Below, piece by piece: positions 1 to 64,000 of a stretch of 64,000 bases of DNA (positions within the stretch are counted from its first letter, which is position 1; each line of letters begins with the position of its first letter). Source of the stretch: Ptychodera flava (lineage: Eukaryota; Hemichordata; Enteropneusta; Ptychoderidae); the NCBI RefSeq assembly GCF_041260155.1, contig NW_027248393.1:248001-312000 (forward strand), read 5' to 3'. Made by a program: the position numbers and the translations under genes. The notes below the pieces were generated by a model that had not been told where the DNA came from, ran no database searches, and saw nothing but the letters and a program-made list of their open reading frames with translations.

Positions 1-859
1 GGCAACTCCACACATCGGCTCTACCAAGTTGTTTAATATTACGATATGGTGAATAAAAGGATCATTGCATTTATTTGTGTGGAATATATGGCGAGACACC
101 GGTGAATCGATAGTGCTTTGACCCTAGTCATGTGATCTGGGTCCCCGGTAAACCGGTTTGTTGATTGAGTGATTCGTGTTCACGGTGTTTAAGAACCAAA
201 AATGGGGTTCCTTCATCAGTCTCTCTTGTTTTGTATCCCCTCCGCTTGGTTGTGTGATAAAGTCATCTTTGTCCTCAAAGAGGAGAAGCCAGATTCGTTA
301 TTGAGAGAGTTATAGCCACTATTGACTGACTCTATAGTGAGCGATCTGGTGTGTGGTGTCATATTATAATTAACTTGACCCAGCATCGTTTCTGGACGCT
401 TATAAGGATTTTTGTTTTAGGGCATATTTTGAGCGTTTCTAGTGCTTGTTATGTTAACAGTAAATGTTGTACTAATCTGACAACGATTAGTTTGTTTTAG
501 GCATTTAAATCGATTATCCGAACTTTTGGTTTTGTGTCAATTTTTCATGAACTTGGTATAGATTTCGGGTCGATATTGGTGCCTGCTTTCCGGTGTTTGA
601 AAAGCATGTTGTGAAAGGCTGTTTCGAGAAATAAATCTTATTTCTCCTTGTTTAGCTATTTCCAGGTTTCATGTTTCGTTAACAATATTTGCTGTGAACG
701 GCCTTTGAAATTGGTTTGGTCTGAGGAAAGTATTAGTTTATTTAATTCATTACGCAAACTTTTATTACCTATATGGCAGCTCTCTCAGCTGCTGCCTATG
801 TGCAAAAAACCCCGAAACTTTTTTATCGGTAAGATAGGAGGTCTTTTCGTCTCGTCTCG
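1..859. other. Intergenic stretch, no gene recognised
   Basis: Only short chance open frames on either strand and no domain, splice pair with coding between, or repeat that I can match elsewhere in the window. Moderately AT-rich single-copy-looking DNA. Confidence 0.5.
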
Positions 860-1850
860 GTCCGGGTTTTGCGACTCGCCGTTTCAGCATGCCACTCATG
901 CACAACAAGCTTGACACCGCACTATAGCTATAGCACATCATCAAAGTATTCTTTCAGCTATTTGTGTACTTTGATTTGGGAAATACAACTCAGACAAAAC
1001 TCACTGGTATATTTTTCGAGTGTCGGATCTATATCTCTAGGAAAGTCCTCAACATCAACCGGACTGACTCTGGGCGTTTTATCATAGTAGAACATTGTAT
1101 TTCTTCAGCAAGGTAAAGAATATTTTGAAGGCAGAGAGATATCACCGTCCCCTCCATGCGAACCCGTTGCCGTGCATGATGCCGTCCGAAAATTAAGTGC
1201 CAAAATACAGTGAATTATTCCAGAAACACTGGGTGTATATTCAATGGCACAAAATGTACCGTGTTGATTGAATTGCACTTGCATGTGCAAAATCAACATT
1301 TTTCTTCAAGTCTATTTTGTAGCTCAGAGAAGTGTCAATTGAGAAAGTTTCATTTAGCTGAGACAAAAGAGAAAGCGGGATTAAAGTTTCATGCAGGAGT
1401 GTTTAGCATTTTCTGGTTGACAATATTCAGTGTTGTATCGTGTCAAACTTGTTGATAGAGTAGACTGCACTGGCAATGCTACAGACTACATGCTGAAGGA
1501 ACTGTTGTCGTGATTGCTGACATCGAGAGGAGAAGAAAAGTTTTTTTTTAAAAAAAGAATTTACTTGTTTCTTCATAAAGTTCCCAATTTAAAAGTAACA
1601 CCTAAAAGAAAACTGGTGATTTGCATGTAGTGCAGTGTTATGCTTGTTGTGAGTGACATGCTGAAACGACTGCAGTGATCAGTGACGAGACAGTGTATGG
1701 GAAACGTTTGCTGCGCGCTGTAATCTAACACCAACCAAAGACGAAGACTCACTTTGTTGCAAATGTTTATTTTCTACTGATAAGCAACATGTAGACTCGT
1801 CGAGTTTTGGCAAGGCAAACCGGACACTGAATCAAATTCCACTGTGGTTT
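860..1850 (+). repeat. About 1-kb duplicated block, plus-strand copy
   Basis: This block matches 35590-36520 in the opposite orientation. Blocks in common include a 'gggaaatacaactc' stretch near 979, 'gtcggatctatatctc' near 1023, 'gcaaggtaaagaa', 'ggcacaaaatgtac' near 1245 and 'aaccggacactga' near 1820. The first 40 bases (about 889-928) are also the reverse complement of about 1625-1668, so the unit has partly inverted ends. The last part (1620-1850) corresponds to the 95-codon frame at 35509-35793 but is interrupted by several stops here. It may be a decayed gene segment or a mobile unit; I do not recognise the family. Confidence 0.65.
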
Positions 1851-2490
1851 CCTTCCCACACATTGTCATTAATAAGAATAATCTTTGTAGATGCCATTCT
1901 GTACAGCCAGTGTTTATAAGCATGGCCTCATTTATATGCTTAATTCTTGTACAGACAATTGTTTGTAAAGTTGTGCCCTCCAAGTACATCAGATCAAATA
2001 ATACTCTGGATCGCGAGAATAGGATAGTGTAGACATGTTCATAGATGCGTCTTCTAAGATCACATTCAGTTTTACCAAGAAATTGTTTTTGACATTCGGA
2101 CATATGATGTCATTTATGGTAAAATACGTATTGCAGATTATGTTACCGATGATATCCTGGGTTTTGGCAGTAATGGCTACTGTACAGCATCAGTGACAAA
2201 GTTAAGTTCGTTATGGTGACCTAGGGATCAATTACGTCAGCCCAGCGCAAGATTTGTGTTTGTTTAGCTTTCAATAATGTTTAAAGATCATGAAATAAAC
2301 CAGTCTTTAAATATCTTCTATGAACAGTTTTATTTCGCTTGCTATTTGAGCAGTACTTTTGTATCTTTCTCATTTGTTCTCCTGTAGTCAGCGTCTCACA
2401 GAAAGCTACTCAAATGCCCTCCCGCGAACACCTTCTGGTGTAATCAGCCCTGTGGCGGTTTATTGGCACCAGCGACCTCAATGAGTGAAT
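1851..2490. other. No gene seen
   Basis: AT-rich DNA with no supported coding sequence. A 109-codon minus-strand open frame (1774-2103) overlaps the decayed repeat on its left and has no recognisable domain. Confidence 0.4.
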
Positions 2491-3384
2491 GGTTGAAACA
2501 CAGGCGTACGGAATGTTTCCTAGATCGTCGTCGGATGGGAAGTGACGGACACTGCATGCACCGTGAGGCCGAAGGCCGAACCTCGGTACTGTATAACAAT
2601 ACCAAGGTATGACGCGGAAAAATCGACCGGTGGCCCGAAACAACGAATAAAAGCATCTACCTCAAAAAAATTACATCGACGGTCGGAAATACCTTCAAAC
2701 TTTCAAATCTTTACTCTGGTTACAGCATTTCTTTCAAATCTGCCAGTTATGGGCGATAATTAACTGTCCGGCGAGTACTCGCACTTGCATTGCCACTTCG
2801 CCATTTTGAATAGCTTTTTACTCCCGTAAGCCTTTGCGAGTGGAAGAGTGACCCCGTGACCCCACACCCGCTAAATTCAACCGTTAACCGTTAGGTAAAT
2901 TTTATACTGTCAGTGAATACAACTTCAGCTATCTGGCAACAAGGCAATCAACGCAAACGATGGGAAAGTTTATGCTTGTGAATCCCGCCATCTGACATTT
3001 GTAAACAAACTCTTCACAGGGTCACTCGTCCACTTGCAAAGGCTTTTGGGAGTAAAAAAGCTATTCAAAATGGCGAAGTGGCAATGCAAGTGCGAGTACT
3101 CGCCGGACAGTTAATTATCGCCCATAACTGGCAGATTTGAAAGAAATGCTGTAACCAGAGTAAAGATTTGAAAGTTTGAAGGTATTTCCGACCGGTCGAT
3201 GTAATTTTTTTGAGGTAGATGCTTTATTTCGTTTGTTTCGGGCCACCGGTCGATTTTTCCGCGTCATACCTTGTATTGTTATACAGTACCGAGGTTCGGC
3301 CTTCGGCCTCACGGTGCATGCAGTGTCCGTCACTTCCCATCCGACGACGATCTAGGAAACATTCCGTACGCCTGTGGGTTGAAA
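2491..3384. mobile_element. Foldback DNA transposon, hAT-like 8-bp target duplication
   Basis: Two arms of about 360 bp (2499-2856 and 3018-3376) are near-perfect reverse complements around a spacer of about 160 bp. The ends read CACAGGCGTACGGAATG and CATTCCGTACGCCTGTG. The octamer GGTTGAAA sits directly outside both ends (2491-2498 and 3377-3384), an exact 8-bp target-site duplication. Eight-bp duplications are typical of hAT and P elements. No transposase is encoded: the frames in each arm are mirror images of each other, so they are not genes. The element is non-autonomous, and the arms have few differences, suggesting a fairly recent insertion. Confidence 0.88.
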
Positions 3385-4913
3385 CGGACCGCGAGCTCGC
3401 GATATGAGCCGATGAGATCAAGAACACAAACGTCGTAACGCATGCGCAGGTATAGCTACATAACACTTTCATTGTGTGAATCGCCACTTTACGTCCTTTT
3501 ACTAGCATCAATATCTGTAGCATCGTTCCGGGTAGTTCTTATATGGGAATCGTAGAAAGCAGGAAGAGGGAAACTTTTTGCCCCGAGGAGGAAAACTTTT
3601 TCCCCGAGGAGTCTTTGTCGGAAGGACACTTTGGAACGTGCTTCAGGATTGAACTCGTAAGCAATTTAAAAATGCAGAAGAAAATTTGAACATCTATCAA
3701 GTTTTCGACGTTCCTGATGTCTTTGCGGACTACATGGATGTTGACCATGGACGTTCTCTGTACGAAACGTTAGGCGCGTTCATTTAGATGTATTGTGTAA
3801 GCAAAGATGAACTCAAATATTTCGACTAGTAAATTTCCAATGTTACTGTGGTTTGCTTTTAACTGTTGGCAATACACGGACTTGACATACTGTCTAAATT
3901 GAAGAGTAGCGCACTCTGTTAGGCGTAATTAACCTCTAAACGGTAATATCAAGTCGACCGCAAATAAATCAACTCAGCGAAATTTGAAACATTAATTGTC
4001 TGGAAGGTCGTAATTCGAAGTGAAAACAACACTACACATCCCCACGCATTCCTCTAACTGTTGCAAACGTTGTTTATGCGGATCTGGTGGTGGTGTTTTG
4101 AGTACGTCTGACCTCGTTCCAGACAATGTTATAACTTTCGCAGAGTTCATTAATTTGTAATCGACTGATACTAACGCCTAGACGATAATAATTACACCTG
4201 GCAGAGTTGGCAACTCGGCAATTTAGACAGCTTGTTTAGTTTCCATATTGCAAATTGTTCAACTCAAACCACTGTAAACTAGAGTAAGATCATGTTGAAT
4301 ATGTTTGCCATCTACGACAATCAAGAATGATATCAAAATTGAATAAGACAGTATTTTCTTAACGATTGTCCACGACTTAATTATAAAATCTTGGCTTACA
4401 CTGCATGTAAGAACTGCAGGTCGATCTTTGTGCAAGGTCTAAGGGGTGACGTCAAAAGTTCAATGTAGGATAAAAAACTTAATTCCCTTAGTTTCCCCCC
4501 AAAACCCCCCCACCCCCTAGAAACCTAATTGACTTATATTGAACCTGTTGCCAGGCTCTTTCTATATAAAGCAAAGCTAAGGATCAGTCAATTTAGAGGT
4601 GAATAAAGTAATGCATCGCTAAAGCCCCACTAGCTGTACTCTTGAATTTGTTGACCTCAAATTATCTACCTATTCTCTCCTCTCTGAAATCTATCCTGTG
4701 AAGAGATGTGAGCTTTTACTGCATTAGGAAACCATTCCTTTCAGAAACATTTGACATGTTAATTAAAATTTTAACAGTCATTTTGATTTCCTGACATTTT
4801 AAAAAATTGGTAATATTACAAATAGTGGCGCGGCATAACCAAAATGTTCATAACAATTGTGCATTTTGTGATAAAAGCATGAAATTTGGTATGAATGTAG
4901 ATTATCATAATAT
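3385..4913. other. No gene seen; short dispersed repeat at 4438-4497
   Basis: No supported coding sequence. At 4438-4497 a stretch of about 55 bp (gacgtcaaaagttcaatgta and following) is present inverted at 10190-10242, next to C-rich runs in both places. It is a dispersed repeat of unknown type. Confidence 0.5.
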
Positions 4914-5293
4914 AAATCAATTTTGATACCGAGCCACCAAAGATTGAGCCTCGTTCTGGTGTGGCGGCCATTTTTAAATATGGCGACCATCAGTCACTAT
5001 AAAATCCCCTAGTTGTTGCTCTACAGATGATTCTGTGGGGAATAGTGGACGTATTTCCATCATTAATGCCCATTAAGATTACTATTTGCATATTTTTATT
5101 GTTTTAAAATCAATTTGGATACCAAACCCTTAAGCATAGAGCCTCGTTCTGGTGTGGCGGCCATTTTTAAACATAGCGATCATCAATTACTGTAAAATCC
5201 CATAGGTGCTGTTCTACAGATGATTCTGTGATGAATAGTTGATGTATTACCATCATGAATGCATATTAAGATTACTATTTGCATTGTTTATTG
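4914..5293. repeat. Tandem duplication, 193-bp unit, two copies
   Basis: The block 'gcctcgttctggtgtggcgg' occurs at 4948 and again at 5141. The surrounding DNA, including 'tctacagatgattctgtg' and 'attaagattactatttgca', repeats with the same 193-bp spacing. The copies differ at perhaps 15% of positions, so the duplication is old. No coding sequence. Confidence 0.85.
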
Positions 5294-6839
5294 TTTGATT
5301 ATTTCATTTCCTAAGAAAAGCGAGTTCTCTTTATAAAATTATTGACAATATGGCTACCACACTAAGCCAAAGTGCAAGATTCGAAATTGCCGAACTTAAT
5401 GTTTTTTAACGATGAACAACTGTTAGCTGTCCTGTGTAAGTAAACTATCAGAAGATACTGTTCAGAGTTTTTTATTTTATTCTTATTTGTAATCGTTAAT
5501 GCACCAGTTTCAACCTTTTTTAGGGTTATAGCTGGTATGTGTGCATTACACGTACGGCACACGCACCAGGTTCTTTGCAAACTATTCGCCTGGATTGGCC
5601 CATGGCGGTGGTGGGAAGGGTATGAAGTGTTTGAGGGTAAGAACAGCGTGTCCCATGTTCTGCCAATGGATGGGGGCTCTTGAGTAGAAACGTTGAATAT
5701 GTGCAATATTTTGACATTCTAATTATCGTTTCTAAACTTTATCATTAGCCATTGACGAGTTTTGCAGGGCGTTCTTGCTCATAAGGCCTAACATAGAAAA
5801 CTGTGCGGGAAATTTAACCCAATCTCTAACTCTTGTTCATCTACATTCACACCTAGGTCTAGATACAAAAAAAAACCATAATAATATTTTTTGTATAACA
5901 AATCTTTAAGTTTGAACGCTGAAAGAACAACATTTTTGGGGAAAATCTCTTATATGTCCCCATAATTGTCAATGTTAGAGATTTATCATGTAAACTACAA
6001 TAAGTACATGAGTGGATAACACGATCATATTGTATTATTTTTGGCTATGTATATTATGTTTTATACAGTGCTTTTCATAATTAATTTAACATAAAACTGA
6101 TCTTGTGTAATTTGCCATAAATTTCATGATTTACAAATCAGTTTAAGAGTTATTTCAATGTCACGTAAATGGTCTATTGCACAAATATAGATTCATGCCC
6201 ATCATATTTTGAACATCGTGTATTTTGGTCCGAATCTTGATTCTACACTATTTTTTATTCAAATGCAAAAACATGGTACCATAGTCATTAAGTTGTATTA
6301 CTCAACTTTCTTTCGTTGTAACAAACATAAAAGGTAGGGAAAGCAAAGCTCAAACACAATCCTGCACTTTTGTCAGTGATGCTCGTGCTTGGCACTCCCC
6401 GGACCTGTGCTTGCTTTTGCATGGCTAGTCAACCGGCGAGTATTTTATTCCTTTCCATGGTGTTTCCAGAGGCTGAAACAACAAGCAAACAAACGACAAT
6501 CCTAGACAACTGCCAATCATATTTCGGTTATCCACTTGACATGTACACCCAAGACCTAAGCAAAGTAGTGTTGGTTGGTCAATTATCTGATCAAATGTGA
6601 TGTATTCCTTCTTAGGCAAATAGTGACACTCCAGTCAAGATCGAAACATAAACCTCAGGGATTTCACGTAGTTCAGTATTCACAATAAATAAATTGTACA
6701 TTCAGCGACACAGTACAATTAAAGCAAAGTTATTCCAAAATTTTGAACGTTTTCAACATGTCAACCAAGCTAAATTTGAGCTGCTTTATAATGTGTAGAA
6801 GCAATAATTAGATCAATTACGTTTCGGATACATGCTTTT
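5294..6839. other. No gene seen
   Basis: AT-rich DNA with short open frames on both strands (for example 5362-5706 minus and 6370-6600 plus). None has a recognisable domain, composition or convincing exon boundary. Confidence 0.4.
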
Positions 6840-7260
6840 AAACTATAGAACATCCTTTCAAACTTGAGTTAATTCTTAAAGATAATAAGCGATAATTAAG
6901 TCTGCTCAAGATCGTATATATCCGTGAAATATTTTACTGAAGAATGCCCAGCTAAACCCGAGATAACTTATAAAATTTAGAAATGATAATTAAATCGACT
7001 AAATATCGGACATATCTAGTGAAAAGAACTGAAGAAAATTCTGCTTATTTATGAAGTTTAGAAACTATCATTAGAGCTGCTAAGTTTTATGTATTTCCAT
7101 AGTTTTGTTAATGAAGAAATCCAAGCTATCTGACATATATACATAAACTTTTGCAAATTTATGAAGTTTAGAAGCTACCACGGTAAATATCAGATATATC
7201 CATAATATTAATGAAGGGATTGCAGCTTTCTGACATATTTATACAAGTTTTTCTTCAGGA
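6840..7260. repeat. Degenerate tandem repeat, about 80-110 bp period
   Basis: A loosely conserved block resembling 'gaagtttagaaactatc...taaatatcggacatatc...tgaagaa' recurs about four times (near 6880, 6973, 7053 and 7163). Spacing and sequence are both degenerate, so this is an old array. Confidence 0.5.
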
Positions 7261-7589
7261 ACGCCCAGGTAAACTCGATGTAATGTACAACGAATAGATT
7301 ACGATTTTTGGATCAGCGAAACTTTTCCTAATTAGCTGTGCTTAACGTATAAAGCTAGTTTAGCCAAATAGACTTTACATACAGTTTAGCAAACAAAACC
7401 TATAAAGGCACAATTCCGCACCTTACTCCTCAATCAGTTGGTTGTATAATTCAGTATGATTCCTTTCTTTTTTTTTCATCTCCTTTACAGCGGGTATACC
7501 GCACACCATGGTTTAGTTTTCAAAAACTTGCTCTGCCAATTGAAAAAACACTAAATTAGATTGTCAGATAAGAACTTTTTAGTAATTAA

Positions 7590-8945
7590 ACCGCATAAAT
7601 CAGGTTACGTATAAGTTAGGCTCAGCAAATGATTTAAACGAACACTGATTTAACAAAAACATCACTGAGTCTCAAAATTGTGATTTTACAATGCCCTTCC
7701 AAACGTGACTGTAACAGCTGTTGTATTCCAACATTTTTCTGTTGAAAGTATATTTCATATTTATGACGCGTCCCCTTAGTAAATAAAAGAGATTTCATAC
7801 AAGGCAGTGCCTATTATTATATGTCTAGGTAAAAGGGTTGTAGAATTTTAGATAAGCAGTGACATTAATTTTCAATAAAGTTTGGAGTATAGGGTAAGTT
7901 TTGGTCATATTTTATAAAAACAGCGGAAGATATTCATATTACAATATTTCATCCAAGAGAAGAATACAATTACTTTTCAATGTTACCCAATAAATCATGT
8001 TACGTTAAAATATAAGCTGATTAGATTACTTAAAAGGAGACACGCTTAACAAAAAAGATGCGATTCACAATACTTTGACTTTAAGGTACCCTTCAAAACA
8101 TGACCGTAACAGCCACTGCATCCCAATATTTTTGCTGTTAAAGGTCTATTTCATATTTTGACATATTCTTGTAGCAAATAGAACAGATTTCATGTAAAGC
8201 ATTGCCCTTTGCAATATGTCTAGGTACAAATTGGTGGAATTTGAGATAAGCAGTGACAGTAGTTTGCAATATAAAGTTTTGGATATGGGGCAAGTTTTGG
8301 ACATTTTTTATAAAAACTATGAAAGATATTGCATATTACAATATGTTATCTGAAGAAGAAGAGAATTACTCTATAATGTTACCCTATAAGCCATGTTATG
8401 TTAACAATTCAGCTCAGCAGATGACTTACAGGAAGACAGGTTGGACGAATTAGAGTTGGGAATACTGTGATTTTGCGGTACCCTTCAAAATATGACCGGT
8501 AGAGCTATAGCATCCCAATCTTTTTTTCTGTCAAAAATCTGTTTCACATGACTAAAATGTCCCTGTAGCAAATAAAACAGATATCATACAAAGCATTGCC
8601 TTTTGTATGATGCCAAGGTAAAACATTGGTATAATATGAGATTAGCTTTAACTTGCATTGCAAACTTTGGGGTATCGGGTAGGTTTTGGTCCCATTTCAT
8701 AAAAAAATCTATGGAAGATATTGCATATTACATATGTCATTTTAAAGGAGAATAAATTTCCATTCTAATGATACCCAACAAGTCAGGTTACGTTAAAAAA
8801 AGCTTAGCAGATGGCTCACAAGTACTACCAGACAAATGCACGTGGGTGTGTGCAAAATAGTGATTTTGCTGTACTCCTCAAAACACAAACGTAACAATTA
8901 TTGCATCCCCTTTTTCTGTTAAAATTTTATTTCCTTATCTAGGGA
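7590..8945. repeat. Satellite-like tandem array, about 395-bp unit, about 3.4 copies
   Basis: Equivalent blocks start near 7590, 7986, 8381 and 8773. Each has a 'cc-ataa-tcaggttacgtt' type start, then 'gtacccttcaaaacatgaccgtaaca', 'ttctgttaaa', 'gataagcagtgaca', and 'ataaaaac...gaagatattgcatatta'. The unit length is constant at 392-396 bp while bases differ by roughly 15-25%, which points to an old array. A 66-codon plus-strand frame inside one unit is not kept in the others. Confidence 0.85.
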
Positions 8946-10189
8946 TTCTAAGGCTTCTATAAATAAAATTTGATATCCTAGAGGTGCATGTAGACCCCTC
9001 TAGCCCATGGCCTAATATTTCTTGACTGCTGACATAGTGTCATCCTATGATAGGATCTAATACCGTGCATTTTATGCATAATAATTGTGTTTTTGTCTGT
9101 CTTTACCCGTTTAACAAGTCAAACGATTAAGAAAAGTTGAAAAAAGTTGTAAATTACTCTTCCCATAGTTTCTAATTGAAAATATTCACCCCAAAATTAC
9201 TCAACGTGTTGTGCAGTTGACATTTAATAGGTGAGAAATACCTTGTCTGGCGGCCATTTTGAAAAATGGTTGCCATGGCAACGCTTCAACAGATTTTCAG
9301 TGGCTCGGTATCTGAATTTGTTCAACACATACTAAGACACATCTGAGCCAAATTTGGTGCTTTTATCAAAAAATGCACAATGGATTTGCCATGCCGCACC
9401 ACTAATCAGAACACACAGTGTCACGGCTGAAAACATTCAACCTTATGCATTACATTGGACTACTCTGTGCAGTTTAAATGAAGATTTCAGTGCAGGTATG
9501 CATAGTATCAAGGGTTTTAGCTTTTCTGCATGGGGCTGTGATTTAATGTTTGGGCAAACATTTAATCGCAGTGTAATCTTTGTCTGGTTCAAAATTGCAT
9601 ATATAGCCCCGGCAGGTAGTTAATAATAAGTGTGTACACAGACCTAAATGACTACATTGTCACCAACTTATTTTAGTTTGAAAGTAAAATCATGAAAATA
9701 ATGGTAAAAGATACAGTTAGTGGGGCTTAAGATTGGGAACACACTTTGTGTTTCATCCAATGTAAGTAACATACTAGCAACAAACTTGAAGTTTATCAAT
9801 GAATAACAAGAACAACAACAATAAAGTCCAGGTTTCTCCTTCCAGAGGCATAAAAACTATCTCAACTGTCCTGGTGGTTGTAACAACTCAGTTCACACTG
9901 CTCCATTCAGGCGGACTACACGTGCACCAGAAATTCAGAGTGCAACCATAGACAGTAGAGAAACTACCGTCTATGGTGCAACAGAAGCCAACAGCCTGCA
10001 TTGTTTACACTAACTAGGCCAGGTGCAGCTCTGCACCGTGTTACATGTAAAACAACTCCCTCCGCTGGCTTCAACACGAAAGTGTGCATTTCTGCTCTAT
10101 TTTTTCAAAATATTCATTCCCCTGGCAATTTTTACCTTAAATCGATTTGTAGGATAGAAACTTTTTAGGTCAACCCCCCCCCCACCCCC
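8946..10189. other. No gene seen; small hairpin at 9945-9977
   Basis: No supported gene. At 9945-9977 a 14-bp stem (accatagacagtag against ctaccgtctatggt, one mismatch) flanks a 5-base loop. An 89-codon plus frame at 9354-9623 has no recognisable features. Confidence 0.45.
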
Positions 10190-10242
10190 AAACTAAAGAA
10201 TAAGTTTTTTATCCTTCATTGAACTTTTGACGTTGCCCCTAA
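10190..10242 (-). repeat. Inverted copy of the 4438-4497 dispersed repeat
   Basis: Shares about 50 bp with 4438-4497 in reverse orientation (ttttttatccttcattgaac and following) and is likewise joined to a C-rich run. Family unknown. Confidence 0.7.
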
Positions 10243-10273
10243 GTATACAACTATCTCTCTGCGTAAACATTGT

Positions 10274-10313
10274 ATCACCGTCCCTCCACCCACGTGGGTG
10301 GAGGGACGGTGAT
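10274..10313. repeat. Perfect 40-bp palindrome
   Basis: The sequence from ATCACCGTCCCTCCACCCAC at 10274 is followed with no spacer by its exact reverse complement, ending at 10313. A related imperfect palindrome lies at 11765-11796 and shares the GTGGAGGGAC core. Confidence 0.95.
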
Positions 10314-10363
10314 TGTACCTATTGTTAAAAAAGAAGCGTAGAAACGCTGACAATTTTACAATA

Positions 10364-10570
10364 AGGTAGTACGCCTCAACCCGAAGACCCTCGACTTTTG
10401 CTGAAACTTTCCTCAGGCAAAGATTAACCACCCGCTTTCGAGATCAATAATAAAAATCAGCGGTCACCATACAAAATTTGGCACTATTTAAAGACACTTG
10501 AAATTCAAAATGACCGCCATCCCTGTGTTAACTCTATGGGAAAAATCAGTATTTCGAGTAAAAATATTGA
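10364..10570 (-). mobile_element. Truncated copy of the TTAA-flanked MITE
   Basis: Starts with 'aaggtagtacgcctcaa' and continues through 'aaatcagcggtcacca', 'ttcaaaatgaccgcca' and 'gttaactctatggg', matching the minus strand of the full copies at 11382-11743 and 51914-52266. The other end is missing. Confidence 0.75.
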
Positions 10571-11381
10571 AAATTGCCAAAAAATCATTTTAAAGTCGTT
10601 CTTTTCTATATACACAGATTTATTTTACTAAAGTTTGTATTCTTATAAAGTGCAGTGTCTACGCTTTCCAAAAATGTAAGTTATTTGATATTTCGTTCTA
10701 TAGTGTACTTAATCTAAGAGACGATATAGTAACCCTAATACCCTTACCCATTTTTCGCCATTTCGAGCGGTATATGCAAATCAAAAACCACCCCAAAGAG
10801 GAAGCGCATCCCAAAATATACAATACTTACATTTTTTTTCTTGTTCTGTAGTAGAGAACCAGAAAAAATACCCATGTAGTAGGTTTACGGGGGATGCAAG
10901 GTGACCCCTCAGGCCTACCGTTCTACAGACTACAAAGCCAATACTAAAAAGATTGTTATTTTCTGAGCATATGATTCTAAAACATTAGTTATTTACGTTG
11001 ATGGTGTTGCTTCAACCGTACAATTGATATCAATTTAAGATATATACAATAATTCATGCAATTATAAACATCAATGCAGCTCTTGATCTACAATTAATAT
11101 ACATATCGAAATTAATATTAATAACAAAACCTTTATTTTACAAAACCTTTATTTGAAAATCTCATGTCATTCATTGAGTTGTAGATGGCCAAGACGCAAT
11201 TGACGCCTCTCAGCTCATTTGACGCCAGTTATGTGCGTGTCTGCTTCCTATGCAAATCAAATTATAATTGAAATCCTACTGTTTTAGTGAATAATATCCC
11301 AGTTGATGTTGTGTCCACTGGGTGCATTAATTCAGGATTACTCTACCCAATCATATTAACCTTTGTATGAGATAAGTTACA
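10571..11381. other. No gene seen
   Basis: AT-rich, no supported coding sequence or repeat that I could match. Confidence 0.4.
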
Positions 11382-11743
11382 TTAAGGTAGAACGCACCTC
11401 GGGGACAGACATTCGGACTCTCAAACTTTTACAATTCTCTTCTGATATACCACATGTGGGGGTTCATTTTAAAGCTCTTGGTGAAAGAAAACTTTGCACC
11501 GGCTTAGTTTTTCGAAATTCGAAAATTTTTTGTTTTTTTCCATAGAGTTAACACAGAGATGGCGGCCATTTTGAATTTCTAATGTCGGTAAATCTTGGGT
11601 AATTTGTTTCTGTAGTACCAAAATTTGCATGGTGACCCCCCTGTTTTTATTCTTGATTTTGGAAGAGAATGATTGAAAGATTCCTTGAGGAAAGTTAGAG
11701 CAAAAGTTTAAGTCTTTCACTTTCGAGGTGCATACTACCTTAA
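11382..11743 (+). mobile_element. TTAA-flanked MITE, complete copy
   Basis: TTAA at 11382-11385 and 11740-11743 bracket a 354-bp body with inverted ends GGTAGAACGCACCTCG and CGAGGTGCATACTACC. The interior includes 'agagttaacacagagatggc' and 'caaaatttgcatggtgaccc', common to every copy in the window. There is no coding capacity. A TTAA target duplication is typical of piggyBac elements; the comparison at 51914-52266 supports that reading. Confidence 0.85.
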
Positions 11744-11764
11744 CACAATTCACATTGGTTTATG

Positions 11765-11796
11765 CACAGTCCATCCACTGAGTGGAGGGACTGTGG
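11765..11796. repeat. Imperfect 32-bp palindrome
   Basis: CACAGTCCATCCACT and AGTGGAGGGACTGTG are reverse complements with one mismatch around a single base. It shares the GTGGAGGGAC core with the 40-bp palindrome at 10274 and lies 22 bp from the end of a MITE and 52 bp beyond the TRIM gene's stop codon. Confidence 0.85.
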
Positions 11797-11848
11797 TTTA
11801 TGGCACAGCAATCTTTGATATCTCACTCATATAGTTAGCACTTTTCCT

Positions 11849-13852
11849 TCACAGCACGAATACAAAGACGCAGTCGTTGCCTGTGTCAGACACAAGTAAC
11901 CTTTTAGGCACATCCGCGGTTATGGCAATACTCTCGGGGATTAGTAGACCATCTTCTTTTCTGTCGACGCGGGACTTGAATCTTCCACCGGAGTCAAATT
12001 TCTGGACGCGGGGACAATAGTCACTGACGTAAAGGTACCTGTCTGAGTCAAGGCAAACATCGAATGGGTACCAAAGCTGACCATCTTCTTGTCCCTTGAT
12101 TCCGAATTTGTATAGGAACTGATCATCAGCATTAAATACCTGGATGCGGTGGTTCTCGAAATCTGCCACAAAAAGTATGCCTTGCTTATCTATGGCCATC
12201 CGCGAGGGGCCTTTAAATTCACCATGCTCTTCACCATATTTTCCGAAGGACTCGACGTACTTGCCTAGCTGTGTGTATTTCCTTATGCAGTGTTCCTCCT
12301 TGCTTGTGTCGCCCAGTACCTTGCCATCCCAGTCTGTCACGAAGACAGCTCCATCCAGCGGGCTGATGGCGATGCCTCTTGGGTACTTCAGCTCAGTCTC
12401 TCCGAAGCAACTGAGCCATTGCCCGTTCTCGTCACTGACTACAACCTGAGTATTCTTCGCGTCTGTCACGAAGTACCTGCCGTCCTTAGATACCGCAATG
12501 TCCATCGGTTGAAATTCATCCTGGATGTCATTATACTCAAACATTTTCTTCCAATTTCCATCGACGTCAAGAATTTGTATTCTTGTGTTTTTTGGATCGA
12601 CGACCGCCACGTCGCCGTCGTTGGTCAATGTGAGACCAGCGGGGCCATTGAATTCACCAACATCATTCCCCTTCATTCCTAATAATTTTACCAAACCCTT
12701 GATGACGAGAATGTCAAAGGGGGACCCTGGGATTTCCTGATAGTCTACCAACACTATCACTTGATACACACCAGCATGCTTTCCGCATACAGTTACAGTG
12801 TGTGTGCAATCTCCGTTGTCAACGACATCAAGAGTTCGCTTTGCTCCGTCCGGTCTTCTCAATTTCACTGTCACCGGTCTTCGTGGAACGACGGGTCTTC
12901 CAAAGCGATCCGCCGTTGTAATGAGCAAATCCACACTTTCTCCTCTCAGCAGACGCCTGGGAATACCGTCAACGGTACACCTCTTTGCCAGCGCATCACC
13001 CCTCACAACTCCCATCATTCCACGCTCGGAGACTTTTTCGTAAGGAAGGAAGTCAACAGTGTCATTCTCAAGGTTTGGTTGGATTTCAAGGGCAACTAAT
13101 TCTTCAAGGTGCCTCGTCATGCTGTGCTCTGTAGACACTATAACAGCAGGCGTTCTTTGGGATACCAGTGTTTCAATAAAACAGCATGTGTTAACAAGCT
13201 TTCCGTACGTTAACTGCAGATTATCAAAATCGCCTTTCAAGCATTCGGAGCGTGCACGATAGCCCGTTCTTAATTTTTCGACGACTTTCTGTTTTTCCTG
13301 TTCCAACTGAGTGCGGCAAGCCTTTTCTCGCGTTGTGACTTTCGCACCAGCTTCTGTGTATTGATCTTTCAACTTTTGCAAGTACGTTTCGACGAGACCG
13401 CATTTATTGCTTACCTCTTGTGCTTTGTCTCTCAATATCGCTATCATTTTGGTGAGTTTCTTACAACATTCTGCTGATACTTCCATAAGGCACCGGCAGC
13501 TGTGCTTCGGACTGGGGTGGTCAATTACTGTGCATTCCACACAGATGGGGATCTTACACTTGTCACAGTAGAACCTAAGCTCCTGTTTCTGATGGGTTTT
13601 GCAATAATCAGGTCTTTTATAAGTTGGAGAACCTTTCCCCTTCTCTGATTCGTAATTCTCCACTGAGAGAACGTGATGGTCCTTTAAACTCTCTAGTTTG
13701 TGGACCTTTCGACCACAGTCGTCGCAGAAATATTGAGGGCATTCTAAGCAGAATGTGGTTGCCGACGATTCCTCACAAAATTCGCATTTAGTTTCCTGCC
13801 CCTGCGAAACTTCCTGTTCCTCCTTCTGCACGATATCCAGGACTGAGTCCAT
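11849..13852 (-). CDS. RING-less TRIM-NHL protein (two B-boxes, coiled coil, filamin domain, NHL repeats)
   Basis: One open frame of 667 codons, probably a single-exon gene. B-box 1 spans residues 23-60 (C23, C26, C35, C38, C43, C46, H59/H60) and B-box 2 spans 84-119 (C84, H87, C96, C99, C104, C107, H111, H117). A Lys/Glu-rich coiled coil follows at about 125-260, then a filamin/ABP280-type Ig repeat at about 285-385 (ending GSPFDILV), then about six NHL repeats at 386-665 forming a beta-propeller. This is the C-terminal plan of TRIM2/TRIM3 and the TRIM71/Brat group, which bind RNA or protein through NHL. The N-terminal RING of true TRIM ligases is absent. An in-frame TAA lies eight codons before the ATG, so the start is fixed unless a 5' exon is spliced on. 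Without a RING, ubiquitin-ligase activity is not expected; an adaptor or NHL-binding role is inference. A decayed copy of its 3' end lies at 21930-22186. Confidence 0.95.
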   Translation of the reverse strand: MDSVLDIVQKEEQEVSQGQETKCEFCEESSATTFCLECPQYFCDDCGRKVHKLESLKDHHVLSVENYESEKGKGSPTYKRPDYCKTHQKQELRFYCDKCKIPICVECTVIDHPSPKHSCRCLMEVSAECCKKLTKMIAILRDKAQEVSNKCGLVETYLQKLKDQYTEAGAKVTTREKACRTQLEQEKQKVVEKLRTGYRARSECLKGDFDNLQLTYGKLVNTCCFIETLVSQRTPAVIVSTEHSMTRHLEELVALEIQPNLENDTVDFLPYEKVSERGMMGVVRGDALAKRCTVDGIPRRLLRGESVDLLITTADRFGRPVVPRRPVTVKLRRPDGAKRTLDVVDNGDCTHTVTVCGKHAGVYQVIVLVDYQEIPGSPFDILVIKGLVKLLGMKGNDVGEFNGPAGLTLTNDGDVAVVDPKNTRIQILDVDGNWKKMFEYNDIQDEFQPMDIAVSKDGRYFVTDAKNTQVVVSDENGQWLSCFGETELKYPRGIAISPLDGAVFVTDWDGKVLGDTSKEEHCIRKYTQLGKYVESFGKYGEEHGEFKGPSRMAIDKQGILFVADFENHRIQVFNADDQFLYKFGIKGQEDGQLWYPFDVCLDSDRYLYVSDYCPRVQKFDSGGRFKSRVDRKEDGLLIPESIAITADVPKRLLVSDTGNDCVFVFVL

Positions 13853-14959
13853 GAAGAAGCCTTTGTAATATTTTTAACCTCGCGTTCGGAAAGCGAAAAC
13901 TTTCACTGACAAACAGAGCACAGATGACATTCAATTTTCTGTTCAAGTTTCCCAAGGTATTGCTGACAAAAAGATTGACGGCATGGTAGCGTTTTTGAAT
14001 CCACGAAAAGTTCCAGGCAGACCCAAAATGTAATGTCTCCACGATTTCGTTCAGTATTTCTCCAGGTGTCCTTTGGGGAGGCCATGCCAGTCTCAATGCA
14101 TCTGCATTCGGACAGACCACTGGGACTTCCGCTCGTTGCCGTTATTAACTCGACTTGTGCACGTCATCTCGAATTCAGCGGTAATTTCTCGTTTCGGAAC
14201 AATTACTCCATGTCACATGAATTTATATTACGATGGGAAAGTCGAATACGTATGCAAAAACGCCTACAGCAAATGTATTGGGCTGGGAGGGGGGTAACAA
14301 AGGAACCGCGTACAAACAAAGCACGGAAGTTTAGCTCAACATCTCTTTATCAAATAACAACACCACTTATAAAACCGAAACATATGCGAGTGCTTCAACA
14401 ATGGACAATAAAATAACCACGCTCCTATTTTTTTCTTTCATGTATTTTTCTTTATACATTCCTTGTTCGATTGCAGTCGCCTTTGCTACTCACAGCTTTG
14501 GAAACATTTTGTCATACTGAGCATAATAAGTAATTGACAGTATATAGTGGATGAAGCCCCTTTGCTGTAGAGGACAATTGTCTGTCACGAGAACATTCGA
14601 TTATAACAGGATTTCAATACCTGTAGACTTAGCCACTTCATGAAATTTAAGAGATAACATGAAAATTTCATGTATTATACAAACCGTTAATACAAGACTA
14701 ATTGATCAAACAGGCATATCTGGATGGCGACCCCCATTTTTAAAATGGAGAGTCCCTTTTCTGTATATCATATTTAGAAATATTTAGGATAGCATGAAAG
14801 TAAGGCATAATATTCATAGGAATTATATCAGAGCACCGCACCCCGTCGGAACTTGAGCTGTGTAACTTATAACCACCAAATCTACATTGGGCTTGTGTGG
14901 TAATCTCAATAACAATTCAATAACAATAACATTCAATAACATCTACAAATGACGTTAAT
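13853..14959. other. Upstream region of the TRIM-NHL gene, no other gene seen
   Basis: This should hold the promoter and 5' leader of the minus-strand TRIM gene, but I see no clear TATA box or initiator. Two open frames (13788-14120 minus, 14033-14416 plus) overlap each other and show no domain. Confidence 0.4.
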
Positions 14960-15322
14960 TTAAGGTAGAACGCACCTCGGGGACAGAAATTCGGGCCTTA
15001 AAGTTTTATCAATTCTCTTCTAAACTTTCTCTTGTGGGGACTCATTTTGAAGCTCTTGGCGAAAGAAGAGCTTTTACCGTCTTAGTTTTTAGAAGTCGAA
15101 AATTTTATTTTTTCCCAAAGAGTTAACACAGGGATGGCGGCCATTTTGAATTTCAAATATCGAGAAATCGCAAGTTGTTTGTCACTCTAGTACCAAAGTT
15201 TGCACGGTGACCCCTGATTTTTATTCTTGTTTCGGTAAGAGAATGGTTGAAAGTTTCACTGAGGAAAGTTTGAGCAAAAGTTCAAGTCTTTCACTTTCGA
15301 GGACTGGTGCATACTGCCTTAA
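14960..15322 (+). mobile_element. TTAA-flanked MITE, complete copy
   Basis: TTAA at 14960-14963 and 15319-15322 flank a body starting GGTAGAACGCACCTCGGGGA and ending in CTGCC. The interior matches the 11382-11743 copy, including 'agagttaacacagggatggc'. No coding sequence. Confidence 0.85.
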
Positions 15323-15620
15323 AGTAGAATGCTCCTCGGGGACACGTATTCGGAATCTCAAACTTTGACAATACTTTTCTCGCCAACGGTTGTCAGGGTT
15401 TATTTTAAAGATCTTTGAGTATGGAAAGCTTTCACAATCTAAGTTTTATTGTAAACATCGATAATTAATTTCCCCGTCACAGAGTTAAGGCAGAGATGGT
15501 GGCAAATTTAATTTCAAATATCACTTAATATTGGAATTTTTTTTCTCTAGTTCCAAATTTTGCACGATGGCCCTGATTTGTATTCTTGGTCGAGACAGAA
15601 TATTGTACAGGTTTAAAGTG
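15319..15620 (+). mobile_element. Second, decayed MITE copy abutting the first
   Basis: Begins at the right-hand TTAA of the previous copy (ttaaagtagaatgctcctcg) and keeps the family order through 'cacagagttaaggcagagatg' and 'ttttgcacgatggccctgat', then fades out. It is much more diverged than its neighbour, so the pair is probably a nested or adjacent insertion of different ages. Confidence 0.7.
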
Positions 15621-17049
15621 TCCTTCTAAAAGGCTTACGAAGCTTTTGATGGTCGTAGGTTCTGGCAAACGTTTTGTTATTCTCTTCTGTTGAAATACAA
15701 AGAGTTTCCTTGCAAACAAAATATTTTAACTTACAAATGCATTATTATTGTTGAATACTAGCTTGATATCTCGACTAATCAAATCGTCAATAATATAAGG
15801 TTATTTACAAAATCCCGGGGTTTATGTCGCGCACGATGTAGGAAGACAGAAATCAATGTATTTTTGTAATATACTCCCTTCTCTGCTTTTAGTCGACTTG
15901 AAAAGCGTTCAGCGCTTTCGCTATGCGTGGAGAATGATTCATAACTCAACTCACGCACAGTGCAGTGCAGTGCAGGTAAAGAAATTGTAGTTTATCAGGA
16001 TGACATAATGATGGTTAAATGTATCATTTTTGCATCATGTTTGTAAACTATTGCTATGTTCTCAGTATTTACATAAAATCTGTTTTGAATTCAAAGTCAA
16101 ATAGCGTTCAATACCACCCAAAACTATTTGACTCAGCGTCCACTGATGCCGAAAATTTACTGTATGATGAAACTCCAAATGTTACTGACGTAAGCGTATA
16201 ATCTTTATATATTATATATTATTATGTTGTGTCTGTATTGCCATTTTCCTATTGTTTGGAGTGTGCAAATATGAAGCCGTATTTAATCACGTTAGAATAA
16301 ATATTTTTTACTGTTAACTGGAACGTTGGGAGCAACCAAGCGAATCAAACTCCTAAATCTTCTAAATGTGGAGTTATAGTCATAAAATGTTGTTTATTTC
16401 TAGTTTCAGTTATATTGTATTTTATTATAAACACAGTCTTATCAACAATGAACACACATATCGAAAATTTGCGGGCACATCAAGGGCGCCACCTGTCACT
16501 AAAGAGACGTGCTTTGCCGATAACGAATTTTACTACCACACGCAGGGACTGCAATTTTACACGTAGTACATATACAGCGTAAAGCAAACAAGGTCGACTT
16601 CTATCGATTTCGCCGCCAATTTTAGAGTGTCCCAAATAAAACTGTCGTCACTAAAACATGGATACGTGATGAAGAGGTTATTACACAAAGTCGACATCAC
16701 GTCATATTATATTCGTGTGATGTGTCCGCATTTTGACTCGTTGCTGCGCAACTTGCATATACGGATACATCACATGATTATGATGCGTAATGGACCTAAT
16801 TTCGTGTAGTAACCCAAAGAGTTGTATACGGCACTTTCCATACAGCCAATAAGCGCGTATGGGAGTATGACATGTGGGCCATTTGAGTGCCGCTGTGATA
16901 GGTGATGTATATTTCCGCGTTCAGACTTAGGCCCTCTGTATTTACCTATCATTTACTATAAGACGAGCGGTTGTAAGACAATTAACTCATGAAAATAATG
17001 TGCGTATTTTAAAACAACGTTGAGGACACAAACATTAAACGTTGAAACG
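15621..17049. other. No gene seen
   Basis: AT-rich DNA with several 60-66 codon frames and no recognisable domain. Confidence 0.4.
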
Positions 17050-17900
17050 TTGATTAGCACCGTATGCGTGATCTCAAAATATTATCCGAGATTCGAGGCA
17101 GTTGATACTGTCGGCCATCCCGATTCAACGTGGGTTTATGTGCTCTTATGTATATAGCTTCCTTAATACCTTTCTTAAACCAATTCGCTCTTGATCCAAG
17201 ATTTTCAGATTTTCTAAAGTAAAATTATGACCTGGGGGAATCCTTGTAAATACGTTTTAACTTTATAAACCTCCGAAGTGACGCAGCACGGAAGCCTATG
17301 TTCTTTCACTCGCGCTTGAAAAGATCGTTCTGTTTCTCCGATATTAGTCCGTTTTGCATTCATTATCTGTACAGCTCTCACTTCGGATGTGATAAATCGG
17401 ACCACAGGCGTCTTTCGATGGTGTAGGGGTCCTTCGGGGACACCAGTAGTTGCCTAATGGTGTTAAAGGGCTTAGCGTGTAACTGCACACCGTATGTACT
17501 GAAAGCGTAGTGCAATATTTCTGCTAGTTTTTGATGTATGGAGCCGTTACATGCACTGTGCGAGTTACCTGCTTACTTACCCAGGATGGGCAGAGCAGAG
17601 CATTATTGGTGTGGGTCTTTTCTTCCAACCTATCGTTGGGGTCGCTGCACACGGGATCTGCCCGGTGATGGATGGCTCTAAGTACGCATTTTATGAACAA
17701 GAGGGTGATTTGAGTTGAAGTGTAAATATTTGTCGTGTTGTAAATATTCGGTCGTTTCAACATCCAATAATATTAACGTTTTGTCGAGCTCCTCCTCGTT
17801 CACCGGTACACAGGTGAATAACACGTTAACGCCATACGATCGCATAATTTTCTTCATCCGGTCCAAGATGGCATGTTCTGATGTTATCACAAAACTGTTT
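17050..17900 (-). mobile_element. Penelope-like retroelement fragment (end of RT through GIY-YIG endonuclease), decayed
   Basis: In pieces on the minus strand I can read the region after the reverse transcriptase (a HFNSNHPLVHK motif, then HHRADPVCSDPNDRLEE and a TAPYIKN block), then the GIY-YIG nuclease core (NIGETERSFQARVKEHR). A KEAIYIRAHKPTLNRDG block near 17110-17180 closes the protein. This order is the C-terminal half of Penelope-like elements. The catalytic RT core is missing and the reading frame is broken in several places, so it is a 5'-truncated fossil copy. Confidence 0.8.
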
Positions 17901-17989
17901 GGAATTATTCACGTGATGGACAGAAGTGTCGACTAGTAATGCTAACACACCCGCTACGTACTTAGCACAATTATATGGAAAGGAACCAA

Positions 17990-18490
17990 TGCAACTAACT
18001 ATGGGAATAGAAATCAAACGAAAGTGCATGTAACGGTTCCATACATCAAAACTTAACAGAAATGTTTCAGCACACTTTCAGACATTATCGTGTGCAACTA
18101 CACGCCATTACCCAACTACTGGTGTCCCCGAATGACCCCACATCATCGAAAGACGTCTGTGGTCCGATTTATCACATCCGATGTGAGAGTTGTAAAGATA
18201 ATGAATGCAAAGTGGACTATATCGGAGAAACAGAACGATCTTTGCAAGCGTGAGTGAAAGAACATAGGCGTCCACGCTGCGTCACTTCTGAAGTTTCCAC
18301 ACATATTCACAAGAATTGCCCGGGTCATAATTTTCACGGTAGAAAATGTGAAAACTCGGATCGCGAGCCTGATTATTGGTTGAAGAGGGTATTAAGGAAG
18401 CTATATACAGAAGAGCACATAAACCCCAGTTGAACCGGGACGGACGGGTCAAAATGATAAATTCAAAGCATGAAGGGACATTTTTTCCCA
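17990..18490 (+). mobile_element. Second Penelope-like fragment, opposite strand, decayed
   Basis: The same element family as 17050-17900 but on the plus strand. A CGPIYHIRCESC segment with the GIY-YIG core (YIGETERSLQA) is followed by a DREPDYWLKRV and EAIYRRAHKPQLNRDGR end block. The copy begins near the TVPYIK block, so it is more truncated than its partner. The two copies are head to head, about 100 bp apart. It is broken in a few places and not functional. Confidence 0.8.
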
Positions 18491-19058
18491 TGACTATTTT
18501 TACGCTTATAAGTGTGATTAATGTGATATATATTAAAATGATTAAGAAATGCGTGTGTGTAATGTTTATAAATATGAATTTATGAAAGAGTACCCCCTTT
18601 ATGACAAACACACCATTCACTACACAATCCTTGTAAGAAAAATAAGGTGTTGAAATATTACGGGGGTAGTACTATATTATAGCCTAAACCAGGAACTATT
18701 TCCCCCAGGGCAGGTGGCCTTTTGTCAAACTTCAAGGGGGGGGTTAATGGTTTCCTGCCTCGAGGGTACGTAGTCCTTTGTTTGAGCTAAATTATTGTTA
18801 TTACATGCCTCTGTTACATAGTTTTACTCCAATTTTGGATTAAAATGCAAATGAAAATCATATGCTTTTCTCCATAATCCAGGAAAATCCGTTGAAAAAA
18901 TAACACGATTTTCATCACCGAACGGTGCATTGAGATATTTAAATCACTATTATGTAGTTTAATTGATCTTTTATGCATAATTTGGAAAAACAGTATTTCC
19001 TTTGTAAAACATGTACTTTGATATTTTTCTATCCTGAAGTTTTTTCAGTTGAAAATAG
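18491..19058. other. No gene seen
   Basis: AT-rich DNA with no supported coding sequence. Confidence 0.4.
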
Positions 19059-19228
19059 TATAGAAATAACGGACGACGCGCTGACCATTAACGTTTATTT
19101 GTGGGCAAGGGCTCGAGGGAAGCCAAAAATTAACGGGCGAGGCTTGCCGAGCCCGTTAATTTGGCTTTCCTCGAGCCCGCGCCCACAAATAAATTTTGAA
19201 GGTCAGCGCGGAGTCTGTTATTTCCATT
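19059..19228. repeat. Foldback, arms about 85 bp
   Basis: Left arm (aataacgg...gctgacca...tttatttgtgggc...gggctcgagg) and right arm are reverse complements with few mismatches. They meet at about 19144 in the sequence GGGCGAGGCTTGCCGAGCCCG. No coding capacity. Likely a small foldback transposon. Confidence 0.88.
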
Positions 19229-20050
19229 ATATTATCAGCGAACCCAAGAAAATCGTCAAAATTTCCGAAAATTTCAGGTTCGAACGACAACTGGGTCCCA
19301 GAAACTGAGCAATACGCGACGCACTGTCACGCGCGCTGTAAAAATTGGCAAATCCGGAGATGTTTTCAGAAAAAAGTATCTCAACTTGACCTACAAGTGC
19401 TCCGTTTTATTTTTTGATTGATTATGATTTACGTTTGAGCTGTAAAGTTACAATACTTGAGTGGTTAATCTTATTATTCATATTCACGGGCATATAAACA
19501 AACCATTACTGTGTATTTGTGGTCAGTCACGTGGTTCAGCTCGACCAATCAAGATGCGACGGGCAGGGCATGGTAATATTAATAACGTTTCATTTGCGGT
19601 CATATGATGACAATGCAGTCCGCCATGCCATGCATCAACAACTTACCATTGAATCCTATGGAGCTCGCAACGTTGGATATAAGAGATGTGTAGTAATGGA
19701 TGTTGCATCATTTTAACAGACTTGATAAATACTTTAAACGAGTAAGACTGTAACAATAGAAAACAATTGCTTCTCGTATAATTACAATTCAGTTTGTCCG
19801 TTGTGACAATCACGACAAGATATACACATGCAGCAGAAGGTAGTTTTTCAGGTTTTCAGGCTTTTTTAAAACCTTGTGAATAAACAAGACATTACAAAAT
19901 GAAACGGCTTACTTCAAAATTTATAAAATATTTGCAGCATCAAAAAACTTCTGCTCAAAGTAGAATACAAGATTTTAGAAAATCACGTATTTGCTTTGAA
20001 TAATCAATATACACCCATTAGTTTTCCTGAAAAGGGCATCTTGTATAGTA
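19229..20050. other. No gene seen
   Basis: No supported coding sequence. Two overlapping plus-strand frames run out of the foldback at 19059-19228 and have no domain. Confidence 0.4.
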
Positions 20051-20255
20051 AACGCGCGCGATTGGAACTAATTTTGGGAGAATTGGATCTTCATATTTTT
20101 CAAATTTATCAAAAGCGTTAGGTGCCCTATACCTGAATGTTCTGATATTACAAGTTACATATAACTTAAAAAGAAAAGCAAATGAGCTTACATTTGCAGA
20201 TTAAACCGATATTACTTCACCATCCAATTATCCCAAATTGGTTCCAATCGTGTTA
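20051..20255 (+). mobile_element. Small MITE, about 205 bp, copy 1
   Basis: Ends in inverted repeats of about 30 bp: GCGATTGGAACTAATTTTGG on the left and CCAATTATCCCAAATTGGTT with TCCAATCGTGTTA on the right. A second copy in reverse orientation lies at 21507-21716. No coding sequence. Confidence 0.8.
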
Positions 20256-21506
20256 GTAATCTTCGACTTAAATAGTACACGCAACATTGGGTCTTTGTTT
20301 TCGAGTTTGTATGCCATGAACAACAGTCTATCTGACAGATGCACATTTTCGTATAATACTTATTCTTTGTGCAAACCTGTCTTAACTTACTTCATAAACC
20401 TTAGCACTTAGTTCTACGCGACAACTGTATGCTTGTGGGATTTTAAAATATTGTACTCATATCTTGCCTAAAGAATTAAATACATTGTTCATATACATTT
20501 CTTAAATATCTAGTTTTCCGAGATGACCAATCTGAGCACAAATTAGCCCACTTGTAGCTTGCCTTACCATGTTTCAGTAAAGAATCAGGAAATGGGGAAG
20601 TTATAAATTATCTGTTTTATAAAAGGTTCTATTCCGTTAGTATGTGAGCTTTCACTTTCTATATTTCGCGGGCGTACACGGCAGTTATTAATCCTTTCTT
20701 GCAAACGCCCTCTAGTTTTTGACAGGCGTAGTTCATTAGCAAATGGTCAAGACCATGCGATATGAGCTGTTAATAACGCATTCGCAAGTATAGATACTAT
20801 TGCCGTTTAAAGTCTCTGTACAAAGTTTTGCAAGGTAGAAATAATTAGCCTTAGGGTGACAACCATCGTTCAGGTACTATGTCGATGCACACTTTGCAAC
20901 GCACTTCAGGAGATAGCTTATAAAGCATGACAAGACTGCTGAAGAAAACGTACATCAGATCAAGTTTACGATTTTCCTGATGTCTCTGTAGACAATATGA
21001 TTTTCTCAACTTTAAAACTTCTTTGTGGAGTACGTTTGTTTGCCATTTCCAACTCAAACTAATTATCTGTTTGGTGATTAAAATGTAGTAAAGATCATAC
21101 ACAGAAACAGCCTACGTTGAAATAGATTTGCCATTTCATATATCAAAAATAATTTTAAAATTGAACGTTAGACATTATTTTCTTTCTGCTGTTTGCAACT
21201 AAAAGGTCTTACTAAGCAATTAATTATCTCTCTGTACAAACATTTCAAGCAGGCTGCATTGTTATAGCGAAAGCGTAGAAACACTAACAACGAAAGTGTG
21301 CACATCACAAATGCTGAGAAGTTAATTGATGAAATACCGCTATGTTTTCTCGCCGGCATCAGTGAAACGTCAACTGCTGTTTGCAGCCCTAGGTAAAGTC
21401 GATTGAAAGGCTGCTGTAAGAAAATAACTGCATAGCAAACATACCAATTAGCACAGAACACTGCTATAACTGTGCATTTTACGTACCGTTTATGCTACAA
21501 TGGGTG
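20256..21506. other. Spacer between two inverted MITE copies, no gene seen
   Basis: About 1.25 kb with no supported gene. The open frames at 20851-21102 and 21168-21461 on the minus strand lack domains or clear exon borders. Confidence 0.4.
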
Positions 21507-21716
21507 TAAACACGATTGGAACTAATTTGGGATAATTGGATGGTGAAGTAATGTCGGTATAATCTGTAAATGTAACCTCATCTCTTTTAAGTAACACACT
21601 TGTTTTTATGAGTAATTTGTAATATTGTAACATTCAGCTATATGGCACCTAACATTTTTGAGAAATTTGAAAAATATGAAGATCCAATTATCCCAAATTA
21701 GTTCCAAGCGTGTTTG
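21507..21716 (-). mobile_element. Small MITE, about 210 bp, copy 2 (inverted)
   Basis: Starts AAACACGATTGGAACTAATT and ends with TTAGTTCCAAGCGTGTTT. The interior matches the reverse complement of 20051-20255, including the 'atggcacctaac' and 'gaagatccaatta' segments. Confidence 0.8.
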
Positions 21717-21929
21717 CAGTGAAAAGCCGTGAAGAATTGTCTGTCAAAATTTAAAAAAATGACTAAGGATAATTGTAAACTTGCTTCAATAAAAGGAAAC
21801 GTCATGTATGTGAGATTTCAAAATCTTTCTGTTGTTCCGCTCCCTGCCAATAATATTTTGACTTGCAGCATGTAAGTAATCATCTGTGGCAATGGATTCT
21901 TTTATTGGTCATTAATGTTTGCTTTCCAG

Positions 21930-22186
21930 CACTAGTATAAAGACACCACCGTTGCCCGAAGGAGATACGAGTAACTTTCTTGGCTCGTCCCGAATTATGG
22001 CAATACCTCAGGTATTTTCAGATCGTCGTCTTTGCTGTCGACGCGGGACATGAATCTTCGACTAAACTCACCGAACCAAGGCACAATAGTCACTGGCATA
22101 GAGGTACCTCTCTGAGTCGAGACAAACATCAAACGGATATAACAGCTGATCAACATTTTTTCCCTTGATTCCTTATTTTACAGGGA
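21930..22186 (-). pseudogene. Decayed copy of the TRIM-NHL gene's 3' end
   Basis: About 255 bp on the minus strand match the last 85 or so codons of the TRIM-NHL gene at 11849-13852 (final NHL repeats). Matching blocks include 'ctgtcgacgcgggac', 'aatcttc', 'gcacaatagtcact', 'gaggtacct' and 'tcccttgattcc'. Small gaps and stops break the frame. It ends 25 bp before the stop codon of receptor F's tail exon, so it lies in or next to that gene's 3' untranslated region. Confidence 0.85.
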
Positions 22187-22211
22187 CATCTCGACTACGA
22201 CTAAGTTACGG

Positions 22212-22473
22212 TCAAGAACTTTCAGGTATCTCATGTCCCTCGGTAAGTGACCGATGTGCTTCATCGGCCTGACGGTCAGAATTTCCTTCGTAATTGTCAT
22301 TTAAGTCATTGTCGCTAGGCACTGGTTTTAGAGGCAAGCGTTCAGAGCACTCTGGTGCGACAGGGCGGTCTCCCGAAGGAAGGTTATCTTCTTCTTGTTC
22401 AGCTGTCTCGAAAGGGCCACAAGGCTGATCAGCAGTGCTTTGAGCCTTTCGAACATTGTAGTAACGCTTTCTC
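22212..22473 (-). CDS. Receptor F, last exon: cytoplasmic tail
   Basis: Acceptor TTTTCTTTTCAG precedes the exon at 22474 on the minus strand. The exon is 262 nt, one base completing an Arg codon and then 87 codons with a TGA stop at 22212-22214. The tail starts with a basic run (RRKRYYNVRK) typical of a membrane-proximal stop-transfer segment. It then becomes acidic and Pro/Ser-rich (EQEEDNLPSGDRP, LKPVPSDNDLND). It has no YxxL motif, unlike tails A, B and C. The entering phase (2) fits exactly with the transmembrane exon at 27055-27127, giving an intron of about 4.6 kb. The protein is probably a type I single-pass membrane protein; its ligand and role are unknown. Confidence 0.72.
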
Positions 22474-23836
22474 CTGAAAAGAAAATAGTGAAGAGTTAAA
22501 GTCATACGGAAAGTCTTGTTTCCTTGCCCTAAGAAAGAAAGAGGCATTTTACCGAATACTTTTGTCGAAAATATTTATTCTCCTTTCAGAACATAGGAAT
22601 CCCCAGGTATCGGAGTGAAGCTATTGAATGTAAACATTACTTTTGATTGGTCAATTTTATAGCAGTATAGAACTTTAACAAATGCCTATTGTTAAGAATA
22701 TATATGAAATCATCTATGCGTACAGCTAATTGCATGACAGTTATACAACACTACTTGATATAGCTCAAAGAAATACAACCAGACGTGATCTGAAAATATT
22801 CCCTAATTTCGGATTACATTGCAGTTGTCTATAAACTGACACTTTTTCGATGACATTATTTGAACAAGTTTTGACTTCATTTATTTAGTAATGATCAACA
22901 TCAACAGTAATTTGCATGAAAAGTTATAAATAAATAAATAAATAAATAAATACATAAAAGCACATATTAACAAGTTCACTACAATGCAAATTACCAATTA
23001 TTTCACATGAAACTGCAATATGTTTTTTGAACGATAACCGAGGTGTTTTGTCACACTTGATACATACATTGATCTTTGATGTGTAGCTCTAATTGTAATT
23101 ACTTTATTTTGATACGCATATAAACAGTCGATATGAAACTACTACATTTTTTTCACAACTGCCATGTAATTATATCATCACTTTACGTAGCACCTTTTAT
23201 TGCCTTAGGTAAAGCCCTTCAAGTTCTATACGCCTATGTAATTAAAAATCATTAAATTTGCAAATTTCCAGTTAATTAATTTGAGAATGCAATTTGTCCA
23301 TCATCACTTACTTTATCATTCCATCATCCATAAGCCTTATACATAGCGCTTATCTTATTTTAATTACGTTCTTCTTTATAAATATCACTTATTTGGATGG
23401 TTAATCAAATACGCTAGTTATAAATATTAGACCAACAATACTTATATTGCTTTGGCTTCTGTTACATAAGTGTATAATTATAGACCTATCATGCTTTACA
23501 TGCAAAATGCCATGTGTTGTAAGTTCAAATCCGATCGAGAATTCGTTCCAGCTCTTTGAATCGCTTTTTCTCAGATGGTCACATGGCGCCACTTGAAACC
23601 AATCATCATTGACCTTAACACGACCTCATGGCTCGCTGCCTCTTTAATTTGCTCACGCCCGCGTCATAGCTGCGGCTGCTGGCGTTTTTCACTGTTTTTC
23701 CCCCGCCATACTTTACCAAAATCCACCAGAACGCTTGGGCTATCTCCACTTATCATGATTGTGGCGGACATGGATAAACGTGACGTAAAGATACACCACC
23801 ACTATCTCGTAATTTTCACCTAGGAACGGCTTAACG
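22474..23836. other. Part of receptor F's long intron
   Basis: AT-rich, with a short (ATAA)n-type run at 22925-22955. No coding sequence recognised. Confidence 0.5.
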
Positions 23837-24310
23837 TTGGATACACTGTCTATCTTTGGCATTAACGGGTTTGTCACTATGGTTTCTATTACATATGAAA
23901 GTATGAACCTCGAAGACTTAGTAAGTCCTTTAGGCCAATCTGGACTATTGAAAACTGCTTTGAGTAAGCTTGCACTCGAGTCGGACCAAAATCATACCTG
24001 TCCCGCAAAAAAAATATTTTCACGATGGCGGCCTCTACGGCTGCAGATTTCACCGAAGATGTCTGCTCATACCACTGGCAGTACTGATGACCCCTGTGAT
24101 AAAGTAGAAAGTCTTTTGGCCGTGGTTCTACTGTGTTCTGTGATAAGGAGGACGAGATATCTTCAACAGGCTCTGGATTCTCCTCCGAAAGCTCTGTCGC
24201 CGTATGACTCCGAGCCAGCAAGCCATGGTACCAACAACCCGAAATGTTCTAAACCTGATCGTAAGGATCTAGATTCTTTGAGCTACCTCACAAATGGTCA
24301 GAAACACTTA
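23837..24310 (+). other. Open frame interrupted by a DNA transposon; candidate host coding remnant
   Basis: A plus-strand frame runs from 23837 to the left TTA of the element at 24308. If the inserted DNA and one TTA are ignored, the same frame continues at 26781 for 52 codons to a stop at 26938 (DIVDFVPGSIITEVEEHVPS and following). I recognise no domain. A CACGATGGCGGCC start-like context at 24023 is in a different frame that closes after 20 codons. On the minus strand a 110-codon frame (23889-24221) also exists. The evidence for a real gene is therefore only suggestive, and which strand would be coding is unsettled. Confidence 0.3.
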
Positions 24311-24509
24311 GGGAGCATTCGTTTTTTACGGGGGGGGGTGGAATTTGAGCGACAAATGAAATGTAAAAAGCGACCCCCTCCAATCAAATTTCTAAAATTT
24401 GACCCCCTCAATTCATCAATTGTAAAATGTGACCCCCCCCCCCCCATGAACAAAAATCATCAGATTTGATTCATTAACCCTTCGCATCCTGTGGCCCCGG
24501 GCTGAAAAA

Positions 24510-25040
24510 GTTTCCTCACATACTAGAGAATCAACATTTTTGGTGTAATGCCAAAATCAAATTTGTTGCACACACATGAACTTGTAATCGCTGTAGTCTA
24601 ATCAAGTACATCAATATCAATAATCAAGAGTACATAAATACACAGATTTACCTAGTTTTATATTGGAAAAAAATATCATAGTTTCCTCATAGAAAAGATA
24701 GTGAATCAACATTTCGGTGAAATTCCAAAATCAAATTTCATGCACAAACATCCACTTGTAACCACCCTAGTCTAATAAAGTACATTAATATCAATAATCA
24801 GGCGTACATAAATACACAGATTTAACTAGTTTTGTAATGGAAAAAAAAATATTCATAGTTTCCTCTGACAAGATAAGGAATTAACAATTCGGTGAAATTC
24901 CAAAATCAAATTCTTGCTCACACATGCACTGGTAACTACCCTAGTCTGATCAAGTACATTCATATCAATAATCAAGAGTCTATAAATACACAGATTTAGC
25001 TAGTTTTGTATTTAAAAGTAATTACTCATAGCTTCTCATA
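24510..25040. repeat. Tandem repeat, about 175-bp unit, three copies
   Basis: The block 'agtttcctc...gaatcaacattt.ggtgaaattccaaaatcaaat', with 'aagtacattaatatcaataatca', recurs near 24510, 24680 and 24858. A partial copy is displaced to about 26599 (tcggtgaaattccaaagtca), so the array was probably split by later insertion of 25040-26595. Confidence 0.8.
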
Positions 25041-26062
25041 GATTATGTATGGAGGACCTGTGTATTTTCTATTTTGCTCTGGGAGTTCTTGTGTGTTATC
25101 ACTGTATACCTAGGGAGTCCAAGACGGGAACTTTCCAGAGAGTGTTTTACGTTGCATGCTGCACTGGCACTGGAAGGTTTGAGTGTCAGCGTGTGCTTTT
25201 AAGTCAGATATTTCTCTATTTTGAGTTTTACTCAAGTCAACAGATATGTAAAGAAACCGGTGAGTGGCAGAGATCGAAGTTTATGCGGATCAGACTGTTT
25301 ATTTAAACCCTACGCCATCCTCTACTTTAGTCGATCGAACGAACATTGCTCACACCAGTGAAAGCCGTGCCGTATATTTGCAATATAAGCACTGCACGCT
25401 AAGATGATAGTATCAACACAAGTTGAAAGCTGATCTTTCTGCAGCAAATTGTGTGTTAACTCTGAACTTTATTCCGTTTATGAGTTCAGTCAGATGTCTG
25501 AGATTGTCATGAGATCGAACATTTTTTGTGATTGTTCCACTGAACTTTGTCGATGCTCGGAGTTTGCAGACTTCAGATTAGTTTGGCATGTCCCGACCGG
25601 AAGTAAAGAAAGATCTAAGATGGCTGCGTCCGTGGTAGCTGAACTGGACGCTGCTTAGCAGTGAATTGCGTGTGTTGTCGCCAACTTTCATGTGCAGACA
25701 TTACACCGGACTTACAATTGTGCTCATCATCGAACATTAGTTAAAGTCGCGTGTGAACTATTTGTGTTTCGAGCCGCGTGGATCAAGTCTGAGGTACCTC
25801 TGCGGTAACGTTAAGTTTCCATAGAAATTGTTAAGCATTTAGAAAGGGTTTGAACAGAGTTTTTGTTCTGAAAGTGTGTTCGACTCCTGCCGTCGGGAGG
25901 TCGATCAGTACGGTTATTGTTACCATGGAGTAATATTTATAGTTTTGATGTACGGTTTTACTATTTTATATGTAGACTCTGATATTTGACACAATATAGT
26001 AATATACAGAAGTTGTTTGTTACATTATATGACTTTGTGTTAAGTTCCTCATTTCATGCCCC

Positions 26063-26495
26063 ATGCTCTGTAGCCCTGCGTACAGGTCTGTGCATGTGTG
26101 TTCCCAGCATTATATGGCCTCTACCACAGCCCTGCAATGGTCTATGAAGAGAACTGAGGTCTCTGCGGCCTGGATCTGGACCGCAATGAAGACTAAACGG
26201 TCTTTTTGGCCGAAATTCTGCTCTATTGGGGCAAAATCCTTTCCCTGCCTACCTTTACCTCCTAACCAATCCCAGAAAAGATGCGATTGACTTCTCCTAT
26301 CGTCCAAAACCGCTCACTTTGTGAAACATACCATACTCGACAAGTTGTTTACCCATGGAGATCCCCATTTGAATCTCGCTGCAGAGACCCCAGTTATCTC
26401 CACGACGTCACCATTACAGGGCTGTGGTGGAGGCCGTATAACGCCAGGAACACACAGACCTATACTCAGGGCTACATGCTCTGTTGCTGCTCTAG
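26063..26495. repeat. Imperfect foldback, arms about 120 bp
   Basis: The left arm (tgtagccctgcgtacaggtctgtg ... ctctaccacagccctgcaatgg ... gaggtctctgcggcc; 26070-26180) matches the reverse complement of the right arm (26370-26490) with about 15-20% differences. No coding support; the open frames here lie inside the arms. Confidence 0.7.
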
Positions 26496-27054
26496 AGAGG
26501 TTAATGCCAGTCTCCTGGCCCTGCTAGAGAAATAAATTTGGCTGAGCTTTGGTCGGTTATTATTCTGCCGTCTCGAAACATCGGTTACACAAGCAATTCA
26601 TTTCGGTGAAATTCCAAAGTCAATTTTGTTTTCCATAACTCAATACAAACCTTTGTAAAATTTGACCCCCCCTTCAATCATTGATTGTAAAATTTGACCC
26701 CCTAAAAAGCGGTTTTGTCAAAGTCAACCCCCTCCCTGATTTCCACCGACCCCCTTCCTATAAAAATGACTGCTCCCTTAGACATAGTCGACTTCGTTCC
26801 TGGATCTATCATTACGGAAGTGGAGGAGCATGTGCCGTCTGCCTGCGAACATGGCAGCAAACTAGTACTTGAGTCAACCAAAACTGTTACACCGCAGCAA
26901 TGCGCAGCTGCTATACTGCCAGCATTTTATATGAACTGACTCAACTGAGCCATATGAACAATTATGTTCTTCACCGACAATAAAAGAAGTCTGATACATT
27001 TGTTTATGAAAAGTTATACCATCGCTATACACCGGCTATTTGTCGAATTCTTAC

Positions 27055-27127
27055 CTTTTTCTTATGACAATAATTATAATCGCAATAGCCGCCAGCGGAA
27101 GTACAACCAGTACAGCCAAAGCAGTTG
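27055..27127 (-). CDS. Receptor F, transmembrane exon
   Basis: A 73-nt exon on the minus strand, between acceptor CTTATTTCAG and donor GTAAG. It enters in phase 1 and leaves in phase 2. It codes a hydrophobic helix (TALAVLVVLPLAAIAIIIIV) followed at once by basic IRKR, a standard transmembrane segment and stop-transfer signal. The same phase pattern is seen in the transmembrane exons of receptors A and B. Phases join cleanly to the stalk exon at 27656-27735 and the tail exon at 22212-22473. Confidence 0.8.
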
Positions 27128-27407
27128 CTGAAATAAGATAAAATAAAGTTAGAAGACAACACTGTGGCACACTTTTTCCTCAGAACAACTGTAATAAAGA
27201 TTCAGTTTTCTTCTTAAAATACTTTTATAGAACAACATCAACGACGCAAACGATAATCATTGTCGTGACCATGGCAACTATAATCAATTACTTTTTTAAC
27301 CATAGGAACGGGAGCAACTAGAAAAACAGAAAATCTGAACAATAAGAAAATTGTAGGAAAGACAGCAATACTTATTACGGCGGCAGCAACAACAAAAACT
27401 GAACGAA

Positions 27408-27469
<62 letters not shown>

Positions 27470-27655
27470 AGTTATAAGTTACAAAGTAAGTAATTTTAGC
27501 TGACTGCAAACGTTCATACAGCGCCACCTGTGGCGGGCGTCAAGAGGTCATCCGTCAGGCTGGTCCTCTTTCGCCCCACACAGTCCTCGAGTGCTATTTC
27601 TGCCGCTCTCCTCATTAAAGCTTGCAACGACAATAATAATAAGATAATGTCTTAC
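27128..27655. other. Intron of receptor F with an (AT)n run
   Basis: About 530 bp between two inferred exons. Contains the dinucleotide run at 27415-27466 and nothing else recognised. Confidence 0.6.
27415..27466. repeat. (AT)n microsatellite, 26 units
   Basis: Uninterrupted AT dinucleotides in receptor F's intron. Confidence 0.98.
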
Positions 27656-27735
27656 TCGTAGGTTGAGGCTGGTGCGGTGGGGTGTCCGGAGGCTTAGGAG
27701 CAAAGAATGGCGGTAGACGTCTGCAGCGGGTGCAG
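27656..27735 (-). CDS. Receptor F, proline-rich stalk exon
   Basis: An 80-nt exon on the minus strand with acceptor TTTTATCAG and donor GTAAG, entering in phase 2 and leaving in phase 1 (matching the transmembrane exon). It codes CTRCRRLPPFFAPKPPDTPP and a short Pro/Gln-rich end. The C-x2-C-x-R-L-P-P-F start is close to CTHCARLPPF in receptor A and LCHCARLPPP in B, which ties F to that family despite its different tail. It probably forms the membrane-proximal part of the ectodomain. Upstream ectodomain exons were not found. Confidence 0.6.
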
Positions 27736-30700
27736 CTGATAAAACTTGAGTTCACCTTTTTGGGGGATGATGATAAGCAGTACATGTTTCGTAAGGTGAC
27801 CTGAAGATTGGAGTGTATTGTATTTCATGACAAAGTTAATGTCGGTTGCGACAGGTTCAATTAGGAATGTACAGTCTTGTCTCTAATGGTCTGAGGTGAA
27901 ATGTTAGAATAGCAAATCATGTGCACATGTCTTATGCACGTGTCATATGTGACGTATCCAGAATTACGTATTATGATGATGGAAACTGTACATATTTCGT
28001 GCTCGTAGTTAGGGAATACGAGTTGAGATACCTGACTGGATCGTAATGGTTTCAGTAACTAAAGCTAACACACAAAGATGTTGAGAGTAGCACCACATAG
28101 GTCTTATTACGAGATGCATTCTGTCTACAGTGTACACTGTCTACAGCATTTCTAAACCTACATAACTACAACGTTATCATCATTATAGAATGGTCATCAC
28201 ATGGAAATTTCCGTCTGTCTTTGATTACTTCTAAAGATTAACAAGATCACACCATGGAATATACCGTTCTCGATTATTCTCATTAATTTTTTACCAAAAA
28301 ATAATTCAAAGTATGACGCTATCTCCTATCGCCTTCCCGTACGATCTTACACCAACCTTCACACGCCTTAGTCACGTGATGGACACTTAGAGATAAAAAT
28401 GTTTACAAGGGAGGGCGTTACATATACACTGGTAAAAGACGTTTACGTCGTAAGTCATGGCAAACAAAAGGATATCGTTAGTGTGCTATATATGTTCTAT
28501 TCTCTACATTTGTGAAAGTTTTGGGCTAATGTGCAGCGGTGAATAAGCTGTTATCCAATTGGGTAGCTGAATCTTACCAATGTAATTGAAACAATGCAAA
28601 TAGACAACCTAAGTCGCTGTGAAAGTGACAAAGGACCAATCAGAGAAACAGCTTATTCAACGCTGCACGTCAGCAGTAAGTTTTATAATGATTCGTTGGG
28701 AAGTCTTCAGTATTACATGTCTGTTTTAGAGAAAGTGCATTCTTTTACGTCACCAGAAAGCTTTTTAAACACTCTATAGTGTCAATTACGTCACTAAAGT
28801 GCATATGTAGTTATAGGAGTCTGTGTAAAGAATTGTGCATTAAATAACAAAGGGCACTACTTTTCGTAACGAAATTGGATGTAAAAATACTTTTATGGAC
28901 TATTTTATTATTAAGATAGGATGCGAATTCGGGGCAGAAATTCGGACTCTCAAGTTTCTACAATACGTTTTTTGAGATACCGCTTGTAGGAGTTCCTTGT
29001 GAAGCTCATGAAGTAAAAAAGTAAGTACTCTCTTTTACATTCTTGAAAATCTATAACAAATAATTGCCCCATAGAGTTAATACAAGAATGGCGGCAATTT
29101 TGCATTTCAAATGTCGGTAAATTTTAGGTAATTTGTTCAAGCAAAGCTTTATGTGCTTCAATTACTACCTATTTATAAACTAGAGATGACCTGATTGTGG
29201 TATAATGGGTACCTCATTATATTACCTTATTCATCAAACAAACCAAATCATAAAATAAAATACTGATAACCGAAAAGCAATAAAATCGTAGGTGTCAATT
29301 CTGATATATAAGAAGTGGCAATATCAATAATTTGGATTTGTCGGAAATATATCAAAAACGTGTCATGGATATGACATAAAATCAATATACTCTTCAACCC
29401 AAATCCCTCTAGCTTCTAAAGTAGGAAGCATTGCATCATATCCCAGATGTGTCCAGATATATAGTAACTTTATTATTGAATTATGTACACAGTTACAAAT
29501 GATTTTAGTAGACCTCGCCGATACTATCTGTGTACACACACATTGTTTGCATTAAACAAATAGCGTGTTAACTGACACAAATAAGAGGAAGTCTGAAATT
29601 ACACTTGAAAATTTTAAGCGTTTATACGAACAGTTTGAAATCTCGTTTTAGGCGAAAAGAACTTGTTACGAGTAGCTTGGGCCGCTTGGAATCTTTTCAG
29701 TTTCATTCACGTCATTCGTTTCACTTGTACTTACTGTACTTCTTTTTCAGTGCTCTGTGAGAAATATTTAGATTAATGTTGCGTGCATATGGTGGTATTT
29801 ATTTGAAACTTCTATTTTTTACTTTCGAGGTGTCCAGATTATTTCTCATGTGTACCCACTGCAGGCGAATGAAAGGTGTCTCTTTTGTGACACTTTCTGT
29901 TGTTTGTAAAAGATGACACATCTTGGATTTCATGCACATAATGTATGTATACAGACACCGTTGTCTGACGGGTCCAGTGATATATGCTGTAAGAGGATTT
30001 AATTGTTCGTGCTTCATAATAACTGTTTCATTTTGCTAACTTTTCCTTTTCTGCCCAATCATTATTATCATGATTTTGATAATGACCATGATTACAAACA
30101 TTGTGAAATGAGGATTTGATCATCATTTTAATGGTATATTACAGAAACTGTGAAGTTACAGTGATATTTTATAAATGAGAAGGTTATTTCTTCAAATAGT
30201 GTTGACAATAATTGTATAGTATTCGTCACATTAACAAATGAGTGGACCTCCAAAGTAGGTCGACTACCTATTAAAATGATTACAATCTCTCCGTCTCTAT
30301 TGAAAGTTTAGTTGCTTTTGTGTGAGTAATTTTTATCATTGGCCGCCACAAAACGGCTGCACTTCTTTCTGCCCCCTAAACACTGACCTGGCCCGTTGAC
30401 TGTACAATGGTTGTTTATTTACCAATACCTGCAGCTACTATTCAACGTCTACCATTTAGGTTAGTGTGCTGCCCCGGTTTTAGGAAGATTTGTGCACAAT
30501 AGCGCCTGTGAAATATTCTATTTACGTGACCAAAACACCGCAAACTGGTATAATTTACAGGATTATCTCCGATTTTTTGATGGACATTCACATGAATGAG
30601 TATAACGTATCGGCTGTAAGAATGATGTTACTGTGACCGCATTTATCGTGTCGACTCCATGTCCCATATAAATAGGTGGTGCACAAAGGTTAACTTGGGC

Positions 30701-31777
30701 TAACGAATGCCGGGGTGTAAATATATGATAAAAAGCTGATATATTTTAAGCACTGGCGTAACGTCACCGGAAACATGAATATTTAAAATCAATAGAAACA
30801 GTGTCTGGTAAACCAGTTTGCAGTATTTTGCACACGGCACATTACAACGGTCAGTGACTCGAATGGAAGCTGTACGTACGTGCAAGTCAGGTCACAATAT
30901 GGCGGTTTCATATAGTGCAGGCACTTCAAAAGGCTTGTCGCTCTGATTGCTCCCATGAAACAGTTGTTCTTGTTGTCCTCTACAGTTCAGAATATTCTCA
31001 TAACCAGTGTTCACCGCTTTGGGGTTTATAGTGAGCGGTCTTAGCATATCAAGTATTCAAAAATTGATTCATTCGTCATTCCATGGAGTTAGTTTCGCTT
31101 CTATATCTTCGGTCATACACAGGCACGTAACAGGATCGTAACGAGCAAAGTGCTGACTTGGCAATGCTTCTTCAACTGCCTTAAATGGAATTCATATTCA
31201 CGATGACGTCGTACAAACTTGTATTTGACAATCATCGAGTAGTTGTACCGGTTAAGAATAGTTCAGAACGTCTGACTGCATACATTGTCCCGAAGGCAAC
31301 GCCCTTCGTGTACGTTTTTCAATGCACAAAGAGGTCATGGCAGGGTCATCGCTCACAAACAACCTCGCATTGATGCTCAATTGTTTGCTTTAAGGCGGCA
31401 AAACAAGGATTACTGTGGGTCCCCCGGTTGAAAAACAGGGCCATTGAGAGGGAATAGGGGGCCGGATAGTTTTTAAAGGGTAAGTTGAAGTATCAAGCAA
31501 TGCTACAGAGAGAAATAAGTTGGTTAGCTGGCCGAGATTTGAGATTACTATATTAGCTTTTACTTTATGAAAACTTTAAAGAGTACCAAGATGGGACATG
31601 AGGGTGAAAATATGGCGGCCAGCTAAGCTTACACAGAATGTTATTCACAAAATACCGGGATTTACGTTCGAAATCATCGTACAGTCGAGGTTCTGTCTAA
31701 CAAGGGTAGAGTCGAGTATAATAGCGAAGCGTACGATTAACAAGGACATAATTCTTGTATTATGTCCGATTCGGGAA
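27736..31777. other. No gene confirmed; possible upstream region of receptor F
   Basis: About 4 kb where ectodomain exons of receptor F would be expected on the minus strand. I see isolated acceptor-like sites (for example AATCCTCTTACAG near 29998) followed by 50-70 open codons, but none has a recognisable domain. A truncated MITE lies at 28911-29150. Confidence 0.4.
28911..29150 (+). mobile_element. Truncated, decayed copy of the TTAA MITE
   Basis: Starts 'ttaagataggatgcgaattc', keeps 'gggcagaaattcggactctc' and 'tagagttaatacaagaatggcggc', then loses similarity after 'taggtaatttgtt'. The right end is missing. Confidence 0.75.
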
Positions 31778-31912
31778 TATTATATATTATTGCCTAAAAA
31801 CATGGGTTTAGGTGCCCGAGAGTAGGGGACAATTTGCCCGACGCCAGGAGGGCAAATTGTCTCCTGCTGTGAGGGCACCTAAACCCATGTATTCAGGCAA
31901 TAATATTTTTAT
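31778..31912. repeat. Foldback, arms about 62 bp
   Basis: 'attgcct.aaacatgggtttaggtgccc' and 'gacaatttgccc' on the left are mirrored as 'gggcaaattgtctcctg...gggcacctaaacccatgtattcaggcaat' on the right, around a spacer of about 10 bases. Confidence 0.85.
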
Positions 31913-32120
31913 TACATGCCTCTTCACAGTTAATGCTATATGACATTTAGTTACACGCAGGACATTTTCAAACAATTTCACCATCATCGACCTGCATCAG
32001 ACAGATTTTAACGAGAGTCAAAATAGCAGTGTGCGCATGGATATTTTACATCCAGCGTTTAGCGTCTACTTTGACGTCGAAAACATCGAAAGGCTTCACT
32101 GGCCCGGGTAACCATGGAAA
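31830..32120 (+). repeat. About 290-bp dispersed segment, also at 47258-47540
   Basis: Shares with 47258-47540 the series 'cgccaggagg', 'cacctaaacccatgtatt', 'ttattacatgcctcttca', 'tcaaaatagcagtgtgcgca' and 'cagcgtttagcgtctacttt', in the same order and orientation. Likely the right part of a dispersed transposon whose left arm is mirrored in the foldback at 31778. Confidence 0.85.
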
Positions 32121-33170
32121 CCGGTCAGTACATGGTTCACCGGCCCGCTAACATCCCGGATGTTCCTATTCAAATCAACACACTGATTTGCATTCACATC
32201 GAGGCATGTAATAAACGTCCTTTCGGCACTTTTTCTTGGCCCGCGGCCGTTTTGGCTTGTGACCCAAGAATGGATCTTTAAACAAGGTGATTGTAAGCGT
32301 TTGAAATTCATTCTGGCAAAAACCGACCACCTCGATGATCTGACCTCAGTACGTTTTTCTGTACAGTGAAATGGGCATGTGTGTGGTCACGGTAGATTTT
32401 CCCTTACCTGAGTGCCGACACGCTAATCACTCAAACCTTTCAGACCAACTTCATTTTAGGGATTTTGAAATCATGACGCCAAAGTGAGAATAATGCAAAA
32501 GCCAACACTCCCTTAGAGTCAAGTCGGGTTTAGTTTAAAGATGCGCTATTCCTATGCAAACGCTCAATCGCTTCATGATTGTAGCGCTGATGATTTTTAT
32601 AAACTTTATCTGTCAACTAACTAAAATATAAACACAGCTTTCAAAGGATAACTACATGCAAGGGTTAAAATCACATCAACAGTAAATGTGAACAAGCACT
32701 TATATGACAATCAAGGGTTGAAGACCGCTTTAAGGATCGGCACTTGGTTACATAAGGACCGACACTCTCAGACTCTGTATAGGAGCATAGCACATACAAC
32801 CAAAATAATTAACATTGATCTATCGCTAGGAAATAACCTTTGCCTGAACGGTGTTACTTCTAAGCATCATTAAATATGCTTACTTCGGAGATCTTCCTTT
32901 TTCAATCTGATGTCATTTTTAAGTAAAAAGCCACGATTACTTTGTCACATTGGAGCCAACTAAGTCGATTCTTATGATTTTATAATGAGTACAGAAACTC
33001 AACTTACAACCACTGCATTCTGCTTCTAAAACATTTTTTACTTTTTGCTTTGTATTATCCTTTATCAAACATAAGAAACACAATTTATATTTGACGCCCT
33101 GATAAAAGTTGAAAGATCATGCAAATGCTTGGTTTCGTTGACAATGATTAATTAGGAAATGTTGATGCTG

Positions 33171-33360
33171 TTTAGGTGGACTGCACATCGGAGACAGACA
33201 TAAGGACTCGTAAATTATTACAATACTTTGCTGATATGTTTCTGATGAAATAATGAAGTTTTTGGTCTTCTTTTTCTCCCTCCAAAATCAGAAAAGTAAA
33301 TTTCCAACCAAAGTTAACATAGGGATAGCCGGGTAATTTTGAATTTAAAATATCGGGGAT
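33171..33360 (+). mobile_element. Very decayed partial MITE copy
   Basis: 'tttaggtggactgcacatcg', 'gagacagacataaggactcg' and 'agttaacatagggatagccg' follow the order of the TTAA MITE's left half at reduced similarity. Confidence 0.55.
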
Positions 33361-33451
33361 ACGGGGATCCATGTTACAATAGAACAATAACTCGGCGCAT
33401 GACCTTTACACCTAGTATCTATAAATATGATAAAATTATACGACACTCTAG

Positions 33452-33775
33452 CTAAACTTGATTGCAAATTTTGGCCTCTGGGTTAAACCTTTTATACAGC
33501 TTTTCTTTAAAATTTGTTACATCTTTAAAATCTACAAGAGACCACCTTTCCAATTGACATTCATGACCTTTTAACCCCCCTAAATCCCTGTAGTAAAAAA
33601 TTATGTCGGTTTGTGTGAAGTATGTACTCTTATTAACGGTTTTTTCTTCATTGAGGATCCAATTTACCTTTGTTTCTGTATCTCCATCTTTTCTCTTAAC
33701 GGGATTGAAATTCAATAATTGGGGCTTATCCCGTAATGTGTCCTCATTTTTATTAGTTAGTACGCAACCCGACAA
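33452..33775 (-). CDS. Hypothetical open frame, 107 codons
   Basis: An open minus-strand frame with a charged, non-repetitive composition (LNFNPVKRKDGDTETKVNWI, then a Tyr/Phe-rich middle and DFKDVTNFKEKLYKRFNPEA near the end). It looks more protein-like than other short frames nearby, but I recognise no family. A 95-codon frame overlaps it on the plus strand. It might be an exon, a transposon remnant or chance. Confidence 0.25.
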   Translation of the reverse strand: MSGCVLTNKNEDTLRDKPQLLNFNPVKRKDGDTETKVNWILNEEKTVNKSTYFTQTDIIFYYRDLGGLKGHECQLERWSLVDFKDVTNFKEKLYKRFNPEAKICNQV

Positions 33776-34797
33776 AATAGGAACAAGTCACTCGAATAAG
33801 ACAGATATTGGCCAAAGTTCAGGGGATTGTCCCTTTATCATTATTCGTATTTTAGTGGTAACTCTTTCAGTTGGGGCATTCCGAAATTAGCAGTGAAATC
33901 GATAAAATCGACTTGCTTACATCTCAATGTATTCATACATTACCGGTTGTAAAAGGGGGTTATGACGACAGTTTCACTTATTGATACTATCCCACAGAGG
34001 GGCTACACAACGTTAGCTGAACGGCTGAGGTTAACTTTCATTGCGGACATATTCACTATTGAGCTGTCAGCTCTTAGTTTAATTTATACGTTACAGATAT
34101 TTCTAATGAGTTTTAAAAGAAATGTAAGAGTAAAACATAGGTAAGAGAGAGTAAACACCGCTTTTTGTTTTGAAAAGTTTCTCAATTCTGCTTGATGGTC
34201 ATGTGATCCGCACAACATCGGATAAAACTTGACCCGCTTCCTTTCCGAAAGTAGCTGTTTTTAAGAGGTGATCGACTTCTGTCAACAAATGCAATTGGAA
34301 TAATTCAGTCTGCTTAACGCCGTGTGTCAAATTTACTCTGTTAATGCTGATTCAGCCTTACCAACTTCTTCTCTAACACAATCATTAGCTGATATGTGTA
34401 GTTAACGATCCTTATACAGAATTATCAGCATTCGATATTCAAAATTAAATGTTGTGATGTAATTCAATCCATAGGTTTATAACAAATATCAGAACTAGTA
34501 AGCGTTTGAGACATCCAATTATTGCATTAAAGATTTTACTGATAGTTGTGCCTAATTTGATGCTGTTTGTGCATTATCGGAAGGGAGCCTAAGTGCTAAC
34601 TTCCTCAGGCTGAGCTTGTCAGGCAGTTTCCTACATGCATTTAGTTTATGCATTAAAAGTGTGAAATCGATAATTCGATGTTCATCTGTTTCAGTGTCCC
34701 TCAGTTTTAAGTTTTCATTTTGATGCGTGCTGAGTTCAATATCTCGAGAGAGCTCGGTGTAAGCTTACGTCTGTTTTTAACAGCTCTAAGGCTCTCG

Positions 34798-35015
34798 TAT
34801 GGTGCAACGGGAATATCTCCTAATTCTGTGCACGAGTCGCCTATGGGTGATTGTCGTCAGTAGGCCAATAGCTTCTCGAAGCGGAGACTCAAGAAGGCCG
34901 CATGCCGCGGCGTATGAAGGCGATTGCCTTGTAACATATCTGCATACCCTGACTGGTCTGTGGAAATATACAGAGAAGAAACATTCTCAGTTTGGTACCC
35001 AGGAAACATTTCTTC
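34798..35015 (-). pseudogene. Receptor D: decayed cytoplasmic-tail exon
   Basis: On the minus strand this matches the tail exons of receptors A and B. Visible pieces are GYQTENVSSL, then STDQSGYADMLQGNRL, with degraded versions of the downstream LTPR and SYTEL/IPVS blocks. The frame has stops and shifts (for example a TGA after KLLAY), and the first tyrosine motif reads YADM instead of YTDL. No transmembrane or stalk exon was found beside it, so D is a dead, isolated piece of the family. Confidence 0.8.
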
Positions 35016-35508
35016 AAATTGAAAGTTCTAAAAACATCCTGTTCTCAGCTTTATCTTAGACACTCAAATATTAGTGAAGATAATGAAATGTTTACTTTTT
35101 ACTGTGTAAAAGACAACCAGATAAGTTCTGATATCACTGGTTTAGAATGTCCTTGATTCTTTTTTTAAGAGGGAAAAAGTTAATACTTTCTAATCTCTAA
35201 GCTTACTGTTGAATATGACATTAGAAACTCGTCTACTATGTATATCCTTTAAAAGTAAAATTTTACATGGCCTGTCAGACGTTTTGTGTTGCTTACCGGG
35301 CTATCATGTATTAGGTAAGTGTGCCAAGCTAATAAACTACATGAATCAGGATTGGCCAAAAATCGATAAATGTGTGAGTTTGAGTGATACAATTTAATGA
35401 ATCAATTAGGTCATAATCTTCTTCTCCATAATTAACAGACAATAGAGCTGAACTTTTGCTGATATCGCCACTACTGTGAGTACATTACAAAAACCCGTAA
35501 AACAAAAA
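35016..35508. other. No gene seen
   Basis: AT-rich gap between the decayed tail exon and the open frame at 35509; no transmembrane exon could be found here. Confidence 0.45.
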
Positions 35509-35793
35509 TCAACACGTTTTCATGGCATTAAAGTTTGCAATGACTGAGTTTAAAAAACCCAACTTATTTAGTGTAATAGCACATTGGAATTTGATCGAGT
35601 GTCCGGTTTGCCTTGTCGAGCTCGACAAGTCAATATGTTGCTTATCAATAGAAAAGTAAACATTTGCAACAAATTTAGTCTTTGGTGTTAGATTACAGTG
35701 CACAGTGAACGTTTCCCATACACTCTTGTCTACAATCAACACGGTCGTTTCTGCATGCAACTCACAGTAAACTTTACACTGCACCACATACAC
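35509..35793 (-). CDS. Possible ectodomain exon, 95 codons, Ig-like pattern uncertain
   Basis: A minus-strand open frame with two cysteines about 38 residues apart (FTVHCNLTP ... SIKFQCAITLN) and alternating hydrophobic residues between, loosely like a small Ig-type beta-sandwich. An N-glycosylation site (NLT) follows the first of these cysteines. An acceptor-like GTATGTGGTGCAG lies near its 5' end. Diverged relatives with broken frames occur at about 1620-1850 (plus) and 36455-36700 (plus); this is the only open copy. It could be an ectodomain exon of a receptor like those nearby, but no donor site or linked exons were confirmed. Confidence 0.3.
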   Translation of the reverse strand: MYVVQCKVYCELHAETTVLIVDKSVWETFTVHCNLTPKTKFVANVYFSIDKQHIDLSSSTRQTGHSIKFQCAITLNKLGFLNSVIANFNAMKTC

Positions 35794-36520
35794 ATCACCG
35801 AAGTTTCTTTAGGTGTTTATTTTAATTTGGGAACTTTATGAAGAAACACGTAAATTCTTTTCAAAATAAAGTTTTCTCCCTTCGATGTCAGTAATCACGA
35901 CAACGGTCCCTTTAGCATAGTCTGTAGCAGGTCCAGCACGGTCTACTCTATCAACAAGTATGACACAATACAACAATATTATCAACCAGAAAATTCTTAA
36001 CACCTCCTGCATGACACTTTTTTCTGCTTTCTCTTTTGTCTAAGTTAAATTGAACTTTCTTACTGGACACTTCTCCAAAATACACGACACAGCTACAAAA
36101 TAGACTAGACGAAAAGTGTCGATTTTACACATGCAAGTGCAATTCTCAATCAACACAGTACATTTTGTGCCATTAAATAACACACCCATTGTTTCTAAAA
36201 TAGTTCGCTGTATTTTGGCACGTAATTTCCCGGACGGCATCATACACGGCAACGGTTAAGTTAGCATGGAGGAGACGGCAATATCTCTCTGCCTTCAAAA
36301 TTTTCTTCACCTTGCTGAAGCAGTGTTCAACAGTCTGGTTGATGTTGAGGACTTTCTTCGAGATATAGATCCGACACCAAAATATATGTCAGTGAGTTTC
36401 GTCAGAGTTGTATTTCCCAAATCAAAGTACATGTAAATACCTAAAAGAAACCTTGATGATGAGTAGTGCAGTGTCAAGCTTGTTGTGAGTGGCATGCTGA
36501 ACGACTGTCGTGATTGTAGA
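35590..36520 (-). repeat. About 0.95-kb duplicated block, minus-strand copy
   Basis: Reverse-complement partner of 860-1850, with the same order of blocks ('gggaaatacaactctgac', 'ggtgtcggatctatatctcg', 'gcagagagatattgccgtct', 'ggcacaaaatgtactgtgtt', 'caaaccggacactcgatcaa'). Roughly 15% diverged. Includes most of the 95-codon frame at 35509-35793. Confidence 0.75.
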
Positions 36521-36700
36521 CTAGTCAGTGTATGGGAAACACGCTGTAATCTAACACCAAAGACTTAATTTGTTGCAAATGTTTACTTTTCTAATGATAT
36601 GCAACATGTAGACTCGTCGAGCTCTGCAAGGCAAACCGGACACTCGATCGAATTCCACTGTACTTTGTCTTGTCAGCCACAATTACTGCAAACGTTTGCA
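36455..36700 (+). repeat. Partial plus-strand copy of the same block
   Basis: 'gtagtgcagtgtcaagcttg', 'cagtgtatgggaaacacgct' and 'aggcaaaccggacactcgat' match 1620-1850 in the same orientation and 35590-35800 in reverse. It overlaps the end of the minus-strand copy by about 40 bp, so the two copies form an inverted pair. Confidence 0.75.
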
Positions 36701-36789
36701 ATATATTTTAATTGGTAGTTCTGATGTATATATGCACATAAAACAAGCAAGTGACAGCAAAATACCTCATCTTATGTTATAAATTTATA

Positions 36790-38000
36790 CCCTTATATCA
36801 ATAATCTGCTTTATAGCAAGAAAAAAGTGAAGTCTGGGGGATAAGATTCTTAAAACTTTCAAGACGTTATAAGGCAATGTAAAGATTATAGTAGTTAAAT
36901 GTTTTTGGACGGTGCAATACTCCTCTAAAACGATACCCAAGTGATTGAGTCCAGAAACATTAATAGATGGGCCCTTTCTGGCTAATGGTTTGATTAAAGC
37001 TCTTGACGCAATACCAAGTTTCACAGAACGAAAATTCATGGAAGTGTACAAAGTGAAATGCCGAAGTCTTACTACGAACCTTCTGTATCATCTCATATTA
37101 ATACTTCAAAGACACCTTTCTAAAAAATATATTGTGTCATCTCTTAATTACCTATATAATTATACGGCAATTTCGAATAATTTCTATTGATATGAAAAGT
37201 ACAGGGCTGAAAATAGTCTACTACACTAGTAAACATGACCTTGAAAATTGTTGTAAACTTATCCCGATTTTTCCTGTTGAACACGCTCATCGAGGGATAT
37301 TGACGTTATCATCCCATGCGCGGTCTTGCCAGAACCCCAGCATGTCCGACATGAACTGAGTGGTTCTTTATAAATCGATGGTGTTCATCTAAAAATGTAC
37401 TCAAATATACGTTTATGATTATTGGAACCCTTTGATTGAAAAGATTGGTTTCCAAACTCGCAGCTCTTTTACAAGTATCTATGCCGTTGTTACTATTAAT
37501 CTTCTATCATCAGATGGGGATGGCGTTAGGATTCATTATAAATATACTGGCTGCTTTGAACTTCATGTGTATTAATTGTCAACTCCTTTATTTCGGCCCC
37601 ACTTCAACGTTCGTATTTTGCGTGTAAGCAGGAGCAAACAAATCGTGTACGCATTACAGATATTGTTTGCCGCCATATTATTCATGTATTTTACTGATGA
37701 TTTCGCTAATTTGTACTTATCGCAAAATTTCTCTTGTATTTAACATAAAGCTTTAAAATGTCAGGATCGGAAGTTAATAAGCTTTATTAGGACAGGTGGG
37801 CTAAGTGGAAGCACAAGATTTGTTTCTCTTGTCGTCAGATCATATGATGATAATGATGATTGTTGTTAATTTATATATGAAGTTTTCGTCTAAACAGTGT
37901 CGACAACGATCCTTACATTTGTCATCAGTGATAAATAATTTAACCACAAGAGTTAGTCAACTATCTCATCAAATGACACAAGACGTAAGATAAAGTGTGT
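36790..38000 (+). repeat. Duplicated receptor 3'-flank block (copy 1)
   Basis: This block resembles about 49080-50110, the region just downstream of receptor B's tail exon, with shared pieces such as 'aaacatgaccttgaaaa' and 'tcgtgtacgcattacaga/cgtgtacgcgttacaaac'. Its left end also resembles 54600-54960. In this copy no tail exon follows at the expected place (about 38060), so it seems to be a flank without its gene. Confidence 0.6.
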
Positions 38001-38618
38001 TTGTTAATGCTTCAACAAGTGGCTGCCATAGGTGCCGCATTTCTTTCTGTCATCTTGACAGACCAACCTACGCCGGACATTTTGTAGGCAACAACACGAA
38101 GAATGCTCAACATGCATTGCTTCCGTTGGCAAAGTATCCAAACTAGCACTAATATTTATTTCACTGTTGTCATATAATTGCAAAATCATGTTATACAGCA
38201 TGTTAAACATCTGTATGTGTAACATTGGTTTGGAAAACATATATTAATCGTAATGGTTACTGCACAGCTTTAAAGCCCCATAAGCTGTAACTTTTACCTA
38301 TTTTTACCTTTTTTTTTGCTTAGTAAAACATGTCAAAACGTCAATAAAATATGTTCAGTTCTTCCAAAATGATGTATTTCCGTAAAGGAAATCGTAAATT
38401 ACCTCCCCCGCCGATGCAGATGTCAACAACGTTGTATTCCAGTCCGGACTAGAATGGAAATTGGCAACATAAAATCGCTTGTTGTTGGCCTACGGTACGT
38501 GTTGTGATCCCAAAACTAATGTGTGATTATGCTTTTTTTGACAGGACAATTAACATAAGTAAGTCATCATTGAAAACAAAACTAAGAGAAAATGTCAAAA
38601 GTTACAGCTTATGGAGCT
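38001..38618. other. No gene seen
   Basis: AT-rich; where a receptor tail would be expected by comparison with 50212, none is present. Confidence 0.45.
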
Positions 38619-38955
38619 TTAAGGTAATATGCACCTCGAAAGTGAAAGACCTAAACTTTTGCTCAAACTTTCCTAAGTGAAAATTTCGACCATTCTCTTA
38701 CCGAAGCAAAAATAAAAATCAGGGGTCACCGAGCAAACTTTGGTACTAGAGAGACAAATAACTTGCGATTTCTCGATATTTGAAATTCAAAATGGCCGCA
38801 ATCCCTGTGTTAACTCTATGGGAAAAACTAAGACGGTTAAAAACTTTTCTTTTGCCAAGAGCTGCAAAATGAGCCCCCACAAGTGGTATGTCAGAAGAAA
38901 CTTGATTACATTTGAAGGCCCCAATTTCTGTCCCCGAGGTGGCGTTCTACCTTAA
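38619..38955 (-). mobile_element. TTAA-flanked MITE, complete copy, reversed
   Basis: TTAA at 38619-38622 and 38952-38955; 'ggtaatatgcacctcgaaag' at the left and 'ccccgaggtggcgttctacc' at the right. The interior is the reverse complement of the 11382-11743 copy. Confidence 0.85.
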
Positions 38956-39378
38956 CAGGCCTGTAGAGTCGGACAAACTGTTATCACGTGGGCACTCTTT
39001 GAGCACTTATGTCGTAGACCAGCTTATTTATGGTATGTGTGTGTGCACTTTAACCTTTATGGACTTTTTCAACGGTGTGCGCATAGTTCAAAACAAAATG
39101 CTTACAATACATGAGTACTCCAGGTGAAATCATCTTTCTTTCTCTGACTGCTGCCTTACCAGTCGCCCTTATTACCGTGTTGAAGCAAGAAATATCCTTT
39201 ATAGTATCAAATTATTTGAAATAGTGGCCCATGCCAAGCACGAACTAGTATTTGATAAGGGAATCAACCGCCCTCAATAACACAGGTATACTTAATAGTT
39301 AACTATAGCGATGACGTTGTAATATTGGAATGACGTGGTAATGCTGCTTCATGCGAGTTCAATGAGAGCTACACTTAC
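38956..39378. other. No gene seen
   Basis: No supported coding sequence; a 71-codon plus-strand frame runs out of the MITE and has no domain. Confidence 0.4.
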
Positions 39379-39563
39379 AGTTGTTGGCTCCCTTGATTTC
39401 GTACCCAGTTGTATCCGAAAAATCGTCGGCTGATTGCTCCGTTTCGGACTGGTTCCATCGACGCGGACGCTGCTCCCTTCATATGAATAGTCAAAGGTTG
39501 AAATTCCATTGACGCCAACGCTACTCTTTTGGTGTCAATAGTTAAAGGTTGAGATGTCATTGA
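39379..39563 (-). CDS. Candidate internal exon with 17-residue repeats
   Basis: A 185-nt minus-strand segment bounded by acceptor GTCTTTACAG and donor GTAAGTGT, both near consensus. Only one frame (phase 0 in) is open. It codes a tandem repeat: SMTSQPLTIDTKRVALA is followed by SMEFQPLTIHMKGAASA and then SMEPV, so a 51-bp unit repeats about 2.3 times in frame. I do not recognise the protein. It lies about 2.2 kb beyond receptor A's stop codon and cannot be part of A's main transcript. The good splice sites and frame-keeping repeat support an exon; lack of any linked exon weakens it. Confidence 0.35.
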
Positions 39564-40199
39564 CTGTAAAGACTATAAAATGTAAGAGGATGAATATAAT
39601 TAAACGGTATATTGCCTTGTTGATAACGTTCGCTCTCCCCACTTCCTTGCAACGACATCTAATTTTTGAATATCTGCATTCTTCATTATGCATAAAGAGA
39701 GATACTCTTGCTTTGTCACAGTCGCTCAAATTCGGCTCAACAATCGAGATATACCCATATCATAACATCTACCAGCTCACGTTTATTATGACATTTTCTC
39801 ATACCACAGTTTTATATTAACAGTTTGTTTTTAACCTGGTCAGCTCTAACCAAAGCAGTGCCTTTTATCAACATCAGTAAGAATATTCAACTGAATTCAA
39901 GGTTCACTGCCTATTTCAATGGATGCTCATTTCATGTTTCCCTTAGCACGGAGGAACAGCTACTCCATTTATAGGACTCCGAGAAAGCTATCATATACGA
40001 AAATGTGACGACCTTAAAGAGCTTCGAATAAAATTTTGTCGTCTAATTCGCTTGTTTGAAGCTTGAAGAAAGGTTATTGAGGACGTTGTCAATCACAAGC
40101 AAGACACCTTGCTTCACTCGGTGATTATTTCCCGCCAAATATGCTAATTTTCATCCAGAGGTCTTGTATACGCAACCATATATCCTCGCTTGCCGTTTA
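39564..40199. other. No gene seen
   Basis: AT-rich; open frames overlap on both strands without features. Confidence 0.4.
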
Positions 40200-40328
40200 C
40201 AGCCAATAAAAGCTCTACAGAGGCCACACCACTTGTAATTGTGGTATGACCCGGACTCTATTGAATGGACGCCGGTACCCATCCGTACCGGAGCGATGCT
40301 GTGTCAACAGGTATGTACGCTCAATGGC

Positions 40329-40404
<76 letters not shown>

Positions 40405-41819
40405 AGAGAGCAATGTTTTGCCATTCAGTTGCAACTTGAACAATGGATCGGGGTTTGATGGCATGAGTATCATTTACATCTCCTTTTCTCAGCGTTACTT
40501 TCAGTAGTTTCTGACATAAGTAACATTTTCCTTCTCTTATTCGCCGATTATTCGTACTCGTCATAGGCGAATCTCCCTTATCATTGAACGTAAACACTAG
40601 ATCACATTAATTTTATAATGAGTTCTTTATTACTATGAATACAATGATTATGAGTACCTTAATTACGCATGAATAAGACCGAGCAGTGGGAAAAGAGGTC
40701 GCCAATAGTTACATGGCAAATGAATTTTTCCAACTCTGTAAACCCTTTCGACATATTAATAAATAGATCAAGTATATAAACTAAGCCTAGTACTGTTTCT
40801 CCGCATCTTAATATAGTTCCATATCCGGTTTGAAATTTGTAGATTCATTTCTGATGAGAACGTTTCCCGATTCATCCAGAGGGCCTCCGTCTACGCGTTG
40901 ATTTCAAGGCGAATACCCTTATAATGAAATCAGACATGCACAAACAAGCTTTGGCGATTCACATAAAATTGAGCCGATCCCACTGCAAGAGTCTCCTTCA
41001 AAGATCCATTTTATGTAACTGTTGTCAGAGCTGCTAACGAATGTAACAGCATCTTAAATATTATTCCCGTCTTTTTGTGAGTTAATCATTGCCACTAACA
41101 ATACAGAAACAGGTAACGTGTATTCTTATGGTTTATGGTCAATCCCGAGGTCGATGACCTTCGGTGCAATATGGGAAAGGCAATAGCTGTATGTTTTCTG
41201 TTGAAGACCATTATTAAACAAGAAAAATACCACAGAAGAATACATCCAACCAATGTCTTAGGAAACTATAAACTTGAAGATTAAAAGTTAAAACAATCAA
41301 TCATTGTTAAATGTGAATTTTACAATGAGCGAACATAAATCTGTTTTTAATCCGTCCTGGTAAATACATCGCTGCGACTCGGCCGTACTGAAAAACGGCC
41401 TTAGTATCCAACAGAATTCGCTAAACTGAAATGATATTTGCTTCTATGGGAATACTTAACTCGACGCAAGCCTGAATATATCAAGTGGTCGCTGACCACC
41501 TGTCTTTCGAGTATTTGTACTGTGACATACGGTCCTCAACCATGCAATTTAGTAATGAGAAAATAAAACAAACTATACATCTCCGCTTGCAGAAGATTGC
41601 GTAAATGCAGGGTTTTGTATACGATGACTTGGTCATTACAGTCACGACTCAAGGAGTGACGTTTTTGTAACTCAATCACAGATTGTCCAAACTCACTTGA
41701 CGAATAATATTTGAAAATTAATATCGATTTTCTTTAGGCAATAACAATTCTACTAAGTCCCAGTCGGCGAAAAATACTGTTGTTAGTGTACACGAAAGCT
41801 AATCCGATGCTCATCTGCG
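40200..41819. repeat. Receptor A 3'-flank block, duplicated downstream of receptor C
   Basis: Pieces of this stretch recur in order at 57670-59480 and 62607-63200. Shared blocks include 'ggactctattgaatgg' (40252/57690), 'tctccgtatctta' (40798/59058), 'gcatcttaaatattattccc' (41050/59290), 'ccgaggtcgatgacctt' (41145/59397) and 'caaccaatgtctta' (41248/62640). It shows that receptors A and C arose from a duplication that included several kb of 3' DNA. No gene seen inside. Confidence 0.75.
40333..40410. repeat. (GA)n microsatellite
   Basis: GA/AG dinucleotides with two interruptions. The Arg/Glu and Ser/Leu open frames across it are simple-repeat artefacts. Confidence 0.98.
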
Positions 41820-42168
41820 TCAATTTGGCTTTAACTCATCGTTATCGTCCGTTCTGCGTTCAGTATCGTGAGTGAGCTCCCAGTAATCATGATCCGATGC
41901 CTGATCTTCAACGCGAAGGCTTTTGTATAGCGAAACGGGAATATTTCTCAACTCTGTGTATGAGTCCTCTGGTGGGTGATTCCCATTGCCTCTTGGAGTG
42001 AGACTCTGGTACGCATGCTCAGGAAGGCGATTGCTTTGTAACAAATCTGTATACCCGGACTGGTCTGCAGAAATGGGTAGAGAAGAAACATTTCCATTCT
42101 CGGTTTGGTACGGCGGTGCAGGGGTGGCATATTCATGGTTAGCATCCTTTCCTTCCCTTAGATTTTTT
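41820..42168 (-). CDS. Receptor A, last exon: cytoplasmic tail with five YxxL motifs
   Basis: A 349-nt exon after acceptor GTGTTCATTTACAG, entering in phase 2, with a TGA stop at 41820-41822. The 115-residue tail has tyrosines in YTDL (39), YQSL (53), YTEL (70), YKSL (81) and YWEL (95). The YTEL and YKSL motifs are separated by seven residues, which fits the ITAM pattern YxxL-x6-8-YxxL. SGYTDL and SLYKSL fit the ITIM consensus S/I/V/L-x-Y-x-x-L. Such motifs bind Syk/ZAP-type or SHP-type SH2 proteins after phosphorylation; YxxL can also act as an endocytic sorting signal. The tail is otherwise hydrophilic and acidic at its end (TERRTDDNDELKPN). Its function as a signalling tail is inferred. 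Confidence 0.82.
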
Positions 42169-43229
42169 CTGTAAATGAACACAATAAAGACAGTCAATAG
42201 TGATGGACTTTTTATTGAAATTATTCTGAAGGTGGTGTTATTGACATTTGTAGTTTCCTAATGTGCCAAGTCTGACATCGAAGGATTGAGCTCGAGCTCA
42301 CTCGTGCTGTTTTCTGACCATCATCATACATCCTTCTATAACAGTTAAAATATACAAGTGCACATTATAAAAAACTGATGTCCTGCATATCAGAAAAAAA
42401 TAAACCGCAAGGCTTGTAGGATACGAAGTCAACAGTTTGCCCTTGGTTGCCATTTTCAATAAAATTAAACATTTCTTTAAGTTGTGATCTTTGTTCGATT
42501 TGAAAATCATGTTTTCTTATTTTAGACATTCGAATCAGTGAAGAATTGAAGTGTCTGCTTTTTTCTTTCTAAAGGGCAATCAGCAACATTGCGACATCGC
42601 TACTCCAGAATGTCTCTGGTTGTATTTTTAATGAAAAAACGTAAATGCTTTGTGATCTTTAAGCTCTTGTTGGATATTGAGGTTTGGTTCCTAATCTCAC
42701 AGAGACACTAGTAATTCATCAGCACAAGCGTCGACGTCGTTGCAAGTTTTACGAAAAAGGGTTGAAAGTTTGCACTTATATATTGCCCTTCATGAAGTCA
42801 ATTATATATTATCGTTGAAGCCTCTATGATAAGAGAAATTTTAAATTTAACCGCCTCTCTAATTATAGCAGGACAGGAGTGTTTCTTAAACAATTAAGTG
42901 AGTTTGCTCGTCAAGTCAGTAAGGTTTAAATATTTGAGCAAATGTCTATGCAACATCGTTAAAGAGGATTTCTGTAACCTGTATGTGCAGTAGCGAATCA
43001 CTTTATTTGTTTGACTAAACGAGCACAGGGGTGTGTCGCAGATAGCCGATACTGTAAAAAACAGAGTGAATTCCTTGCGCATTTGATGGTGACACATATA
43101 CAAACTGCGATTGTATTACTAAATGTGATGTATAAATTTTGTGGCGTATCATTTGGCAGTAAATCGGAATCCGTATAACTCTCTATCGACGAAAATTCAT
43201 AGCTTTGATTAATATTTAACCATTCTTAC
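42169..43229 (-). other. Receptor A intron between transmembrane and tail exons
   Basis: 1061 bp from donor GTAAG (at 43229) to acceptor ACAG (at 42169). Parallels the 924-bp intron of receptor B (50561-51484), with shared blocks such as 'ggggtgtgtcgcagatagcc' and 'ttgcgcatttgatg'. No exon seen inside. Confidence 0.7.
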
Positions 43230-43308
43230 CTCCTACACCACAGAAGGACCGCTCCTATTACCAAGCCCACTGTCAATAATGCCAGTGCACTAACTACAGA
43301 GATAATGA
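43230..43308 (-). CDS. Receptor A, transmembrane exon
   Basis: A 79-nt minus-strand exon between a short GCAG acceptor and donor AG/GTAAG. Phase 1 in, phase 2 out. It codes a helix (IIISVVSALALLTVGLVIGA, then VLLWCRR) that ends in basic residues and runs into the tail's KNLR. The cysteine just inside the membrane could be palmitoylated. Receptor B's exon at 51485-51563 has the same length and phases. Confidence 0.85.
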
Positions 43309-43655
43309 CTGCGAAGATAAAAAAATATAACGCGAAAGCCGAGGTCAAGTTTTACCATTATTAACGCTTTAACCTCCACTCTGAATATTTTCAGGTTTCT
43401 CTGCAGCGAAACACATGAACCTCTGCGTTTACGCTTTGTTGTGACATTGTCTTCATTATCAAGACTCACAAACATGAACATTTTGAATAAAATCCTTCCG
43501 TAGCTGTAAGACCATGAAGACTCACTAATATACGAACCCCCTTCCTTTCATCTAACATTTGGGAGTAATTACACATTCCCGAAACCCCATCGCGCCGATT
43601 AGAATAGTATTTAAAGTGACGAACAATAATGACGTAAAAAGAGGTGTATGCTTAC

Positions 43656-43952
43656 TGATGCTATTCCCAGTCGAACTTTGCTCGGTCGTTGCTGGTGTTT
43701 CTGACTTCATTGAAGTCAGGCCGAAAGTCGTTGACCTCGACCACGTTAATGTAATAGCTTTGTGCGTTGGCTCATCAGTCTTCAGTGTCCTGACATCAGT
43801 AGTTGTTGCTGTACTGACCTCCCCTGAGGAAGGGGTTGATATTGTCGTACTGGCGGGAGTTGAAAAGTACGAACTGAAGGTGGATGATTGGGATATCTTA
43901 GCGGTTGTTGATGGATTGGGTCGTTGCGTTGTCGAGAGAGTCTCGTTTTTCA
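43656..43952 (-). CDS. Receptor A, Ser/Thr-rich stalk exon
   Basis: A 297-nt exon on the minus strand, acceptor TTTTTTACAG and donor GTAAGC, phase 1 on both sides. About half the residues are Ser or Thr (LSTTQRPNPSTTAKISQS..., ATTTDVRTL, PATTEQSSTGNS), with scattered Pro: a mucin-like, O-glycosylated stalk holding an ectodomain off the membrane. It aligns end to end with receptor B's stalk (52283-52651) without gaps after the STTQRP block. In A the upstream part of the stalk is displaced by about 1.15 kb of other DNA (43953-45110). Confidence 0.78.
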
Positions 43953-45110
43953 CTGTAAAAAATCAAAGGCAACTAAAAAACATAAGTTTATGAAATATTA
44001 TTTCTGAATTGACTAAGCTTTTACCTGTGCTTTATACACGACGTCTTGATTACAATAACTGACGAATAACCTTTATCGAAAAACAGTGAACGATTACCTA
44101 CAAACCAGAGTGTTTGAAAGCGAATACAACGACTCACAGAGGCTAATTCTTAAACAGCATGTTATCTTTCAAGCGCCATAGTTTTACAGGGTTGTGGTCG
44201 TAATTATGTTTAATTGTAACTGATATTAACAGATTTAGTAGGTATAATAGGTTTCCTTGAAGCGAACTTTATATAAATGCTTTGACCACAGGCAACAGAG
44301 TGTTTTCCTTTACCCGGGTACTAGCGCCGGGTACGTCGAACTAGTACACGGCTTTAACAGCAAGTTAAGATGAATATCGTAATATGGGTATACTTGTATT
44401 TTAAGAATACTGATTTTGCTTATAGTTGACGAAAGACGAAATCTGTCTGTATTTTCACATTGGATACTTTATTTCTTGTATAATAATTTTTTCTTCAAAT
44501 GAACGTTAGTCTGACAAATTTCGTCCGGACTGAAAGTACAGGGCAGATGGAACTAGTACAACGTTCATGTCAGTTGACATAAAAGTGTGAAGAAAATGAA
44601 GGCGAGTCCCGATCGTGCACCCATTTGTCTAGGCGTTTGATCAATTTAAAATTTTTAGATTTGGAATCCCTTTTGAAATGCCGGTCAAAGTTCTTTGATA
44701 TATGGAATAGAGTTGCATCTTAAATATGATAAAGATCGTTTTAAAAGTTGTTTGCCAAAGTATTTGGATTTGCCCACACGGCTGGGTTCAACCATCATTT
44801 AGCGATTATTTCTACAATGGCACACGAGTAACTTTACATAATGATTTTCGTGGCCCGACGATTCATTTTCTTTCATATCCAGGACTGTCAAAGACCATTG
44901 ATGTTAATTATTCGTTGCATGTTTCATTCTTTCTTTCTTCCAGCTTACAGATATACTCCTTCATTTATATTCTTGCCTGTCATAACGTTTGAGTGGAGTT
45001 TGGCTTCGGAATAAATCTGCAAGGGAATGTATCATGACATTACCGCATAGTTTCCTAAAATTTAATTTGAGTGTTCGTCCATGTATGCCAAAACCCAATC
45101 TAGTCCTTTT
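43953..45110. other. About 1.15 kb in receptor A absent from receptor B
   Basis: In receptor B the coding sequences on both sides of this segment are adjacent within one exon. Here they are separated by AT-rich DNA that supplies the TTTTTTACAG acceptor used at 43953. It could be an insertion in A that became an intron, or B could have lost an intron. No coding sequence or clear terminal repeats seen. Confidence 0.6.
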
Positions 45111-45202
45111 CGTCAAAGGACTTGGTACAGCAGGTGGCTGGGGAAGGTTGAATGGTGGCAAACGTGCACAATGTGTACAAATAAGGAACATTCTCGATGC
45201 CT
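45111..45202 (-). CDS. Receptor A, upstream stalk segment (partial, donor unclear)
   Basis: After acceptor ACATAAACAG the minus strand codes (in phase 1) a stretch ending FLICTHCARLPPFNLPQPPA. It is equivalent to LLCHCARLPPPPPLPPAVPV in receptor B and to CTRCRRLPPFF in receptor F. Similarity to B stops near 45110. I see no strong donor there, so whether this piece still splices to the stalk exon at 43952 is uncertain; receptor A may be damaged. Confidence 0.42.
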
Positions 45203-46149
45203 CTGTTTATGTGTTGAAGACCATAGATCTGTCAATGTAACCTATAGGACGAAAGAGAAATATTTGGGTTTTATTTAATCTTTGATACAAAACTACACTT
45301 TAACCCTTCACTAGTAACTCATTGTCCTAGTTCTTGTATTGCTTCTTTGTACCTGCAGACAGTGTTCAAACACATTACTCATTTAAATTTATGATATTCA
45401 AATACTCCGAATTTCTTACACCATGCACCGTAAATTTGCATATGTGACAGTGTAGAATTATCTCAGGCCATGAAACATAATTTAATACGTCATTTAATAT
45501 GAACATTGTCTAACACAGAATGTTATTAAATATGGCGCATGTTGACAAGAAGCAAATACGATTTTGTAACACTGTGCGAGTATGAGCGCTTCATGAACTC
45601 TATTGCGTGTGGAGCGATCGCTGTTAGAAAATTTATAACAACTTAGCTCGGTTATTGAACCACTCTTTTTAGAGGTGGGGGAGGGTGGCCGAGCGGTTTT
45701 GACTGTGATTTATTCGCTAAGTGACTGGGTGCCGAACGTTGTGAGTTCGATTTCCTGCTTCCTGTTGGTTTTGAAAGGTGAGAACATAGAACGTATATCC
45801 AGCTGTCCTTTAATTGACCGCGAAGAGCAATAGCTATTTCGTTTCGTCGACAGTTGTTCGCTACATTATCTTACTCTTAGAAATTATTCAAATACGTACT
45901 TACACGGTAGTATGACAGAACCGACGTAATGAAATGAATATTAAGTTCCCGTCTTTGTAATCAGGTTTGATGTAGGATAAAGTCACTGTCTTCTCATTCG
46001 CTAAAGGTTCTACTTCGGAATAAAAATGACGCGATGTGTTCAACAGACTCAAACGTCAAAAAGGTCACGTGATGGCAGTACAAACAAACGCATGTGTACA
46101 AGCGTGTACAGCAATATAGACTGTCGACAGTCCTTGTGACCTTTCTGTC
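45203..46149. repeat. Receptor A upstream block, duplicated at 52740-53640
   Basis: Shared pieces include 'tgggttttattgaat/tgggttttatttaat', 'gaccgtgaataacaa/gaccgcgaagagcaa', 'cctgcttcctgttggttt' and 'aaaaatgacgcga'. Should hold upstream parts of receptor A, but I could not identify ectodomain or signal-peptide exons. Confidence 0.7.
45670..45765 (+). pseudogene. tRNA-Leu/Ser-like sequence (degenerate)
   Basis: 'GGTGGCCGAGCGGTTTTGAC' fits an internal A box of a class II tRNA, and 'GAGTTCGATTTCC' about 60 bp on fits a B box with a mismatch. The acceptor stem does not pair well. A more decayed copy sits at 53205-53280 in receptor B's equivalent block, so it was duplicated with the receptor. 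It may be a dead tRNA gene or the head of a tRNA-derived SINE. Confidence 0.4.
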
Positions 46150-47240
46150 TCTTATTGGTGTAGTCTTTAGCACGTAAGACGGTGGGGGGGGGGGGAATCG
46201 CACGCGTGGCGCCGAAGGCGGGAGCTTGGCATTCCGAAAGTATACGTTGACACAAGGGACTGTTATCTGCTGCAGGAATTGGGTTGCTATTAATTATTCA
46301 TAAGGTATGACATCGAGAAAAGGGCGGAGACAAAGGACGAAATTTGCCGGCTGTCGCCATCATGGGTTTGTACTGTTTCCAATTGGCTATACAGTCATCG
46401 GTGACCATAGGGGTAGCTTTTGTGTCCGTCCCTAGGGGTGGGTAGGTGTTTTGTTGTATTGCCAATAAAGGTTTATTCTGCCAAACTTTGGTGTTCGGTC
46501 TTGCACTGCCCTTGATAATTTTGCGTAAACGTTTTATCAGCATGCTGCATCTATCATCTAATCAGCTTGATTGCCTAATTCGCCAAGCATGTAAGGTAGT
46601 AATTTAGTCTATTATCTGATGAGTTTGAGTGCCTAATTTGCCAAAGTGAGCAAGGGTAAATTACTTATCTGTGGACGCTGTCACCAGATTATCACCGGAT
46701 TAACTTTGACAAAGTCAACAACGAGCGTACCAGCAAGTTTATACCTTGCTGGTACTTCGTTGTTGACTTTGTCAAATTTAATCCGGTGATAATCTGGTGA
46801 CAGCGTACACAGATTAGTAATTTACCCTTGCTTACTTTGGCAAACTCATCAGATAATAGACTAAATTACTACCTTGCTTGCTTTGGCGAATTAGGCAATC
46901 AAACTAGTCATATAATAGATGCAGCATGCTGATAAAACGTTTACGCAAGACCAAAACAGCAAAGTTTGGTAGTATAAACCTTTATTAGCAATACAACAAA
47001 ACGCTACCCACCCCTGGGGACGGACACAAAGGCTACCCCTTATGCGGTGACCTGCGACCATCTTCACCTGTCAATCATTTGCTCTGCGTTAGGTTACAAC
47101 AGGGTTTCCCTGCTGATGTCGCTGAGGGCGCAGCGGAAGACAACAGCCCTCGTGCCTTACGGCACTTGCCGCTCGCTTGCGATTGCCCCCACCGTCCTGT
47201 ATGCGAGAGACTACAGCAATAATCGTGATCAGTCTAACAG
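46150..47240. repeat. Large foldback, arms about 330 bp plus outer similarity
   Basis: Reverse-complement arms meet at about 46738 (accagcaagtttataccttgctggt). Each arm carries 'gtcaccagattatcaccgga', 'tagtctattatctgatgag', 'ggcgaattaggcaatcaa' or its mirror, and 'aaaacgtttacgcaa'. The arms are clear from about 46405 to 47045. Beyond them, 'tgtagtctttagcacgtaag..ggtggggg' (46158) mirrors 47160-47230. The element sits where receptor A's block departs from receptor B's, so it inserted after the duplication or was lost from B. Confidence 0.88.
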
Positions 47241-47257
47241 AAATACTATATGGCGTC

Positions 47258-47540
47258 AAATTGCCCCACGCCAGGAGGCCAAACCGTCTCCAATGCTACA
47301 AGGGCACATAAACCCATGTATTCTGGCAATGATATCTTTATTACACGCCTCTTCAAAGTTAAATGCAGGGAATTCTTAAACAATTTTACCATTATCGACT
47401 AGCATGAAACAAGTTTTAACGAAAATCAAAATAGCAGAGTGCGCATTGATATTTTACATCTAGCGTTCAGCGTCTACTTTAATGTCGAAAACGTTGAAGG
47501 GCTACACCGTACCGGCTAACAATGGAAACCGGTAAGTATA
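47258..47540 (+). repeat. Second copy of the 31830-32120 dispersed segment
   Basis: Same order of shared blocks as at 31830-32120, without the left arm of that copy's foldback. About 12-15% diverged. Confidence 0.85.
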
Positions 47541-48440
47541 GTTCGCATGGAGGGTCTTATACTTGAGTAGGGTCTTATAATCGAACGAGTACGATAGTGT
47601 GTTGTTTACTTATATACTGGTCAAAGACTAGTAGTGTACATGCGAAACAGTTCTCGCGCTAGTCTTTCGCTGCAATCACAGTGGAAAAAGAACAATGCTT
47701 AATATCCTAATATGTTTTCTATCCTAATATTTTACATTAAAGTCTCATTCAATAGTAAGCTTCATCGTAACTACAGTCTGTGAAATCTTCCGTACTGAAA
47801 GGTTATTTCTCGCGCATGCACTGGCAGACGATAGTTGGTAATTGCTCAGAAACGAAAGTATTACTGTTTACCCGTGCTCGTAAGGTTATGAAGTTAAATT
47901 TTCGCGCAAATGCTGGCAGTATGAGTGCGCATCGGTGAAAGAAACTTTAGTACATAAGAATGATAGTCTTGTCGCACTGATGTCAACTACATGTAACAAG
48001 TTGACCCACTTGATTTATCATGATGCGTACCAAAACTCAATATATGACCATTATATCCTGTGCAGGAGTAAACTTCCGCATAAGTTAATAATGCCAGCCT
48101 TACATGCGGGTCAGTGTCCTTCAAACATAATTGAATGCGACAATGATGCTTTGCTGACAATATATTCTGATTAATATTCTGCTGCACGAAAAATAAGGAA
48201 TAAACAATTCAGCTTGTATTCAGCAGGCCTGTATTCATGTAGACTCCTGTGAATTCATGTGTATTATTCTATCAATACAGGCAACACAGTAAGTGTAAAT
48301 TTATCTGTATTATCGCCTTTTGATGTTGCATAAAAATACCATCAAAGTTGGACAAACAAATCAAAATGCTACTGTTCCTATTGGGAACGTAATCTTGGCT
48401 TTAGTTAAGCTAACAACGGAATCAAACCAAGAGGTTAGTT
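47541..48440. repeat. Receptor A far-upstream block, duplicated at 53720-54430
   Basis: Shared blocks: 'gttctcgcgctagtctttcg', 'gtggaaaaagaacaatg', 'cgcataagttaataatgcca', 'cagcaggcctgtattcatgt' and 'ttatctgtattatcgccttt'. The sequence 'caaaccaagaggttagtttg' at its right end recurs at about 57322 and 61606. Coding content unclear. Confidence 0.75.
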
Positions 48441-48804
48441 TGCTTCATGGGTTTGCTGTTCAGCCGGTTGCGTACACGTATACCCGTATGGGGACGATGT
48501 TGAAGTGGGGGCGGGCCGGGTTGGGCGCAGGCCGTGGTCTCTTGTGTTCATATCGAAGCCATTGTATTCACGTGGGTGCGCCGCTGCTCTAAATTATGAC
48601 AGAAAAAAATGTCAAAATTTAGAAAGCTATGGGATTTAATGCGACGGAAACAGAGAATCTCACAGCCTGAAAGTTCGATCATGTGTATAATCACAGTCCC
48701 TCTGACCTTGTCTGAGGTGAACGACCCGACATGACTTTGTAAAACATATTCGTGATTGGCTAACCCTAATGATATGCTCTTATGAATAATTAATTAACCC
48801 CCTT
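48441..48804. other. No gene seen
   Basis: Short stretch with a G-rich segment (48500-48550) resembling 61630-61690; no coding support. Confidence 0.4.
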
Positions 48805-49080
48805 TCATAGTTTCGCGGTTTCCCAGCGTTATCTGCCAGAGTTTGATTCTTGTGTAGCAGAGCGAAAATTATGCTCTGGTTCGCGAGAATGCTCTCTGCT
48901 AAATGGCTTGACCCTTTGAACCCGGCTTGCAAAAAATGTTCGTATGACGTCATAGGTCACCATGGGGTCAGGGTGCATTCTCGCGCGCCAGAGCATAATT
49001 TTCGCTCCGCGGACCTACGCAAAAATCAAGCTCAGGCAGCTTATATTACGCTTGGAAACCGCGGAAATTAATAGAAGCTC
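48805..49080. repeat. Foldback, arms about 85 bp
   Basis: 'tttcgcggtttcccagcgtta' and 'agcgaaaattatgctctgg...cgcgagaatgc' on the left (48811-48893) are mirrored on the right (48980-49068) as 'gcattctcgcgcgccagagc', 'ataattttcgct' and 'gcttggaaaccgcgg'. No coding sequence. Confidence 0.88.
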
Positions 49081-49986
49081 TTATGGACGCAGTACCTAGT
49101 TTATAGAACGAAAATGCACTGACAAAGCGAAATTCCGGGGTCTCACTATTAACCACGTGACATAATCGTCTAGTATTCAAAGGTAAAACTACCTTTCTAG
49201 GTTATTCTGCCATTGCTTAATCATTCAAATAAGTAAATAGCAATTGGAGAAAGCTTTTTATTGATAAGCAAATAAGGGTAATGAAAGTGATCTACTAAAT
49301 GTAAACATGACCTTGAAAAATGTTCTTGACTTATCCAAACTACACTTATTCGAAAATAACAACTTTATCATCACATGCACGCGTACGGTCTTGCGACATC
49401 CCTCAGCCTATCGTGTTCGACACGAACTGTGTAGTTTTTACACATCATAAAAAAAACCTAGATGTTATTCCCCTAAGAACGTGTTCACTATGATTAAATC
49501 GAACCCTGTTATATTCGACAAAAGAGGGATTTACAAATCCCTCTCACAAGAATCCGTTTCGAATCATTGTTACTTTTATCTTCTGTTACCAGATTAGGAC
49601 GGCGTCATGATTGAGTCTAAACATCTTTGGAATTTGGCATTTGCGACTCATTTAATACAGCTAGTTTTAACTTCAAGTCTACTGATTGTCAACCTTCACT
49701 TTTCGGTTCCTCTTCAACTTTCGTACTACCGATAATACAATGTAATAATCCATATAAGATAAACTGTGTTGAGTATTTTGCGTGTTCGTGACATTAGCAA
49801 ACAAAGCGTGTACGCGTTACAAACATCAAACATTGCAGGCTGCCATGTTGCTCATATGTCTTTCTGAAGTCCTCGCTAATGTGTACTTCATGCAAAGATT
49901 TCGTTTTTAAGTTACGTAACACTTCAAAAATATTAGGGTCGGGTAACCGAAACCATATTAGATTTATTTCGCCTGTTGTCTGATAA

Positions 49987-50077
<91 letters not shown>

Positions 50078-50110
50078 GTACTATCTCTGCATATGACATA
50101 AAACGTGGCC
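49080..50110 (+). repeat. Duplicated receptor 3'-flank block (copy 2, beside receptor B)
   Basis: Diverged partner of 36990-38000, lying just beyond receptor B's stop. Contains the long (GAT)n run. Confidence 0.6.
49987..50076. repeat. (GAT)n microsatellite, about 30 units
   Basis: Uninterrupted trinucleotide run 136 bp past receptor B's stop codon. Poly-Ser and poly-Ile frames across it are artefacts. The equivalent site near 37850 has only a few such triplets. Confidence 0.98.
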
Positions 50111-50211
50111 CAGGCGAAAATGATGTTGTTAGTGTATGAACTGTACAAGTAACCTCTAAATGTGGAAGACTAGATACATGTACAAGAAAGCTAATCCGAT
50201 GCTCATCTGCG

Positions 50212-50560
50212 TCAATTTGGCTTTAGCTTATCGTTATCGTCCGTTCTGCGTTCAGTATCGTGAGTGAGCTCCCAGTAATCATGATCCGATGCCTGATCTT
50301 CAACGCCAAGGCTTTGGTATAGCGAAACGGGAATATTTCTCAACTCTGTGTATGAGTCCTCTGGTGGGTGATTCCCATTGCCTCTTGGAGTGAGACTCTG
50401 ATACGCATGCTCAGGAAGGCGATTGCCTTGTACCAAATCTGTATACCCGGACTGGTCTGCTGAAATGGGTAGAGAACCAACATTCGCCGTCTCAGTTTGG
50501 AACTCATGTCCAGGGATGGTATATTCATTGTTAGCATCCTGTCCTTCCCTTAACTTTTTC
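50212..50560 (-). CDS. Receptor B, last exon: cytoplasmic tail with five YxxL motifs
   Basis: Acceptor AATTTACAG, 349 nt, phase 2 in, TGA stop at 50212-50214: the same length and structure as receptor A's tail exon. The tail reads KKLREGQDANNEYTIP and keeps YTDL, YQSL, YTEL, YQSL and YWEL at the same positions, with YTEL-x7-YQSL as the ITAM-spaced pair. The membrane-proximal third differs clearly from A. The last 240 nt or so, covering all five motifs and the first bases past the stop, are about 97% identical to A. The reading frame is intact. Function inferred as a signalling or endocytic tail. Confidence 0.85.
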
Positions 50561-51484
50561 CTGTAAATTAACACAATAAAGATAGTCAATAATGACGAAC
50601 TTTTTGTTGAAATTATTCTGAAGGTGGTGTTTCGTGACATCGACATTTGTCTTTTCGTAATGTGTCACGTCTCTGACATCGAGGGATTGAGGTCGCTCGT
50701 GCTGTTCTGACCATCATCGTACATCCTTCTATAATCTAACTGTTCAAATATACAGGTGTACATTATAAGAAACTGACATCCTAGTTGTCGGAACAAAATT
50801 ACGGCTTTCAACTTTCAATAAAAGGAAACGTTTGTGTAAGTTGTAATCTGTGTTCGATGTGAAAATCATGTTTTCTTGTTCATTTAAAACATTTGTATGT
50901 CAGTGAAGAATTGAAGTATTTACATTATCCTCTCTGAAAGACAATCAACGATATTGCTACTTCAAATGTCACTGGTTGTATTTTTAAAGGAAAAAAGTAA
51001 ATGTTGGAGCTTTTGTTGGATTTTGATAATTGGTTCCAATCTCTTAAAGACACTAGTACTGCATCTAGACAAGAGTCGACGTATTGCATCACGACACATT
51101 TTATGAAAAAAAGGTTGAAAGTTTGCAATCCTGCATTGCCCTTCATAACGTCAATAAATCTTTGAACCCTCTAGGAAAAGAGATAGAGTCCTTTTTAAAT
51201 TTAACCGCTTCTCGGATTATATCATGACAGTGGTGTTTCTTTAACAATGAAGTGAGCTTACTTGTCAAATAAGTAAGGTCTCAGTATATAAGCGAATGTG
51301 AATGCAATCACGATGTTTGCTCAAGTTGACTATCCAAGCAAAGGGGTGTGTCGCAGATAGCCGATACTGTACAGAGCTGAGTGAACTCCTTGCGCATTTG
51401 ATGCTGACACATATACAAACTGCGTTAAATCGGAATCGGTATAACTATGTATCCACGAAGAATTCATAGCCTTGACATTCTTAC
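50561..51484 (-). other. Receptor B intron between transmembrane and tail exons
   Basis: 924 bp, donor GTAAG and acceptor ACAG, equivalent to 42169-43229 in A. No exon recognised. Confidence 0.7.
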
Positions 51485-51563
51485 CTCCTACACCTCAGAA
51501 GAATCACTCCTATTATTAAGGCCACTACCAATAAAGCCAGTGCACCAACTACAGAGAGAACGA
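51485..51563 (-). CDS. Receptor B, transmembrane exon
   Basis: A 79-nt exon, acceptor CTTCTCAG and donor AG/GTAAG, phase 1 in and phase 2 out. It codes IVLSVVGALALLVVALIIGV followed by ILLRCRR, a transmembrane helix with a basic cytoplasmic edge and a conserved membrane-proximal cysteine, as in A. Joins in frame to the stalk exon (52283-52651) and the tail exon (50212-50560). Confidence 0.85.
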
Positions 51564-51913
51564 CTGAGAAGGTAAAAGAAAATAAATGTAAAAAGTATTA
51601 TTGGTTATTCTCGCATGTTGCGTCAATGTCACGTTTTACCCTTATGAACGTTTTCATCTTTACTCTGAATAATATAATGTATCTCTGCAGTGAAACGCTT
51701 GAACCTGCGTTCATGCTTCGCTGTGATGTCATCTTCATTATCGAAACTCACAAAATGCACATTTTGAATTAAACCCCTTGGCTATAAATCATGAAGACTC
51801 GCTTATATGTGAATCTCTTTGCTTCCATCTAACATTTAGAAATAATCTTAATTCTTCAAACTCCATTGCGCCGACTGGATAAGTACAATAAAATTTGACG
51901 AACAGTTATTACG

Positions 51914-52266
51914 TTAAGGTAGAATGCGCGTCGGGGACAGAAATTCAAGCTTTAAAATTTCAACAATTCTCCTCTGATCTACCACTTGTGGGGGTTCATT
52001 TTAAACTTCTTGATGAAAGAAAAGTTTTTATCGTCTTATTTTTCAAAAATTTATTTTTTTGCTCATAGAGTTAACACAGGGATGGTGGCCATTTTAAATT
52101 TCAAATATCGGTAAATCTTCTGTACTTTTGTCTCCATAGTACCATAATTTGCACCATGACCCCCGATTTGTATTCTTGATTTTCAAAGAAAATGGATGAA
52201 AGATTACTTGAGGAAAATTTGAGCAGAAGTTTAAGTCTCTCGGTTTCGAGGCGCATACTACCTTAA
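51914..52266 (+). mobile_element. TTAA-flanked MITE inside receptor B's intron
   Basis: TTAA at 51914-51917 and 52263-52266; body of 345 bp starting GGTAGAATGCGCGTCGGGGA and ending GAGGCGCATACTACC. Receptor A lacks it at the matching place (gacgtaaaaagaggtg near 43632), which shows a single target copy there and two in B. It ends 17 bp from the stalk exon's donor site. Confidence 0.9.
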
Positions 52267-52282
52267 AGAAGTGCATGCTTAC

Positions 52283-52651
52283 TGATACTATTCCCAGGCG
52301 AACTCTGCTCGGTCGTTGCTGGTGTTTCTAATTTAATTGAAGTCAGACTGGAAGCCGTCGACCTCGACCACGTTAATGTAATAGCTTCGTGTGTTGATAC
52401 GCCCGTCTTCAGTGTACTGACATTTGTAGTAGTTGCTGTACTGACCTTCCCTGAGGAAGGGGTTAAGGTTGTCGTACTGGCGGGAGTTGAAAAGTACGAA
52501 CTAAAGGTGGAGGATTTGGATATGGTATCCATTGTTGATGGATGTGGTCGTTGCGTTGTCGAGGAAGTCGAAGGAACTGGTACGGCAGGTGGGAGTGGCG
52601 GGGGAGGTGGCAAACGCGCACAATGGCAAAGGAGGGTCATTATCGATGCCC
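52283..52651 (-). CDS. Receptor B, stalk exon (Pro-rich start, Ser/Thr-rich body)
   Basis: A 369-nt exon, acceptor ACTAAAACAG and donor GTAAGC, phase 1 on both sides. It begins GASIMTLLCHCARLPPPPPL, then a Pro-rich run, then a long mucin-like Ser/Thr region (SSTFSSYFSTPASTTTLTPS, ATTTNVSTLK, PATTEQSSPGNS). About half of that region is Ser/Thr, so heavy O-glycosylation is likely. The CHCARLPP start is kept in receptors A and F. Exon and phase agreement with A is exact at the 3' side. Ectodomain exons further upstream were not found. Confidence 0.78.
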
Positions 52652-54430
52652 CTGTTTTAGTGTCGAAACAAATGTTCATTATATCGCTTACTCCTGTGTT
52701 CAAAGTTAACGTGTCCCTGGAGTCAAAGATCTGTTAGTGTAACCTATAGAAGGAAAGAAAAAAATATTTGGGTTTTATTGAATTTTTGACACAAAACTAC
52801 GCTTAAAATCTTCAATCGTAACTCATTTTTATATTTCTTGCATTGCTTCTTTGTATGAGTGGACTTTGTTCAAACAAATGACACCATTATTTATGAAATT
52901 CAAATATTCCAACATTCTGACACCATGCACGGTACATTCACATATGTTACAGTGTAGTAAGAATTATCTCAGGCCGTGAAAACGTCATTAGGCAGTGTTC
53001 AACTCAGAACGTTGTCTTAAATATTTAGCTTTGAAAGTAATTTTTTTCGAATTCCTAATCCCTTTAAAATTTGTGTGCGATGTGTGATAGCGAGTATGTG
53101 AGTGTGAGCGCCTCGTGAACTCTACAGCGCGAGGAAGGGTTGCGATAAGAAAAATTGCAACAGCTTAGCTCGATAATTGAACCGTCCCCTTTAAGGGTGG
53201 GGGTCTTGGCCGAGCGGTTTTGACTGTGATGTCTTCGCTATGAGCTCGAATACGATCGAAACTCTATGAATTTCCTGCTTCCTGTTGGTTTCAAAGAGTA
53301 GGAATATGGTACCTATACCTAGTTGTCCTTAAATCGACCGTGAATAACAATACCTTTTTTATTTCGTCGACAGTTGTTAGTCATGTTGTCTTACTCTTAC
53401 AGATAATTAAAATACGTACTTACGCGGCAGAATATATATAATACATATATCAAGGTCCCGTCTTTGTACTCTAGTTTGATGAGCGATAATGTTATTGTAT
53501 TCTTATTTGCTTGAGGTTTCCTCCGGAATAAAAATGACGCGACAGGTTCATCAGACTCGGCACGCCCAAAAGATCACATGATGGCGGTATAAGCAAAGCC
53601 ATGTGGACAAGCGCGTACAGAAATACATTTCTATGCGCGTTTGCGCTCGTGAGTTTGTTTGTACTGTGGGTCCATTCGAATTCCGGGTTTGACCTATTGC
53701 GCCACAGCCCCGGTTCTGATCGGGTAGTGTGTTGTTTCCTTGTCTACTTGTCAAAGACTGGTGTACATGCGAAAACAGTTCTCGCGTTGGTCTTTCGCTG
53801 CAATCGCGATGGAAAAAGAACAATGTTTAATAACCTAATATGTTTTCCTTTAAGTCTCATTCAATAGTAAGCTACATCGTGACTATCGCCTGTGATATCT
53901 TCTGCTCATAAGTTTGACATTATATTTTCGTGCAAAGACCGGGTATGCGTGCGCTCCGGTGCAAGAAACTGTGCACACGTAATAATGATTGCCTTGTCGC
54001 ACTGATGTCAACTAATAAGTTGACCCAAGTGATTGATGCGTACCAAAACTCAGTATATGACCGTTATATTCTGTGGAGGGAGTAAACTTCCGCATAACTT
54101 GATAATGCCAGCTTTACATCCGGGTCGATGTCCCTCAAACTTAATTGAATACGACAGCGATGCTCTGCTGACAATATGTTCTGATCAATATTCTGCTTCA
54201 CCCAAAATAAGAAAAATAATTCAGCTTGTATTCTGCAGGCCTGTATTCATGTGGACTCCTGTGAATTCACGTGTATTATTCTATCAATACAGGCAACACA
54301 GTTAGTTTAAATTTATCTGTATTATCGCCTTTTGATGCTGCATAAAAATACCATCAAAGTTGAAAAAACAAATCAAAATGCCAGTGTTCCTATTGGGAAC
54401 GTAATCTTGGAGGTAATAGTTAAAGGCATG
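52652..54430. repeat. Receptor B upstream block, duplicated in receptor A
   Basis: Matches 45203-46100 and then 47580-48430, skipping the foldback and dispersed repeat present in A. This is the region where upstream receptor exons should lie. I could not identify a signal peptide or domain. Confidence 0.7.
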
Positions 54431-54599
54431 ATTTACTCATGTTAGTTTGATAACTTTCATGTTAAAAGGGAATGACTCGGAGAACGTGACAGTTTCTCAC
54501 ATGGAGTATGTATAATATTAAATTTCATTATTTGCACCGATTGGCTTGATTTCTTTCGTAAAAAATTCTATAATATAGAAACCAAGAAATGATCATACC

Positions 54600-54960
54600 G
54601 GTAAAGTCTATAATGAAAGAATTTATAAAAATACTTCTTTAGTGAAATAATACTTTGTCTTGTAAGCCAAAATTGCAGAAATATTACGCTAAAATATTGA
54701 GTCTGATGTTATAAATTAGTACGCCACCAATATTGTGTGCTAGTACGACAAAAAAGGCGGTGAAGTCAGCAAGTTTCTTGTAATAGACAATTTACTGCAA
54801 CTGATAACTAAATCAAGGGGATAAAATTCTAAATTATCAAGAAATCGCGATGTATGTGTTTAACTATGATGGGACGGTACAGGACTCCTCTCAAGCAATT
54901 TCAAAGTGATTAAGTTACCTGTTGTGTAAATAGATGCGTCCCTCTGGCATCGTCGTAAAC
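54600..54960 (+). repeat. Start of a third 3'-flank block
   Basis: 'gggataaaattctaaa...tatcaag', 'gggacggtacaggactcctctcaa' and 'aaagtgattaagt' resemble 36835-36955 in the same order. Marks the beginning of the next duplication unit toward receptor C. Confidence 0.6.
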
Positions 54961-56610
54961 CACCCACCCCTTTGCGGCAACAGCTTGGCAATACCCGCAA
55001 AAATGCCATGGTTGATTTCGAAGAGATTCGTTGATCTATCGCTGGTTTAGAGCGCTAGCTGAACGGAGCCAATCAGAAAGTCCGTCTCATAAAACCGTAT
55101 ACATTATTATAATTACTATTATATTATATCATGCTACCATGCGCCATTCTGATTGGACGAGAGCGATGCTAAAATATTGTTTTAGCACTGATAGCAGTGG
55201 TAAAACGGGCCCCTAAACAAGCATTTTTGAAAAATCCCGGTCGGTGCATTTGAACGATGTGGCTCTGAACTTAATCCGAAACAGTCCGCTTTGTTTTAAA
55301 GACCGAGTTCGAATTTCGATACAGAGATAAAGTATGGGTCTGTAACTCACCTCTTTGTGAAAGTAAGCGGTCGATGATGAAAGAAATCTCCGAAGCAACA
55401 CATATATTTTGGTATGATAATGTACGAAATTGTATAGGGTAACAGCGCACTGTGTAGTTTGCTTGATCGATTCAGCAGGAGTCGAGACGCGACATACCGC
55501 TCTTTAAAACGAAGCTACTATTCGTTCATACACAAATAAATTGAAACTTCCTCACAGTAACGGTACGTCAGATATTCCTTCCTAAAGTTGGGCTGTAACA
55601 GACCAGGGTGTTCTTACGATGTAGTTGTAGCCCAAGAATTTGAAGAAGTTCAAAATAACAATGCGATCATTCCTGGCGACTGCGACGAAAATCGCTGTGT
55701 CAGCGTCCAGCTCTCGCTGAATCGGGCAACACACTCTGCTCGCATATTACAACTATTCATACAGTCGCCGTAATCCATGTCTGGATTATTTCAAAACTGC
55801 ACGTTTTCTGGCACAAATTATCCATCCAAAATATCCATCCAAAAGAGAACCTGTAACCCCACTGCACCATCTCCTCTGTCTGAATGTTACGACGGTTGGC
55901 GCACATCGGACTGACAGTGAATGAGACCAATCTATTTTTAGTGTACTACGCCAAAAAAAGTCAGCGCTATTGTTTTTATGTAAATTTACGAAAAAAATTG
56001 TTACTTTTTCTTTTGCTTTGAACTCTTGACCCATTTCTGTGTCTGAAGCAGTTCGTGTTGCATGTAAAATATTACTGAAATTTTGATGAACGTAATGCGT
56101 ATGTTATCGTAGGATATTGTGTTCGTGTGTTGTCAACGTAATCCAAACTTATAAAAATGCTCGGTCTCGGGCGATGATTTTCCGACGTTCGATCTCTCAG
56201 ACGTCCGTTTTCTGCATTTTGGGCTGAAACTGACGAAAATGCCGGACCAAGACGACAAAGACACACAAGTTGATATAATATAATAGCAATAACCCCTTCG
56301 CAGTCGGGTATACACTCGACTTTGGTACAATTCGCTCCATATAGCACGCGCCTATCGGCTGTATCTGCGCGTTCACTGTAGAACGGTTTCAAGGGACCCT
56401 TGGATGGATGCCAGAACAAGTCTCGCGCGCGCGCTCTGTACGTACGTATGTGTGTAGTGCACACACTCCAAAACTTGCAGAAGCGCGTCCGAGGTAGCGT
56501 TCCACACTGGCGCGATAAAATCGGAAGAAAAATTGTTGACATTGCACGAAAACGGTTACTACTCCGACATTTTGATGCCCCGATCAGGAATGTAAGATGT
56601 ATAATAATAA

Positions 56611-56737
56611 GGTTATTACGAAAATACCGCAAAGGATGCACGAGGACATTGGCGCCGCGCATCGCCCTCCGCTTCGCGTCGGGCGATACGCTGCGCCAAT
56701 GTCCTCGTGCATCCTTTGCGGTATTTTCGTAATAACC
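56611..56737. repeat. Palindrome with 45-bp perfect arms and 37-bp GC-rich loop
   Basis: GGTTATTACGAAAATACCGC begins the left arm (56611-56655), and its exact reverse complement ends the right arm (56693-56737). The loop itself is GC-rich and partly self-complementary (catcgccc...gggcgat). Confidence 0.95.
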
Positions 56738-56989
56738 TCATAGTAGCAATACACAACGATGGATGATCTTAGTGCTCACGCTCACTGGCGACAAAGAGCG
56801 CGCGCTGTGTAATGTTTTTGGACACAAACAGCTATATCCACACCAAATAGACATCATAAATATATTTTTTAGGAAAATACGATTTTCTTTGCACAAGGAC
56901 GTCGGCAAGCAGTGGCAAGTCTGTATTCTACCAACCAATGTGGAGCAACCGGCCACACGCCTCGCTGTGTACAGTTGCCGTCCCAGACG

Positions 56990-57420
56990 TAGTACAACAC
57001 CGCTGTGTAAAACCCGTTGGCCAAACCATTGATAATGAATTTCCTTTTAATACTACAAGTTATGTATAAACGTTTATGTATCGATTCCTTCATTTAAGTT
57101 CACACTGACAGCTTTCTTATCGTGCTGTATGTATATTCATGGAGCTGGAAAACGTATGAATGATATAGAAATGTCCATGAGGAAGCCTAGTGGTATCGCT
57201 ATACGCTAGAGTCCGATCGTCTCTACAGCCAAAATCACAGTCCTCGGCAGATTGCACAGTTGCTCAAGTCCGGTTATGTTTCATTAATTCATCACCAAAG
57301 TTAAGCTAACAACGGACTCGAACCAAGAGGTTAGTTTGCTCATTTGTTCAATCACAGTCCTTCTATCCACTGGTTCAATATGAAGTGCAAAGTTATTTGA
57401 GTGGTAAAATACCTGATACA
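56990..57420. repeat. Segment repeated at 61275-61640
   Basis: Shared blocks: 'accattgat.ataa', 'ttcatttaagttcaca/ttcatttaggtttatg', 'tccgatcgtct', 'acagccaa.atcac' and 'gaaccaagaggttagtttgc'. Part of the receptor duplication flanks. Confidence 0.65.
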
Positions 57421-57669
57421 ATTCATTCACTTGTGACATGTTTTACGGGTATTTGAAGTAGGACAGGCACCACTAATGCCAGGGATAAGAGTGTTGCTGC
57501 AATAATTTCCCTATACTTCGCCGAAGTGTTCTTACGGATGTGCCAAGCGTATCGTACTACGGTATCCTGGTTGTGTTCCATGTCACAGAGCATGATCCGC
57601 CGCCTGAGATTCCGAACTAAGACTTGACATGGCGCCATACCAGTATTGCACAATTATGTGCTTAGACGA

Positions 57670-59500
57670 CAGGTGATTATGATATGACCTGGACTCTATT
57701 GAATGGTGACCGGTACATATCCATACTAGAGCGATGCTCTGTCACCAGGTGTGAATACCTCAGCTCCATGGTCTGTACGTAATAGAGCGATGTCGTGCAA
57801 TGCTGAATCAAGGTTTGATGTCACAAATATCATTTACATTCCTTTTTAGTCGGTGTTACGTTCTTTCTTTCTCTTGTTCGCCGTATTCGTCTTAGAGAAT
57901 CTCTTCTTATTATTGCCGTATACTACGGCGCTCCAAATGTTTCAAAAGTATCAATCGTTACAGTATAAAAATCAACTCAATTTTCTGTCTAGATAAATTC
58001 TTAAACATGTCTAAATATCGTAGAAAAATCATTTTGTCCATATGATTGCATTTTATTATTTTAACTTTTCATGAAAATGGCATTCAGCTTAAAATATATG
58101 GCAAATGTCATCAACAGATGGCATGCAACTTTATTTTGATTGAAATAAAAATTATGTGAAATTCAAAACAGACTAGTTGTCTAAACAAATAAACAGACAA
58201 AAATACAATCTTATAAAAGAAACGTAAGATAAGAATATCTTTTTGACAGTCAAACCGAATGTGGTTTGACATTTCAACGTTTTTTGGTCATAGTTTGTGT
58301 CTGAATGGCAGTAGTAGTCTTTTTTGTTTTTAATGATTTTTTTTATTGTATCTTTGTGTATGTTTTGTTGGTTTTTTGAAGATAATTTACCGTTTTTTGT
58401 AAAATCACATTGCCCTTTTTAACAAATTAATGCATATGCATTTAAAATTAGTATGTGTGTATGATTTTTTCAAAGTCGTTGTAAAGTTAATTTTGCTATA
58501 TCTTTCTTAATTCTGTTATATCTTGCTATCTTTATTCTTCAGACGATTCTAAAATATGACTTACAAATTACTATTTTATATTATTTTCTATCATTTTCAA
58601 TGAGACATTTATTTATTTTTAAAGTTTGCTTTCTTTAATCCGCTAAGTTTATTTTAATCGAGAAACACGGAAGTTTTATTTCACAAATTCTTTATCTGTA
58701 CCTATATTTAATAATACTTCCCATATATTTTAAGATAAGTGTTATTTATATGAAAAGTTGCATTAATAAAATGCGACCTAATGGGCAAAATAGCTTTCTC
58801 TGCATAATTATACGCGTTTAAGAAGTTTTTCTGAAAGAAAAATTGACATTTCATATTTATACTCTTACAATTACTATTTTTGACACATTTGGCACGCCCT
58901 ACATATACACTAGAGTATATTTACACAATAGTAAGACTACACAGTAGAAAAGGGATCGAAATTACTTGTATGACAACTTACGTTACCCAACCAACGTGCA
59001 TCTATTCTCGACATATTAATAATGAAATAAATTACATAAACTGGGAATGATACTTTTTCTCCGTATCTTATTACAGTTTTATTTTCGATGTGAATTTTTT
59101 CCCGCTTCATCCAGATGGCCTTCGTCTAGGTGCCAATTTAAAGGACCACAATACAATTATAATGGAACTAAGACATGCAAAACAAGCTGTGGCGATTCAA
59201 ATAAAAGTGAACTAATCCCACTCCTAGGGTCTCCTTCGAAGGTTCATCATTTTGTGTAACGTACGTTAGGGTCGCTAGGGAATTTTACAGCATCTTGAAT
59301 ATTATTTCCGTCTTTATGTCAGTTAAGTATGTCACATCCAAGTCGTTGCTATGCAAATCACAGCTAACGTGTATTCTTACGGTACATGGTCAAGCCAGAG
59401 GTCGATGACCTTTGCCGGGCAATACTGTAACGACAATCACTGTACATATGTTATATTTCGAAGACAAATTGTTAAAGCCCCAGTATTTGAAACTTTTAAC
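57670..59500. repeat. Receptor C 3'-flank block, first half
   Basis: Parallels 40230-41230 beside receptor A, with about 1 kb of very AT-rich DNA (57960-58990) added. The second half of the same flank continues at 62607, after about 3.1 kb of other DNA. No gene seen. Confidence 0.7.
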
Positions 59501-60159
59501 CTTTTTTATGTTCGAAATTACATGTTATTCCCTTACATCCATCGTGAAATGTTGTTCAGTGAAGAAATAAGCCAAATTTGTGCTCCTGTAGTGACATACA
59601 AACGCTAAATATTGCCCGATCGAGTTGGATTGCCGCGCGGGTTTGTTGACAACTTGTAGGCTGTGCACGTGACCGAGAACGCCGATACTGATGACATCAT
59701 TGAGCCTGCAACATTCCAGGGGCCATGCCGCCACACCGCCTGGGTAATCGCCCACGGTCGCCGGCTGAATGACCTGCAAATGGTTTTATTTTGTTCTTCT
59801 CTGTTCAAATACGTACTGCTACTGTGTTTCAGAGAATACAGAACTTTGGTAGAGGAGGCTGACATTCTATTCTGGTACCGTGTGCGTTATATACGGATTA
59901 TTCAAACTGCAGTCGGCAGTGCACCGATGCGCACCCTGCAGTTGGTCACTCCCGGGTACCGATGTAAAATCAAGACGACACTATATACACTAAGCTCACT
60001 TCTGTAGGCAAATAGCTATCAAAATTGAGTAACTTGAAGTAATAAATTTCAGCTGATTGTTGCTTTAGCGGCAAGGTGATTGCAAAATCGAAGCAACATA
60101 GTTTGGCAATGTATGGTAGGCTGTCGAATGCAGTGAACGCGATGGCCCTTGGCAGCAAG

Positions 60160-60932
60160 TAAGGGATCAGTATTTACGACCTGGGGGGTATCGTAAAATT
60201 TAAAGCTAATAAGGGGTGCTCAAAATGTTTTTTCTTTGTCTTACTCTGTGCTCAATGACATAATGATTAGTTGATAATATATATTTTTCTCTGATACATG
60301 TTAAATAAAAAGAAAATAAATACTCTAACAGAACAAATATCAGCTCGAAGCAAGGCAAAAAAACTACAAGTAGCTGCTACTACTAGCAATACTTATTATG
60401 AAAGTCTTAGAGAAGATAGTGACGATGAGAATGATATCGTGTACTCAATGGCACCAGCGACAGTAAAGATGACCATCGACAGTGGTGATGATGATGTCAC
60501 ACAGTATAGTTTTCTACAGTCGTTACCAGAGGTGGAAGGAGAGGCTTGGTCATGGAGAAATGTTCTCGACAGATATCACTATAAGTGCACAGGATGTAGG
60601 ACAAAACTGAACTGTTGTGAATTCATCCTTTATTTATCATAGAAATGTAAACTTTAATTTACTTGAGTTCAACAACCATTTGACATTTAACATATACCAT
60701 AATGACATGCTACCCATCCAAAATTTAACGATACTATATGGTTGGAGACTGGTTATTAGGTGAGCTTTTATATCTACATGTTGTTACATGGGCTCAGGTA
60801 AGCCAAAATTTATGTTAGAGGGGGGGGGGGTTACTCAAAGTCATCATGGTTGGCTGGGGTGTGACTCAAAATTTCATAGTTTCTAATGTAATTCCTCCGA
60901 CCCCCAGGTGGTAAATAATGACGTCTCCCTAA
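60160..60932. mobile_element. Harbinger-like non-autonomous element with TAA target duplication
   Basis: TAA at 60160-60162 and 60930-60932 flank ends GGGATCAGTATTTACGACCT with GGGGGG on the left and CCCCCAGGTGGTAAATAATG with ACGTCTCCC on the right. These ends are imperfect inverted repeats of about 30 bp, alike in style to those at 24308-26780. It contains a 114-codon plus-strand frame but no recognisable transposase. Confidence 0.6.
60298..60642 (+). CDS. Hypothetical acidic open frame inside the Harbinger-like element
   Basis: A 114-codon frame with protein-like composition: a basic start (LNKKKINTLTEQISARSKAK), an acidic middle (LREDSDDENDIVYS, TIDSGDDDVTQYSFLQ) and an end with EGEAWSWRNVLDRYHYKC and two CxxC-like cysteines. 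It could be a fragment of an accessory transposon protein or a captured host exon. I do not recognise it. Confidence 0.35.
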   Translation: MLNKKKINTLTEQISARSKAKKLQVAATTSNTYYESLREDSDDENDIVYSMAPATVKMTIDSGDDDVTQYSFLQSLPEVEGEAWSWRNVLDRYHYKCTGCRTKLNCCEFILYLS

Positions 60933-61274
60933 ACAGCTGTGAACGCCCGAGTCAGAACGATCGGACCAGTATACGCACGGCTGATATCTCAGCGAAAATT
61001 TAGAAAAAACAATGGAGCTACTGCTAAGAAATTTACAGACTCTTGGCTTTTGATGCATCAGTTTTTGAGCTTTTATACTGGTAAAAAGGCATTCTGAATA
61101 CAGCGGTAAATTTCCTCCCAAACGCGAAAGGCGAACACGCGGTCATTCTGCAATGACGCTGTCAACTTTACCTTGCTGCAGGCCCCACACCAAATCTCGA
61201 TCCCGGCCCCGCCGCACTTGTACAGTCTACTACCTCCATGTAGTACAGCCTTACAGGACTAGTAGCCAGCCAAA

Positions 61275-61640
61275 CGCAAAAAAAAAAAAACAACGCCGCA
61301 GTGTAAAATCCGTAGGTCAGAACCATTGATCATAAATTTTCAGAACCAGTGATGTTTAAAAGCTTTGTATTGATCACTTCATTTAGGTTTATGTGAATGA
61401 CTTTCTCATCGAGCTGCGTCTATAATTGTCCGGGCATTGTCCATAATTCCCGGGCATTGTCCATGCAAATTTGGGGCCTGCCTTAGCTCCCTCCGATCGT
61501 CTGTAGACTACAGCCAATATCACGTCTTAAGCAAATTGTACAGTTGTGAAAGTCAGATATATATATATATCATGAATTTTATACAAAAAATATGTAAACA
61601 ACAGAATCAAACCAAGAGGTTAGTTTGCTGTCGGGCCGGG
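61275..61640. repeat. Second copy of the 56990-57420 segment
   Basis: See 56990-57420. Ends with 'caaaccaagaggttagtttg', also present at 48428. Contains a short (AT)n run near 61557. Confidence 0.65.
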
Positions 61641-62606
61641 TGCGCAGGGGGGCGACTTTGCAGTGAGGCCGGGATCTCCTGTGTTCAAACTGCTACCATG
61701 CCTGGAGCTCCATCGCATCGCAGCCAGCCGATAATTGCACCACTGTAGTCCTTGTGAGGATTAGATGCCCGTTACGTTCGATGTTATTTGGAAATACTTT
61801 TAAATTTAATAAGTAAGACATTTGTTCTGCATTCAAGATATAATTTTTCCTTTCTGAGCATTTTCAATTACGGCAACGATATGCGAAGTTGATAGGCTGT
61901 GTTGCCTGCAGCGCGCAGCGTAGCCTGGCCGTACACAAACCTTCGTTTGAGTAGACGGAGCAGAATCAGTCCCGTCATTTATTTTCAACGAAATTTTCAT
62001 TATATTCCATAATGGAAGAAACGACTAGTTCAATGATTACAATGGTGAAGTGTTGAATTTTTATTCATATATGTTTTTCTCCTGATTCTCTCTAAATTCA
62101 TTCAGCAAACTTGATCTCCGTACCGTCGGTCACAGCGTGCAATGCCTTGCATGAAGCTTACAATCGACTGCCCCCGTCGCTGGTTTAGCTGTTCAAGACG
62201 TTTGTTTGCACGGCTCATTATAGTCGGAACAATCTATAAACACTTACACATTTATATCTTTCCGGTATTTCACCCAACTTTCGCGCGTTTTTAGTTGAGT
62301 CTCAGTTTCGATGGACCAGACCTTTTCGAAGAGCGTAAGTTTCTATGGACGCCACAGTCAAACTTGCGTAGATGTGGTTGAGCATGCGCGGTGGTGTGAT
62401 TACGTTTCGTTTCGTGTGTCAACAAAGCCTTACTTCTGGTCCGGACAAGAAGTCATTTTTCACTCCTTTTACTGTTAATCGTGAGGCGGGCTGGGCATGC
62501 AAACCATGAGATTCAGTATTAATTATGGTCTACTTTCACATACTGAGGATGTCATTTAGTCAAAATATGAAAAAAAAATGTTAAAAGTTACAAATACTGG
62601 GGCTTT

Positions 62607-63227
62607 AAACAAGAAAAGTAATACTGCTGGGGAACGCTTCCAACCAATGTCTTAAGTAAATATCAAGACTAATATCAAGACTAAAACTTACAGAACAGTA
62701 ATCAATTTATTGTGAAATGTAAAAAATTTCAATGAGAAATCAGTGCTCTGTTTAAATCCGTTCTGATAAATGTATCGCTTTTATTATACAGTTTCATTCA
62801 AAATTACAATCGACAGAATTTACTGTACTGAAAATAATATTTGCTTCAATCGGAAGACCTAATTCGGTGCAACCTGAATACAATTAGTGGGTCAGCTATG
62901 TAATTAGGTATGAGAAGATAAAACCAACTATACATTTCCCGCCTAGAGAAACACTGCGTAAATGCAGGGTGTATATCAAATTCCTTAAAAGTTATACTAA
63001 CGCCACGAGGATTGGCGTTTTGATAACCTAATGACAGATGTCCAACGTCACTCGATTAATAAATCTTGAAGTAAGTTTCATTGTATAAAATGATATCTGA
63101 ATTCTAGTCGGCGAAAATGCAGTTTTAGCGTATAAACTGAACAACTAGTGCTTGAATGTGGAAGACTTGATAAGCGGACAGAAAAATGATTCGATATTCA
63201 TTTGGCTCAATCTATCTTTAGCTCTTC
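62607..63227. repeat. Receptor C 3'-flank block, second half
   Basis: Aligns with 41215-41819 beside receptor A ('ccaaccaatgtctta', 'taaatccgttctgataaatg', 'aatgcagggt'), leading straight to receptor C's tail exon as in A. Confidence 0.7.
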
Positions 63228-63567
63228 TTATTCGTGTGTTGTGAGTTCACAATCGAAAGTAAGCTCCGTGTAGACATGATCAGATGCCTGTTCTGTAAAG
63301 TCAAGGCTTTGGTACGGAGAAACAGGAATAGCTGTTAATTCTGTGTATGAGTCGTCTAATTGGTGATTGTTACCATGAGTCCCATTGCGTCTTGGAGTGA
63401 GACGCTGGTAGGCATGCTCAAGAAGGCGATTGCCTTGTAACAGATCTGTGTAGCCGGAATGGTCTGCGGAAATGGGTAGAAAGAAGCATTTCCCGTCTCA
63501 GTTCTGTTCGCCGGTACAGGGATGACATAATCATTATTGGCATCCTGTCCTTCCTTTCTTTCTTTTT
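63228..63567 (-). pseudogene. Receptor C, cytoplasmic-tail exon, frame disturbed
   Basis: Acceptor TTCATTTGTAG and TAA stop at 63228-63230. The distal 80 codons or so are open and homologous to tails A and B (DHSGYTDLLQGNRL, EHAYQRLTPRR, DDSYTELTAIPVSPYQSL, DHVYTELTF). They keep all five YxxL motifs and the x7 spacing of the YTEL/YQSL pair. The first third is in a different frame: relative to B there is one extra base near the acceptor and one base fewer about 90 bp on, and the phase used by A and B meets a stop. Either C is a recent pseudogene, it uses another phase, or there are errors in the A-rich run. Its transmembrane exon would lie beyond the window. Confidence 0.7.
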
Positions 63568-64000
63568 CTACAAATGAACACAATAAAGACAGTCAAAAGT
63601 GACGGATATTACATTGAAGGTATTCTGATGACGGCATTAAGTGACGGTGCGTTGCATTTATAGACATTTTTGCTACAATTATAAGTGTCACGTCTCTGAC
63701 ATCGAGGGGTTGGGGTCATCTGTGTTAATCATCATGCGTCTTTTTGAACTCTACCAGTTAAAATGTCGAGGTGCACATTATAAGAAACTAGATATCTTGC
63801 TTGTCTGAACAAAACGCATTTTGCAAGGTTTTAATTATTATATTATATGAGATACGAGGTCAACCGATTGCCCTTGGTCGCCATTTTCAATAAAAGGAAA
63901 CATTTCTTTAATTAGTGACCTGTGTTCGATGTTAAAATCATATTTTCTTAATTACTTTAGAAATTCATTTATCCGTGAAGAATGTTAATATTTACTTCTT
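63568..64000 (-). other. Receptor C intron, runs off the window
   Basis: Matches the starts of the equivalent introns in A (42169 onward) and B (50561 onward), including 'aatgaacacaataaagacag' and 'ttgcccttggtcgccatttt'. No exon before the edge. Confidence 0.65.

Follow-up and report, generated by a model that had tools for sequence, protein, structure and literature searches.

Exon organization of the tandem 3′ ends

The window analyzed here is a stretch of 64000 nucleotides of Ptychodera flava DNA. Its minus strand carries two intact-looking 3′ ends of a putative membrane protein (copies A and B), each consisting of a stalk, a transmembrane (TM) and a tail exon, and two further copies of the tail (C and D):

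41820-42168, minus strand: A tail exon, 349 nt with stop, 115 aa, five YxxL motifs, one ITAM and two ITIM patterns
43230-43308, minus strand: A TM exon, 79 nt, phase 1-2, located by AG/GT sites and a window hydrophobicity scan
43656-43952, minus strand: A stalk exon, Ser/Thr-rich, 297 nt, phase 1-1, located by splice sites and phase
50212-50560, minus strand: B tail exon, 349 nt with stop, 115 aa, five YxxL motifs
51485-51563, minus strand: B TM exon, 79 nt, phase 1-2, located by hydrophobicity scan
52283-52576, minus strand: B stalk exon, Ser/Thr-rich, 294 nt assuming that the AG at 52577-52578 serves as acceptor
63231-63567, minus strand: C tail exon (third copy), exon start 63567 read by eye
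34785-35048, minus strand: D tail relic, tblastn match

The internal splice sites are AG/GT in both A and B, with phases 1-1, 1-2 and 2-stop in each. These sites confirmed that the 79-nt and 349-nt exons have identical lengths and phases in the two copies, as the preliminary description had stated. The TM exon of A codes for a hydrophobic run followed by CRR. The stalk exons scored poorly at their splice sites (donor 0.0 in both copies, B acceptor 0.9), and the codon score, with the TRIM gene as reference, was negative for the A stalk and tail. The frame of the B stalk remains open further upstream, to 52733, and includes the hinge described below.

Three tails (A, B and C) and a dead fourth (D), each tail with five motifs, had been described previously. 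Two of the four copies, A and B, look intact and have all five motifs. D is dead as judged from its sequence, with two stop codons and CTEL as its third motif, Cys replacing Tyr; no stalk or TM copy accompanying D was found by tblastn. The C tail exon, in contrast to the previous account, is probably broken by two indels: one base is gained close to the exon start and one is lost ~85 nt later, with three stop codons between them in the A/B frame. All five YxxL motifs of C lie within one open stretch (63231-63497), which is unreachable in the A/B phase from the exon start at 63567.

Tyrosine motifs of the tails

The motifs of the A and B tails follow the order YTDL, YQSL, YTEL, Y(K/Q)SL and YWEL, with gaps of 10, 13, 7 and 10. 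When tail A was shuffled 200,000 times, five YxxL motifs were reached in only 10 cases. Across A, B and C, the Tyr and Leu columns of the motifs are invariant (10/10), compared to 54/79 columns overall (P = 0.017).

The ITAM/ITIM patterning proposed for these tails held for some of the motifs. ITAM spacing (6-8) occurs in one of the four inter-motif gaps, YTEL-x7-YKSL in A (YQSL in B), and the spacing YxxL/I-x6-8-YxxL/I alone is present in 1.1% of tail A shuffles. The full ITAM expression including the acidic lead, [DE]x0-2YxxL/I-x6-8-YxxL/I, matched EDSYTELRNIPVSLYKSL in A and the equivalent segment ending in YQSL in B, i.e., EDSYTEL-x7-YKSL (YQSL in B). The ITIM pattern [SIVL]xYxx[LVI] fits two of the five motifs, SGYTDL and SLYKSL (SLYQSL in B). 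The other three gaps and three motifs do not fit. Of note, YxxL is also compatible with sorting signals and with the tails of engulfment receptors.

Upstream sequences and a putative relative

Upstream of A and B lie hinge-like stretches rich in Cys and Pro, and a further set of putative exons (E) carries a similar stretch:

45111-45203, minus strand: A hinge-like stretch, EASRMFLICTHCARLPPFNLPQPPAVPSPLT, ~1.2 kb from the A stalk
52566-52652, minus strand: B hinge-like stretch, GASIMTLLCHCARLPPPPPLPPAVPVPST, in frame with the B stalk
27656-27800, minus strand: E putative hinge/stalk exon, VTLRNMYC...CTRCRRLPPFFAPKPPDTPPHQPQPT, 145 nt, boundaries by eye
27055-27127, minus strand: E TM exon, 73 nt, phase 1-2
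22212-22473, minus strand: E tail exon, 262 nt, without YxxL

Neither the hinge nor E (27055-27127, 22212-22473) was in the earlier feature list. No good donor was seen after the A hinge, and a stop codon lies upstream of it in the hinge frame. The hinge excepted, the upstream stretches common to A and B look non-coding. An open run of 44 codons is common to both copies in their shared block, against at most 43 in 200 shuffles; it was not counted as coding evidence because intron runs also beat their shuffles.

By sequence comparison, E is likely a diverged relative of A and B that shares the Cys/Pro hinge. The local alignment of the E and A hinges scored 80, compared to a maximum of 59 in 2000 shuffles; at the DNA level, the score of the E hinge against the A and B hinges lay inside the range of 500 shuffles. 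The resemblance of the E tail to the tails of A (p = 0.15) and B (p = 0.047) is weak, as is that of the E TM to the B TM (p = 0.064; 3000 shuffles each). The E tail would be joined to the E TM exon across a 4.6-kb intron, with phase as the sole basis.

Raw translations in three frames per strand, with stops as X, were scanned with Pfam (minus 4001-64000, plus 34001-64000). No ectodomain above the cut-off was found in these intervals; the sole match was the TRIM-NHL gene, which served as the positive control. Ig-V, sushi, Ig-C2, EMI and EGF domains gave no match on minus 4001-64000, a scan that split exons or exons beyond 64000 would escape. The A, B, C and E pieces and joined proteins likewise gave no Pfam match above the cut-off. 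No convincing signal-peptide exon was found upstream of A, B or E, and a laxer scan yielded five candidates, all weak: three upstream of B and one each upstream of A and E. A signal-like match at 61326, on a T run, was rejected; whole-window counts of such matches (12 minus, 10 plus) were chance-like. An exon search with simple scoring gave few candidates, none convincing, and the known A and B exons also received negative codon scores.

Several Pfam matches below the curated cut-off were judged to be due to chance or composition: ZrgA and Zip (minus strand), DUF3915 and holin (plus strand), QueF and Zn_ribbon_10 (minus-strand rescan), Fe_hydrogense_Fe-S_bd (a plus-strand ORF) and, among the pieces, FISNA (C distal tail), RGS12_us1 (A stalk) and Vip3A_N (B stalk). 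Also rejected were C4_MG1 (minus 61726-61872; 14.3 and 16.4 bits, cut-off 21.4), which crosses a stop; NOA36 (plus; E 0.00056, 19.8 bits, cut-off 32.6), which by position lies over an ATC repeat near 50 kb; and sub-cut-off matches of the joined proteins near the TM (RIFIN, 17.1 bits; Protocadherin, 15.3 bits; Cadherin_C_2, TMEM154, EphA2_TM and others). The sole PDB match to tail A (E 0.49) was rejected, and viral contigs searched with tail A gave no relative. No tRNA was found, and nothing in Rfam reached the gathering score. The literature search revealed no co-occurrence of at least two of the strings YTDL, YTEL, YWEL, YKSL and YQSL.

Explanations for the locus and proposed signalling

The exon structure, frame preservation and motif statistics support tandem membrane-protein 3′ ends with ITAM/ITIM-pattern tails. 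This much of the previously proposed tandem receptor family stands; "receptor" goes further, as the scans described above revealed neither an ectodomain nor a convincing signal-peptide exon. With roughly even confidence, we regard A and B as the 3′ portions of genes for type I single-pass receptors with five-YxxL tails, a family that has expanded locally. The poor splice-site scores of both stalk exons and the negative codon score of the A stalk and tail weigh against this view.

It is rather unlikely that A and B are instead 5′-truncated, decaying fragments of a formerly functional gene, like C, probably broken, and the dead D. The lack of a convincing signal peptide or ectodomain in the Pfam and signal-peptide scans and the A hinge, with its in-frame upstream stop and no good donor, are consistent with decay, as is a dN/dS of ~1 in the TM exon and membrane-proximal tail, where constraint was not seen between A and B. 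However, no frame-breaking gaps separate A and B in 722 aligned exon bases, compared to 10.6 expected under neutrality at the intron indel rate (P = 2.5e-5; P = 0.0013 once 267 distal-tail bases were omitted). The AG/GT internal splice sites are retained, and dN/dS is below 1 in the stalk (0.50 over 98 codons; 0.42, Fisher p = 0.016, when counted from STTQRP onward). For the distal tail, the Fisher p values for dN/dS were 0.11 (A/C) and 0.38 (A/B), neither significant alone, and 0.027 (B/C). The 3′ part of the tail differs between A and B at 6 positions in 247 nt, compared to 22 in the remaining 102 nt. This low-divergence tract probably reflects gene conversion. Because it is shared by A and B, the likeness of their distal tails is not due to selection alone, and motif identity in this region does not count as independent support.

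Also unlikely is an arrangement in which A, B and formerly C are not separate genes but serve as alternative 3′ signalling cassettes for common ectodomain exons beyond 64000, to which they would be spliced. The phases of the stalk and TM exons would permit swapping, the 6.2 kb between the B tail and the A stalk contain no recognized ectodomain exon, and the common upstream stretches seem to code for nothing but the hinge. On the other hand, exon-split or novel ectodomains could evade Pfam, and the tails are ~8 and 13 kb apart. AATAAA or ATTAAA within 1.2 kb downstream of the A, B and C tails fits separate genes, although AT-rich DNA yields such hexamers by chance.

We consider it improbable that the tyrosines are sorting signals of a mucin-like, endocytosed surface protein that is not a signalling receptor. 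All five motifs match the YxxPhi sorting pattern too, and the stalk is Ser/Thr-rich; yet there are five copies, where sorting usually needs fewer, and one pair is ITAM-spaced with an acidic lead.

A PRiMA/ColQ-like proline-rich anchor, in which C-x-C-x-R-L-PPPPPLPP tethers a tetrameric partner without a large ectodomain, is highly improbable: the hinge is present in A, B and E, and the putative E stalk ORF is weakly similar to Pfam PRIMA1 (PF16101; E 0.018), but its 15.3 bits are far under the cut-off of 38.6 and perhaps reflect composition only, four of the six joined proteins scored 9.1 (whole E), 9.8, 10.9 and 6.4 (B hinge) bits and two gave no match (none with the A hinge), and A and B have a long five-YxxL tail and a Ser/Thr stalk. 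In PRiMA, Cys residues and then poly-Pro lie close to the single TM. PRiMA is described, in part of PMC3045457, as the TM anchor of AChE-T.

For the favored receptor family, tails of comparable pattern occur in other invertebrates: the receptor families Botryllus FcoR and Hydractinia Alr have tails that bear ITIM, hemITAM or core YxxL motifs (passages of PMC12065747). The same passages present FcoRs as multigene, locus-clustered type I TM proteins with a long tail bearing ITIM, hemITAM or core Y-x-x-I/L/V, and Alr as candidate allorecognition genes with ITAM/ITIM motifs. The likeness of A and B to FcoRs is one of motif pattern, not of tail sequence, and FcoRs carry Ig-V, sushi and Ig-C2 domains, none of which Pfam found here (minus 4001-64000). 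Draper and MEGF10 have an ITAM in their tails and signal through Src and Syk/Shark; Draper is phosphorylated by Src42a, and Shark and Corkscrew act with it (sections of PMC8092387). The engulfment receptors Draper, MEGF10 and CED-1 have an EMI/EGF-type ectodomain and NPxY; Pfam found no EMI/EGF here (minus 4001-64000), and reading the A and B tails by eye revealed no NPxY. Amphioxus BbLcLRR, another invertebrate receptor, carries tyrosines in ITIM or ITIM-like motifs that Lck phosphorylates (excerpts of PMC8211107), but it has an LRR ectodomain and other tail motifs.

The proteins would be laid out as a presumed ectodomain, Cys/Pro hinge, Ser/Thr-rich and probably glycosylated stalk, TM and five-YxxL tail, and the family probably signals via phosphotyrosine and SH2 binding. 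If they are expressed and act as receptors, Src-family kinases drawn by ligand or clustering would phosphorylate the tail. A tandem-SH2 kinase of the Syk/Shark type could then dock on the YTEL-x7-YKSL pair (YQSL in B), and an SHP-type phosphatase on the S-x-Y-x-x-L sites SGYTDL and SLYKSL/SLYQSL. Activating and braking signals could thus both come from one tail, possibly in an immune role.

More speculatively, the locus may parallel the paired receptors of vertebrates, its signalling tails being exchanged or lost beneath a common Cys/Pro hinge: either a bank of interchangeable stalk-TM-tail signalling cassettes behind one ectodomain, or YxxL tails homogenized by gene conversion while the stalk, the proximal tail and the whole E tail diverge. 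Near-identical distal tails on diverging stalks, together with a likely relative that lacks YxxL, would allow the sharing, conversion and loss of signalling tails to be tested within a receptor cluster.

Exon structure of the tandem 3' ends

The exons of A and B, two minus-strand 3' ends of putative receptor genes, are given below with the Cys/Pro stretches (hinges) upstream of their stalks.

Exons and hinges of A and B
43656-43952, minus: A stalk exon
43230-43308, minus: A TM exon
41820-42168, minus: A tail exon
52283-52576, minus: B stalk exon
51485-51563, minus: B TM exon
50212-50560, minus: B tail exon
45111-45203: A hinge, Cys/Pro stretch ICTHCARLPPFNLPQPPAVP, upstream of A
52566-52652: B hinge, Cys/Pro stretch LLCHCARLPPPPPLPPAVP, upstream of B, in frame with the stalk

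The preliminary description had reported identical exon sizes (79-nt TM, 349-nt tail) and phases in A and B. This was borne out by the coordinates, by AG/GT at the internal splice sites, and by the phases (1-1, 1-2 and 2) and joined stalk-TM-tail frames, which end at the same stop. The duplicated segment that holds A and B includes two further common blocks, 45154-46116 versus 52606-53625 (in two pieces) and 47595-48398 versus 53725-54410. The part that C (a third tail exon, 63231-63567) and D (a relic tail, 34785-35048) have in common with this duplication is the tail region; a tblastn search found no stalk or TM belonging to D.

A, B, C and D are a real tandem set of four 3' ends, but the proposed family is intact only in A and B, with D broken and C probably so. 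C retains the five-YxxL distal stretch, but has one extra base at the exon start and one base missing ~85 nt further on, with three stops in the A/B frame between these indels. Because one indel sits in an A-rich run and the other in a C/T-rich run, assembly error is possible. D was rightly called dead, as it contains two stops and has Cys for Tyr in its third motif.

The A and B units share a 197-nt block (48202-48398 versus 54214-54410) at 94% identity, a closer match than the flanking DNA. It has stops in all three minus-strand frames and is a candidate regulatory element, mobile element or conversion tract. One dispersed repeat of up to ~365 nt occurs at 11377-11743, 14954-15327, 28905-29134, 38617-38955 and 51909-52271, the last copy lying in the B stalk-TM intron ~12 nt past the donor. 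Self-BLAST also revealed palindromic, self-inverted MITE-like elements (3843-4277, 19050-19237, 56607-56741, 46409-47040 within the A unit, and others). The inverted copies 35580-36501 and 883-1846 (79% identity over ~990 nt) are a candidate mobile element.

Evidence on coding constraint in A and B

In the A/B alignment, 26 gaps fall within 1227 aligned intron bases, versus a single 3-base gap within 722 exon bases. No frame-breaking exon gap was observed versus 10.6 expected at the intron rate (P 2.5e-5; P 0.0013 without 267 distal-tail bases). The stalk dN/dS was 0.50 (98 codons), and 0.42 from STTQRP onward (Fisher p 0.016). Against this, the ratios were near 1 for the TM exon as well as for tail codons 1-28, both stalk exons had poor splice scores, and the A stalk and A tail had negative codon scores relative to a single TRIM gene as reference. 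On balance, we consider that the A and B exons were functional until recently and probably still are.

Between the A and B tails, 6 of 247 positions differ within 42084-41838, versus 22 of 102 in the rest of the exon; since this segment was chosen as the best one, its nominal p (2e-8) overstates the significance. This likeness suggests gene conversion of chiefly the YxxL part, although recent shared descent combined with constraint could also have produced it.

Hinge and the candidate relative E

The A and B hinges differ in length by 6 nt (pS 0.36, pN 0.20, Fisher p 0.15), and their protein alignment scored 92, where the best of 2000 shuffles reached 65. The A hinge may have been lost, as it has an in-frame stop upstream and no good donor downstream. 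E, a putative relative, carries a comparable stretch, FISCTRCRRLPPFFAPKPPDTP, ahead of its 73-nt TM exon (27055-27127), which has the A/B phases. Its protein score was 80 with A (maximum 59 in 2000 shuffles) and reached p 0.004 with B. The hinge DNA alignments of E with A and B scored inside the shuffle range, and its tail and TM resemble A or B weakly (p 0.05-0.15). E, which lacks YxxL, is therefore likely, though not proven, to be a distant relative.

The E stalk ORF scored 15.3 bits against Pfam PRIMA1, far below the 38.6 cut-off and lower with more context, and was rejected as a member. In a Pfam search for ectodomains (minus strand, 4001-64000, three frames), which split domains or unfamiliar folds may escape, only TRIM-NHL exceeded the cut-off. 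A complement C4 MG1 match at 61726-61872 (minus; 16.4 bits, cut-off 21.4) crosses a stop and is probably due to chance. The TRIM-type protein (B-box, filamin, NHL repeats) is encoded by one 674-codon open frame at 11849-13873 (minus); a divergent duplicate of the gene's 3' end (21918-22187, 73% DNA identity) adjoins the E tail. This gene, together with the exons interrupted by introns, points to the window being animal genomic DNA.

YxxL motifs and possible signalling

Successive YxxL motifs in tails A and B are separated by 10, 13, 7 and 10 residues. The ITAM/ITIM-like character proposed earlier holds for one ITAM pair, YTEL-RNIPVSL-YKSL (YQSL in B) with its acidic lead, and for two ITIM-pattern sites, SGYTDL and SLYKSL/SLYQSL; the other spacings fall outside ITAM. 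Among 200,000 shuffled versions of tail A, 10 contained five YxxL and 1.1% the ITAM spacing. Among stop-free pieces of at least 30 aa in six frames, the only other stretches with at least five Y-x-x-[LI] were four TA-repeat frames and tail C. Across A, B and the C distal stretch, the motif Tyr/Leu columns are invariant (10/10 versus 54/79 columns, P 0.017); distal-tail dN/dS was 0.45 for A/B (Fisher p 0.38), 0.55 for A/C (p 0.11) and 0.48 for B/C (p 0.027). Separately, an ORF at 60295-60642 (plus) has a tail-like acidic stretch, NTYYESLREDSDDENDIVYSMAP, and one YESL; it gave no above-cut-off Pfam match and is possibly an exon of another gene.

The tails are grouped with Botryllus FcoR and Hydractinia Alr by pattern, not homology; a literature search found no co-occurrence of the A/B motif strings. 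FcoR and Alr are receptor families of invertebrates whose tails follow this pattern, FcoR having 53 loci so far and ITIM, hemITAM or core Y-x-x-I/L/V motifs in its tails (PMC12065747). Such tail patterns also occur in Draper, which signals with Src42a, Shark and Corkscrew (PMC8092387), and in BbLcLRR, which does so with Lck and SHIP1 (PMC8211107); arthropod Dscam splicing yields tails with or without ITAM (PMC6851185). By analogy, the tails would become phosphorylated upon clustering, and SH2 proteins would dock on them. Judging from the patterns, the single ITAM pair would give an activating output, and the two ITIM-pattern sites, one overlapping the second ITAM Tyr, might act as a brake. The tail tyrosine letters also fit endocytic sorting, and a signalling role for A and B is plausible, with the chances about evenly balanced.
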